Positions 1 through 64,000 of a stretch of 64,000 nt of DNA are shown one piece after another. This DNA is from Henckelia pumila (lineage: Eukaryota; Streptophyta; Magnoliopsida; Lamiales; Gesneriaceae): positions 154,395,753-154,459,752 of the forward strand of contig NC_133123.1 in NCBI RefSeq assembly GCF_033568475.1, written 5' to 3'. Under the pieces are notes generated by a model. It was not told where the DNA came from. It was given only the letters and a program-made list of their open reading frames with translations, and made no database searches. Position 1 is the first letter of the stretch. Each line of letters opens with the position of its first letter. A program made the position numbers and the translations under genes.

Positions 1-2935
1 ATCTAAATCCCCAGCCCAATCAGCATCACTAAATCCTACCAAATTAGAATTGGTTTCTTTAGTGTACTACAAACCCAAATTCAAAGTTCCAGCCACATAT
101 TTCAGTATACGTTTTACGGCCTTCAAGTGAGTAATTTTTGGGTTAGACTGGTATCTAGCACATAGACAAACACTATACATGATATCAGGTCTAATAGCAC
201 TTAAATATAAAAGACTACCAATCATGCTTCTGTAGATGGTGTTGTCAACACCTTCGGCAACATCCTCCCTAGACAGTTTTTCATTAGACCACATAGGTGT
301 GCGCATGTGTTTAGTGTTGTCATTCAGAAACTTCTTTACAAGATTTTTAGCATACTTTTTTTGTCACAAAAATATACCATCATGCATTTGTTTCACTTGC
401 AAGCCCAAGAAATATGTTAACTCACCAACCATGCTCATCTCAAATGTAGACGACATGCACTTCACAAAATCATCAACAAGTTTATCATTTGAAGCACAAA
501 AAATTATATAATCCACATAAATTTGGCAAATTAATATATTACCTTGAAACTTTTGCACAAACAAAGTCTTATCAACTTCACCTTTTTTGAAGCCAATATT
601 GAGCAAGTACTCAGTAAGTTTCCCATACCATGCACGTGGTGCTTGCTTCAATCCATACAATGTCTTTTTCAACTTATACACATAGTCAAGATGATTTGGA
701 TCATCAAAACCCTTAGGTTGTTTCACAAAGACTTCTTCATTTAGGATCCCATTCAAAAAGGCACTCTTTATATCCATTTGAAACAGTTTCATTCCCATAT
801 AACATGAAACAACAAGCAAAAGTCGGACTGACTCAATGCGGGCTACAGGAGCAAAGGTTTCATCAAAGTCCACCCCTTCAACCTGTGTATACCCTTGAGC
901 TACCAACCTAAATTTATTCCTAATGATGTTTCCCAACTCATCAGTTTTATTTTTGAAAATCCATTTAGTTCCTATGACATTTTCATGAGCAGGACGCGGT
1001 ACTAAGTACCAAACATCATTCCTAACAAATTGTTCTAACTCTTCATGCATAGCATTGACCCAAAATTCATCTTTTAAAGATTCTTCTACCTTTTTGGGTT
1101 CAATGTTTGACACGAAACAAGATAATCTTACCTGAGAATATGTAGAACTCATGCACAACAAACCTGCCATCTTTCGATAATCCACTTTCTCTTTTCTTCG
1201 AGTTTGCAAGTCTCCATGCACATCTCCAATGACCTGTGAGGTTGGGTGATTCTTTTGAATTCTGCTTGGAACGTTCTTTCCAGCTTCATTTACCTCACTG
1301 TTCTCATCAATATTCTCATCAGTAGGCTTTTCAACTTTTGATTCTGGATTTTCTATAGGAGGTGTTGTCAGAGGTGTTGACAACACTCCTTTGACAACAT
1401 CTAAATTTCTAGAATTTTCAAGCAGATCATTAACTTCATCCTCAGCTATTTTCTTCTTTAGATCTGCAAATTCATCAAAAACAACATTAATTGACTCAAA
1501 AATAGTCCGCATTCTTAAGTTGTACATCCTATAGGCTCGGCTATTTGATGAATATCCCAAGAACATACACTTATCACTTTTTGCATCAAATTTAGCAAGA
1601 TGATCCCTATCATTCAAAACGTGACATACACATCCAGAAACATAAAAATATTTAAGGTTTGGCCTCTTTTCCATGAGAATTTCGTAGGATGTCATAGTAG
1701 TACCATTCCTCAAATAAACTCTATTTGAAATATGACATGCAGTATTAAAGGCTTCAGCCAAAAAAAGTTTTGAAATATTTTTCGAACTCAACATCACTTT
1801 TGCCATTTCTTGCAAAGTCCTATTTTTCCTTTCAGCAATTCCATTTTGTTGTGGAGTTTTAGGAGCAGAAAATTCATGAGAAATATCTTTCTTATCACAC
1901 AGACTAGCAAAAGAAGAGTTTTCGAACTCCTTACCATGATCAGTGCGAATACGGATTACCTTCAGATTATGTAGATTCGTAATCTTAGTGAGCAGTTTCT
2001 TGAAGGCATCAAATGTGTCCGAGTTTTCTCTCAGAAAATTTACCCAAGTATATCAAACAAAAGAATATTTCTTACCTCCAAAGCTTTCAACATCCATTGG
2101 ACCCATCAAGTCCATATATAAAAGCTCAAGGTAGCGTGTTGTCACAGATGTTGGCAACACCTCATGTGACACCCTAGTTTGCTTCCCTTTCTGACACGCT
2201 TCACACACAAATGGAATACCAGATTTTAAGTTAGGCATACCTCTGACAGCATCTAACTTACTTAAGTTCTTTAAAGTCTTGAAGTTTGCATGACCCAATT
2301 TTTGATGCCATAGATCAAACTCATTCAATTTTGTGTGCCTACAAGTCATCTCTTCTCCGAGTTGATAGCAGTTATCCGATGACCTTGTACCTGTCATGAC
2401 ACACAAATTTGAATCATCAAAAACTTTGCATAATTTTTTTATCAAATTGTACATGCAAATTATCATCACAAAGTTGGCTTATGCTTATTAGATTTGCGGT
2501 TAATCCTTCAATATGAAGCACATTGCGAAGCTTGGGCAGACCAGCAACATCCAGAGTTCCTTTTCCTACAATGTTTCCCTTTGAATCTCCACCATAGGTT
2601 ACTTTTCCACTTTTCTGTTCAACATAGTCAGTGAGAAACTTTTTGGAACCTGTCATGTGACGAGAGCTACCGCTATCAAAGTACCATGCACCTAAAACAT
2701 TAGTTCTCAAAGCAGCATAAATCACATGACATTGAATATCAGCTTTTGGTACCCAAATCGTTCTTACATAAGATCTGTTTCTAGGGATGTTGTGGGGAGG
2801 TGTTGGCAAAACCTTAGGCAACACCTTCGATGCAGATCTATACCTGTAGTCTTCCTACAGCTTAAAACAATATGGTTTGATATGACCTGGTCTATGACAG
2901 TAATGACAGATGTACTTACGCTTCCTTCTAAATTT
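1..2935 (-). pseudogene. Pol of element A (second zinc knuckle, protease, integrase, reverse transcriptase)
   Basis: Read right to left: a CX2CX4HX4C knuckle near 2930-2880 (CHYC...GHIKPYC), an aspartic protease with a DSGSS active site near 2690, a GAG-pre-integrase domain with LWHQKLGHANF near 2310, integrase, and a copia reverse transcriptase with KSAFLNG and [12 protein letters not shown]. The catalytic box reads YVDYIIF instead of YVDDIIF, so the second catalytic Asp is lost. A stop follows GIFL near 364, and other breaks separate the pieces around 1816-2052 and 2417-2469. RNase H is off the window. The wrecked catalytic Asp and multiple breaks mean no enzyme is made. It is not a host gene. 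Confidence 0.88.
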
Positions 2936-2950
2936 TGAAGGGGCAGCAGG

Positions 2951-4612
2951 CTATGGCTTTGGTTTTGGAGGATCACTTGGTGAGGCCTTTTTTCTTGAGC
3001 TTTTTGCACTGCTATTTTCCTTGACAAACACAGGGCCTTTCGAACTTTCACCAACCTCAAATATGTTGTTTTCAAAACCTAAATCAGCCGTACCATCTCT
3101 TCCCATCATGAGTAACGAATCAAGCTTGGAAGTGCTTGAATTAAACTTGGCCAATGTAGCATTTGCTTTTCCGAGTTCTTTCTTCACTTGGCTTAGTTCC
3201 ATGTCTTTCTTACTCAGCATGACTTACAGTCTTGACACATCAGCCTTTAGATCAGAATTTTCCTTCGAAAGAATAGTATTCATCTTGTTCCTTTCAACCC
3301 AATCAGTATGAAGTTCTTAAAACATCATCCGAGTTTCTTCCATGGACATTGTCTATTCACCTGTATCATTATCACACATGTTATCAGTAATGGAGGAATT
3401 CAAACAAACTGACCTTTGGGAGATGTTGCGGCCAGGTGTGGCAACACCTGCGACAATATCTAAAGGATTGACTTGAAACTTTTTCTTGCTCTTCAGTAGG
3501 GCAGATAAGGCAGTATGACTTTCTTCATCTTCTTGTTCTTCTTCTTCAGACTCTCCATCACTCAAGAATGTGTTCATCACTTTCCTAAGCGTGTTGGCAC
3601 ACTCATTTGCATAGTGTCCAAAACCTTGACAAGCATGACATTGAACAGTATCCAACTTCTTTGACACAAACTTCTTCTTCCCTTCCAACATCAGTCGAGG
3701 CTTAGGAGTATCAACAGGTTTCCTTGGTGATTGTTCTGGTCCAGTAATCCTTAAAGGCTTGTTAGAGAACATTGGAGCCTTGAGTTTTTGATCCGTCTTT
3801 CTTGACTCTTTCATCTTCTTCAGATAATCATTGAATTTCCTAGTCATAAGAGAGATCGAATCATCTTCCAAGTCAGATTGATGAACTTCTTGATGAAATT
3901 GAACATACTCCTCGTACGAGGGTTTCGAAGCTTGAAGGGCTATTGATTTTTCTTTATCCTTCTCTTGTTCTGAATTGTTCATCTCAAAAACTTGAAGGAT
4001 GCTAATCAGTTCAGTCATATTCATCTTTGAAGTGTCTTTAATTTCTTCAAGCGCCCAAATCTTCCCATTAAATCTTTTAGGCAAGGATCGAAGAACCTTG
4101 TTCATCATAGTTTCACTAGCAATAGGTCATCCAAGAGCATGTGCCTCTGTAGCTATCTCCCTAAGTTTCTTATCATAATCAGCAATAGATTCATTTTCAT
4201 CCATCCTGATATTTTCAAATCTTGCGTTTAACAATCTCAATCTTGTTCTTCTCACGCTATCAGTCCCTTCACAGTGTTCTTGAAGAGCATCCCATGCATT
4301 CTTAGCAACAGTGCAATCAGCTATGATTCCATACATCCTCATATCAACAGTTGCAAAAATTGCATTGAGTGCTTTAGCATTGTAGCTTGAACTTTGTGTT
4401 TCCTTGGCAGTCCAAGTTTCTTCGTGCTTGATGATGTAGTCTCCATCTTCATCTAGCGTCTTTGGAGGAGTCCAACCAGTCAGAATACTTTGCCAAGCAC
4501 GAACATACATAGCCTTAATAGTATATCGCATCCTATTCTTCCATAGTGCGTAATTCGTGACATCAAGGATCGGAGATTTCAGGAACGAGTTCGCAACATA
4601 CGATGAGTCCAT
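2951..4612 (-). pseudogene. Gag of element A
   Basis: The N-terminal copia gag domain starts at 4612 (MDSSYVANSF, then LWKNRM, AWQSILTGW). It continues through the UBN2-like region (EHCEGTDSVRRTRL, ENESIADYDKKLREI), then after a stop near 4127 into a second piece with zinc knuckle CHACQGFGHYANEC near 3630. After a further break near 3353, a Lys/Glu-rich coiled-coil-like part (KKELGKANATLAKF) reaches about 2951. The capsid-nucleocapsid order and the long coiled-coil tail match gag of element B almost segment for segment. At least two frame or stop lesions make it a pseudogene. Confidence 0.87.
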
Positions 4613-4670
4613 CTTATTCCCTGTAATAAAATAAACAAACCAAGATCAGTTCTTAGTGTATCAAGAATAT

Positions 4671-4683
4671 GGCTCTGATGTCA
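4671..4683 (-). promoter_or_regulatory. Primer-binding site of element A
   Basis: On the minus strand it reads TGACATCAGAGCC, a decayed match to TGGTATCAGAGC, the usual complement of the 3' end of plant initiator Met-tRNA. It sits two bases inside the LTR end, as in element B. Confidence 0.7.
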
Positions 4684-4685
4684 CT

Positions 4686-5494
4686 TGTAAGGGAATAGGG
4701 GTTGCACATAAACTGTTTGAGGTGTTGTCACAAGATGTTGACCACACCTACAATAACACCTTGAGTAACTTGCAGCGGAATAAAATTAAAGCGTAAATAA
4801 AATAAACAAGCAACCAAATAAATAGACTCAATATGATTTAAGCAAGAGTATAAAATACTCTTGCAGCGCTTCAGGGCAAAACTTCACTAAAAAACAAATC
4901 AAAGAGTTTTCCAAACCCTAACACTAGTGATTATTGTAAAATTCAATTTCTTAAAATAATTGAGAAAATAAACCATAAAAATAACTCCTAAAAATTCTAT
5001 TCAAGATAGAATAAATAAAATAGAGTAAGAAGTTAAAAATCTTGATGCCAAAAAATTGTATAGTCGAAACACTCTTCAATCAATGATCTTCAAGTGTTCT
5101 TCAAGCATCAAGTAACCTTGACCGATTTGAGCTTTCAAAGATCTTCAATCTTTCTGTCAATGTACGTGTATGAAGCTCTTGGAAAATCTCACGGTCTCTC
5201 TCTATCTCTCTTTTCTTGTGAACGCCTATCTCAAATAAATAGACCAAGAATCCTTCTTCAATATATTTCCTTGTAGGCATAGGATTTCTTTGATTTGATC
5301 ATATCAAATCTACACAAATAAAAAAAGATAAATATTAGATATGATATGTTAAATATTTTAATCAGCTTATCAATATCGCAAATAGGAAATAAATCACATA
5401 AATAAAGATCACTTCATGTCCAAAAAAGACAAAAAATATTTAATAAACTCTTTTTCAAAATAGAATGATTTTAAAAAATAAAATATTCCTTTCA
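4686..5494 (-). repeat. 5' LTR of element A
   Basis: On the minus strand this runs from TGAAAGGAATA (5494) to CCCTTACA (4686), starting TG and ending CA. The start resembles TGAAAGAACATG, the LTR start of element B, and a minus-strand TATTTATT box lies near 5242-5235, at about the same distance from the 3' end as in B. The inner end is fixed by the primer-binding site; the outer end is set by similarity to B and could be off by some bases. It carries the family palindrome at 4733-4749. Confidence 0.75.
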
Positions 5495-5829
5495 ATATAC
5501 ACATACTTTATACACTAGTGTTGATTATACAAGATGCCGCAAGTAGCTCAAATGATTACGGCAAAACCTTTTTGAGTTCAGATGATCACCTACCTTAACA
5601 TAACCCTAGATATATATAGTCATTATTGTTTATAATAATATATATTAGTTATCACCAAACCTTGATAATATTATGTCATACTATAAACGGATCATATATA
5701 TTATTTTAGGGAATAGTGCATTTACTTAAATTACCAAGTTAAATTATAAATTATTATTTTATTAGCAAAACATTTCTAGTCTCTACATTTATTCCTCACA
5801 ATTACATTATTATTGGAATCATCCATCAC
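5495..5829. other. Putative laccase intron remnant between element A and the last exon
   Basis: AT-rich sequence with no open frame of note. It ends in an acceptor-like CATCACAG just before the laccase coding block. Read with the laccase, it is the 3' end of an intron that element A has entered, or the breakpoint that truncated the gene. Confidence 0.55.
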
Positions 5830-6949
5830 AGATACCTTCATACAGACAGTTGAAAGCGGGAAAACCTACATGCTAAGAATCATAAACGCGGCGTTGAACG
5901 ACGAGCTCTACTTCGCCGTGGCGAATCACAGCTTGATGGTGGTGGAAATCGACGCGGTTTACACGAAACCGTTCGCCACATCCGCCATAATGATCACTCC
6001 CGGGCAAACCACGACGGTGTTGCTAACCGCGGATCAAGTCCCCGATTCTTCCGGCATGTTTGTAATGGCGGCTAGACCTTACTTGACCTCAGTTTTCCCA
6101 TTTGATAACTCAACCACAATTGGTTTCTTGAAGTACAAACCTAACTCCTATCTTGAAACCAAGAAGCCTCCGGCAATTCCAACTGATCACTACACTACTT
6201 TGCCTAGCAATCTCCCAGTAATGAAAGATACCCTATTCGCCACGCAGTTTTCGGACAAGCTCCGGAGCCTCGGATCACATGTTTACCCTTGCAACGTGCC
6301 GAAAAAGATCGATAAACGCGCCGTCATGACGATCAGCTTGAATCTTCAAGACTGCCCGGTGAATGAAACCTGTAAAGGGTACCTAAACAAGAAGTTCTAC
6401 GCTTCGATCAACAACCAATCTTTTGTTCGTCCTTCGATGTCGATTCTCGAATCGCATTACCGCAACCTCAACTCCGGGATCTCTTCCGACTTCCCCGAAA
6501 GGCCACCCTATGTTTTCAACTACACCGGAGTGAACCCCGTGGCAGAAAACATGAACACGGAGTTCGGAACCAAAGTGCTGCAGGTTCCCTTCGGCACGCG
6601 ACTCGAGATCGTTTTACAAGATACTAACTTCTTGAATCCGGAAAACCATCCTATACATGTTCATGGCCATAACTTCTTCATTGTGGGAAGAGGGTTCGGG
6701 AACTTTGACGAGACAAAAGATCTCGAGGGGTACAATCTGGTGGATCCACCGGAGAGGAACACGGTGGGCGTTCCGGTGGGTGGATGGGCGGCGATTCGGC
6801 TTGTCGCGGATAATCCAGGAGTTTGGTTCATACATTGCCATCTTGAGCAACATACATCATGGGGTTTAGCGATGGGGTTTATTGTTAAAAGTGGGAAGGA
6901 GCCGTTTCAATGCTTAGTGCCCCCTCCAAGTGATTTTCCAAGGTGCTAA
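5830..6949 (+). CDS. Laccase (multicopper oxidase), C-terminal exon only
   Basis: The frame reads from TFIQTVESGKTYMLRIINAA to the stop at 6949, covering the end of cupredoxin domain 2 and all of domain 3. Copper ligands are visible: HPIHVHGHNF for the type 2/3 centre and WFIHCHLEQHTSWGL with the HCH tripeptide for types 1 and 3. Laccases are secreted, glycosylated oxidases of phenols and monolignols that reduce oxygen to water; many act in lignin polymerisation. The first domain, with the HWHG and HAH copper motifs, is absent, so the piece alone cannot be active. A plausible acceptor CACAG precedes 5830, as expected for a laccase last exon. Upstream exons should lie left of element A, off the window, or be lost. 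The exon is open to its end with no lesion, which favours a gene that was recently or is still functional. Which laccase clade it belongs to is not clear to me. Confidence 0.88.
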
Positions 6950-8142
6950 AATTGAAGCTTTGAGATATATAAATATATATAATTAATAGATTGTTTTTTT
7001 CGTGACTTTTGATAGATCCATTTAGATTTCAAATTTTGATTATCATGATTTCTTTTTTGGTACTTATATTTTGTTGGTGACTAGTTTAATTTTGTGTTAT
7101 ATCTTTATTTTGGAAATTTTTATGTGAAAAATCAATGTCCCATTGGTTATGGTTTTCTAAATGCATAAGAACTAATTGTCGGTATTGTGTGTATTTATGT
7201 GAAAGTATGTGTGTGTGGCACGTACGTGATTAACAGTTGAAAATATGATTACAAAATTTAGGTATAAAATTGTTTGAACACATCATATTTAGAAATATTT
7301 TCTGCAGTCTAAACAAATCAAAACGCAATAGATAAAAATCGTCATGACCTTAATAATATACGTTCACTTATCCATATGACAAATTAACTTCTCAATTCGC
7401 TTCTTGTGTGACTTTGATTTTTGACATGGAGACAATTCTCTCAAACAAACAATATATTTTTATCATCCAAATACTATTATAAGAGAAAAACGATAAAAAT
7501 GAATTAACAGAAGCACATATAACATAATGACACACGAATATCAAATAAAATTTTATTAATTACCAAAATTATCATACTAATGTTAAAATAAAACCACTAA
7601 TACTGCTGGTAAATTCAATATCAGTTATATTTTTGCTTAATTTTTAAGATTTTGTTTTAGTAAATTTTGTCAGAATGGTTTTTTTGTAAATTAAATTGAT
7701 GACTATCCATTTTATGTGAAATAAAATTTTTTTTGAAGGGATGTGAAATAAAATTTTAAAACAATATGAACGTATATATAAATATGTGTAATCAAACACA
7801 TTTAAAAACGTTAAATAATTAGATTAAAATGTAAAATGTAAAAGTTTTAATCTCTAACCAAATAATGCTAAAAATTACCACTAACAAATAATGCTAAAAA
7901 AGGGATAAATACTATCACTTAATTTGTAGTGGTTAGATGGTGTGTTAGTCCTAGTTGGCTTAATAACATTGTATCTGGAGATTTATCGAATTAATTCAAG
8001 TTATGTTTTCCTTTAATTTTTTAAAAAAATTAAAAATTAAAATTAAAATTCAAAGCAACAAAAACAGAATGGACCACTTAAAGATAATAATTGAAGCGGT
8101 ACAAAAAATGGACCATCGTAGCATCGTAAATTGGACCTTAAA
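6950..8142. other. AT-rich laccase 3' flank, no gene seen
   Basis: Holds the laccase 3' UTR and terminator region and AT-rich intergenic DNA. I see no coding potential; the short open frame at 8003-8215 runs into the tandem repeat and has no recognisable features. Confidence 0.6.
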
Positions 8143-8733
8143 GGAAGGATCACAAGTTCACAACTCACAAGTCGATGCATTTCCGGTCCAAATTTCAAAT
8201 TTACATCTCATTTAAAATTACATGAATTAAAATGAATTTTATTATATATAAAAAATTTATTTTAAATTTACTTAGGTTACGTTTGAATCAATGAATTTCA
8301 ATTAATGTACTCAAATATTTTTTTTTTGTTTAGAAAAGGAAGGATCACAAATTCACAACTCACAAGTCGATGCATTTCCGGTCCAAATTTCAAATTTGCA
8401 TCTCATTTAAAATTACATGAATTAAAATGAATTTAATTATATATAACAAATTAATTTTAAATTTACTTAGGTTACGTTTGAATCAATTAATTTCAACTAA
8501 TGTACTCAAATATTTTTTTTTTTTTTTTGTTTAGAAAAGGAAGGATCACAAGTTCACAACTCACAAGTCGATGCATTTCCGGTCCAAATTTCAAATTTGC
8601 ATCTCACTTAAAATTACATGAATTAAAATGAATTTTATTATATATAACAAATTAATTTTAAATTTACTTAGGTTACGTTTGAATCATGAATTTCAATTAA
8701 TGTACTCAAATATTTTTTTTAAGAAAAGTAATT
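8143..8733. repeat. Three tandem copies of a ~195-201 bp unit containing a MITE left end
   Basis: Units start at 8143, 8338 and 8539, each with GGAAGGATCACAA followed by CACAAGTCGATGCATTTCCGG, then ATTACATGAATTAAAATG and GGTTACGTTTGAATCA. Copies differ by a few substitutions and by poly-T length. The terminal inverted repeat GGTTACGTTTG recurs at 8275, 8470 and 8671, so the duplicated unit straddles the left boundary of the neighbouring MITE. Confidence 0.9.
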
Positions 8734-8959
8734 AAACCCATAAAATTTAAATCGACTCGTTACATGTTTATATGGTTTTTGCATGTTAACCAATCTGGAT
8801 TTTAAGTTCACCTCTCATTTGAAACCAATTAGATTTTGTATTAAATTATTAATGTGTAAATAAGTAAATTAAATGTGAATTTAAAATTTAATCTATTATT
8901 TCATTGTAAATAATAAATAATAAAGCAATCGAAATCCATGAATTTCAAATCCAACAACC
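8671..8959. mobile_element. MITE, Tourist/PIF-like, same family as 55701-55998
   Basis: About 289 bp. Left end GGTTACGTTTGAATCATGAA, right end TTCAAATCCAACAACC, which is its imperfect inverted copy. The flanks share TA. Internal stretches such as TGTTTATATGGT and GGATTTTAAGTTCA also occur in the MITE at 55701-55998. Element B is inserted at its right-hand end. Confidence 0.7.
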
Positions 8960-8960
8960 T

Positions 8961-9737
8961 TGAAAGAACATGTTGTGCACATGTCTTTTAAATTATTTCC
9001 TTATTGCATTCAATTTCTATATTTATAGTTTTGCTTTTCTTAGAACAAGTGTTAAAATTAGTAATATCAGTTATATCTTGATTCGAAATATTTGATTCTA
9101 ATGATATATTGTTTTCATGCTTTGTAGGTTCTTATTTATGAAAATATATTGAAGATCTATTTATAGGAGTGCTTGAACCGAGAGAGACGACAACAACGAG
9201 ATAGAGAGATCAAGAGAGTGAAACATAGAGAGTAAAATACATAGAGAAAGTACTGCAGAAATTCTAGAGTATTGAAGTTCGATCATTGAAGAATTTCTGA
9301 AGAGATACTACTGCTACGTTGTGTTGCCGAGTAGTGTTGGAAACACTGAAGAACACACGAGTGAAGTGTTGTTCAGAAAGTGTTTTTTTGGTTTTCGTTT
9401 TTCGGTTTAGAACTTCCTATTGATTTATTATTCTAGTTTTTACTAGTTTTTAGAAAGTCGTTTATTTTCTCAATCTGTTGAGAAAAGTAGTTTTTCATAA
9501 AACAATCGCTAGTTGGTTTTTTGTAAACTGGTTTAATTTTCTAGTGATTATTTCGCCATGAGGCATAGTACAAGTACTTAGTACTTGTGCATAAATATCT
9601 GTGTGTTATTTACTTTTATTGTTAGTTAATTATTCTGCTGCATAGTGTTATCGTGAAGTGTTGACAACACTGAAAGATAACACACACTCGAAAAGTTTTC
9701 TGGTATTTCTGTGATTTCATACTGTCCAAACCATACA
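8961..9737 (+). repeat. 5' LTR of element B
   Basis: Starts TGAAAGAACATG and ends CCATACA, matching 29996-30772 along its whole length. A TATA-like TATTTATAG lies at 9159, followed by a purine-rich leader. Palindromes of the family occur at 9333-9347 and 9657-9671. Confidence 0.95.
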
Positions 9738-9738
9738 A

Positions 9739-9752
9739 TTGGCGTCAGAGAC
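9739..9752 (+). promoter_or_regulatory. Primer-binding site of element B
   Basis: TTGGCGTCAGAGAC lies just inside the 5' LTR, a degenerate match to the initiator Met-tRNA complement TGGTATCAGAGC. Confidence 0.7.
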
Positions 9753-9807
9753 ACTTACTTGACGATACTAAGTGTGATTCTGTTTTTGTGTTTGACAGGA
9801 CATCACA

Positions 9808-11404
9808 ATGGAGATACCTTATTCAGGAACTGCTCAACGCCCTCCAATCTTGGATGGATCCAACTATTCTATCTGGAAAGTTAGGATGCGTGTCTACATC
9901 AAATCGATTGATGAAAAGGCATGGCAGCCTGTGTTACAAGGCTGGAATCCACCAAGGAGAACTGATGGAGAAGGAGAAGGAGAAGGAGATTTTCTCCTCA
10001 AACCAGAAACGAAATGGAATGCCGATGAAACTGCTGCTTCGAATATGAACAACAAAGCTCTTAATGCTATATTTACTTCTCTTGATTCTAATATTTTTCA
10101 CTTGTAACTAACTGTATTTGTGCTAAACAGGCTTGGGAAAAACTTCAAATGCACTGTGAAGGATCCGATAGTGTGCGTCGAACCAAAAGAAAGATTCTCA
10201 CTACTCAGTTTGAAAATCTGAAAATGGAAGAAAGTGAGACAATCGATGATTATGAACGACGTTTGAGGAAGATAGAGAATGAGGCAATTGATCTTGGTGA
10301 TGCTATTTCTAACGAACGTTTAGTGAGCAAAGTGTCAAAGATCACTGTCGGAAAGATTTCAAATGAAGATTTGTGCCATTGATGAATCAAAAGACACATC
10401 AATTCTGGGATTGGATGAATTGATGAGTTCACTTCGAACATATGAGTTAAAGATGAATTTTGGAAAAAAAGGACAAAGGTAAGTTTATTGCACTTCAAGT
10501 TTCTAATGACTCATACAATGATTTTGTTGATCTGACACAGGGAGTCAATGAGTCTGACTTAGGAGATGATTCAATCGCCTTTCTTACCAAACAATTTGGT
10601 AACTACTTGAAGAGAATGAGAGATTTTAAGAAACCTGGTCAGAAACCTAAAGTTTTGATGCTCCTACTGTTGGAAAACCATTGAGGATATGCGGACCAGA
10701 ACATAATATCATCCCTTCAAAGAGTCAAAATCACTTTCAGAAAGAAGGAAAAACACTGAATATCTCAAAGAAGTTTGAATCTGTGAAATGTCATGAGTGC
10801 ACAGGCTTCGGTCACTATGCTAATGAGTGCCCAACCAGACTTCGTAAAGGAATGTGTACTTCCCTAAGTGATGATGAAGATGAGGAAGGAACAAAACAAG
10901 GAGAAGAAGAGACTCACTATGCTCTTTCAGTTTTGGTGACGCAGAAGAAACACAGTGCTGTCACAGATGTCACAACACTTGGTCACAACACTGACCAAAA
11001 AGTACTTTGTCTGAATGCATCTGTTTCTGAAGACTCAAATCAGGAAGCTGGTGAAGTAGAACTGTCTTGGGATAATGCTCAGAAGATGTATGAAGAATTG
11101 TATAATGACTGGATATTAAGGAACACGACAAATTCTGCTTTAACAAAGGAGAACAGTGAACTAAAAGCTTCAGTGGCTAAACTTGAAGTTGTTCTGAGCA
11201 AGAAGGATTTAGAACTAGGCAAGGTCAAAGAAGAGCTTGGAAGAGCCAATGCAACTCTCGCAAAGTTTAATTCAAGAAAGACCAAGCTGGATTCAATTTT
11301 TATGATGGGAAAAGATGATAGAGCTGGTCTAGGATTTCATAATAGCAAGTTTGAAGTTGGGGAGTCGTCACAAACTGTTTTTGCCAAAGAGAACAGTAAC
11401 TCTG
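9808..11404 (+). pseudogene. Gag of element B, frameshifted and interrupted by a solo LTR
   Basis: Starts at 9808 (MEIPYSGTAQRPPILDGSNY), the usual copia gag opening, with YSIWKVRMRVYIK. Homology with gag of element A runs through HCEGSDSVRRTK, the zinc knuckle CHECTGFGHYANEC near 10790 and a coiled-coil-like KVKEELGRANATLAKF near 11225. Frame changes are needed near 10100, 10340, 10465 and 10680. At 11404 the frame is cut by the solo LTR; removing that LTR and one CTCTG copy joins it in frame to 13303, where the second knuckle reads CHYY...GHIKPYC with one Cys changed to Tyr. No functional capsid is expected from this copy. Confidence 0.88.
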
Positions 11405-13297
11405 TGAAAGAGTGGGTGCCCGATTAGCCAACTTGTGGCTAAGGGCTTTGATGACTCTATATGTAAACAATCTTTATTTAATATAATTTACACTTTTATC
11501 ATGGCATTTACTTTATCTTTCTTCATATTGTTATATTGTGATATACTATTGTTGTTTAGATGAAGACCTTGAATATACTAGAGTGCATGTAAGATGTGAT
11601 AGTACATGGGGATGACTATCATGAAACACATCTTATAATTACTGTATATTCTAAACAGTTCCTAGTCAATTGAGTCGTCCGCAAATAAGGATAAGGATCG
11701 CTCGAGATTGAGACTAGCATTTGTGATGCCAAGTACCACGTTTAATTGGTAATGGACATGGAGATGTTCAAAGCATGGAAATGGATATTCATATGATGAA
11801 TGATCGAACTACCCTATCCGGACTTTCCAAGTGGTTATCACTTATCGAGTGGATAAAGGCGGCGGTTTTGGTTGTACACCATTAGTCCTTACTACTTGAA
11901 ACATCATTGAGACTCTATATGCTAGTACTGTACTTTGACTCGTTTACCGACTCTATTGGGGTCATCAGGTGTCAGGATTGGGTACAGTTACGACACATAT
12001 AGGATTCGATGCTTTGTTGTCAAGGATTCACCACATACCTGCGAGTGTGGATATCCTATGCGATCTGAGGAGATATTAGTGTGACGAATCTCTGGCCAGA
12101 GTACATGATGTGTTTTAGGTTACTCGGTTTCCTAGTAGCACATGCGATGTCACTATTTGATCTTCAAGATGCATTGCATAGTTATCGAATCTCGAACGAC
12201 TCTCGATGCACCAATGGTTGTTGATTCGATCGAGATATATGGATGAAGGGACCGTACTGTATGCTAACCAAAACCTACTGGTTCTTGCAGGCACTATAAG
12301 TGATACCTAGGGAATCATGGGGCAATGTTGCTAGGCGCTCTTACCATGATTCGATGGGTAAGTCGAAAATTGTTGTTTCGATTCACAAGGAGTTGTGAGC
12401 CCACGGCTAGCTGTATCCCTGAACCATTGAGGGTCACACAAGTAATAGATTACTAAACCCCGTTGAGATAGTTAAATTTAAAGAGTTAAATTTAATGAAA
12501 GAGAAGTTGGACTTCTTAACTAAAGGGAGTGAAATTTTCTAAAATGACATATGGATGGGCATTTTTGGAAATCACTGAATTCGGATTCAAAAAAATTATC
12601 TTGACTTTAAAAGATGCAAAAATGGTTTCTGTGCACATTGGTGAAATCAGTTTATCAATCGGAGTCATGATGAATTTTATATTAATTTCTATAATAACAG
12701 GCTTGGCTTGTTGGGCTTAAGTTATGGATTATGGGCCCTAAGGAGTTAGAGTCCTAATATAATTATAACTTAATCTAGTCTAGAAATTATCTATAAATAT
12801 AGGTGTAGTGTTCGAAAATTGCATGCATTCCATCCTTGAAATTTTCGAAAATCACTTATAATATTCTAAGGGAATTTTCGAAATTCTTTTCTCCTTTTTG
12901 AGATAATTCAGGCTGTGATTTTTGTGAAAAATTACATTCTGAATTGACAGATCAAATCTGTTTATTCTCTTCAATAAATATCTGATTGATTTCTAGTGCA
13001 ATCAATCAGAAGGTTTTAGTTTTTCTGTTCGTGGACCTAATTCCGGAGATTGATCGAGCAAGTCATCGGTTCCCGGGATTTACAAGAAGAGCAAATTAAT
13101 TCTGTTGGAGTCCATAATCAAGCCTTTGCTTGAAGAGGTAAAAATATTAATTGTGTTTTATTTTTACTTGCAACAATTTTAATCGTTAGGATTTGATACC
13201 CACGATATGGAATCGTTCCATATCACAAAACAAAATTTTTAAACTTCCGCTGCTTTGGGTATCACATCCGTTTGATCAGAGAACACGTGTTCCAACA
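11405..13297 (+). mobile_element. Solo LTR (copia-type, 1893 bp) nested in gag of element B
   Basis: Begins TGAAAGAGTGGGTGCCC and ends GTGTTCCAACA. It is flanked by the target duplication CTCTG at 11400-11404 and 13298-13302. Excision restores the gag frame across the junction. A TATAAATA box at 12792-12799 gives plus orientation, with about 1.4 kb of U3 and 0.5 kb of R-U5. No internal domain remains, so LTR-LTR recombination is the simplest origin. The short open frame at 12529-12720 is not coding. Confidence 0.9.
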
Positions 13298-13302
13298 CTC
13301 TG

Positions 13303-14890
13303 CTAGTGTTCCAATTGCAATTCCAAAGGAAAAACCAATTCCATTGAAGGCACAAGCTCCTGTTCAGAGGAAAAAGCAAAGGAAGCGTAGGTTTGTTTGT
13401 CATTACTATCACAAGCAAGGTCACATCAAGCCTTACTGTTTCAAACTCAGGTATGACTATATGTGCTGGAATTCCAGGCAAGAGCTGTCATCAGTGTTGC
13501 CAACACTGAACCAGAACACTGCCAGTAAGAAAAATTTTGAGAAAAAGGTTTGGGTACCAAAAGCTAAATCTAGTTGTAATGTCGTTTATACTTCCTTGAA
13601 AACTAATGTTGCAGGTCATTGGTACTTCGACAGTGGCAGTTCACGCCACATGACAGGATTAAAGAAGTATCTTTCTGACTATGTTGAACAGGATAAAAGA
13701 AAAGTGACATATGGAGGAGGAGCCAATGGAAAGATTGTTGGAAAAGGAACTTTGAATGTAGAAGGACTGCCTAAGCTTCACAATGTTCTACATGTTGAAG
13801 GATTAAATGCTAATCTTATTAGCATTAGTCAACTTTGTGATGATGATCTTTATGTTAAATTTGATAAGAATTTATGTCAAGTATTTGATAAGAGTAATTC
13901 GTGTGTTTTGACAGGGTCTAGATCATCGGACAACTGTTATCAACTTGGAGAGGAACTTGCTTGCAAATTCACCAAGGTTGATAAATTGAATTTATGGCAT
14001 CAAAAGTTGGGACATGCCAACTTCAAAGCATTGAAGAAACTGAGCCAGTATGATGTTATACGTGGGATGCCAAATTTAACTTCTGGAGTTCCATATGTGT
14101 GTGAAGACTGTCAAAAAGGTAAGCAAATTCGTGTGTCACATCCAGTGTTACAACACTGTGGGACAACAAGATGTCTTGAACTCCTACACATGGACTTAAT
14201 AGGACCTATGGAGGTTGAAAGTTGTGGAGGTAAGAGGTATTCATTTGTGTGTGTTGATGAATTTTCAAGGTACTCATGGGTAAGTTTTTTAAGAGAAAAG
14301 TCTGAAACTTTCGATGCCTTCAAAAAATTGATAAAGCAGATACTAATCTGTTTGCTTTGAAGGTTATCAGGATTCGAACTGACCATGGTAAGGAATTTAA
14401 AAACTCATTGTTTGATCAATTCTGTGAAAAGGAAGATATATCACATGAATATTCAGCACCTAAGACACCTCAGCAGAATGGCATTGCCGAAAGGAAAAAC
14501 AGAACCCTCCAAAAGATGGCAAGGGTTATGTTAAGCTCCAAAAATATTGTAAAAAGATTTTGGGCTGAGGCTTTAAATACTGCATGTCACATATCCAATA
14601 GGGTATATTTAAGGAAAGGTTCTACTATGACATCCTATGGAATTCTCATGGGAAAGAGGTCTAACCTTAAATATTTTCATATTTTTGGATGCATATGTTA
14701 TGTTTTAAATGACAGGATGCAGTTGGCTAAGTTTGATTCAAAAAGCGATAAGTGTTTATTTCTGAGATATGCTTTGAATAGTCGAGCTTATCGTGTGTTT
14801 AACTTGAGAACTAGAATTATCATTGAATCTATTTATGTGGTATTTGATGATTATGCTGATCTGAAGGGGAAAACAATTGAAGACAATATT
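13303..14890 (+). pseudogene. Pol of element B, part 1 (protease, integrase)
   Basis: Protease with the active site DSGSS near 13630 (WYFDSGSSRHMTG). GAG-pre-integrase domain with LWHQKLGHANF near 13995 and the CX2C pair VCEDCQKGKQ near 14100. Integrase core has HMDLIGP near 14190, TDHGKEF near 14380 and QNGIAERKNRT near 14475, giving the D-D-E triad. A frame change is needed near 14360. The frame is cut at 14890 by the gypsy element and resumes at 24877 after both nested insertions. Confidence 0.9.
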
Positions 14891-14948
14891 TGTAGTAGCC
14901 CGTACCCTAATTGAGTAATTAAAGGATTAATGCTAATTAATTGAATTG

Positions 14949-15230
14949 GGTATCGGACGGATCGAAAGCTCCGAAGGCACGATCGGAAGCTCCGAACAGG
15001 ATCGGAAGCTCCGATGAGCGATCGGAGGCACCGATGTTATTACGTCAGGCATGACGTGTGGTTGGATCGGAAGCTCCGATCAGGACCGGAAGCTCCGATC
15101 ACCCCTATCCGGAGTCAACTAGTGATATTTTGACACGTGGCAGATCAGGATCTTCGGAAGCTCCGATGGCAGGATCGGACGTTCCGATCGAGGTTCGGAC
15201 GTTCTGATCAAGGATCGGAAGTTTCGATCG
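14949..15230 (+). promoter_or_regulatory. Array of ten odd palindromes in the gypsy LTR U3
   Basis: Variants of ATCGGAAGCTCCGAT occur near 14960, 14981, 15001, 15019, 15065, 15082, 15152, 15174, 15192 and 15212. The six-base arms ATCGGA/TCCGAT are kept while the three-base centre varies (AGC, CGT, and GGC with one arm change). They end just before the TATA box, which suggests an enhancer array. Confidence 0.75.
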
Positions 15231-15235
15231 TTGTC

Positions 15236-15243
15236 TATAAATA
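15236..15243 (+). promoter_or_regulatory. TATA box of the gypsy 5' LTR
   Basis: TATAAATA directly follows the palindrome array; the same box is at 21199-21206 in the 3' LTR. Confidence 0.75.
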
Positions 15244-16235
15244 GAAGGCCGAGACTTCACTTTCATTTGCCAATTCCGAGTTCTCCTTTCCTTTCTAGTC
15301 CTTTTGGAGCTGTTCTAGTCTTCTTAGGCTTGGTCCGGAGGTCGGCGAGGCGTTCGGTAGTCGTAGCGGAGTTGTGCCCAAGTTCTGGAGGCATCGACAT
15401 CAAAGGGCTAACGACGGAGGAAGGTATAGCTTTTGCTTCCTATAAATATTTAGGAGTATGCAATAGCTTAGTTAAGGCTTTTAGAGCACTTTGATGATAG
15501 TAGTATCATTTGGCAGTGTAGAGCAGACTATAGGCGTGGACCTAGAGTTGGTAGAGCTTGCGCTATTTTGAGGTACTAAAGTACTGTTCGAGATATCCTG
15601 ACTGAGTATGCATGTATTATGTGACTGCATGATTTATATGTCATGATATTATGCTGCATTCATTTGCATCTTGTTGTATCTCTTTCGAGATGTCTGTTAG
15701 TAGGGTTGTACCATATCCTGTTAGTGGATGGACTTCCATCAATTTGGGTCCGGCATATCCACGGTTATCTCGGTATGGGAGCCACCTCCTGAAGCGACGG
15801 CACAGCGTGCTACATACTAGGGCCCGGTCTGTCTCTGTTATCTGATCCTTGACCTCGAGTCTATAGGGAGTTCACTTTGCATGCATGTATACTCATACTC
15901 TCGCACTGAGCGTTTTATGCTCACGTCTCGTACTCTGTATTTTCTGGACACCCTATTCCATGGGGCAGGTTTGCGATTGGACGAGGAGGGTGGATCCAGG
16001 AGGGGCTAGTCGGCGGTTGGCCGGCTGGAGCTTCGCTTAGGTTTTATTACTGTTGTTTGGGTTTATATAGCTATTCGATTTGGTTGTATATTATTGGATA
16101 AATTACAGATTCCTTTTCTTGGGATTGTATAATGTTTTTGGTTTCCGCAGTTTTATTTTGATATCTGTTTTATTAAGTTAATTGCATGCCTAAGTTCTGT
16201 TTAGTAGGTGATCCGGGTAAGGGTCACTACATTTA

Positions 16236-16247
16236 TGGTATCAGAGC
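16236..16247 (+). promoter_or_regulatory. Primer-binding site of the gypsy element
   Basis: TGGTATCAGAGC, a perfect initiator Met-tRNA primer site, lies four bases after the 5' LTR. Confidence 0.92.
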
Positions 16248-16296
16248 ATGCAAAAGATTTCTTGGGATTTAGTCTCATCTTGAGGTATTTTTGTAG

Positions 16297-19200
16297 ATGT
16301 CAAATCGTGACGACCAGAGTTCTCATGGCAGTGTTGGTGGGCGTTGGGGTGATGCCGACCGGGAACCTTGTCGAGAACGGCGTCATCGTCACCATGACGA
16401 CGAGCGTTTCACTGTGCGTCGATTCTTAGCTATGGGTCCTAAGCCCTTAGTTGGAGGTGAGTCTCCGGAGGATGCGGAGAACTGGTTAGACCGCATGGAG
16501 ACGACTTTTCAGACTTTCCAATGCACCGATGAGCAGAAGGTGGAGACCCTGGGCTATCTTCTGGATGGGCGTGCGCGCAGGTGGTGGAGGTTTACTTCTG
16601 CACCTTTTGTTGCGGCGAGAGGAGTGGCCACCTGGGCCGAGTTCCGCACAGCTTTCCAAAAGCGGTATTTTCCTCCTGCACTCCGTCAGTCGAAGGCGGG
16701 CGAGCTACTGAGTCTGCGATAGGGAGCCATGTCTATTGATGAGTATCAGCAGAGGTTCTTTGATCTGCTATCCTATTGCCCCGAGATTGCCGATAGCTCA
16801 GAGATGAAGTATAATCTGTTCCTTCAGGGCCTTAACCCTGAGATCCATGACCGTGTGGCGGTTGGAGACGACATGTCCTACGAGGGTTTGGTGAGCCGTT
16901 GTCACCAGGAGGAGGACAGCATTCGGCGGAACAAGTCTTTCTCTCAGTCGAGACCTGCTAGTTCTTTGGGTCCCCGTGCCCAAACTTTCAAGAAGTCTGG
17001 ATCTTCTTCTTCCTCTGGTTCTGGGGGTGTTGTTCGTTACGATAAGAAAGACAAGTGTGATCACTGTGGGAAGAACCATCCATCCGACAAGTGTCGTAGA
17101 GCTTCTGGAGCTTGTTTCCATTGTGGAGAGACTGGTCATATCCGGAGGGATTGTCCACTGTCTGGGGGAGGCGGTTCTGGTTCTGGTTCTGGTTCAGGAT
17201 CGGGTTCTCAGGCCACCGTACAGCAGAGGTCGCAGGGACAGTCTGCTGGGAGTTCTCATTTGAGGCCACGAGCTTCTGGCCAGGTGTTTGCCCTGAGACA
17301 TGATCAGGATGTGGAGGAGAATGAGAAAGTCATCGCAGGTACATTTCTGCTTTATGGTATACCTGCTCTTGTACTTATTGACACTGGTGCATCTCATTCC
17401 TTCATTTCTGCACGTTTTGTTAAGAGGCATAAGTTACCATGCATTGCACTAGACGTAGTGATGTCTGTTTCTACTCCGACGGGCCAATCTGCTTTGGCTA
17501 AGCGTCTAGTGATGGGTTGCCCTTTAGAGTTCGAAGGGAACATTCTGTTAGCAAATCTCATGGTCCTGGCGATGGACGACTTTGATTGCATTCTGGGAAT
17601 AGATATGTTAACTACCTATCGAGCTTCAGTGGACTGCTATCAGAGATTAGTACGCTTTCATCCAGAAGGGAGTAAGAGTTGGTTTTTCTATGGTGAGGGA
17701 GCGCGACCCCCGATGCCTTTGGTATCAGCTTTGAGAGCCTGTCGAGCTCTAGAGTCTGGCGGGGAAGGCTACCTTATCTATGCAGTTGATTTGTCCGCTG
17801 AGAGTATTGGGATAGAGAGCATTCCTGTTGTGGATGAATTTCCAGATGTATTTCCTGATGAGATTCCGGGTTTTCCTCCTGCTAGGGAAGTCGAGTTTGG
17901 CATAGAGTTGATGCCGGGTACTTCGCCTATTTCTAGAGCACCGTATCGTCTGGCTCCGTCAGAGATGCGTGAGTTGAAGAATCAGCTACAGGATCTTTTA
18001 GACAAGGGGTACATTCGTCCTAGTGTGTCTCCTTGGGGAGCTCCTGTTATCTTCGTGAAGAAGAAGGATGGGTCGATGCGGCTGTGCATTGACTATCGGC
18101 AGCTGAATCGAGTCACTGTAAAGAACAAGTATCCGTTGCCTCGTATTGATGACTTGTTTGACCAGCTGCAGGGCACGTCAGTTTACTCCAAGATTGACTT
18201 GAGATCTGGGTATCATCAGTTGAGAGTCCGTGATCAGGACGTAGCCAAGACTGCATTCCGTACTCGCTATGGGCATTACGAGTTTCTAGTGATGCCATTT
18301 GGTTTGACTAATGCGCCGGCTATATTCATGGATTTGATGAACCGTGTCTTCAGCGAGTATTTGGACAAGTTTGTCGTGGTCTTAATTGACGACATCTTGG
18401 TGTATTCGCGTAATACGGAAGAGCATGTTTCTCACTTGTGGTTGGTACTGCAGACTCTTCGAAATGAGCAGTTGTACGCTAAGCTGAGTAAGTGTGAGTT
18501 CTGGATGGATAGAGTGGTCTTTCTTGGCCATATCATATCCAGTGAGGGGATTTCTGTTGATCCAAGCAAGATTGAAGCAGTACTTAATTGGTCGCGTCCG
18601 ACGACAGTTGCTGAGATCCGTAGTTTTCTGGGTCTAGCAGGGTATTATCGTCGCTTCATTCTGAACTTCTCTCAGTTAGCTCGACCGTTGACGCAGCTTA
18701 CCCGCAAGGGTGTGGATTTTGAGTGGTCCTCCGAGTGTGAGGAGAATTTCCGTGAGCTTCGACGGCGGTTGACTTCTGCGCCGGTGTTGGCATTACCGTC
18801 AGGATCTGGAGGGTATGTAGTTTACACGGATGCTTCTCTTCAGGGGTTAGGTTGTGTCCTAACTCAGAATGGGCATGTGATCGCATACGCTTCTAGACAG
18901 TTGAAGCTTCACGAGGACAACTACCCAGTCCATGACTTGGAGTTAGCAGCCATTGTGTTCGCTTTGAAGATCTGGCGTCATTATCTGTATGGCGAGAAAT
19001 TTGAGATCTTCACCGACCATAAGAGTCTCAAGTATTTGTTCACTCAGGCGGAGTTGAACATGAGGCAGAGACGTTGGATGGACTTGCTTAAGGACTATGA
19101 TTGCGAGATTAAGTACCATCCGGGAGCTGTTAATCTCACCGCTGATGCTTTGAGTCGCAAGGTGCGACTATCCGCACTTCAGACTTGTTCGATGTCTAGT

Positions 19201-20718
19201 GCGATCAGTGACTGTTGTACTTCAGGTTATACCTTCAAGCATAAGAAAGGTATGCAGAGTATCCAGATGTTTGCGATATTATCTGAGCCAGCCTTGTATT
19301 CACGGATCCGAGATGCTCAGATGTCTGATTCGAAGACCCAGCGTTTAGCTCGTCTAGCTAACGAGGGTAGCTCGTCTGGATTTCATTATCAGTCAGATGG
19401 CTTTCTGTGTTTGTCTGGTAGGCTTGTGATTCCGCAGGATAAAGAGTTGCGAGAGGAGATTCTGTCTCAGGCGCATCGCACTAAGTTGAGTATTCATCCT
19501 GGGAGCAACAAGATGTACAAGAATCTCCGTACTCGTTTCTGGTGGAAGGAAATGAAACGCAGTGTTTATCAGTTTGTTTCGAGATGTTTGGTGTGTCAAC
19601 AGGTCAAGGCAGAGCACCGACGACCTGGAGGATTGCTTCACAGTCTGCCTATTCCTGAATGGAAATGGGAGTTTATCACAATGGACTTTGTGACCCATTT
19701 GCCGGTATCCCCGAGGAACTGTGATGCTATCTGGGTTGTGGTGGACCGACTCACCAAGTCAGCGCATTTCATTGCTTATAGCCGAGAGTACTCTGTGGAT
19801 CGCATGGCACGGATGTATATTCAGGAGATCGTCCGACTTCATGGAGTGCCTGTGAGCATTGTCAGTGATCGGGACCCCAGGTTTACTTCTAGATTCTGGG
19901 GGAGTGTTCAGCGTGCGATGGGTACTACTCTCAGTTTGAGTACAGCCTATCTTCCGGAGACTGATGGTCAGTCAGAGCGCACTATCCGTACGTTAGAGGA
20001 TATGCTTAGAGCGTGCGTCATGGATTTTGGTTCAGCCTGGCAGGATCATTTGCCGTTGATCGAGTTCGCTTACAACAACAGCTATCACACTAGTATTGGG
20101 ATGGCACCTTTTGAGGCGTTGTATGGGCGACGTTGTTGTACTCCACTCTTCTGGGAAGAAGTGGGGGAGAGACAGGCTGAGGGACCGGAGTTTATCCAGC
20201 AGGCGATAGGCATTGTTGATCAGATCAAGAAACGGATTAAGACTGCACAGGATCGTCAGGCCAGCTATGCTAATATCAAGCGTAGGCCCTTGCAGTTCGA
20301 GGTCGGGGAGAAAGTGTTTCTGAGAGTGTCACCTTTCCGCAAGATTCTCAGATTTGGCCTTAAGGGCAAGTTGTCTCCCAGATTTATCGGTCCGTTTGAG
20401 ATCTTGGAGAGCATTGGCGATTTGGCTTATCGACTAGCTTTGCCACCGCATCTATCCAGTATTCACGACGTGTTCCACGTATCTCTGTTGCGACGGTATG
20501 TGGCGGATGAATCTCATATTCTGCAGCGGTCTGAGGTTCAGGTAGACAAGGATTTGACTTATGTTGAGAAACCTCTTCGTATCCTGGATTATAAGGATAA
20601 GGTTTTACGGAACAAAGTCATTCCTTTGGTTTTAGTTCAGTGGCAGCGCCGAGGCACTGAGGAAGCTACTTGGGAGCTTGAGGACAGGATGCGTAAAGAT
20701 CATCCTGAGTTGTTTTGA
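16297..20718 (+). CDS. Ty3/gypsy Gag-Pol polyprotein with one in-frame amber codon
   Basis: One frame of 1474 codons broken only by TAG at 16720-16722. Gag runs from [10 protein letters not shown] through the capsid-like [10 protein letters not shown] and [15 protein letters not shown]; relatives have LRQG where this copy has LR-stop-G, so a CAG became TAG. Nucleocapsid has [13 protein letters not shown] and the knuckle [14 protein letters not shown] near 17110. Protease active site is IDTGASHSF near 17380. RT has [26 protein letters not shown] and LIDDILVYS near 18385. RNase H has [10 protein letters not shown] and [10 protein letters not shown]. Integrase has an HHCC finger, then [17 protein letters not shown] and [14 protein letters not shown] for the D-D-E triad, the module [16 protein letters not shown] and a chromodomain-like end with VLVQW and EEATWE. 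Apart from the amber all enzymes look intact. The normal start is ATG at 16297; an internal ATG follows the stop at 16729. Confidence 0.93.
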
Positions 20719-20838
20719 TTTCATTCTTTAAAGTTGTATTCAGTTGCAAACTTTGTAACGTTCGATTTGAATAAAGAATGTTTCTGATTTCTGTATTTGC
20801 ATTCGTTACTTAAGATCTGTTTTCGAGGACGAAATATC

Positions 20839-20853
20839 TTAAGTGGGGGAGAA
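20839..20853 (+). promoter_or_regulatory. Polypurine tract of the gypsy element
   Basis: TTAAGTGGGGGAGAA directly precedes the 3' LTR, the plus-strand priming site for reverse transcription. Confidence 0.85.
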
Positions 20854-22193
20854 TGTAGTAGCCCGTACCCTAATTGAGTAATTAAAGGATTAATGCTAAT
20901 TAATTGAATTGGGTATCGGACGGATCGGAAGCTCCGAAGGCACGATCGAAAGCTCCGAACAGGATCGGAATCTCCGATGAGCGATCGGAGGCACCGATGT
21001 TATTACGTCAGGCATGACGTGTGGTTTGATCGGAAGCTCCGATCAGGACCGGAAGCTCCGATCACCCCTATCCGGAGTCAACTAGTGATATTTTGACACG
21101 TGGCAGATCAGGATCTTCGGAAGCTCCGATGGCAGGATCGGACGTTCCGATCGAGGTTCGGACGTTCCGATCAAGGATCGGAAGTTCCGATCGTTGTCTA
21201 TAAATAGAAGGTCGAGACTTCACTTTCATTTGCCAATTCCGAGTTCTCCTTTCCTTTCTAGTCCTTTTGGAGCTGTTCTAGTCTTCTTAGGCTTGGTCCG
21301 GAGGTCGGCGAGGCGTTCGGTAGTCGTAGCGGAGTTGTGCCCAAGTTCTGGAGGCATCGACATCAAAGGGCTAACGACGGACGAAGGTATAGCTTTTGCT
21401 TCCTATAAATATTTAGGAGTATGCAATAGCTTAGTTAAGGCTTTTAGAGCACTTTGATGATAGTAGTATCATTTGGCAGTGTAGAGCAGACTATAGGCGT
21501 GGACCTAGAGTTGGTAGAGCTTGCGCTGTTTTGAGGTACGAAAGTACTGTTCGAGATATCCTGACTGAGTATGCATGTATTATGTGACTGCATGATTTAT
21601 ATGCCATGATATTATGCTGCATTCATTTGCATCTTGCTGTATCTCTTTCGAGATGTTTGTTAGTAGGGTTGTACCCTATCCTGTTAGTGGATGGACTTCC
21701 ATCGATTTGGGTCCGGCGTATCCACGTTATCTCGGTATGGGAGCCACCTCCTGAAGCGACGGCACAGCGTGCTACATACCAGGGCCCGGTCTGTCTCTGT
21801 TATCTGATCCTTGACCTCGAGTCTATAGGGAGTTCACTTTGCATGCATGTATACTCATACTCTCGCACTGAGCGTTTTATGCTCACGTCTCGTACTCTGT
21901 ATTTTCTGGACACCCTATTCCATAGGGCAGGTTTGCGATTGGACGAGGAGGGTGGATCCAGGAGGGGCTAGTCGGCGGTTGGCCGGCTGGAGCTTCGCTT
22001 AGGTTTTATTACTGTTGTTTGGGTTTATACAGCTATTCGATTTGGTTGTATATTATTGGATAAATTACAGATTCCTTTTCTTGGGATTGTATAATGTTTT
22101 TGGTTTCCGCAGTTTTATTCTGATATCTGTTTTATTAAGTTAATTGCATGCCTAAGTTCTGTTTAGTAGGTGATCCGGGTAAGGGTCACTACA
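20854..22193 (+). repeat. 3' LTR of the gypsy element
   Basis: TGTAGTAGCCCG to GGGTCACTACA, followed by ATATT. It carries the same U3 palindrome array and TATA box as the 5' LTR, with scattered substitutions and one single-base length difference. Confidence 0.95.
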
Positions 22194-22203
22194 ATATTGA
22201 TGA

Positions 22204-24871
22204 TGTAACACCCGGTATTTTAATACGTAAATTCGCATGCATAATTAGGGATTTTATTTATTTAGAATTTTAGATTTATGAGTTAAATAATTATGTGAAA
22301 TTATTGGTGCATGTTTTAAGTTATTTTTAAGCATTTAACCCATAATTAATGAATTTTCATGATTTATGGAAATTTAATTATTTTATCGCATAGACGGGAC
22401 CGTGGACGGACGAGATGACAACTTTCTATCCAATTTATTTCATGAGCATTTTTAGAGCCCAAAAATATTATTTTGAGTTTTATTTCCTCAAAATTATTAG
22501 TATTTAATTTTATATGATTTTAGGAGTCCATTTTTATTCAAAATAAGCCAAAATAATGACTTTTTATTATCTTTAAAATTCCCTTAATTATTTATTTCGG
22601 GATTTTTAAATTAGTTATCAGATTTTAATTTTTAGTTAGAGCTTTTAAGTTATATATTTCATAATTAAAAATCCATATTAATATTTTATTATCCTAAAAA
22701 CCTATTTTTAATTAAAAACACCCTAATTCTACCCCAAACCCTCACGCCTCCAAGCTCTCAGCCGACACCTCCTTGCATCTTCATCTTCTTCATCGTCTAG
22801 CAATCTCCAAGGCTCCATAGCCACGATTTTGAAGCTTTCGAGTTGAGTCATCGTCGTCCCGTCGTCCTGGATTCGTTCTACACGCTCCTATCTCTTCTTT
22901 TAACGGTGCAAGGCATGTTTCTTTCTCTTATTTTTACACCATATCAGTGATTATACGTGTGAGTGTGTAGACATCAGATTTTTCAATGAGACTTTCAAGA
23001 GAGGATCATTTTTTTACGATTATTTGCACATGGTTCGTTGGTTTCTCAACATACTCACGTTTTCTCTTGTTATGGGGGTGCATGGCTGCTGGTCAGAGGT
23101 TGCAGGGGGTTCCTTAGGGTCCCTAGGCTGGTGTGGTTTGGCCGGTTTGGGGCTGGAAAGGGGCTGAGGCACGCTGGTTCAGTTTTGGTCCAAGGGGGGT
23201 GCAGTTTAGGGTTCAGTGGAATAGGGCTTCGGGTTTGAGGTAGGGACCGTGGCTCGGGCTGAGCCATGGTGGGTTAGGACTGCCCAGATGTGGGCTACGT
23301 CTTGGCGGTGGCGCTCTGGCCATGGGTGGCCGGAGCTGGCCGGCAGCAGGCCATGAAGGCCTGCTGCTCACGGCCGAGGGGAAGTCGGGTAAGGGGGGAT
23401 CGGGTTAGAGGTTTTGGGGGATCGGGTCGGGTTGTTGGGTCCGGGTCGGGTTCAATAATTCATGGGTCAAGTCTAGTGGGTCCGAGTCCGGGTTAAGTGA
23501 GTCGGGCTCGGGTATTATTATTTTTAAGTATTAAGTATAATTAAGTGTTAAATGGGCTCAATTAAATCTCAAAAATTTAATTGGGTTACATTTAATTAAT
23601 TGGGTGGAATTTAATTATTATTGGGCTTAAATAAATTTAATTAAGTTAGTCCAATAATTTTTATGGGCTTGGGGGCCCATGGAAGTTATTGGGCCAGTCT
23701 TTGGGCTTTTGGGCCCATTGGGCCGGAATAGAATGTTATTGGGCCATGATTGTTCTAATGGGCTTTAAGTAATTATTTGGGCTCAGAATAATTATTGTTG
23801 GGCTTAAGTATGTTAATGGGCCAGTCTTAGTGTTAATGGGCCAAAATTTTAAGAAAAAGGGCTTGAGTGTTAGGGCCAGCAGTTCAGTACAACCTATGAG
23901 AAATTGCATGTGTCCTGAATATATATTTAATTATTTTTATGCATGGAAGTTATTTTTAATATTTATATGTTAGTATGAAATTAAATTAAATATATATGAA
24001 GGACACACATTTTATTTAAGTACATGCATTCATGAAATAATTTTTATGCATGATTTAATGTTTGAGGTTGAGCAAAAGAAAACAATTTTATGTTGGAAGT
24101 TGAAGTAGTGTGACAATTTAAGGGGGATTCGTCCCCATATGTGAACTATTGAAGGGCAGTTTACTGCCAATTTAAGAGGTGATTCGTCACCGCCACGTAC
24201 GTTGGTTTACCACGCTGATCAGTATTTAATGTATGTATGGTTACACTATGGATACGACCTTTTGATGTTAGAAAATACTTTGTTCAACAATGTTTATGTA
24301 TTATTATGATATTCAAGTTTAATTTAAGTTTATGTTATGTTCATGATATTTTTAAGCATGCTCATTCATGTATATATTATGTATTAGTATTAAAGTGATT
24401 TAAATTATTTTAAACCCTTGTTATGTTAGCATGTTGGGCCTATAGGCTCACTACACTGATATGGTGCAGGTGAGTACGTAGAGGAGGATGTAGTACCCAC
24501 CGGCGGCGAGGACCTATGAGCGGACATGCAGTAACCCCGTGACCGTTGTCTGAGTCTATATGCATGTTTTGAATATTTTATCGTGTTATACATTTTTATT
24601 TATTTTCAGTGGTGGATATTATTACTCGTCTTATTTAAATATTTTCAGTGCATGCAAATTTTATTTATTTTGCTTATGTCAGTATTTTATTTAAACGTTA
24701 GACTCAGATATTTAATTTATTAAAGGTTGCATTTTTATTTAAGTTATTTATTTTTAAATCTATTTATTCTGTGCATATATGTATGTGCATGTATGTACAT
24801 ATTATTATTTAGTAAGTAATAAAAAAAAATTCCGTATATTTATTTATATTTAGAGAGTTAGGGTCGTTTCA
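22204..24871 (+). mobile_element. Solo LTR (gypsy-type, 2668 bp) nested in pol of element B
   Basis: Starts TGTAACACCCGG, ends GGGTCGTTTCA, and is flanked by the target duplication GATGA at 22199-22203 and 24872-24876. The TGTAACACCC start is typical of plant gypsy LTRs. It has no coding domain; open frames such as 23038-23238 are GC-rich noise. It includes a dense run of TGGGCC/TGGGCT boxes at 23550-23880 and three small hairpins at 24123-24191. Its duplication abuts that of the gypsy element directly. Confidence 0.9.
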
Positions 24872-24876
24872 GATGA

Positions 24877-26740
24877 TCTGCTAGATACTGTCTCTTCACA
24901 TACTGATTCCAGTGTTGTCAATAGTGTTGTCCCTCCTAAAAAATCACCCAGCACAACACTGAGTCCAACACTGAATATGAATGAACAGAGTACAGAAGAA
25001 CATGATGATTTTGAAGATGAAATACGAGATGCTGGACATGATGTACCTAGCAAGATTCAGAAAAACCATCCTACTTCACAAATCATAGGAGATGCACAAG
25101 GAAGGATGCAGACCCGAAGAAAGGAAAAAGTTGATTATCGAAGGATGAGTGGGTTAGTGTGCATGACTTCCGCATACTCTCAGGTAAGACATTTTTGCTT
25201 TGTGTCTAGTATTGAACCAAAAAATGTTGGTGAGGCTTTAAAAGACGAGTTTTGGGTCAATGCTATGCATGATGAACTTGAACAATTTGTTATGAATGAT
25301 GTGTGGATCTTAGTTTCTCCACCTGATCATAGTAATATCATTGGAACAAATTGGATTTTCAAGAACAAAACTGATGATCAGGAAATATTGTGAGGAATAA
25401 GGCGAGGTTGGTAGCTCAAGGGTATACACAAGTTGAGGGGGTGGACTTTGATGAAACCTTCGCTCCTGTAGCCCGAATAGAATCTATTAGATTATTGTTG
25501 GCTATTGCATGTAACATGAAAATGAAAATTTTTCAAATGGATGTAAAAAGCGCATTTTTGAATGGAATTTTGAGTGAAGAAGTTTATGTAAGACAGCCTA
25601 AGGGATTCGAAGATCCACATCATCTTCATCATGTTTATAAATTGAAGAAGGCCTTATATGGATTGAAACAAGCACCTCGTGCTTGGTATGGAAGGCTCAC
25701 GGAGTATTTGCTTGACATTGGATTCAAAAGAGGTGAGGTAGATAAAATAATTTTTGTTCAAAAAGTACAAGGTAACATTCTTATCTGTCAAATCTATGTT
25801 GATGACATAATTTTCTGTGCTTTATCTCAAAAACTTGTAAATGATTTTGTTGAAAGCATGACTGCTACCTTTGAAATGAGCATGGTAGGTGAGTTGAATT
25901 ACTTTCTAGGATTACAAGTGAAACAAATGAGTGATTGAATCTTTTTGTGTCAAAGCAAATATGCTAAGAATTTGGTGAAAATGTTTTGTACTGATCATGT
26001 TAAACATATGAAAACACCAATGGAAACTAATGAAAAACTGTGCAAAGACAGTGTTGCTGACAGTGTTGACAACACTTTGTACAGAAGCATAATTGGAAGT
26101 CTGCTGTATCTAAGTGCAAGTCGACCTGATATTATGTTCAGTGTGTTTTTGTGTGCCCGATATCAATCTGATCCTAAAGTCACACATATGAAAGCTGTAA
26201 AACAAATTTTGAAGTATGTTGCAGGCACTTTAGACTTAGGGTTATGGTACACTGAAGAAACCAATACTAATTTGGTAGGCTATAGTGATGCTGATTGGGC
26301 AGGAGATGTTGATGAGAGGAAAAGCACCACGGGTGGTTGTTTTTATTTGGGTAACAACTTGGTTTCATGGTATAGTAGGAAGCAGAACTGTGTGTTACTT
26401 TCCACTGCTGAATCCGAATATGTGGCAGCGGGAAGTTGTTGTTCTCAATTAATTTGGATGAATCAAATGCTACAAAACTATGGTCTTAAAAGTGAAACAC
26501 CAATTGTGTACTGTGATAACTCAAGTGCTATAGATATATCAAAAAACCCAGTACAACACTCTCAAACTAAACATATTGACATAAGACATCACTTCATTTG
26601 AGATTTGGTTGAAGAGGACATGATCCAAATGGAGTTTGTTGGGACCAATAACCAACTGGCCGTTTTTACAAAAGCATTAAACTTTGAGAGATTCTCCAGT
26701 CTTAGGAAATCTCTCAACATGTGTTCTTTATAAGCATTCA
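24877..26740 (+). pseudogene. Pol of element B, part 2 (integrase tail, reverse transcriptase, RNase H)
   Basis: Continues the copia frame after the two nested insertions. Integrase C-terminal linker, then RT with [39 protein letters not shown] and the intact catalytic YVDDIIF near 25800. RNase H has YSDADWAGD near 26285, KSTTGG, STAESEY near 26405 and a terminal HIDIRHHFI. Lesions: a frameshift near 25385, a TGA after KQMSD at 25936 where relatives have Gly, and a TGA after HHFI at 26600, probably CGA to TGA. RT and RNase H motifs are otherwise well kept, so loss of function is fairly recent. Confidence 0.9.
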
Positions 26741-27765
26741 CGATTGCTGTCCTTAAGTATTGCCAACACTGACGGACAACACCAAATATGCATGAGCATT
26801 TTTAGGACTTTAGGCATACTGCATATTCATATTGTTCTATGTTTTTCACTGTTTGATAATACTGACTGACACTTTGTAGTTCTTCTGTCAAAGTTATTTT
26901 CAGATCACACTTGCCATTAAAATATGCTTTAAACCACAAAGTAGTTGAAGGATGTTCGTGTATTCCATGATCTTGTCCCATGTGAAAAGTGGTTTTAAAA
27001 AAAAAATTGAAAAGCATGGTTTGATAAAATTTCAGTGACCAATGTCTTGAAAGTCAAACTAAAATTGGAAGAAAATTGGAAAAAGCTACCTAAGAGAGTC
27101 CAATGAAGACCGTTCTTTTAGTGTACAGGCTACCACTTCTGAATCAAAATAAAAATAAGAAACACATGGCTCTGGAAGTGTGACAAATTCAAAAGTATTT
27201 TGAAGACTACAGTGTTGTTGGGAAGTGTTGCCAATACTGGTGCTTAACACGTGCTGCACATACTTTGCATGCATCATTTTTGATCTAATATCATTACATT
27301 CTATTTTAGACATAAATTAGGTCATGCATTTTGCATTTATAGTGATCATATCGTGCTCAGGGTTAAAAGTTCAAAGACGAACAAAAATTGGAAAAATTGC
27401 CCAATTTGCTGAAAATTGAATTGATTGAGATTGAATATGTTTCAGTGGCGTTAAAACTCGATGTGGAGTTATTTATTTTTGGGGAATATTGATATATTCT
27501 TAAGTGAGAGTTTCAGGGTATCCTTAATTAATCAAATTTAATTTCCTTAATTAGAGAGATTTTTTTTACCCGTTGAAGTTTTGTTACCGTTAGGGGGAGA
27601 TTCTAGTCTGATATGATAGATAGGGGCTTTTGATTTTTTTACCGTTTGAACCCCTTATCCCTATAAATTTCTAAGCACTGTAGAAATTGATCTTATCGTC
27701 TTCAACCTTTTTCTAACTCTCTCCGCAAAAATTCTCTGAAACCCTTACTTTCTAAATTGTTTATA

Positions 27766-29628
27766 ATGGCAGGCAAAGCTTTCGATTCGCATGATATACG
27801 ATCGGAGATGGTTTATCAAGAAGAAGACAAGCCTTCGGAGCTATCTTCTGATCCTATTCTCTCGATTGTACATGTTGCCATTCAACCTACATCGTTGGCA
27901 GAAATTGCTCCAAGAGAACCCGGGAACGAAATCGACCTTGAGAATCCTCCTGATTTCTCAGTGTTGAATCGTGTGTTCCCAACACAGCCAATAGCAAGAA
28001 GGTCAAAGCGCCAAGCGGGCTTCAACCCCGATTTCACTACCAATAAGAGATTTTATGGTAAGGGGGAGACTTCACGTCCTATTTTGGATGATCCAGATTT
28101 CTCATCTGGAGATGATTCTGCGGATCAAAATTTTGAGGTGGTTGCTAGGACAAAAACCTCTGGTGCTGAAAAGACCAAATCAAATAAAGGAGTTTCATCT
28201 AGTGGTGATGATTCTTCTGATGAAATTTCTACTGATGTGGTTTCTACTGAGAAAGAGCCATCTAGTACTGCTGTTGTTGATGATACCACAAAGACAACTA
28301 CAGAGGCTCCAACTTCTACTGATGAGGAAATTTCACTGGCCTCTTTCATGGCGAATATTCAGAAAACCAAGGCTAAACCAGTTGCACCATCACAAGTTCC
28401 ATCAGATGGTGATGAACCAGACTCTGAAATGATGCAAGAGTTTGAGAATAACCGGCCCCAGGAGTCTGATAGTTCATCTTCTTCGATTTCTGAGGAAGAA
28501 GATTATGAGGATACTGCTTCTGATGGTTCTGGAAGTTCTGAGGAACAAGTTGCTGATGACAGTGTTGCCAATACTGATAAGAACACTGCTGCTGAATCTG
28601 ACTCTGATATTGATCCTGCTAAGGCATACAATATTCAGTTTTATTCAAAGGAATCTGCTGATGAATGGGAAGCTCTGTCTGGAAAAGACTGTTGGGAAGA
28701 AAGAAATATTGATGAAGTGTCCTTCAAAAAGCAAAACTTGGTGACTTTCTTGAAACAGCAGAATTTATTTTCTACTATCACCACTGCCGGATCATTTTCA
28801 AGAAGAGCTGTGTTAGAATTTTACTGCAATCTGAACATTAAGACTGGAGATGAAGAATCATTTAAGTTTGGAAGAGTGTACATCCGAGGAAAGGTGTATG
28901 ATTTTACTCCTGTTTTGATCAATGAGCACTACAATACTCCTGATATCGATGATGATGTAGTTACTGAGGATATTGATCAAGTCACTAAAGTGATCACTGG
29001 AGGAATGGTTCAAAAATTTCCACTAAAGCTTACTTCTTTCTTTTCTGTGCTTCACAAAATTGCGATCAGGAATTGGACACCATCTACCAATACAACAGTG
29101 GTAACTAAGCCACAAGCCCTTGCGCTGTTTTCCATTGGTACTCAAGCTCCTTTGGACTTTGGTAATTTGGTTTTTGAAAATATTATGACCTTTCGAGAAG
29201 GTGTTTGGAAAGCAACTAAGTTTCCATTTCCTTCATTGATCTATGGTATGCTGGAATCTCAAGGCTTCACGAAAGAGGATGATGAAGAATTGATTGGAGG
29301 AGATGAGCTTATCAAGATCGCACCTAGTTTGCTGATAGGAAATAGGATGATTGATCTACCATGGACTGGTGCTGTACCCAGTGTCGCCAACACTGAGTTT
29401 GTTCAACCTATGACTATTCACAACACTGTTGTAATTATGTTGAATTCTACTGCAATTCGTGCTCAAATGGCTCATGCTGAATTGAAAATTGCACAAGCCA
29501 AAGCTGATCTGGAGTACTATGAAGCCTTAATGGCTGAGTACAGGACTAAACTTGGACTACCAAGGCCCTTTGGACAAAAAGGGGGAGTAGAGTCAAGTGC
29601 TGAGCAAGCTGAAGATGCAGATGATTAG
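27766..29628 (+). CDS. Env-like/ORF3 protein of Sirevirus element B, open over 620 codons
   Basis: Lies between pol and the polypurine tracts of element B, the position of the env-like ORF of Sireviruses. ATG at 27766 (MAGKAFDSHD). Residues 1-280 are acidic and Ser/Thr-rich, probably disordered, with a poly-Ser/Glu patch. Residues about 285-540 form a globular part (AYNIQFYSKES, VLEFYCNLNIKTGD, VYIRGKVYDFTPVLINEHY) that resembles the domain annotated in plants as putative plant transposon protein or envelope-like protein; this is recalled similarity, not a search. A charged helix near the end (ELKIAQAKADLEYYEALMAEY) could form a coiled coil. I see no signal peptide or membrane segment, so a true envelope role is doubtful. 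The frame is intact although gag and pol of the same element are broken. Three family palindromes lie within it (27960, 28561, 29380). Confidence 0.82.
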   Translation: MAGKAFDSHDIRSEMVYQEEDKPSELSSDPILSIVHVAIQPTSLAEIAPREPGNEIDLENPPDFSVLNRVFPTQPIARRSKRQAGFNPDFTTNKRFYGKGETSRPILDDPDFSSGDDSADQNFEVVARTKTSGAEKTKSNKGVSSSGDDSSDEISTDVVSTEKEPSSTAVVDDTTKTTTEAPTSTDEEISLASFMANIQKTKAKPVAPSQVPSDGDEPDSEMMQEFENNRPQESDSSSSSISEEEDYEDTASDGSGSSEEQVADDSVANTDKNTAAESDSDIDPAKAYNIQFYSKESADEWEALSGKDCWEERNIDEVSFKKQNLVTFLKQQNLFSTITTAGSFSRRAVLEFYCNLNIKTGDEESFKFGRVYIRGKVYDFTPVLINEHYNTPDIDDDVVTEDIDQVTKVITGGMVQKFPLKLTSFFSVLHKIAIRNWTPSTNTTVVTKPQALALFSIGTQAPLDFGNLVFENIMTFREGVWKATKFPFPSLIYGMLESQGFTKEDDEELIGGDELIKIAPSLLIGNRMIDLPWTGAVPSVANTEFVQPMTIHNTVVIMLNSTAIRAQMAHAELKIAQAKADLEYYEALMAEYRTKLGLPRPFGQKGGVESSAEQAEDADD

Positions 29629-29840
29629 ATGTAGTTGATCATAATTGGTTTTAGGATTTTTTATCTTATTTTGCTCTGAGTTAGTAATATTTTTCTGAGT
29701 TGATTAGGTTGTGCTCCTTATTATTGTGCTCCTTATTACTCTCTGATATGATATTAAACTATTTGCTACTCTGATCTAGTAAGTGTTGAGAGTTGGTGTG
29801 GCCAACACGACCATACAACACTATGTTCTCAGATGATTAA

Positions 29841-29995
29841 ATTCAGGGGGAGCTTTAGTTGCATAAGATAGGGGGAATTATTTGCACTTATGTGTGTTTT
29901 GTCCAAAAAGGCAAAAAGGGAGAGTTTAAAAGAACGTCTTATGCAACTAAATGTACTTATGTGTGTTTTGTCTAGGAAGGCAAAAAGGGGGAGTT
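29841..29995 (+). promoter_or_regulatory. Multiple polypurine tracts before the 3' LTR of element B
   Basis: Four G-rich purine runs: TTCAGGGGGAGC near 29842, GATAGGGGGAA near 29867, GGCAAAAAGGGAGAG at 29910 and GGCAAAAAGGGGGAG at 29979. The last abuts the LTR. The last two sit in a duplicated block that also repeats GTGTGTTTTGTC and AAAGAAC. Multiple tracts are a reported trait of Sireviruses, as I recall. Confidence 0.8.
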
Positions 29996-30772
29996 TGAAA
30001 GAACATGTTGTGCACATGTCTTTTAAATTATTTCCTTATTGCATTCAATTTCTATATTTATAGTTTTGCCTTTCTTAGAACAAGTGTTAAAATTGGTAAT
30101 ATCAGTTATATCTTGATTCGAAATATTTGATTCTGATGATATATTGTTTCCATGCTTTGTAGGTTCTTATTTATGAAAATATATTGAAGATCTATTTATA
30201 GGAGTGCTTGGACCGAGAGAGACGACAACAATGAGATAGAGAGATCAAGAGAGTGAAACATAGAGAGCAAAATACATAGAGAAAGTACTGTAGAAATTCT
30301 AGAGTATTGAAGTTCGATCATTGAAGAATTTCTGAAGAGATACTACTGCTACGTTGTGTTGCCGAGTAGTGTTGGAAACACTGAAGAACACACGAGTAAA
30401 GTGTTGTTCAGAAAGTGTTTCTTTGGTTTTCGTTTTTCGGTTTAGAACTTTCTATTGATTTATTATTCTAGTTTTTACTAGTTTTTAGGAAGCCGTTTAT
30501 TTTTTCAATCTGTTGAGAAAAGTAGTTTTTCATAAAACAATCGCTAGTTGGTTTTTTGTAAACTGATTTAATTTTCTAGTGATTATTTCGTCATGAGGCA
30601 TAGTACAAGTACTTAGTACTTGTGCATAAATATCTGTGTGTTATTTACTTTTACTGTTAGTTAATTATTCTGCTGCATAGTGTTATCGTGAAGTGTTAAC
30701 AACACTGAAAGATAACACACACTCGAAAAGTTTTCTGGTATTTCTGTGATTTCATACTGTCCAAACCTTACA
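29996..30772 (+). repeat. 3' LTR of element B
   Basis: TGAAAGAACATG to CCTTACA, followed by AACCT at 30773-30777, the copy of the 5' target duplication. The palindrome equivalent to 9657 is at 30692-30706 with one arm base changed. Confidence 0.95.
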
Positions 30773-30777
30773 AACCT

Positions 30778-33553
30778 AAACACAAGCTTAAACAATTGTA
30801 TTACTTTTTATTATCATAAAATACAAAAACTCATCCGAGATGATCTCACAAGTTAATTTTTTTTAGACGAATGTCCGGTTTAGATCAATCATAAATAATT
30901 TTTTTATGTCAAAAATATTATTTTTTTATTATAAATATAAATAGATGAATTTATATCACAAAGAAAAATACATGAAACTGTAATAAGAAGACCACTCAAG
31001 AGTGACACGTGATATTTAATATATACATTTAGAACCTAAGATCCAAAATATATTGTATGTTTTGACTTTTGACCAACTCCTTTTTGTAAGTAATTACTAT
31101 TATTATTAAAAATTAAGTTATATATATTTTTTGTTTTTTTGAAATATTAAAATTTATACATCTTAATAATTATAAATAAGGTTTTGTTTTAACTCAAAAA
31201 CCGTCTTATTGGACTTGGTGATTCAATTTTTACTCGTTTGTAGATTGGCTAACTTGGTAGTCCATCACTTAGCTTTTTTGGTGCTTTCTCACATTTCTCT
31301 TTGTGTGAACAAATGGTGAATTTCTATTTTGGTTGATAAGACTAATGATGGACGATTGTTAATGAACAAAAATTAAAATTACAAGTTTTTATAAAAAAAA
31401 AAAGAATTTTAAATATAAGGCTTTGTTCGTTCAATATTTTTTTGGGAAACATTTTCTCATTTTTAAAACAAAAAAGTATTAATTATCTATTTTTCATTTT
31501 ATTTCCCAACTATATGAACCTTAAATTTAACTTTCATATTCCTAAAAAAAAATCTATGATAGTATATTCCAACATAATAAAAGATATGCTAAAAATCAAA
31601 TACGTGACGAAACCGATGGATTTGATTTTCACAGTAAATTATATTACTTTCCGTCTCAATTAAATAAAACTTTTCACACATAAATTAAAAAAAATATTGA
31701 AAAAACAAATTTACATACAAAATTTTTATTTTATTCATATTTAATTCATTCAAAAAATAGTTACACGCACGTTTTTCGAAAGTTCTAAGTCAATCAAAGT
31801 ATATATTAATTAGTAAAAAAAATCAAAAATTGTTAAAAATGATACAACCATGCATATAGGTTTGGGACAAAAAAATGTGGCTATATAATTGAGACGGAGT
31901 AACTGTACGTATATATACTTATCCCATCTCAAAAATACAAACTTGTTTAACTTTTTACAGCAATTAGAAAATGTTGAGAAAAACAAATTTTACCAACAAA
32001 CTTCTTATTTATCTTTATTTAATTTAATTTATTCAAAAAAATAATTTCACTTTTCTGATAGTACTTTTTAAAGAGCGGTATATTATTAGTCATAAGACAA
32101 GAAAAATCTCAAATCATAAATGTAAAAATTGAACTAATATTTAAAATGAATCCTATATAATTCTGACAGTGGAATATTGTTTTTAAAAAGTATTATATAT
32201 ATGTCCGAAATAGAAGCACTTATTGCCCCCAAAAAAAAAAAAATAGAACCACTTATTGATTGTAATTTGTAAGTCATCATAAAAGTTCATCCTCGAATAA
32301 ATGATTATCAGTACAATTTGTTTCGTTTGGTTTGAGTGATATGATAAATAATATATAGATGAGTAATGTAATATATATAATAAAAAAAAAAAGAAATGAT
32401 AGTGAATATAGTATTTGATTTGATTTATTAAATTTTATATAAAAATGATAAATTACTATTTTGTATTTTTAATAATAAATAAAATATGAATAATATTATT
32501 TTAAAAAGTAATATAGTAATTTAAATTAAATAATTTTATTTATGTAAAATAAATAATTAATGATTTGATTGATATAAAATAAATAATTAACAGATTGATA
32601 AATAATTTGACGAGAAGAACGTGTGATTGGATAAGCTAAATTATATATAGATTAATAAAAATCGTACCAAATGGAACTATTCGAATATAATTTTTAATTT
32701 AAGAGATAATTATCCAACAACAAGAATTTAGGTATTATAAATATAAATATCAATAATTCTTATTGTGATTAAAACAAATTTTGATAAATTGATTTAATTT
32801 GCCACGAAAATATAACAAACTTTAATATTATTGAAATTTGACGTAATAAAATCTAGGCAATAAATTAATTAAAATGCGCGAGCACACAAATCACAATCTC
32901 AAGAAAATAACAGAACCAAGTCAGATTTCAGAAGAGATTAGATTAGATCGTTGGCGCCACATTTCCCAATACGCCCGTTCATTCGTCATTAAAACGGTTC
33001 ATATGTCACAATTATATTATATATAATATAATAATTTTGTTACTTAAAAAAACAAATTATCTACCCATTTGACTCGTCATATATATATATATATAAACAT
33101 AATATTTGAGCAAAAACATAATAATTAATAATTCTATATAACTTAATTAAGGCAAACATCAAGGATGGAATTGTTTTTGTTAGGTTGACGGATTGACATA
33201 TGACACTGAAATTTACGCATATAAATATAATTTTTGATAAAACAACAAGTAAGACGTTTTATTTTATTTTATTTTTTTCCATTAAACTAAATTATGATTT
33301 ACTGAAATGATAAAAAAAAAAAAAAAAGAAAAAGGATTGATTCCAAGTTCCAACAGTAAGTCGTCCAAAAAGGGAAAATATAAATTAATTTGACGGTAAA
33401 TTAAAATGTTTTGACTCTCTTTATTGACAATATCTGAAGTTAATTAATCCCACCATATCCATTGTTGTACATTGTACCAAACTTTTAGTATGGACCGGAT
33501 CGAATTTCCTGGAATTTCATAACATAGTGTACCTTCTTCACTATAGACTAGTC
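30778..33553. other. AT-rich intergenic DNA upstream of the beta-glucosidase gene
   Basis: No gene is seen. It holds poly-A/T runs, a TA-rich tract near 33080-33100, and stretches near 30840-30960 resembling a degenerate interspersed repeat also hinted at near 51440-51600 and 53020-53170. The right end is the gene's promoter. Confidence 0.55.
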
Positions 33554-33561
33554 TATAAATA
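33554..33561 (+). promoter_or_regulatory. TATA box of the beta-glucosidase gene
   Basis: TATAAATA lies 46 bp before the ATG at 33607, leaving a very short 5' UTR of about 15-25 bases. Confidence 0.6.
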
Positions 33562-33606
33562 AAACCCCTCACACTTAACATTTGACACTCCACTCACTAC
33601 ATAGAA

Positions 33607-37588
<3,982 letters not shown>

Positions 37589-38560
37589 AGTATGAAGCAG
37601 CACTAGTTTTCAGCTTTCTGCATAACAATAAGATTTAGGAATCCATGTTTTTGTTTCTGTTTAACTGTCCTTTATGTTTGGTTTTGGTATGTATGTTCAC
37701 GGAACATGTTGAGAAATAAATGAGTTCTCTACAAACTTGTGATGAACATGTAAGCTTGTTACTCAATTCAACATCTTCCCTCTTTTCTTTTCATATGTTG
37801 GTTTTGATTATAAAGAACTTTTATGGTTGGTTTTTTATCAAGTCATTGTTTAACAATTGAATTTATGAATTATGAAGATGAGTTATATAATAAACAATAA
37901 AAACCATAGAAGGAAGATAAATTAAACTGAGTATCTAGATTAAGTTCGAATTAAACAATGAATGATCGTCTTAGCTATTCAGTAGATAAAACGTATGATT
38001 AGAAATAAATAAATCATCACCTGTGAGAATAATACTTAGGGAGTATTTGCAAAAAAATAAGTTTTTGTAAACGTGATTAAATTTATAAATTACGATAAAG
38101 TTGAGAAAAATCAGAATTACTTGGTGTTCGAAAACAAAAGTAAAAGACTGAAAATCAAGTAGTTAGTGTTTGATAAATTAGTGAATGATTTTAAATTTTT
38201 TACTATAATCACTTTGGATAATCAAAATTCAATACGACGAGCTTTTGAATTTTAACAAAAAATTAACACAAAATCTCGATTTAAGAAACACAAAAATCTG
38301 ATTTTTTTTAGCCAAAAGGCCAAGAATTATTTTATTTACTGATTGTAAATATAAAACACTCTTTTATGCTATTTAAACTATGTTGAATTTCAAGTCGTAC
38401 ACCAAAAAATACGTGTTTTTTTTTTAAAATAATAATAATAATCGAGCTTAGGGATTGGATTATAATGAAATAATTCGAAGAGTTTGAGGGCCCCAAGAAA
38501 GAAAATGATATTAGAAGTGTTGGCGGATAATTCTTCGAGTTCCTCAGTTTGCCACTAAAA
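37589..38560. other. Intergenic between the beta-glucosidase and fibrillin-like genes
   Basis: Contains the 3' UTR of the upstream gene and the promoter of the next one. It is AT-rich with poly-T near 38420, and I see no gene or clear mobile element. Confidence 0.55.
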
Positions 38561-39891
38561 ATGGCTGCTTCTTCTCCGTCTGTGGTTCCCGCTACACTTC
38601 GAATTCAATCTTCTCTCACATTTTCTTCAAACCGGAATCTTCAAATTCAACAAATTCGCGTACCCTTTTCCGATTTCACTTCATTTCATCCTCTCCTGGG
38701 AATCAAAACTCCTCTCAGAGTTTCCACACCCAAGATCGGTACTGGAGCTGCTCCTGATTCCGCCGTACCATCGGTTGTTCAAGAAGATCAAGAAAAACCC
38801 ACCAAGGTATCAATAATTAAGTGAATTTACGATCATTTATTCTCTGAAGGAAAAAAAATTTATTCTTTAGTTAAATCGTATGCTTTTGGGTCATAGCGCA
38901 GGAGTTACTTGCTGAAGAGTCTGTGAAAGTGCTTAAAAATGCGGCCAAAACAAGAAAAGTCCCAGCCAACGGAGTTCTTTCTGCCTTTTCAGAGATCGAA
39001 AAGGCGAAATTCGATCCCTCGGCTTTTCTTGAAACACTCGGAGGATACGAATCACCTGGAAGAACTTGGATGCTTGTGTTCACTGCAGAAGCAAGTTTGC
39101 GTTGAAATTTCTGACTAAAATATCGTTCCATTTCCTTTTTTATGCTTTAATTTTGTTCATACAATAATGGGTTACCTTAGTTTGCAGAAAGGATTGGAAA
39201 GCGGTAAATATTTCCCCATCACAGCCATTCAGAGGTTTGATGCAACTGTAAGCTACTTCCTCTAATTTATGTAGCAATGATATTAAGTTTCATTGGAATT
39301 TGGAAACAAAGGATTTGGAATGCTTTGTAAGGTTGTAAGATTGCTCTGCAAATCATGTATTCATGGATCATTGGTTTATATTTCGATATATCGAACTGTG
39401 TCTAGTGTGTTGTAGATAGCACCAAGTCATTATACAACAGTGAAAAGGTATAGTACTATATGAAACATGAAATCAGAGGATGGTGTTAGATGTTACTATA
39501 TGATCACAGTTCACAAACCATTCTTTGTACCCCCGACACACATATTTTTACTTCATTTACGCGATACAGCTAATGTTCGATTACATCGGTGCATGTATTG
39601 TAGGGAAAGAGGATTGAAAATGGAGTGTATCTTGGTGGTGTGGGGAGCTTGACGTTTGAAGGTAGATTGTCATGGAATAAGCGGATACTGGCATTCGTAT
39701 TCGAGCGGATTCGAATCAAGATTGGACCTTTAAGCCCGTTCGAGATCAGTTTCAAAGGGAAAGATGAGAGGGAGCCGAACACCAAGGACCCTTTCTTCAT
39801 TTGGTTCTATGTGGATGAGGAAATAGCCGTAGCTCGAGGAAGAAGTGGCGGCACTGCATTTTGGGTTCGTTGTAAACGAGTCCTCACCTAG
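38561..39891 (+). CDS. Fibrillin / plastid-lipid-associated (PAP) family protein, 4 exons
   Basis: Exons 38561-38806, 38902-39090, 39188-39247 and 39604-39891 total 783 bases, giving 260 residues. The first 60-70 residues are rich in Ser, Thr and Arg with few acidic residues, as in a chloroplast transit peptide. The mature part has ESPGRTWMLVFTA, ENGVYLGGVGSLTFEGRLSW, PFEISFKGKDERE and the end FFIWFYVDEEIAVARGRSGG, which fit the lipocalin-like fold of PAP/fibrillins. These proteins act at plastoglobules and thylakoids in lipid storage and stress. It may correspond to the PAP13 type; this is from memory. Intron 2 needs a GC donor (CAGAA/GCAAGT): using the nearby GT instead leads to an early stop. 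No lesions are seen. Confidence 0.82.
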
Positions 39892-41401
39892 TAGTTGATA
39901 TATAGTGTATTAGTGTTCGTATCCTAATTCTTAAGTTCTCCGATTTTACTTCTGTTTTCCATCCAACAAGTAGAAGTGACTTGAATGCATATATTTTTGT
40001 AGTAAACTTTTGTTTCTATCTACTTGAATTTGAATTGTATTTACGAGCCTTGATTCAAGATCTCTTCTCATATTTGAAATGACTCTTTGGTGTACGAGCC
40101 TTGTTTAAGATCTTGTCTCATATTTGAAATTTTGGTATCATATTAGCTATAAATTATATGAACATGTACTTGCTCGTAGGTTGTTAAACTTGATCTCGTG
40201 CATTGTTAATGCAATCTTTGGTGTTAACCAAAAGAAAAAAAAAATCCTATCCTATCAATTTCGTTGTCCGTACGCGAATTTATAGGATCCAGTTATTGTC
40301 TAAATCTAAAATAAGTATATAACCCACTTCAAAAAAAAAAGTATATAACCCTTAATCTAATATATGAAGCATTTGGTCTAAAATTATATATATTAATTGC
40401 GATTGTGAGCGTGAGCGGGAAAATATAAGTGATTAATCTTGATCAAATTTCATTTTAAAAATAGCATTCTAAAATGTATTTGAATATATTCATGTGTAAA
40501 ATAACATTCTAAAATGTATTTGAGTATATTCAAATACACATGAAAGTGTCATTTCTAAAAAATAAATAAATCTGACCAAAATCATTTTGATAATTTTCCC
40601 GAATTGAGCACCAACTATTTGAATATCAATTTGATAATTACATATTATTTAAATTTCAAGTAATATATACAGCTCCATTAATGATTTGATTCAGTACTTT
40701 AATTTTCTTGATACCAATGTTAGAAATTATATACAAGAAATGTTATTTTGTACACATTACTGAATGATTAGAGATAATCGAACCAACTCCAAGTTTTATT
40801 CCAAGATTGCTGCTTTTAAGATGTTCCATTAAATTTTCAACCCAGAAATCTAAATCTAAATTACACAAGTGCACCACACTGTACATTTTTTCTACCCTAG
40901 CTCAGTGCCTCAGTCTACCATAATAGTGTATTGATATGTATTGTAAAAATATACAGCAGCTTCCTTCTTTAGCTAAAAAGATTTTAAAACTAAAAAGTAC
41001 CTGCGAAAATGAAGCTCGAAATCACCAGGCACTCCAGCAGGGTGGCTGGACTTTCTCTGCTTGAAAAATGCTTGAAATATTTTCGAGTCACCTCAGTATT
41101 TTTGTTCTCACTTGGCAAGTATCCATACGAAGCTGGCAATTCTAGCAATTTTCTTTGATAGCGGATGCGTGTTCAGTGACCACACTTGCTGGTCTCATTC
41201 CATGCAAACAATGAAATACAGGTTGTCCTTCCAACTGTGGTGTTTCATTTTCCCAAATGGGATCTGAAATTGCATGAAACTTACTTGCAGCCCTCCAATC
41301 TTAGAGCATATATATCCAATGATCAATCAGTGAACGGCGCTCGTGCGTTTCTAGGTGTGAGATACTGATGATTCAAGTGCACCAAAATGGTTTCCAAGAA
41401 A
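39892..41401. other. Convergent intergenic region
   Basis: Lies between two genes that point toward each other, so it holds two 3' UTRs. An AT-rich tandem pair of about 42 bp at 40454-40535 (CATTCTAAAATGTATTTGA twice) is followed by a partly inverted copy ATTCAAATACACATG. The right part, from about 40900, is probably the helicase 3' UTR. No gene is seen. Confidence 0.5.
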
Positions 41402-44400
41402 TTACCTCCACCTAGTAGCAATAGTCTGTTGTTTCTTCTTGCTTTTCTTCAGAAGGGTAGACATATAATCTATAGTCTCTTGAGATGATTGGCTCTCACC
41501 AGTAAACCATCTCAGAGCCTCACCAGCAGCATCTTGTTCCGCCTCTTTCTTGCTACCACAAGGCTGGCCAACAAAATCTAGTCCATTGAATACAACAGTG
41601 GATCTGAACCTGTTATTCTTCAGTTGCGTACTTTTATAGGTCGGTGGCTGATGTCCAGCCCGAACAAGCAATGTTTGGAGGTGAGATTTCGCATTATCAC
41701 CACCACTTCCTAAATCTCGAGTTTCTTTTGATTTCTTTTTGGGCGATGCTGAAATCTGACGCCCAAACACAAATCTTCCTTCACACTTGTCCTGTGAGAC
41801 CAATAATCCAACTGCTGATAGAAGGTCATTATAACTCTGTATGTCCAATTTTTTTTTTAAGAGCTGCATAAGCAGAAAGGGAAAAACAATTGGCACCCAA
41901 ACAAAGAAAATTACGTTATCGCACATCAATCCACATCTTTAGCTCACAACATAAAATAAGCTAACCGATGGAAAGTGAATAGAGACAACAGAATTCGAAA
42001 ATTTTGCTTCAACAGGAGAACTGAAATATTAACCTTTTTCTGAACAAATTCATTGAGCTCACTATTCAATCTCAGATATGTATCAGCCAACTCAGGCTTC
42101 ATGAAAAACTCCAGATATCCATCCAGCATTTTCATATGGCCATCCTATCAGATAACGGGAAAAAGGAAAGATTTACTACAATGAGTGGCTTCAAAGGCAA
42201 AGACTTCTAGGAAACATAAAAATGCAAAACAAAAAAATGCAATTTCAGGGGACGAGGGAAGAATAAACTTACTAATTCCCCTCTGGAGATATTTCCTCCA
42301 AATAAGAGAACTGCCGAATCAGATACTCCGGTTGAATCACGAAGGAACACTGCATTAACTTTTACTTTTTCATTGAAAACAAGCCACGGGAATGGAATTT
42401 TGCTTTCCTGGGCATTCACAGAATTCTGACCAGAAAAGAGCGATGTTTTAATCCATGATGAACACAAAACATAATCAACAAAACCATATTTTCACCAAAG
42501 CATTTGAAAAGTAGCTCAAGTATCTCACCGAATGCAAAAGAACTGCACCATCCTCCATTGTTTTTAATAATATCGACTTCTCCTTGTTCTGTATAAACAT
42601 ATTTCGATAAGTTTCCAAAATATGGACAATGAAAAACCAGTCTAACGGTATCAAGGAATGTTATAATCCATCGTACTGAAACAATATGGATCAAAACAAT
42701 TTCAACAGGAAAATTACTTCTTGTGCTTACATTAGGACCCTTGTTTCAGAAGAAATGATGTGTGGAAGAAAATCGTGCATCCATTCACCAAGTGGATACC
42801 AAATTTTAGGGGAAGAGAATTGAGGCCTGAACCTCAGTAACCAAAATAGAGAAATACAATATATAGCCAAGTAACTCACCACCACAAAGCTTACTGCAGG
42901 GAACAGGCCAGCACATATAACTGCACGGATGATATGTTCATCACCACTCAATGAGTTGCAACTCTCTTCACTTTCAATTAAACCGGTGTCTTTAAGAAGA
43001 TAAAAAAACTGCTTCCTAAGAGAATCAATGGCTCTTAGAGTCTGTGCAGAAAGAAAATTTTTCCAACAGTACTCATATCCAGATCGCTCTTTTTCAGCAT
43101 CTTTCCAACCGTCATAAGCCCTCACCAGACATAGATGGTCACTGTAGTCACGTGCAGAAAACTGCGCCTTTGCAGACTCAGCCAGCTGTGGTACAAGAAA
43201 ATAAATCACTTAAGGAAATTTTTTTCAACCTTGGAGAAAATTCTCAAGTAATGGAAAGTGATCTTTGACGAGGAAGCATATAAGATAAGGGTGTAAAGGA
43301 TGTCCACTAGAATAAAAGTTAAATACCAGATTGCCAGGAAACCAAGAAATATTCACATTGAATAAAAAAACATTATTTTAACATTCTATACCAGAATAAT
43401 GAGGAGAAAACATCATGCAGCATGAACAGATAAGTTTGAACGCACAAGTGACAAGAGTGATGGAACAAATCAATTGGCAGACATCAATCTTTATTTTCAG
43501 TATTTACATGTGAAAAATATAAACAAACAATGAATCCACAGAAACAAGGATTCAGGATTGGCTAATATTAAGCAAAAACCAACGGAATCATAAAATACTT
43601 ATGCTAATGTTGGATGTTCACAGTCAATTTCTTTCGGATGCTTGCAGATCAATGGACGATGACAAAATTATATACTGAAATTCTGAAAAAGTGTATATTC
43701 ATATGAAAGGAAAACAATTCCCCACAGTGGAGTCCTTCAGACTACGAAGAGACCAGACACACTCCCACTAAAGAACCTAGCCCTCCATGAGAATAAGTAA
43801 TAAGACTAATTCCCATTTATCTCCCATCATATTAAGTCCAAATGCCTAAGACTTAAAACAAGAGAGACTACAATGTAGATAGTAAAATCAACATTTATGG
43901 CACTCTACTGATTCATATATATAAGCCCTTCCAGTGTGGCAGTTAATATATTTACTACTAACCTAACACATATAAAGGCATTGATTCGGGAACAGATTAA
44001 CATTCACTGACGAAAATAATTTAGTTTTAAATTAAATTAAACTTTAAAATATAATGTTTAGTAAGTTTCATTTAAAATATATAAGATAAATATTAACTAA
44101 AAATAACATTTTTAGATTTGAAACGATACATAGATATACATAATCATCTCAAATATTTTATTTCTTAGAATAAAACCAAACTTCTTTTATATTTAACTAA
44201 TAAAATTTTATTTCAAATATAACTTTCTATTAAAATTTGTGTTATCTACAACAATTATATGTTAAATATGCAAAGGTGATCTTGAAGGAAAATTCTCTCT
44301 TTTAACCAAAAGGACCTTTTGACATAAAAATTTAGCAAATGGATGTTTTAGATAAAACTTTTCGTCAATGGTTTTTTTGGTTTTTTCCAAAATATCCTAG

Positions 44401-47400
44401 AAGTTAATTTTGGTATAAAGTTCAGTTCTTGTCCTTTGGTCCAATGATATTTGATTTTAATGTAGTAGGTAGGAGAAAGCCATTCACACCCCAATCATAA
44501 AAACCACTCAAGACAACAAATATCTCACTTACATCCTTCTTATCGAATGGCATCAAGAATGGATCTCTGACACTTAAGCCAGCAACAATTGTCATTATTG
44601 GATCTAAGCAATTGAAAATAGCACCATATATGAGCATTTTCCCAAGCTTTGGCTCAACTGGAAGCATGGACAGGTTCCGTCCTGGAAGTGAACAAATGTA
44701 TCATTGTCAATTTATCACTTCAAACATTCTTTCAAAACTTTCAAATATTCAAGGAAAAAATATCAGAGTTTGATGGTTACCCAGCACTGTAAGGTTTTCA
44801 TTTTCATCTAAAGCACCAATTATCTTTAAATACTGGATGGCGTTTTGGACCTGAGACCCAGAAAAGATAAGCCAATAAAGGAAGATCGAGCATAACTGAA
44901 TGAAAAGGCCATGTATGATAGGGTGAGTCACATGTTATTTATGTGTTTCATTTAGCTTACAGACAAAGGTTCAGGTGGTTGCAGGGCTTTAGATAGGAAG
45001 TCTGAAATACTTCCAAGTTGCAGGCTCTTGATTTGCAAGCAGAGAGACTGTAAAGGAGTTCTCAGAAGTTCTGGCAGTTGATAATCCGCAAAGACATCGT
45101 ACACACATCTAGGGTAAAGATGGAAACACTCGCCTGGTTGAACACGACCCGCTCTGCCTTTCCTCTGATTAAAAGTAAGATTAGTAACACTTTGCAAAGA
45201 TGAATTATCCAATATTGTCTGATGAAGTTAAAATATTTATCACAATCTTACTTGGCGAGCAGAAGCCTTTGAGATCCATGAAGGAAGCAAACATGGAGTG
45301 TTATTTATTGCATCATATGATGTCTCTTTAGCTTTACCACAATCAACCACATAAACTACATCATTTATGGTGATACTTGTTTCTGCCATGTTTGTTGCAA
45401 GAACAATCTTCCGAACTCCATCCTCGGGTCTTTCAAAAATCAATTTCTGTTTTCCGATTGAAAAAAGGGAAAAATTTATCAAAGGATACAAAAAATTATT
45501 GATCGGGGGAAGAGGAGCTTCCTATCAGTGTGTTCTCAAAAGAAACAAGCAAGAAGATAGGCCTTTAGATCACACTCATCGTGTGGCAATTTACTATAAC
45601 AATTATTTTTCCTGTTCCACACTGGATCCTAATAAACTTTGCATCAGTGAATCAATAGGTGCCTTGTATGAATGCACAATTTCCTTATTCAAAATGTCTT
45701 ATATGCAACTTTTATGCAGTGGGGGAAACAAAACACTGCAAGGTGGTACCGATATTACATTATACTTTAAGAGTGAAATTACCTTTTCCTTAAATGGAAT
45801 TCAAATATGAAATTATACTTTTATGTAACTTGGCAGATACTGTGCAATGAAAGCATGGCAATGCTGGAAGTGGCAATATACCAACATGCAAATGGGAAAG
45901 TAAAAAACGCCCATTTCACCTGCTCTGCACTGGCCATGGAACCATGGCATGCAAGCAATAGAACTCTACTTGGATCTCCAAAAAGTGGATGGGCTTGAAG
46001 CTGATTTTTCAAAGAATTTATGTCATCCCAACCAGTCATAAATACCAGCACAGCACCAGGTCTTTCGTTTCGACAAATATGACAAAGCACATGCTCAATG
46101 AGATTAAAGCCAACAGAATCTGGATTCCAGCAAGAGAGAGACTCCTGAATTCTATAATTATGCTCCTTATAATCAGCAGCAACAAGAGCTTCCTGAAATT
46201 TCAAGGATGAGGAAAATTAAATAATATAATTTTAACTACAAAACAAACAACCAAAAATTGATTGTACAAAACTTTTACCTCAACAGCTGAAGCTATCTGA
46301 GTTTTCCGCTTCCTAACAGCCTGCTTCTGCATTTTCCACATCTTTTCTTGACCATAATTATCAATTTGATTATATGGTGTCAACCTGTAGCCAGTCATTT
46401 CTAGAATATTTTCCAGGAAATGACTCCGAACAGGATACGTGAATCCCTGGTTATCAGGCCCAAGTTACAGTGAAAACAGAATGATCAATCGGATCGATCG
46501 TAAAAGAGGTAATAAATAAAGAAAGGCAGAAAATTACATGTGGGGTTAAAATCACAATGAGGAAGAGAACATAAGATCTACACAAAAAGGAGGAGGCCAT
46601 TTTAAATCAAAGCATTTTCAAAATTTTATGGTCTCCCATTTAGGGGGCATTAAGACCATGCAGAGTATGACATCATGCAATAAAGTAAACAAGAGTTGTT
46701 CGAACCTACCGGAATGTGAATCATAGGAGCACCACCAAAAAAGGAAGAAAAAAGATCAGCATTCAGGGTTGCACTCATCAAAATCAGTCTCAGCTCAGGT
46801 CGACGAGGAAGAAGATCCTTCAGGACAATTAGAAGGAAGTCTGCAATGAAAGGCAGATGATACTAAAAGCAAGAATGCAGGAAACATATTTATTGAAATT
46901 AACAGTTACCAGGCAATGGCATACCTTCATTCATTCCGCGCTCATGAATCTCATCAACAATAACATGAGTTACACCTTTCAAATTTCGGTCAACCAATAA
47001 TCTCCTTAAAAGGATTCCGGTAGTACAAAAAAGGAGACGAGTATCTCTACCCCTCATTCCCTCCAGCCGCACTTTGTAACCAACCTTCAAACAGTATAAC
47101 CCAGAAAATAAGGTGTTTACTATATATCCAGTAGAGAACTTATCAAAAGAATAATGTTAAGCAGCAATAGGCAAAAGCCTTACAGATTCTCCTATCTTCT
47201 CACCACGTTCGGCTGCAACCCTTTCAGACACAGCAATAGCAGATATTCTTCTTGGTTGGGTGCAGATAATACTGCATGCAGCTCCCCGAGCAGCATCAAT
47301 TTCTGACTCTAAGATGTATTGAGGGAGTTGTGTAGTTTTCCCGCAGCCAGTTTCACCAGAGACAACTACCACCTAACAAACATAATGTCAGTCAAGGTCA

Positions 47401-50400
47401 TTTGTATGACACGGCCTGTAATTGGTGACTTAATACATAAAATTTTTCAAAATTGTCTATAGCTGATTAAATAATAAAATAAAAATATGGAAAACCTTAT
47501 ATCACACAAAACTAACTTTACAGAGAATCATCAGTTTCCAAACACATGGAAGTTACGGGCAGTAAATTAATAAATATAACCAGCACTTTCCCCCTAAAGA
47601 GTGGTCTCTCAACCATTGAGAACTTGAAATGACGTAGAAACCACTGAACATAGACGAATTGTGGAATACAGATGCTAGGGAAAAAAATCTTACCTATAAA
47701 TATTAGATCACGAGTTTTTGCAACTTGTTAGTATTACGGTTAAATAGCATGACTCACATGCAACTTCCCTATGTAATTTGATCACAAAGTTCTGCACAAG
47801 CCTGATTTCAGAAACTTTTAACTAAAAGAACTGGTTCATCATCCAGCTCTGAAAGGGTCAGAAGCTTACCCAATCAGTGAAAAACATTGGTATAGGTTTG
47901 ATACCAGGTACCAGTTTTAGTGATGCCGCCATGACCATCAAAACTATTACCCTTTCTCCTCACACGCAAGACATCACAGTAAAAAACACCAAGCAGTGCC
48001 TGCACAACCAACTTTCCCACCCCCTACGGGAAACGGTTACTGTCTATGGTATAAATCTTGTTGGAGTTGCTGGGGTAGAAAAGGATGTCTGAAATGAAAT
48101 ACCGTGGTCAACTATGATTTTTAAGGATGTATTTGGTGATTAAAAATCATTCGGTTTTTTTGGTAATTCGTATCCTCAGCTTACAAAATTCTGAAGAGTT
48201 GCTTTGGCGAAAATCCTAATGAACAATAATTTTGCATTTATGTAGTTCGTCACAGCCACTTAAATTTTTTTTAGTTGCCTTGCCAAAATACCTAGTTTCA
48301 TTTAGCAGTCAATGTCTTAGGATCTTCTACAGCAAACACAGAAGAAAACAGGAAGAAGGAAAATTCATCCTAGAATTTATCAGACGATACCAAAACCGTT
48401 CAAATATCTTGAATAATGACCATCACGTCACTGAAATAATGTACGACCATAATATAAATAAAGATTATCCAAAACTCGGAGAACATTGTAATCCCTCTAA
48501 TAAAACTCAAATGACAATCTGAAGTAAAATTTAAAAGAGTCGAAAATACAAAACATAAAAAAATTTCTGCGAGAATAATAATTTAAACAATACAATGAAA
48601 CCTGATTCTGGGACACGACATTCAGTAACTTGTTTCGCTCTTTATACGATGGAAGGCTTCGTCTAAATTCTTGCATCTTCTGGCCTTCTGGAGACTCCTT
48701 TATAGCAGAAAATAATAATCATTAAAATAAAATAAAAAATCACATTTTTCAAATGTTTAGAAGTAATATACTTCGTTCAGCAATTCATCAATCATACATG
48801 CTTATATCCATCTTCCGAAAACCTCATCAGCCATACTTGATTACAAATATGTCTCCTAAGGCTGCGTTTACTTTAAATGATGGGATTGAGCAATGATAGA
48901 TTAAAGCATGATTATTAAGATAATTTGATAGGATATAAAGTGGTTATGGATAAATAATAATATGTTTAGTTGGATGGATTAAAAAAATTTGACTCTCTCA
49001 CCTTGTAAAGATTTATACTCCCATGAAAAATTTAGGACTAAAAATCATCTGTGAATCCTATGATTAACTGGCCGAAAGATTTATACTCATTTTCAATTTT
49101 TCAAGTAAACATAGGATTAGTCGGTATTAATTATGTAATCCTTCATTTATCAAGGCAAGTAAACGCAGCCTAATTATTTATCTATTTGGCTACTGGTGGA
49201 AAAAGGCATGATTGCATCATTTCAGGATAGTTTCAATCTCCAGCACAAGAAATTGAAGAGGATCGAGAACATATCAACTGTTTCTTTTTCAGCAGCAAAT
49301 AAAAAATATTGGAACCCAAAGGAAATGAGAACCGTGATATAGAGCAGACTACAGGAAAATAAGTCACATCCAGATATCAAGAATGCAATCAATATCTACA
49401 AGTGAATTCACATGTAAAACTACAATGGCATTTAGAGGATAAGACGTCACAGTAAACGCAAAGATTAATCAGCACTACTAACAGTCATTTACATCTGTGA
49501 AACACTAACTTGCCAGTCTTTCTGTTTATCCTGCATTTGCAAGCTCCTTCGCCTGACAATAGTCTCAGCTATAACATTCTGGGTGGAGGACTCAGGCTCA
49601 TATAGTCCATCAAGTGAAAGGTTGCGAGCTGCACTTGATGTCAAAAAGGTATCATGCTCCGTCGTAGCTTTTCTAGAAAGATGCGCTCTAAGATGAGACT
49701 CTACCCGTCTTTGCAAACCAATAGGTAGCATCACCTAGGGATATGTAGGAAATATCCAAATCAACAAGACGAAACTAATGCAGTAAAGATATCAAAAGTT
49801 GAGAAATTTTAAGCATTTGCCAAACACATTGTCATCATATCTAGAAATGTAAACTTGATGGATATTAAAACCACTTGGAGCAATCCATTTCTATTCGACA
49901 ATCAACAGAATTAGAATAATACAACACACAAAAAGAGAGCTGATACAACTAAGATAATACCTCCCTCTGAGGTCGCTTCTCATCCAAATCTGATCTGTAG
50001 TTTGGCAATGGGAGTTTACTAAATACAACTACTTTTTCATACCGACCACTGCAAATGGAGATGACATAAACAACCGCAAAGGAATATAAAAGAATTAACG
50101 TAAGTTAGGCAAAACTTCATGTACGAATGTACCTGTGCAATCCCATTCTGGTTGCCAATGTCGAAAGCTGATCAAAATCTCGTCGGTCTTTTTTATCCCT
50201 GGACACAACTTCTTGCTCACCTTTGTTGCGCATAAGCATGGTTAACTTCCACCTCCACTCTTCAACGTTATCAGGAGTCGAATCACCCTGGCAGTATTAG
50301 ATTAATAAAAGAAAATAGTCAAAAATGGGTGAAAACAAAAAACTAACAAACTGAGCCCACTAAAAAGAGGAATCCCTATTGCATGAATTCCAATTTGAAC

Positions 50401-50934
50401 ACAATGTATAATAAATTAACGTTCTGATTTCATGTCCAGTGCTCATGTTATCTCCAAAGCTAACACATGCTCAAACGAAAAAATGAGCACAGGAATCAAA
50501 ATCATCTAGCTTTCTCAGTGAGGAATAAATTAAATATACAAAATCCCATAAAAAGCTACACAAGTCAAATTACCCAGCACCTGTTGCTTAGAAGACGAAC
50601 TGAATTCACGGTCGGATTCCTCCTCGGACGGGTATTCATCGTAAGCAAACCTCCCGTATCCCAAACTCCGCTGATAAGTATACGGAAAAGAAAACGAAGA
50701 AGAAGGGAACGAAGTAGCAGCAGCAATAGAAGAAACATTTCTATGCCGCATCAATACAATTGAAACAGGAGAAAAAGCAGCAAAGGAGACGCCTTTTCGC
50801 GCAAGAAAACTGTATGACTGCAAATTGTAAAACCCGGGAACCAAAAGACGGCGGGAGTGTGTGCGAGTCGCCATAGACATGGCACTGAGCTTGAACTTCA
50901 AACTTTTCTGAATGAACATCGAAGGGACAGTCAT
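41402..50934 (-). CDS. DExH-box ATP-dependent RNA helicase (DExH1/DExH3-like) with C-terminal dsRBD, 19 exons
   Basis: Minus-strand exons: 50934-50581, 50287-50133, 50048-49961, 49734-49510, 48697-48602, 47372-47184, 47084-46925, 46840-46710, 46446-46279, 46192-45920, 45446-45252, 45164-44961, 44850-44781, 44681-44533, 43185-42880, 42588-42529, 42425-42273, 42144-42034, 41863-41402. They sum to 3549 bases, or 1182 residues, all GT-AG. Motifs: [11 protein letters not shown], Ia [56 protein letters not shown] (across a junction). HA2/OB regions follow ([35 protein letters not shown]). The last exon has a double-stranded RNA-binding domain ([26 protein letters not shown]). The N-terminus has [19 protein letters not shown] and a Ser/Arg-rich, organelle-like leader. 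The family (DHX9/DHX36 relatives) unwinds RNA; compartment and targets are unknown. No lesion is seen. Confidence 0.93.
48860..49170. mobile_element. Tourist-like MITE in a helicase intron
   Basis: 311 bp with a perfect 14-bp terminal inverted repeat GGCTGCGTTTACTT / AAGTAAACGCAGCC and the duplicated target TAA at 48857-48859 and 49171-49173, which is the PIF/Harbinger signature. It lies in the intron between exons 4 and 5 and carries no open frame. Confidence 0.9.
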
Positions 50935-51599
50935 GGTTGAGAACTCAACAGCTTACGGTAGCAAATCAACGAATAACATTGCATAATTAGGTATTGTAAT
51001 TGCACTGAAATCAGAAATGTGGCTAGGGTTTATGGTTGACGTGGAGAAGACGAGCTGCCTTTCTTTCTTCTCACTCGTGATTCTCAACTTATATTCTGTG
51101 GTATTTATATTTCTGAATAATAAGTCGTAAGATTTGATTTTTTTTTATTACTTTTTCTTTTCTTTTCTTTTTATTTCAGAATTTTAAAACTCATTAAAAT
51201 GAGAAGTCGAGATTTCATTTTAAATTTGGAATTATTATCAAATGAGAAATTAAATTGACACAGGCAAGATTTGATCTTTTTAATCGTTATATACTGTTTC
51301 TACCATTCTGAATATTAAATTTTCAAAAATTTTGAATTTTTATAATCGTCATATATTCAAAAAAATGAAATACAATTTAAAGAAGAGAAGATTATATATA
51401 TGAATCAGTGTGTGTATATGTAATTGTATTAAAAATAATAATATTTTGATGATTTTTTTAGACGATGTTACCGAGTTATACCTGTAAAAAAATATCGACT
51501 TGACTCGACTCATATATACAATAAAAAATAATTTTATTGGCATAAAAAGTTATTTTTTTATGGGTCGAGTCAAATAAGATATTCGTCCCACAAATAGAC
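50935..51599. other. Helicase upstream region
   Basis: Promoter and 5' UTR of the minus-strand helicase, then AT-rich DNA. Part of 51440-51599 looks like a degenerate interspersed repeat with TGGGTCGAGTCAAATAAG. No gene is seen. Confidence 0.5.
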
Positions 51600-52880
51600 T
51601 GTTGGGATCGGTTCAGAGGATAGAGGGGGGTGAATACACTCTGAAACTTATTTTCTTTCTTTTCAAAATGATCAAGTGAAGTTTAGTTCACTTAATCTGT
51701 TTTCTCAACTTCTAAAACGGTTTGAACAACTTAAATAGTGCGGAAATAGTTCAGAGGTTTTAGTGATGCAAAAGCAAGTTATAACACGATGTATGAGCAA
51801 TATATAAGATAAATATGCAGTAAAGACTAAGGCACGATTTATGGAAGTTCGAAGGCTTAATCCTTCTACGTCTCCCCTTCTTCCACTTAGGAAGGAATTC
51901 ACTAGAAGACTTTGGTTATTACAACGTCTTGCAATACACTCACTTCAGACTTAGGACTTATCCAATGCCTAATCCGAAACTCCTAGATTTACACAGATAA
52001 GATTCTCAGTTCTTATCAGATTGGTGGAAGCTTTCAGAGTAGCTTCAAGTCTCTTCAATAATGAATACAGTCCGGTTGAGCTTCTCAAACTGCAGAGCGG
52101 TCGAGAGGCTTGGAAACCCTAGGATGATCCTTGAAGATTAGATATGTAAACTGTAGGCGAGGGTTTATTTGAGCAGCAAGTGAATGATCTTGTAAGAGTG
52201 CTCAAGTATTGCTTCAGTATATCAGATGAGGACTTCTGATAGTATTCAAGTGATTGAGTTGATTGAGATTTTTCGTGTTGCTTGTCTGCTCCTTCTTGTC
52301 ACTTCTTGAGCAATCTTCCCTTTATATAGGTCAATCATCAACGTCTTTATTTTGAACGTTCTGATGCTGCATTGAATGCACATTTAATGCTTCATAAATG
52401 CATTGATGATTCTGCATGAAGATCGTACACTTCTTTAAATGCAGACAACTTCCAGGGTCCAAAACTGGTATAAACGGTCGAATGCTTTATCTGTAGTCAT
52501 TCTGCGTTTTTGCCATTTTAGTGCAACCTGTTGTCTCGATGCAAGAGTCAACAGATCTTCTGATACGCCGGTTCTTCTTTTGATAAAAGATCTTGCAATG
52601 AACGTCTTGTCACAAGTATTTGTCTTGAGATATCTTGATAAGCAGTTGGCATTCTACCGGTAGATAGATTTATCCTCTGCTGGTTTGAATAACCAGTCGA
52701 TAGGCTTGTCACTGCAACCGGTCGAGAGACAAAGGCGGTTGACAAGCTTCCGGTAGATAACTTGAAGGATTTAGACGGTTGCGGTAGGAGTTGTAGTAGA
52801 TTCCTGAAATACAAAAGATTGGCAGCACATTCCTATACAATGAGTTGTTGTTTGTTATCACCAAAATGTCGGATTCAACA
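51600..52880 (-). mobile_element. Solo LTR (1281 bp), Sirevirus-type, minus orientation
   Basis: On the minus strand it starts TGTTGAATCCGACATTTTGG and ends CGATCCCAACA, flanked by the target duplication TAGAC at 51595-51599 and 52881-52885. A minus-strand TATATAAAGG lies near 52325, fixing orientation. It contains at least eight CCGGT-like boxes, including the perfect palindrome TCTACCGGTAGA at 52653-52664. No internal sequence remains. Confidence 0.88.
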
Positions 52881-52885
52881 TAGAC

Positions 52886-53380
52886 CCATGACATTGTCTC
52901 ATTGGATTTTTGTGTAAAGATTTTGCAATGTATAAAATATGTTGTGATCAATGAATTATGAGGGTTATGAGATCTTGTGATAAAGTTTCATGAATCTATA
53001 TAGTATATACGAATTGAGATATCCAAAGAAAAAAGTAATAATTTTGTCATGAAAAGTAATATTTTCTCTTGAGGTTCGGTTAGGATATTCATTAGACCAG
53101 TCGAATTCATCTATATTTAAAATAAAAAATAGTATTTTTGACATAAAAATATAATATTTTTTCTTGATAAAAGAACTTTCTCACAAAAAAATTGGATCAC
53201 GAGAATGCTTTACAAGTGCTTTTGCATAGATTTTAATCCACGAGAAAATATTTTTTCTTATTAGAAACTCCATTATTGGATCGCATCGGCTTACCGCTTA
53301 CCAGGTCCCTAGTAGGCAATAGCCCATATATGCCACGATAGATTGTTTATCAAAAAAGCTAAAACCATCACTTAAAGAGA
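52886..53380. other. Intergenic, AT-rich, no gene seen
   Basis: A low-complexity stretch with ATTTTTGACATAAAAAT-like words that resemble an interspersed repeat near 30900. Nothing coding. Confidence 0.45.
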
Positions 53381-53389
53381 TTCAACTAA

Positions 53390-53592
53390 GGGCAATTTGC
53401 TCAAAAATCCCCAAATGCAAACATGTTTTGCTTTGGGGTCCCTAGTCATAAAATGTGGTACAAAACAATATAAGATGTGGTACAAAACCATACAAGATGT
53501 GGTACAACTTAACAAAAATTGTGGTACAAAAAACTGGCTAGGGAGTGCAGAGCAAAACATGTTTGTATTGGGGATTTTTGAGCAATTTGCAC
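53390..53592. mobile_element. Mutator-like MITE with 9-bp target duplication
   Basis: 203 bp with long imperfect inverted ends (GGGCAATTTGCTCAAAAATC ... GATTTTTGAGCAATTTGCAC) of about 55 bp. The 9-bp TTCAACTAA flanks both sides (53381-53389 and 53593-53601), as expected for Mutator-like elements. The middle has four close repeats of TGTGGTACAA. Confidence 0.85.
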
Positions 53593-53680
53593 TTCAACTA
53601 ATTAATACATGGGAAAAAAAGAAAAGAAAACCCAAATTGTAACTTGTAAGATCTTTGAATTGCAAGTGATGCTTCAAACT

Positions 53681-55643
53681 CTACTTCCAAATGCTTTGAC
53701 ATTTAGTCGATCTTGGCACGCGTAGAGTCCTAGTGAACCAGACACAAGCCAAGAAACTAGCCGTGCCGGCGAGCACAAATATCGCCAATGAACCAACAAG
53801 AGCATACCTGAAATAGACAACTGCGGGTACTGGTTCTGTGAACTTGAACCGTGTGTAGTAGTACGCAGCATAAAGGAAGAAGTAGAGTGCAGATGAACCC
53901 GAGGCGAAGAATGATCTCCACCACCACAATTTGTCTCCTCTGCAAATGTGGAAGTAGCAATGCAATATACTGCTTGAGCCGCAGGTGACGATAAAGAGGA
54001 GGAATGCCACTAAGAGGAATACTAAGTTGCAATAGAAGTTATGTAACCAGATTGATGTGATGACGAAGAATAGCTCCACGGATGCAACAAAGAATGGGAT
54101 TGCGCCACCTATTAATATTGTTAAGATTGGGTTCACGAACCATGCTTGCTCGGGTATTTCCCTTGGAATTTCATTGATTTTTACTGGAACCTTGATGGCG
54201 GGTTTCTTGAACCCAACATAGCTACCTACAAGAACAAGTGGAACAGAGACACCGAGCCACTTGATGACTAATGCAAACATTGCCCCAAACGTTATGGCTC
54301 TGGATGATTCCTCTCCCCAACTTAGAGCAGTCAAGATGAAGAAAATGACAAACAATATTCCAGGGAACAAGAAAGATGTTTTGAGAATGATCCTTCTCCA
54401 TTCCTTTGCATTCAACATTTTATGGAGACTAGCTGAGGTGTAGCCTCCAAACAGGCCCATGAATGCCCAGAGAGATAGCAAAATTGTCATCGTTTCCCCT
54501 CGGTTTGTAGGAGAAAGAAATTCAAGTGCAGCAAAGATCATCGTAAATAGAATCATCCCAAAAATCTAAACACCGGTGCCAGCATAAACACACAACAAAT
54601 CTGAGTTTGTAGGAGGCCTTAAAATGTCCTCAAGAACTAATATCCATCCAATTTCTTCTTCTTTCTCTTCTTCTTCTTGTTCCTCCTCCTTCTCTTCTTC
54701 TTCTTCTTCTTCTTCTTCTTCTTCTTCTTCTTCCATTTGGTCGTCCTTGGAGATGTCACAAGGCGTAATAATAGCCGCCAGCATTAACAAGTGAAGAGTA
54801 ACAACAATCATCGAAATCATGACTGATAAACAATGAATCATATCATCATCAAGCATATAAAGATAAGCATCTGCTCTAGAAGCCCATTTGATCCCACTCT
54901 CCTGAAACTCTACATCGTAGGTGAAAATAATTTCCTTGTCATCTTCAACTTGTAGTTGGGAATCATTGGCAGTACTTAGAGTGCAGTTTTTCATCCTCAA
55001 TTTCTCATTCTTACACTCATATCCATGCTCTATACTGAATGGTTTGGCTTCAAATCCTACAATCCTAGTCACACCAGTTTCTTCATCCTTGTGATACTTG
55101 ACAGTGAATGCCAAATGGTTGTTGATAAAATACTTTTGCTCCAGTTTTCCACCATACTGCACTTTCACTCCAACCGGAAAACCATGATGATAAGATGATC
55201 TGTTGTATGCAGGCACAAGTACTAGAGGGAGATTATCCAATACCATGTTCACCCGGTATTGGCGATCAATCCTCTTTTTCAACTCCTTCACATCTTTGGC
55301 ATTAAGGATGGTGCGACAAACAACATGGCACATTTTTGGTTCTCCAATCTTGAACTCATAGGGAGAGATGGCAAGGCGAAGAAATTTCTTCAGGTCGTCC
55401 TCCCTGTCGTCTACAATTTTCTTTGGTATGCAATAAGGGAGAGAATAGTAGGAATATGAAAACCGAGTTTTCGCTGAGGTCAATATCTGCACTTCCACCG
55501 TCAGAGGATCACCGTTGGCGAAATCTTTGGCCAGGAAGATTTGAGATGTGAAAAGTAAGCATGATGCAGCCATATGCGAAGACATGGAAGTACATCCAAA
55601 CCGCCCTGGGCATTTTCTCAATGAAATCCATTATCCATTCCAT
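53681..55643 (-). pseudogene. Nonaspanin (TM9SF/EMP70) pseudogene, intronless
   Basis: Minus-strand frame with the TM9 family layout: luminal part with SYSYYSLPYC and VGVKVQYGG, first TM segment near 54790, a cytosolic loop, the conserved GWILVLEDILRPPTNSDLL, then a multi-span C-terminal half. Lesions: TAG at 54566-54568 where the family has Gln (CAG to TAG); a frameshift near 55515-55535, since the hydrophobic leader and NLPG are readable only in another frame starting at 55643; and a frame change near the C-terminus that removes the expected KxD-type sorting tail. Nonaspanins work in Golgi/endosomal sorting. A (GAA)n expansion in the loop encodes a run of Glu. It may be a retrocopy or a decayed intronless paralogue; no clear poly-A tail or target duplication was found. 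Confidence 0.85.
54671..54735 (-). repeat. (GAA)n microsatellite coding poly-Glu
   Basis: A TTC/TCC-rich run on the plus strand, read as GAA/GAG on the gene strand. It gives a long acidic tract in the nonaspanin loop after the first membrane span. Confidence 0.85.
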
Positions 55644-55700
55644 TAAAATGTCAAGAAGATGATCAAAGATTCAAGAAAGTCTCTGTGTGTGTATACTATA

Positions 55701-55998
55701 GGGCTCCGCTTGGATGAAAGTATTTCAAATCAATGGATTTCAAATGCATTTTTGTTGTTTAGAGAAGTAGCATCACAAACATCAAATCCACTTCTTTTAT
55801 GTTTATATGGTAATTCATGGTAGTTAGGATGGATTTTAAGTTCATCCAATAAAATGGTGATTTAGAATCTTTTTTAATCCATCTAAGTAATTTGTAAATA
55901 ATTAAGCTATGAATTTGAGATTTCTCTATGTTTCATGGTTAACACTAAAATTATAATCGAAATCCATGGATTTGAAATACTTCAATCCAAACGCAACC
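55701..55998. mobile_element. MITE, Tourist/PIF-like, family of 8671-8959
   Basis: 298 bp. Left end GGGCTCCGCTTGGATGAAAG, right end ATACTTCAATCCAAACGCAA, an inverted copy over about 40 bp with mismatches. Flanked by TA. It sits just upstream of the nonaspanin pseudogene start. Confidence 0.8.
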
Positions 55999-56197
55999 TA
56001 GAAGGATTGTGGAATAGGAGAGAAGAGGAAACTGAAAGATCAGCAAGAATCCTCAGAAAAACTGGGAGATGCATATCTTTTTTTGATTGATACACTTTCC
56101 TAGAGTTATTTGCGGCTTCTTTTTTTATTTTTTTATTTTTATGCAAAACGTGTATTAAAAACGCACAAATTCAATCTATTTTTCCAAAAAAAAAATT

Positions 56198-56200
<3 letters not shown>

Positions 56201-56232
<32 letters not shown>
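56201..56232. repeat. (TA)n microsatellite
   Basis: Sixteen TA units directly abutting the broken left edge of the 5' LTR of element C. Confidence 0.95.
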
Positions 56233-56234
<2 letters not shown>

Positions 56235-56237
56235 TAA

Positions 56238-56378
56238 TTGTGATCATATCAATTTATTTGATCTTATCTCTAGTTTCTTGTACCTATAAATAGGTCACTC
56301 ATGTAACACATTCAATATATTGAATTTACTTGTTTTCTTTGCATATTCTTTGGTTAGTTTCTCCTTTATTTGATAACA
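56238..56378 (+). repeat. 5' LTR remnant of element C
   Basis: Matches 61911-62048 from GTGATCATATCAATTTATTTG to GATAACA, including TATAAATA at 56285-56292. The first ~85 bp of the LTR are missing and replaced by the TA microsatellite. Confidence 0.88.
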
Positions 56379-56392
56379 CGTTATCAGCACGA
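56379..56392 (+). promoter_or_regulatory. Primer-binding region of element C
   Basis: CGTTATCAGCACGA follows the LTR end ATAACA. ATAACACGTTATCAGCACG is a recurrent start of the internal part in plant copia elements; the priming tRNA was not assigned. Confidence 0.6.
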
Positions 56393-56840
56393 TTTGCTAT
56401 CACTTTTAACAAAAATCACCGTGAAAAGTAGACGCATCTCATCGTTCACTTCGTGAATTTTTAATGCTTGCTTTTCTCATTCGCGACACGTGACTAGTTC
56501 ATCATCTTCTTTTTATTTGTTAAATTGCATATGTTAACTTACGTGGATGTCTTCCATTAATTCATGTTTTCTTTGTTTTGTTAAATTCATTGAATTAAAA
56601 GCATGGCTACTTGATTATACATCATTATCAGATTTTAGCATTTTGATTGGTGATTTGATTTATTAAATCTACGCATACGCATGAGCATAACATATATATG
56701 AATACAACTCATATTATTTTGTTTGTTTTATTAAATTATGTCTATTTCATGAATTATCATCTTAAATATATGTTCGAATTTATTTTATCATTTATTGATG
56801 AATATTATATGATTCTTAATTTTTTTTTTTAGATTTCATC

Positions 56841-57941
56841 ATGTCTAATATCTCAAAGCTTGAATTTGCCGCTCTTGATATCTCCGGCAAGAATTATCTC
56901 TCTTGAATACTAGATGCTGAAATACATCTAGATGCTATGGGTATTGGAAATACAATCAAAGATGAAAATAATGAATCACCGAAAAATCGCGCAAAGGCTA
57001 TGATATTCCTTCGTCACCATCTTCATGATGGTTTGAAAATTGAGTATTTGACGATAAAAGATCCGCTTGATCTATGAAATAATTTGAAAGAGAGATATAG
57101 CCATCAAAAGACCGTGATTCTCTCAAAAGCACGCTATGACTGGATGCATTTGCGCTTACAAGATTTTAAGTCTGTAAGTGAATATAATTCTGCATTATTT
57201 CGCATCAGTTCACAATTGAAATTGTGTGGAGAGAAAATAACTGATGATGATTTGTTGGAAAAAACGTATTCCACGTTTCATGCCTCTAATGTAATCCCGC
57301 AACAGCAGTATAGAGAGAAAGGCTTCAAAAAGTATTCTGAATTGATTTCATGTTTGCTTGTGGCTGAGCAAAATAATGAATTATTGATGAAAAATCATGA
57401 AATCCATCCCACTGGAGCCAACCCATTCCCTGAAGTGAATGCGGCAATGCATGATGAAAAGAGGAAACAAAATAAGACCGAATTTGGTCGTGGTCGTGGT
57501 CATGGTCATGGTTATGGACGTGGTCGTGGCCATGAGGGCCGTCGAGGACACTTTCATCCGTATAGTCGTGGGCATGAAGAGCCACGTGACTATAGTCATA
57601 GCAATCAAAAGAATACAAATTACCAAAAATGGGGTAATGACCAAGGAAAGAAAGTTGAAAGTGATCAAAATAATAAGCCAAAGAAATCAGAAAATGAGTG
57701 CTATAGATGTGGAATAAAAGGGCATTGGTATCAAAATTGTCGTACGCCCAAACACCTTGTTGATCTCTATCAAGCATCAAAAGAGAAGGCAAAGGATACA
57801 GAGACCAATTTTATTTATCGAGGTGAAGATTTAAGCCAAGTTCCATCTTTCTCGGCACCTTTCGATGTCTCCGATTTCTTTGAAGACCCGGATGAGAGAA
57901 TTGATCATTTGATTGGAGATGGCAGCGTGCAGAATTATTAA
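56841..57941 (+). pseudogene. Gag of element C
   Basis: ATG at 56841 (MSNISKLEFAALDISGKNYL). Two TGA codons, 56904-56906 and 57075-57077, stand where related gags have Trp. Past these the frame is open: ERYSHQKTVILSKARYDW, an Arg/Gly/His-rich stretch with repeated RGHGHGYGRG near 57485-57560, and the zinc knuckle CYRCGIKGHWYQNC near 57699. It ends at a TAA (57939) followed by a very AT-rich 186-bp spacer before pol. The family role is capsid and RNA binding. Confidence 0.88.
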
Positions 57942-58127
57942 ATATTTTATCTATCGTTTAGTTATATGTTTTGATTTATTTAAGTGTAATATTTTTGAGT
58001 TATTTTTATTTGAAACAATATTAAGTTGGTTTAATTGTTTTTATTATGAATAAAAGTTATTTATTTCATATTGTCTTTATTATGAATATTTTCTTATTCT
58101 TATTAATTTTATTATTTTGAATAGAAT

Positions 58128-61100
58128 ATGGACTTTGGACATGAAGTCAATGATGGAGATTTATGTCTTGTTGATAGTGCGACAACGCATTCTATATTTA
58201 AGAAAGATAAATATTTCTCATATTTGCAAATGAAAAAAAGTAATGTCAACACAATTTGTGGTAGTAAAAACATTATTGAAGGCTCCGGAAGAGCAAATAT
58301 TATATTACATGAAGGGACAAATTTTATTATCAATAATGCATTATTCTCTCCTAAGTCTCAAAGAAATTTATTGAGCTTTCAAGATATCCGACGGAATGGA
58401 TATCATATTGAGACTGTAAGCCAAGAAGGAAAAGAATATCTTTTTATTACGAAAAAAATGTCGGAAAATAAATACATTGTTGAAAAATTACCGACATTTA
58501 CTTCTGGCTTATACTACACAAAAATAAATGTAGTAGAGATCAATGCCACAGTTGACCAAAAAGTCATTGATATGAATACGTTTATGACTTGGCATAACCG
58601 TTTGGGACATCCTGGTTCTACAATGATGCGAAAAATTATAGAGAATTCACATGGGCATCAATTAAAGAACAAGAAGGTTCTAAATTTTAAAGAATTCTCA
58701 TGTGATGCATGTTCTCAAGGCAAATTAATTATTAGGCCTTCACCGACTAAAGTTGGTATTGAATCACCTACATTTTTGGAAAGAATACAAGGTGATATTT
58801 GTGGACCAATTCACCCATCATGTGGACCATTTAGATATTTTATGGTTTTGATTGATGCATCAACAAGATGGTCACATGTATGTTTACTATCATCTCGCAA
58901 CTTAGCGTTTGCTAGATTATTGGCTCAAATAATTTGATTAAGAGCACAATTCCCAGAATATCCTATTAAGAGGATTCGTCTTGATAATGCCGGTGAATTC
59001 ACATCCCAAACTTTTAATGACTATTGCATATCAATTGGGATAATTGTTGAACATTCTGTTGCTCATGTTCATACACAAAATGGTCTCGCTGAGTCATTGA
59101 TTAAACGTCTCAAATTAATAGCTAGATCATTAATGATGAGAACGAAACTCCCCACGTTAGTTTGGGGACATGTTATTTTGCATGCAGCAACACTTATACG
59201 TATCAGACCTACTAGTTATCATGAATTCTCCCCTTTACAATTAGTTTTTGGCCAAGAGCCTAATATTTCCCATATAAGAATTTTTGGGTATGCGGTGTAT
59301 GTTCCAATTAGTCCACCACAACGCACTAAAATGGGTCCTCAAAGGAGATTGGGAATATATGTTGGATATGATTCTCCATCGATTATCAAATATTTAGAGC
59401 CCACGACGGGAGATATTTTCACGACACGATTTGCCGATTGTCATTTTGATGAAACAAAATTTTCAACATTAGGGGGAGAAAATATGAGATCACCAAGTGA
59501 ATTAACTTGAAATGCATCACTACATCAATTTGATCATCGGACAAGTGAATGTGAACTTGAAGTTCAAAGAATAGTCCACTTGCAAAATATTGCAAATAAA
59601 TTACCTGATGCATTTAGTGATGTGAAAAGGGTGACTAAGTCATACTTATCGGCTGCTAATGCTCAAGCACATATTGATGTTCCCAAAGAAACATCAAATG
59701 ATGAGTCAATTGCTCGACTCAAGTATGGTAGACCAATTGGGTCCAAAGACAAAAATCCACGAAAAAGAAAAGGAGCAAATAATATGAATCAACATATTGA
59801 GATATCTGATTCATTGATTGATAACTCTGAAAAAGTTGATCATCAAATCCCCAATGAAGTTCAAGTACTTGACAATGAAGAGATCTCGATAAATTATGTC
59901 AAAACGGGGAAACGATTAAATCGAGCAAAAATTATTGTCGACAATAAGTTTGCATATGCCATGGCATTTGATGTTGTTAATGAAGATGATGATCTAGATC
60001 CTAAATCTGTTACTGAATGTCGTAATAGACATGATTGGCCAAATTGGAAAAAGGCAATACAAGAAGAGTTAAACTCACTAGCAAAACGTGAGGTTTTGGG
60101 ACCTGTTGTCCAAACACCAAAAGGGGTAATTCCCGTGGGTTGTAAATGGGTTTTTGTACGAAAACGAAATGAGAAAAACGAAGTGACTAGATATAAATCT
60201 CGATTAGTAGCACAAGGTTTTTCTCAAAGACCCGGCATTGATTATGAAGAGATGTACTCTCCTGTGATGGATGCAATTACATTCCGATATCTTCTTGGCA
60301 TGGCCGCACAAGAAAGACTTGAAATGCGTCTTATGGATGTTGTTACTGCATACTTATACGGAAAACTTGATAATGATATTTACATGAAAATCCCTGAAGG
60401 ATTTAAGATATCAGAAGCATTTGCTTCAAATTTTGCAAATGTTTGCTCCATTAAACTACAAAGATCCTTGTATGGACTAAAACAATCTGGGCGCATGTGG
60501 TACAAGAGACTTAGCGACTATTTGTTGAAAGAAGGCTACAAAAATGATCCAATTTGCCCATGTGTTTTTATTCAAAAGAATGGATCAAATTTTGTCATTA
60601 TTGTTGTATATGTCGATGATTTAAATATCATTGGAAGTCCCGAAGAACTTGAAAAGACAGTTGATGTCTTGAAAAGGGAATTTGAGATGAAAGATTTAGG
60701 CAAAACAAAATTTTGTCTTGGTTTACAAATTGAACATCTGACGGATTGAATTTTAGTCCATCAATCCACATATACAGAAAAAGTGTTGAAGCGATTTTAT
60801 ATGGATAAAGCCCATTCATTGAGTTCACCCATGGTTGTTCGATCCCTTGATGTGGAAAAGGATATTTTTCGACCTCGTGATGAGCAAGAAGAACTACTTG
60901 GTCCAGAAGTACCATATCTTAGTACAATTGGTGCATTGATGTACCTTGCTAATAGCACCAGACCAGACATAGCATTTGCTGTAAATTTGTTGGCAAGATA
61001 TAGTTCTTCTCCTACACGAAGGCATTGGAATGGAATTAAACATTTATTTAGATATCTTCAGGGCACTCGTGATTTGGGTTTATTTTATTCTAATGCTTGT

Positions 61101-61610
61101 AATTTGCAATTGGTTGGTTATGCAGATGCTGGGTATCTATCTGATCCACATAAAGGAAAATCACAAACTGGGTACTTATTTACTTATGGTAGAACGGCTA
61201 TATCCTGGAGATCTACGAAGCAAACCATGGTCGCTACCTCATCAAATCATGCAGAAATACTTGCAATCCATGAAGCTAGTCGAGAATGTGTCTGGTTGAG
61301 ATCAATGATTCATCATATTAAAGAGGAATGCGGCTTGTCTTCTACTAAAAACATAGCGACAATACTCTACGAAGACAATGCGGCATGTATTGCTCAACTG
61401 AAAGATGGATATATCAAAGGCGATAGGACAAAACATATATCTCCCAAGTTCTTTTTCACCCATGATTTGCAAAAGAAAGGTGATATTGAAGTTCAACAAA
61501 TTCGCTCATGTGATAACCTGGCCGATCTTTTTACAAAATCATTGCCCACATCAACTTTTGAGAAATTGGTGTACAAGATCGGAATGCGGCGGCTTAGAGA
61601 TTTCAAGTGA
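58128..61610 (+). pseudogene. Pol of element C (PR, IN, RT, RNase H)
   Basis: The frame starts at ATG 58128. Protease with LVDSATTHSIF, pre-integrase WHNRLGHPG near 58592, integrase with GDICGP, RLDNAGEF and QNGLAES, RT with YKSRLVAQGFSQ, TAYLYG, YGLKQSGRMWY and catalytic YVDDLNII near 60610, and RNase H with YADAGYLSD, KSQTGY, SSNHAE and a terminal LADLFTKSLP. TGA codons at 58935, 59508 and 60747 interrupt it, each fitting a single substitution (probably Arg, Trp and Gly codons). No frameshift was needed anywhere. Confidence 0.9.
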
Positions 61611-61812
61611 TGTTCGCAACAGGGGGAGTTAATCCAAACTGCACTCTTTTTCCCTTGTTTGTGATTTTTTCCAAGTGGTTTTTCGTGACAAGGTTTTTAA
61701 CGAGGCAGTTTAGCAATAACGAGGGATGTTGTACTCTTTTTCCTTCGCTAGGTTTTTATCCCATTGGGTTTTTCTTAGTAAGGTTTTAACGAGTCACATC
61801 CGTCGATTGACA

Positions 61813-61824
61813 TCCAAGGGGGAG
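61813..61824 (+). promoter_or_regulatory. Polypurine tract of element C
   Basis: TCCAAGGGGGAG lies directly before the 3' LTR start TGTTATAATA. A second tract, AACAGGGGGAG, lies after the pol stop near 61620. Confidence 0.8.
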
Positions 61825-62048
61825 TGTTATAATATTATGGATGTCAAGATAATCAAAGATTGAGTTATCATAAAGTTATATTCAAATCTCAAAGAGATGA
61901 TATAGAATCGTGAACATATCAATTTATTTGATCTTATCTCCAGTTTCTTGTACCTATAAATAGGTTACTCATATAACACATTTAATATATTGAATTTACT
62001 TGTTTTTTTTGCATATTCTTTGGTTAGTTTCTCCTTTATTTTATAACA
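61825..62048 (+). repeat. 3' LTR of element C
   Basis: TGTTATAATATTATGG to TTTATAACA with TATAAATA at 61955-61962. Right flank TAAGT; the left target duplication cannot be checked because the 5' end is lost. Confidence 0.9.
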
Positions 62049-62569
62049 TAAGTAAAGTTTTTGTCAAAAATGGTAATTTTTCGTCAAAACATATATACTA
62101 TAAAAGGAAATAATTTTTATCATTAATTATATTCATCTATAAAATCTAAAATTATTTTCAAAACTTTTCAAAATCATATTAAAATTTGAATTAAAAATTT
62201 TGAAAATAAAAAATAAATTAAAAAATATGCATCGATTCTGACATTTCATTACTTTTTATTTATTTTTCGTTTATCAATAATTTATATATTTTTTCAAAAT
62301 AAAAACATTCATAATTATTTATCATATATTTATAATATGATTATATTATTTTAAAATAAAACTAAAAATAATAATATTAATATATTGCACAAGTGATCAA
62401 CATAATAAATATTATCAATAAATAATCACCAACTATATAACAATGAATATAAATATGTAATAAATAATCATATTAGTCGTTATGAATTTTAATAATTAAA
62501 TAAATATTATCAATAAAAGTTAAAATAATTATTTGAAGTATTATTAATTTAATTTCAGTTAATTTTAAA
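62049..62569. other. AT-rich flank, no gene seen
   Basis: Low-complexity A/T DNA leading into the minisatellite; nothing coding. Confidence 0.5.
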
Positions 62570-63770
62570 TATGTGTGTGTGAAAGTTTTTGATATTTACA
62601 TACATATGAAAATTTTCGATCCAAAATATGATATTTTATTGGATATGTCAAATTTAAAATTCGATTTGTCAACTATACATAGTAGGTTCCTCAAAAAAAT
62701 TAATGCTAAATAGAAAATAGTAAATAATTATATAAATGGTATTGTAACAATATACGGTTTAAAATTTGAAATTTGATCGATATTATCACTAATCCTTAAT
62801 TCAGCTATTGTATTTTATGTGTGTGTGAAATTTTCATAAATATTATATATGATAATATTAATATATCAATTTTCGATTCAAATTTAAAATTTAATTGATG
62901 TTATCACTAATTTTAATTAACCTCAGTTAATTTATTTTATCCATATATATCTAATATGATCACTATTTTTAAATTGTAATTAATTTTTTTCGTGTTCATA
63001 TATAGATATATATAATATTTATATATGTATGGGAAAATTCGTATAAATGTTATGATAATATACTAATTTTCGGTTCAAATATTGAAATTGACTGGATATA
63101 ATCAGTATTTTTAAAGTTCAATAATTTTTTTGTCCATATATGTAAAAATTTCTACAAATCATATATATAATAATTTACCAACTTTCAGTTAAATATTTAA
63201 ATTTGATCGGATGATATTAAAAGTTTTAAATTTTTGCTAATTTTTTGATTCGATGTATATGTGTAAATTTCGATAAGTACTGACAATGTACCAATTTTCG
63301 ATTCCAAATTTTAAATTTGATCGGATATTATCACTACTTTTAATTTCAGTTAAATTTTTGTGTCTATATGTAAGTTAAAAATTTCATAAATGTTATATAT
63401 GATATTGTACAAATTTTTTTGTTCAAATTTTAAATTTGATAGAATATTATCAATACTTTTTAATTTCATTTAATTTTTTTGTTTTGCGTATATGTGAAAA
63501 TTTCCACTAATGTTATATTATAATGTATCATATTGTTTTTTTTTTTTCAAAATTTGAATTTAATAGAATGTTATTATTACTTCATAGTTTTCGTTATTTT
63601 TTTGTTGCTGTAAAAATTTTCATAATTGATATATATGATAATCTATCATTTTTTATCTAAAATTTGATCGGATATAACTAATTTTCAATTTAGTTAACTT
63701 TTTTTTATCCATGAATATGTTTAAATTCGCATAAATGCTATAAATGATAATTTAAGTTTTGCTTAACATA
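62570..63770. repeat. Degenerate AT-rich minisatellite, unit about 104-123 bp
   Basis: Variants of TTTGATCGGATATTATCACTA recur at 62774, 62892, 63091, 63203, 63318, 63438, 63561 and 63665. Each copy also has ATTTTCATAAATGTTATATATG-type and CAATTTTCGATTCAAAT-type words (order fixed, sequence diverged). One interval (62892-63091) is longer and includes a partial unit. Position 63771 to the window end is AT-rich with no gene seen. Confidence 0.75.
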
Positions 63771-64000
63771 ACCAATGTAATGATCGACTCATTTCAAAAT
63801 ATATGTTGCACTTAAATGTATATATTGATGTATAATTTTATTTAATTTATGTTATGATTTTGATTGGTGTTACTTTTATGTATTCAGTTCTCACTACTCT
63901 TTATCATATTAAATAAATATAAATATTTTTTAATAATATTACGTTTTCGAACTTTTAAAAAGGTATCATTACGAATGTTTGGTATATTGACTATTCTTAA

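Follow-up and report, generated by a model that had tools for sequence, protein, structure and literature searches.

Why should a short palindrome, built on GTGTTG-N-CAACAC, recur in the LTRs, coding regions and spacers of a single plant retrotransposon? The element, here element B, lies within a window of Henckelia pumila DNA (the whole 64,000-nucleotide stretch analyzed) between a 5' LTR at 8961..9737 and a 3' LTR at 29996..30772 (both on the + strand, 97.6% identity), and is flanked on both sides by an AACCT target-site repeat. Its gene order is that of a copia Sirevirus with the optional extra ORF after pol, RVT_2 being followed by ORF3 (27757..29628, + strand, 623 aa), and the Sirevirus polypurine tract octamer AGGGGGAG is found at 29986-29993, in its expected place ten bases before the 3' LTR, although the intervening bases are TT, not AT. 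The bases after the 5' LTR (ATTGGCGTCAGAGACAC) have only TCAGAG in common with the Sirevirus primer binding site TATCAGAGC, whose published conservation is not absolute. A second Sirevirus, fragment A of the A-type lineage (1..4800, upper end approximate, - strand), extends beyond the window; Pfam gag and RVT_2 domains were found in it, and it is 75-77% identical to element B in pol. Rfam gave no match within 8961-30772, and no relative was found among viral contigs.

At all 14 places in element B where the original prediction located the palindrome, a mismatch scan recovered the motif or a recognizable variant, with exact copies of AGTGTTGNCAACACT at three (9657, 13493, and 26062) and 1-3 mismatches at the remainder. 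The dyad is thus real, but the true unit is larger: the palindrome forms the core of a composite four-half-site array, GTGTTG-N6/7-GTGTTG-N-CAACAC-N6/7-CAACAC, mostly with 3 or 4 good half-sites. Within the window, such arrays number 14 in element B and six in fragment A (0-1 in Markov nulls). In element B, two arrays are in the 5' LTR (9321..9358 and 9645..9683) and two in the 3' LTR (30356..30393 and 30680..30718), while the internal region includes arrays in gag (10955..10991), in the protease region (13482..13519, encoding SVLPTL), in the IN region (14133..14169, with the even-centered AGTGTTACAACACT at 14144), on the RNase H side (26051..26087, SVDNT), in the spacer before ORF3 (26744..26782 and 27212..27250), in ORF3 itself (27961..27997; 28550..28586, SVANTDKNT; 29369..29406, VPSVANT) and between ORF3 and the 3' LTR (29783..29821). 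The site first described as degenerate at 10953-10993 is the gag array, whose second half-site is degenerate and does not count as one, and the one at 27960 marks an outer half-site, the core of that array being at 27972. The 24911 site, in the IN-RT linker, is a split array (24912..24971) of two forward then two reverse half-sites, which falls below the array threshold because its halves (24912/24924 and 24954/24966) are separated by 30 bp. Overlooked in the earlier inventory were the 3' LTR copy at 30368 and the whole of fragment A (~1-4800), whose six arrays are on the RNase H side (227..263, homologous to 26051-26087 of element B), in the IN-RT linker (1362..1398), in pol (2136..2172), in the protease region (2787..2824), in gag (3423..3459, even center) and upstream of gag (4722..4759). 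The nested insertions were said to be free of the motif, which holds for arrays but not for one loose two-mismatch dyad at 18784, inside a nested gypsy element.

Across the whole window, dyads with up to three mismatches number 20 vs. 2.8 expected, and half-sites 62 vs. 27.4 expected, with 0 of 100 shuffles as high in either case. Of 101 same-strand half-site pairs within 60 bp, 80 have a spacing of 12 or 13 bp, convergent pairs show peaks at 7 bp (62/166) and 18-20 bp (65/166), and divergent pairs are absent from this spacing spectrum (0 within 60 bp). Outer half-sites occur at the 12/13 spacing only and are missing about equally often on the left (12/38 arrays) and on the right (10/38), and the presence of a left outer half-site shows no association with that of a right one. 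A one-base tolerance exists at every spacing (6/7, 12/13), so that the mixture of odd and even centers, previously taken to favor RNA, does not single out an RNA structure.

Protein sequence had been judged insufficient to explain the motif on the strength of two coding contexts, of which the Val-Leu-Pro-Thr site is indeed in the protease region, but the SVDNT site, assigned to RT, sits in the ORF after RT (25945-26601). Codon-preserving shuffles of nine coding pieces agree with that judgment, with 21 half-sites vs. 7.2 expected (largest of 2000 shuffles, 16) and 6 dyads vs. 2.0 expected (p 0.002; largest of 2000 also 6). Protein constraint alone was therefore rejected, as was an equal motif density in shuffled sequence, although piece by piece only some tests were significant (dyads in ORF3 only; half-sites in ORF3, RH and the A-type IN-RT piece). 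The peptide encoded by the first ORF3 array is kept at the aligned position in proteins P0001-P0004. In peptide shuffles, the core peptide was significant in only one of nine ORF3 homologues (P0001, p 0.008), and the longer footprint pattern occurred in 4 of 129 proteins, i.e., three ORF3 proteins and one pol protein (P0019, probably by chance). The SV.NT peptide before YR was found in 0 of the 70 pol homologues with an RNase H stretch (from the 129 proteins), so this array on the RNase H side is not a general feature of these elements.

The motif is also present in other copies of the family: the genome contains 1096 exact AGTGTTGNCAACACT and 1746 exact GGTGTTGNCAACACC, and 0 of the reversed patterns, which served as the background control in place of random regions. 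Array positions, those within coding regions among them, largely match across A-type and B-type copies, and between loci L006 and L019 identity is 87.7% in half-sites, 55.1% in array spacers and 73.8% in the rest (p 4e-9 and 5e-5). The base before the half-site differs between lineages (A-type: 67 G, 9 A, 3 other, n = 79; B-type: 147 A, 18 G, 30 other, n = 195), as counted over related copies that are not independent and come mostly from loci retrieved with a flank-specific core. Within the window pair alone, fragment A has 18 G/1 A and element B 3 G/34 A (p 1.1e-10), and from L006 to L019 the difference runs in a single direction at dispersed sites, 9 to 0. Base-composition drift was rejected as its source, since substitutions between these loci outside arrays (A->G 186, G->A 159, T->C 139, C->T 134) are too balanced for such a ratio. 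An old repeat without function, handed down by descent or propagated through gene conversion, would share its positions among copies by descent, yet it would not be expected to conserve half-sites and not the spacers between them, to change flanks in one direction at dispersed sites, or to exceed codon-preserving shuffles in half-site count, and we regard it as very improbable.

These flanks also bear on a possible host origin of the binder. Plant retrotransposon LTRs often contain host transcription-factor sites, and CAACA is the RAV1 AP2 core, so the element might have collected such sites as enhancers. However, the flanking bases differ at nearly all sites between two lineages of one host, and the majority of arrays are outside the LTRs, which makes this origin quite improbable. 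The presence in one host of two lineages with different half-site variants instead suggests that the binder is element-encoded, and these co-resident lineages offer a natural test of specificity.

Whether such a binder would act on DNA or RNA was left between two models, a VANC-like dimeric DNA site and, preferred at the time, an RNA hairpin for Gag. The sequence evidence favors the duplex-DNA site over the hairpin, given the strand-symmetric use of half-sites and the lack of stem covariation: no half-site position covaries, and transitions in B-type loci fall equally on forward and reverse half-sites (35 vs. 33). Hairpins with an AGUGU stem and UGNCA loop, dispersed in genomic RNA as packaging signals for Gag, would fit the dyad symmetry of the cores, the distribution of arrays along the transcript and a symmetric flank change that preserves the outer pair (p 0.0004). 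Local folds point both ways, with a core pairing probability of at least 0.6 in 14 of 25 cores but <0.2 in 10, and MFE z-scores that are negative for all 25 (mean -0.73) but never below -2. The 12/13-bp direct repeats and lone outer half-sites would play no role in a hairpin, and the B-type gag array lacks a half-site that one half of the stem would need, so that we hold RNA packaging signals to be unlikely.

On balance, we lean toward an element-encoded, sequence-specific DNA-binding factor, probably ORF3, that recognizes the arrays, as suggested at the sequence level by the fixed-spacing four-half-site geometry, the broad agreement of array positions between two diverged lineages, conservation above that of array spacers and the lineage-wide flank difference. 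The palindromes would then be the cores of multi-half-site arrays on double-stranded DNA, through which a retrotransposon-encoded protein may mark the element's own DNA along its length. Recognition would require some three half-sites, perhaps occupied by two interleaved dimers whose half-sites are separated by 19-20 bp, and the ORF3 product would be the most likely binder, with Gag as the alternative. ORF3 of element B matches only PF20167 in Pfam (E 6e-19, above the cut-off) and carries an RRSKR motif. It is usually labeled as envelope, but in a simple hydropathy scan it has no span-like hydrophobic stretch of the kind expected for the transmembrane segment of a retroviral envelope (19-residue Kyte-Doolittle means peak at 1.25, and at 1.15 within the open portion of the L006 ORF3); two of seven ORF3 homologues are more hydrophobic (P0003, 1.78; P0129, 1.75). 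Predicted structures had a pLDDT of 36 for ORF3 and 54 for the PF20167 domain model, and this poor model matched no solved fold in the PDB (best E 3.2); the models are thus uninformative and give DNA binding by PF20167 no structural support.

Alternatively, a DNA-binding protein encoded by the element, be it Gag, integrase or ORF3, might act on linear cDNA rather than chromatin, to compact the cDNA, bring it into the nucleus or shield it from self-integration. Lineage-specific sites along the full length of the element, including its coding DNA, would suit this role, and divergence between A-type and B-type copies is similar for Gag (A_gag 48-50%, gagC 50%) and ORF3 (44%); related Sirevirus motifs close to promoters and ahead of the extra ORF would, by analogy, better fit regulation, and we consider a cDNA role unlikely. 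For a protein on chromatin, the outcome may be activation or anti-silencing of the element, as VANC provides for VANDAL transposons, and anti-silencing through the arrays is a tentative proposal that we hold at well below even confidence. As a lead only, a 2026 sunflower study reports that CG methylation drops dramatically across the center of SIRE elements. Two gypsy-type PF20167 groups have their own palindromic GCGC-N4-GCGC arrays upstream of the PF20167 ORF, a link that covers three groups in one genome, with elements lacking PF20167 examined in this window only. It is tempting to speculate, with slightly less confidence again, that PF20167 proteins are self-recognition factors, each lineage coevolving with its own palindromic array to counter silencing or activate its own copies, as a retrotransposon counterpart of VANC. 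TnpA of En/Spm is likewise transposon-encoded and reportedly binds direct and inverted repeated sites and counters methylation, but it differs in serving a DNA transposon with subterminal sites. Palindromes of maize Sireviruses are reportedly treated in a Genome Research paper of 2016.

Sireviruses as described by Bousios (2010, PMC2829016) have family-specific multi-copy palindromes in their LTRs and, if an env-like gene is present, mostly on its upstream side, and element B likewise has a multi-copy palindrome in its LTRs and before that gene. In that description, however, the motifs, apart from that of Tnd-1, share a CGG-CCG core and are reported from the LTRs and the linker, two elements also having a few at the env start, whereas here the core is GTGTTG-N-CAACAC, likewise without CGG-CCG as in Tnd-1, arrays also occupy gag, PR/IN, RH and ORF3, and outer half-sites are ordered. 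The VANC system, as presented in PMC5735166 and PMC10398659, similarly involves short motifs repeated within the element (YAGTATTAY arrays), with motif and protein varying between related families and self-recognition proposed, and binding here is predicted. Those sources describe DNA transposons and DUF1985/DUF287 proteins, unlike the LTR retrotransposon and PF20167-only ORF3 studied here, and noncoding motifs in one orientation, while the arrays here are palindromic and largely coding, which speaks against a VANC-like view. The pol-3'LTR region of Retand, in the account of PMC11963269, also combines arrays of short tandem repeats with additional ORFs whose products are predicted DNA binders, but Retand is a gypsy element with antisense ORFs and a TRP28 domain, for which that account describes no half-site grammar. 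The extra ORF of sunflower Athila shares PF20167 and has an NLS and a predicted nuclear location, although the relevant text of PMC11728184 reports no cognate DNA site for it. This literature calls the role of the extra ORF in Sireviruses and in Athila-type elements debatable or unknown, and among open-licence papers we recognized no description of such arrays in coding DNA or of a PF20167 binding site.

If our preferred reading of an element-encoded DNA-binding factor is correct, the extra ORF would gain a concrete job, binding array DNA, and sequence-specific self-recognition would extend from DNA transposons to LTR retrotransposons, with sites kept within protein-coding DNA. Should the broader PF20167 proposal hold, the Sireviruses here would have built the sites into roughly a dozen fixed positions of their coding sequence. 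PF20167 proteins have so far been labeled "envelope-like" or "putative transposon" in copia and gypsy retrotransposons.

Element B, a Sirevirus at 8961-30772, is bounded by LTRs (8961-9737 and 29996-30772) that are 97.6% identical, with a target-site repeat of AACCT and a PPT octamer ending two bases 5′ of the 3′ LTR. It holds a gag piece (CCHC match scoring under the Pfam threshold), pieces of PR/IN, a reverse transcriptase (RVT_2) and, after pol, an extra ORF of 623 aa with PF20167 (ORF3, 27757-29628). Insertions interrupt it, including a nested gypsy whose LTRs start at 14891 and 20854. Directly 5′ of the first LTR of B, a ~195-bp unit is present in three tandem copies (8140-8727). The original prediction placed a palindrome of two half-sites, GTGTTG and CAACAC, at 14 places in B. 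All 14 are real, and a 3′ LTR copy at 30368 had been overlooked. Searching the whole window with up to three mismatches gave 20 matches vs. 2.8 expected (0 of 100 shuffles reached 20). The window contains 62 half-sites (expectation 27.4) and 20 arrays above threshold, while 12 Markov copies gave none (nine copies) or one (three copies). Fourteen arrays belong to B, none of them inside its insertions, as had been predicted; the other six lie in a second carrier that the prediction had missed, an inverted Sirevirus fragment (A, minus strand) in the first ~4.8 kb. A and B are 75-77% identical in pol, and the RNase H palindrome of A (238-252) sits at the position homologous to 26062-26076 in B.

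Across the 884.7 Mb (133 contigs) of the host genome, AGTGTTGNCAACACT and GGTGTTGNCAACACC had 1096 and 1746 exact matches, against ~3 expected per pattern at equal base frequencies (our own arithmetic); read backwards, neither had any match there, and TGTGTTGNCAACACA had 29. The motif also recurs in other copies of the family, as all 20 genome stretches drawn around places among the 50 matches listed matched the B LTR or a B protein. In nine coding pieces, six dyads (GTGTTG-N-CAACAC) were found vs. 2.0 in codon-preserving shuffles (p-value 0.002), and 21 half-sites vs. 7.2 (maximum of 2000 shuffles, 16). The motif is explained neither by chance nor by protein constraint alone.

The spacing of half-sites was examined in these 20 stretches, each of 10 kb, which held 399 exact half-sites (counts cover related copies). 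Same-strand pairs within 60 bp numbered 101, of which 39 were spaced 12 bp and 41 were spaced 13 bp apart, and convergent pairs 166, with 62 at 7 bp, 65 at 18-20 bp and minor clusters at 30-33 and 42 bp; there were no divergent pairs. None of 19 other hexamers of equal composition gave a convergent pair at 7 bp in the same stretches, or more than five same-strand pairs at 12/13 bp. The unit is therefore F1-12/13-F2-7-R2-12/13-R1 (two forward, then two reverse half-sites), 37-39 bp in length. Among 38 arrays from one copy each of loci L019, L006 and L020, where a half-site was good if at least five of its six bases matched, nine had four good half-sites, 25 had three (lacking F1 in 12, R1 in 10, F2 in two and R2 in one) and four had only two; the centre spacing was 6 instead of 7 in eight. 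The IN-RT linker array of B (24912-24971) is split, its forward and reverse pairs lying 30 bp apart vs. the usual 7.

Two related lineages carry these arrays, A-type and B-type. In an RT tree of 14 pieces, fragment A grouped with L006, L025, L028 and L016 (support 0.64), separately from the B-type loci, and L020, which has A flanks (the base before the half-site), branched outside both groups. The RT matches in L024 and L027 are other copia elements. Array positions largely correspond: L006 (A-type) has 12 arrays and L019 (B-type) 13, with gaps from the gag array onward of 635, 651, 790, 1135, 693 and 461 vs. 597, 651, 797, 1127, 697 and 463, and later gaps matching less well (634, 801, 837, 439 and 863 vs. 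749, 588, 843, 431, 447 and 324). Fragment A has gaps of 1300, 635, 652, 774 and 1135. Six Markov copies of each of six sequences contained no array, except one copy with a single array. When L006 and L019 were aligned locally, identity was 87.7% for half-site bases (n = 154), 55.1% for spacers within arrays (n = 107; p-value vs. half-sites 4e-9) and 73.8% for the remaining sequence (n = 4835; p-value vs. half-sites 5e-5), with a similar pattern when L017 or L020 replaced L019.

The lineages differ in concert at the flank, at all four half-sites: three A-type copies (A, L006, L016) have 67 G, 9 A and 3 other (n = 79), and five B-type copies (B, L017, L019, L020 and L013, picked among 19 other sequences) 147 A, 18 G and 30 other (n = 195). 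Since most loci were retrieved with a core of one given flank, the window's own pair is the cleanest test: A has 18 G, 1 A and 1 C, and B 34 A, 3 G, 6 T and 3 C (G vs. A, p-value 1.1e-10). L006 and L016 are G-rich despite retrieval by an A..T core (34 G/5 A and 15 G/3 A). Eleven of 24 aligned L006-L019 flanks are identical, and the changes in the B to A direction include five A to G and four T to C, never the reverse. The first half-site base is A instead of G in 19 of 79 A-type half-sites, and seldom on the B-type side (11 of 395, all other loci). One locus with four arrays, L022, has mixed flanks (C 5, A 5, G 3, T 2) and is possibly a decayed copy or a further lineage. Such a joint difference at scattered sites suggests a single recogniser that changed in specificity between lineages and, as both share one genome, the simplest reading of these sequences is that the element encodes it.

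The original prediction preferred RNA hairpins, and folding is partly compatible with these: in folds of ~130 nt, the core paired with a probability of at least 0.6 in 14 of 25 cases, and MFE z-scores were negative in all 25 (mean -0.73). However, pairing probability was below 0.2 in 10 of 25, and no z-score fell below -2. Among 57 site classes, the six half-site positions did not covary, only the flank doing so; outer half-sites were not coupled in 131 dyads (both 40, F1 only 47, R1 only 30, neither 14), transitions were alike in half-sites of the two strands (35 and 33), and the B-type gag array lacks F2. This evidence leans the other way, favouring a motif that acts as duplex DNA.

Taken as duplex DNA, the arrays look like cooperative operators for a DNA-binding protein of the element itself, which is probably ORF3. 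The ORF3 of B has long acidic stretches besides PF20167, and a structure model of low confidence gives it a long helix at the C terminus. It also has an RRSKR motif; among seven scanned homologues, all but P0005 carry RRSKRQ or a form that differs from it by one residue. Its highest 19-residue hydropathy mean is 1.25, with no membrane-span-like stretch; more hydrophobic stretches in homologues P0003 (1.78) and P0129 (1.75) count against a non-membrane reading. Within the part of the L006 ORF that is open, A-type and B-type ORF3 share 42% identity. Homologues came from species including Primulina eburnea, Castilleja foliolosa and Vicia villosa. The peptide at the first ORF3 array, SVANTDKNT in B, aligns with SVDNTSVNT (P0002), SVANSQDNT (P0003), DVADTEDNT (P0001) and DVVNTDDNI (P0004), and is not conserved in P0005; in single-protein shuffle tests P0001 alone was significant. 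The RNase H array peptide occurs in none of 70 other plant elements with a readable stretch.

When the genome was searched with Pfam for PF20167, 150 of 5990 candidates were scored and every one of these exceeded the cut-off; eight of the best matches were copies of one gypsy-type group (a gypsy-like integrase end is visible in one), which we take to be Athila-type. In all eight, AGCGCT ranked first or equal first among repeated hexamers (10-18 copies); most copies lie in one block 5′ of the PF20167 ORF, spaced 8 bp (35 times), 14 bp (13) and 22 bp (12) apart. GCGC pairs at 8 bp numbered 4-10 per locus, and five in each of two loci of a second group (Markov maximum 1 in both groups). Upstream of the PF20167 ORF in these loci (L029-L038), the GCGC-N4-GCGC arrays read AGCGCTCCAGCGCT in one group and GCGCTATCGCGC in another, the spacer being TCCA in the first vs. 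GATA/GTTA in the second. No comparable array appeared in the nested gypsy or five window slices, in a scan that could not reveal GTGTTG because it omits two-letter hexamers; with these included, GTGTTG led the inverted hexamers of L006 and shared first place with TTTTTT in L019. The parallel rests on three groups in one genome, rather than on a general test.

Known relatives of these arrays are the Sirevirus repeated motifs (PMC2829016) and the VANC anti-silencing system of VANDAL transposons (PMC5735166), and the most likely use of the sites would be anti-silencing or activation. Extra ORFs predicted to bind DNA are described for Retand (PMC11963269), and one bearing PF20167 for sunflower Athila (PMC11728184). 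PMC12844716 reports dramatically lower CG methylation across the central part, between the LTRs, of sunflower SIRE elements, which would fit element-wide anti-silencing. As far as our literature searches show, the novelties are the four-half-site grammar, the presence of the sites throughout coding DNA, the coordinated difference between lineages and a parallel case in other elements with PF20167.

Elsewhere in the window, a 378-aa ORF (5813-6949) is presumably laccase/multicopper oxidase-like, resembling the C-terminal portion of such an enzyme, a direct repeat of ~150 bp (56228-56378 and 61900-62048) is 93% alike, and diverged local repeats cluster at 63028-63649.
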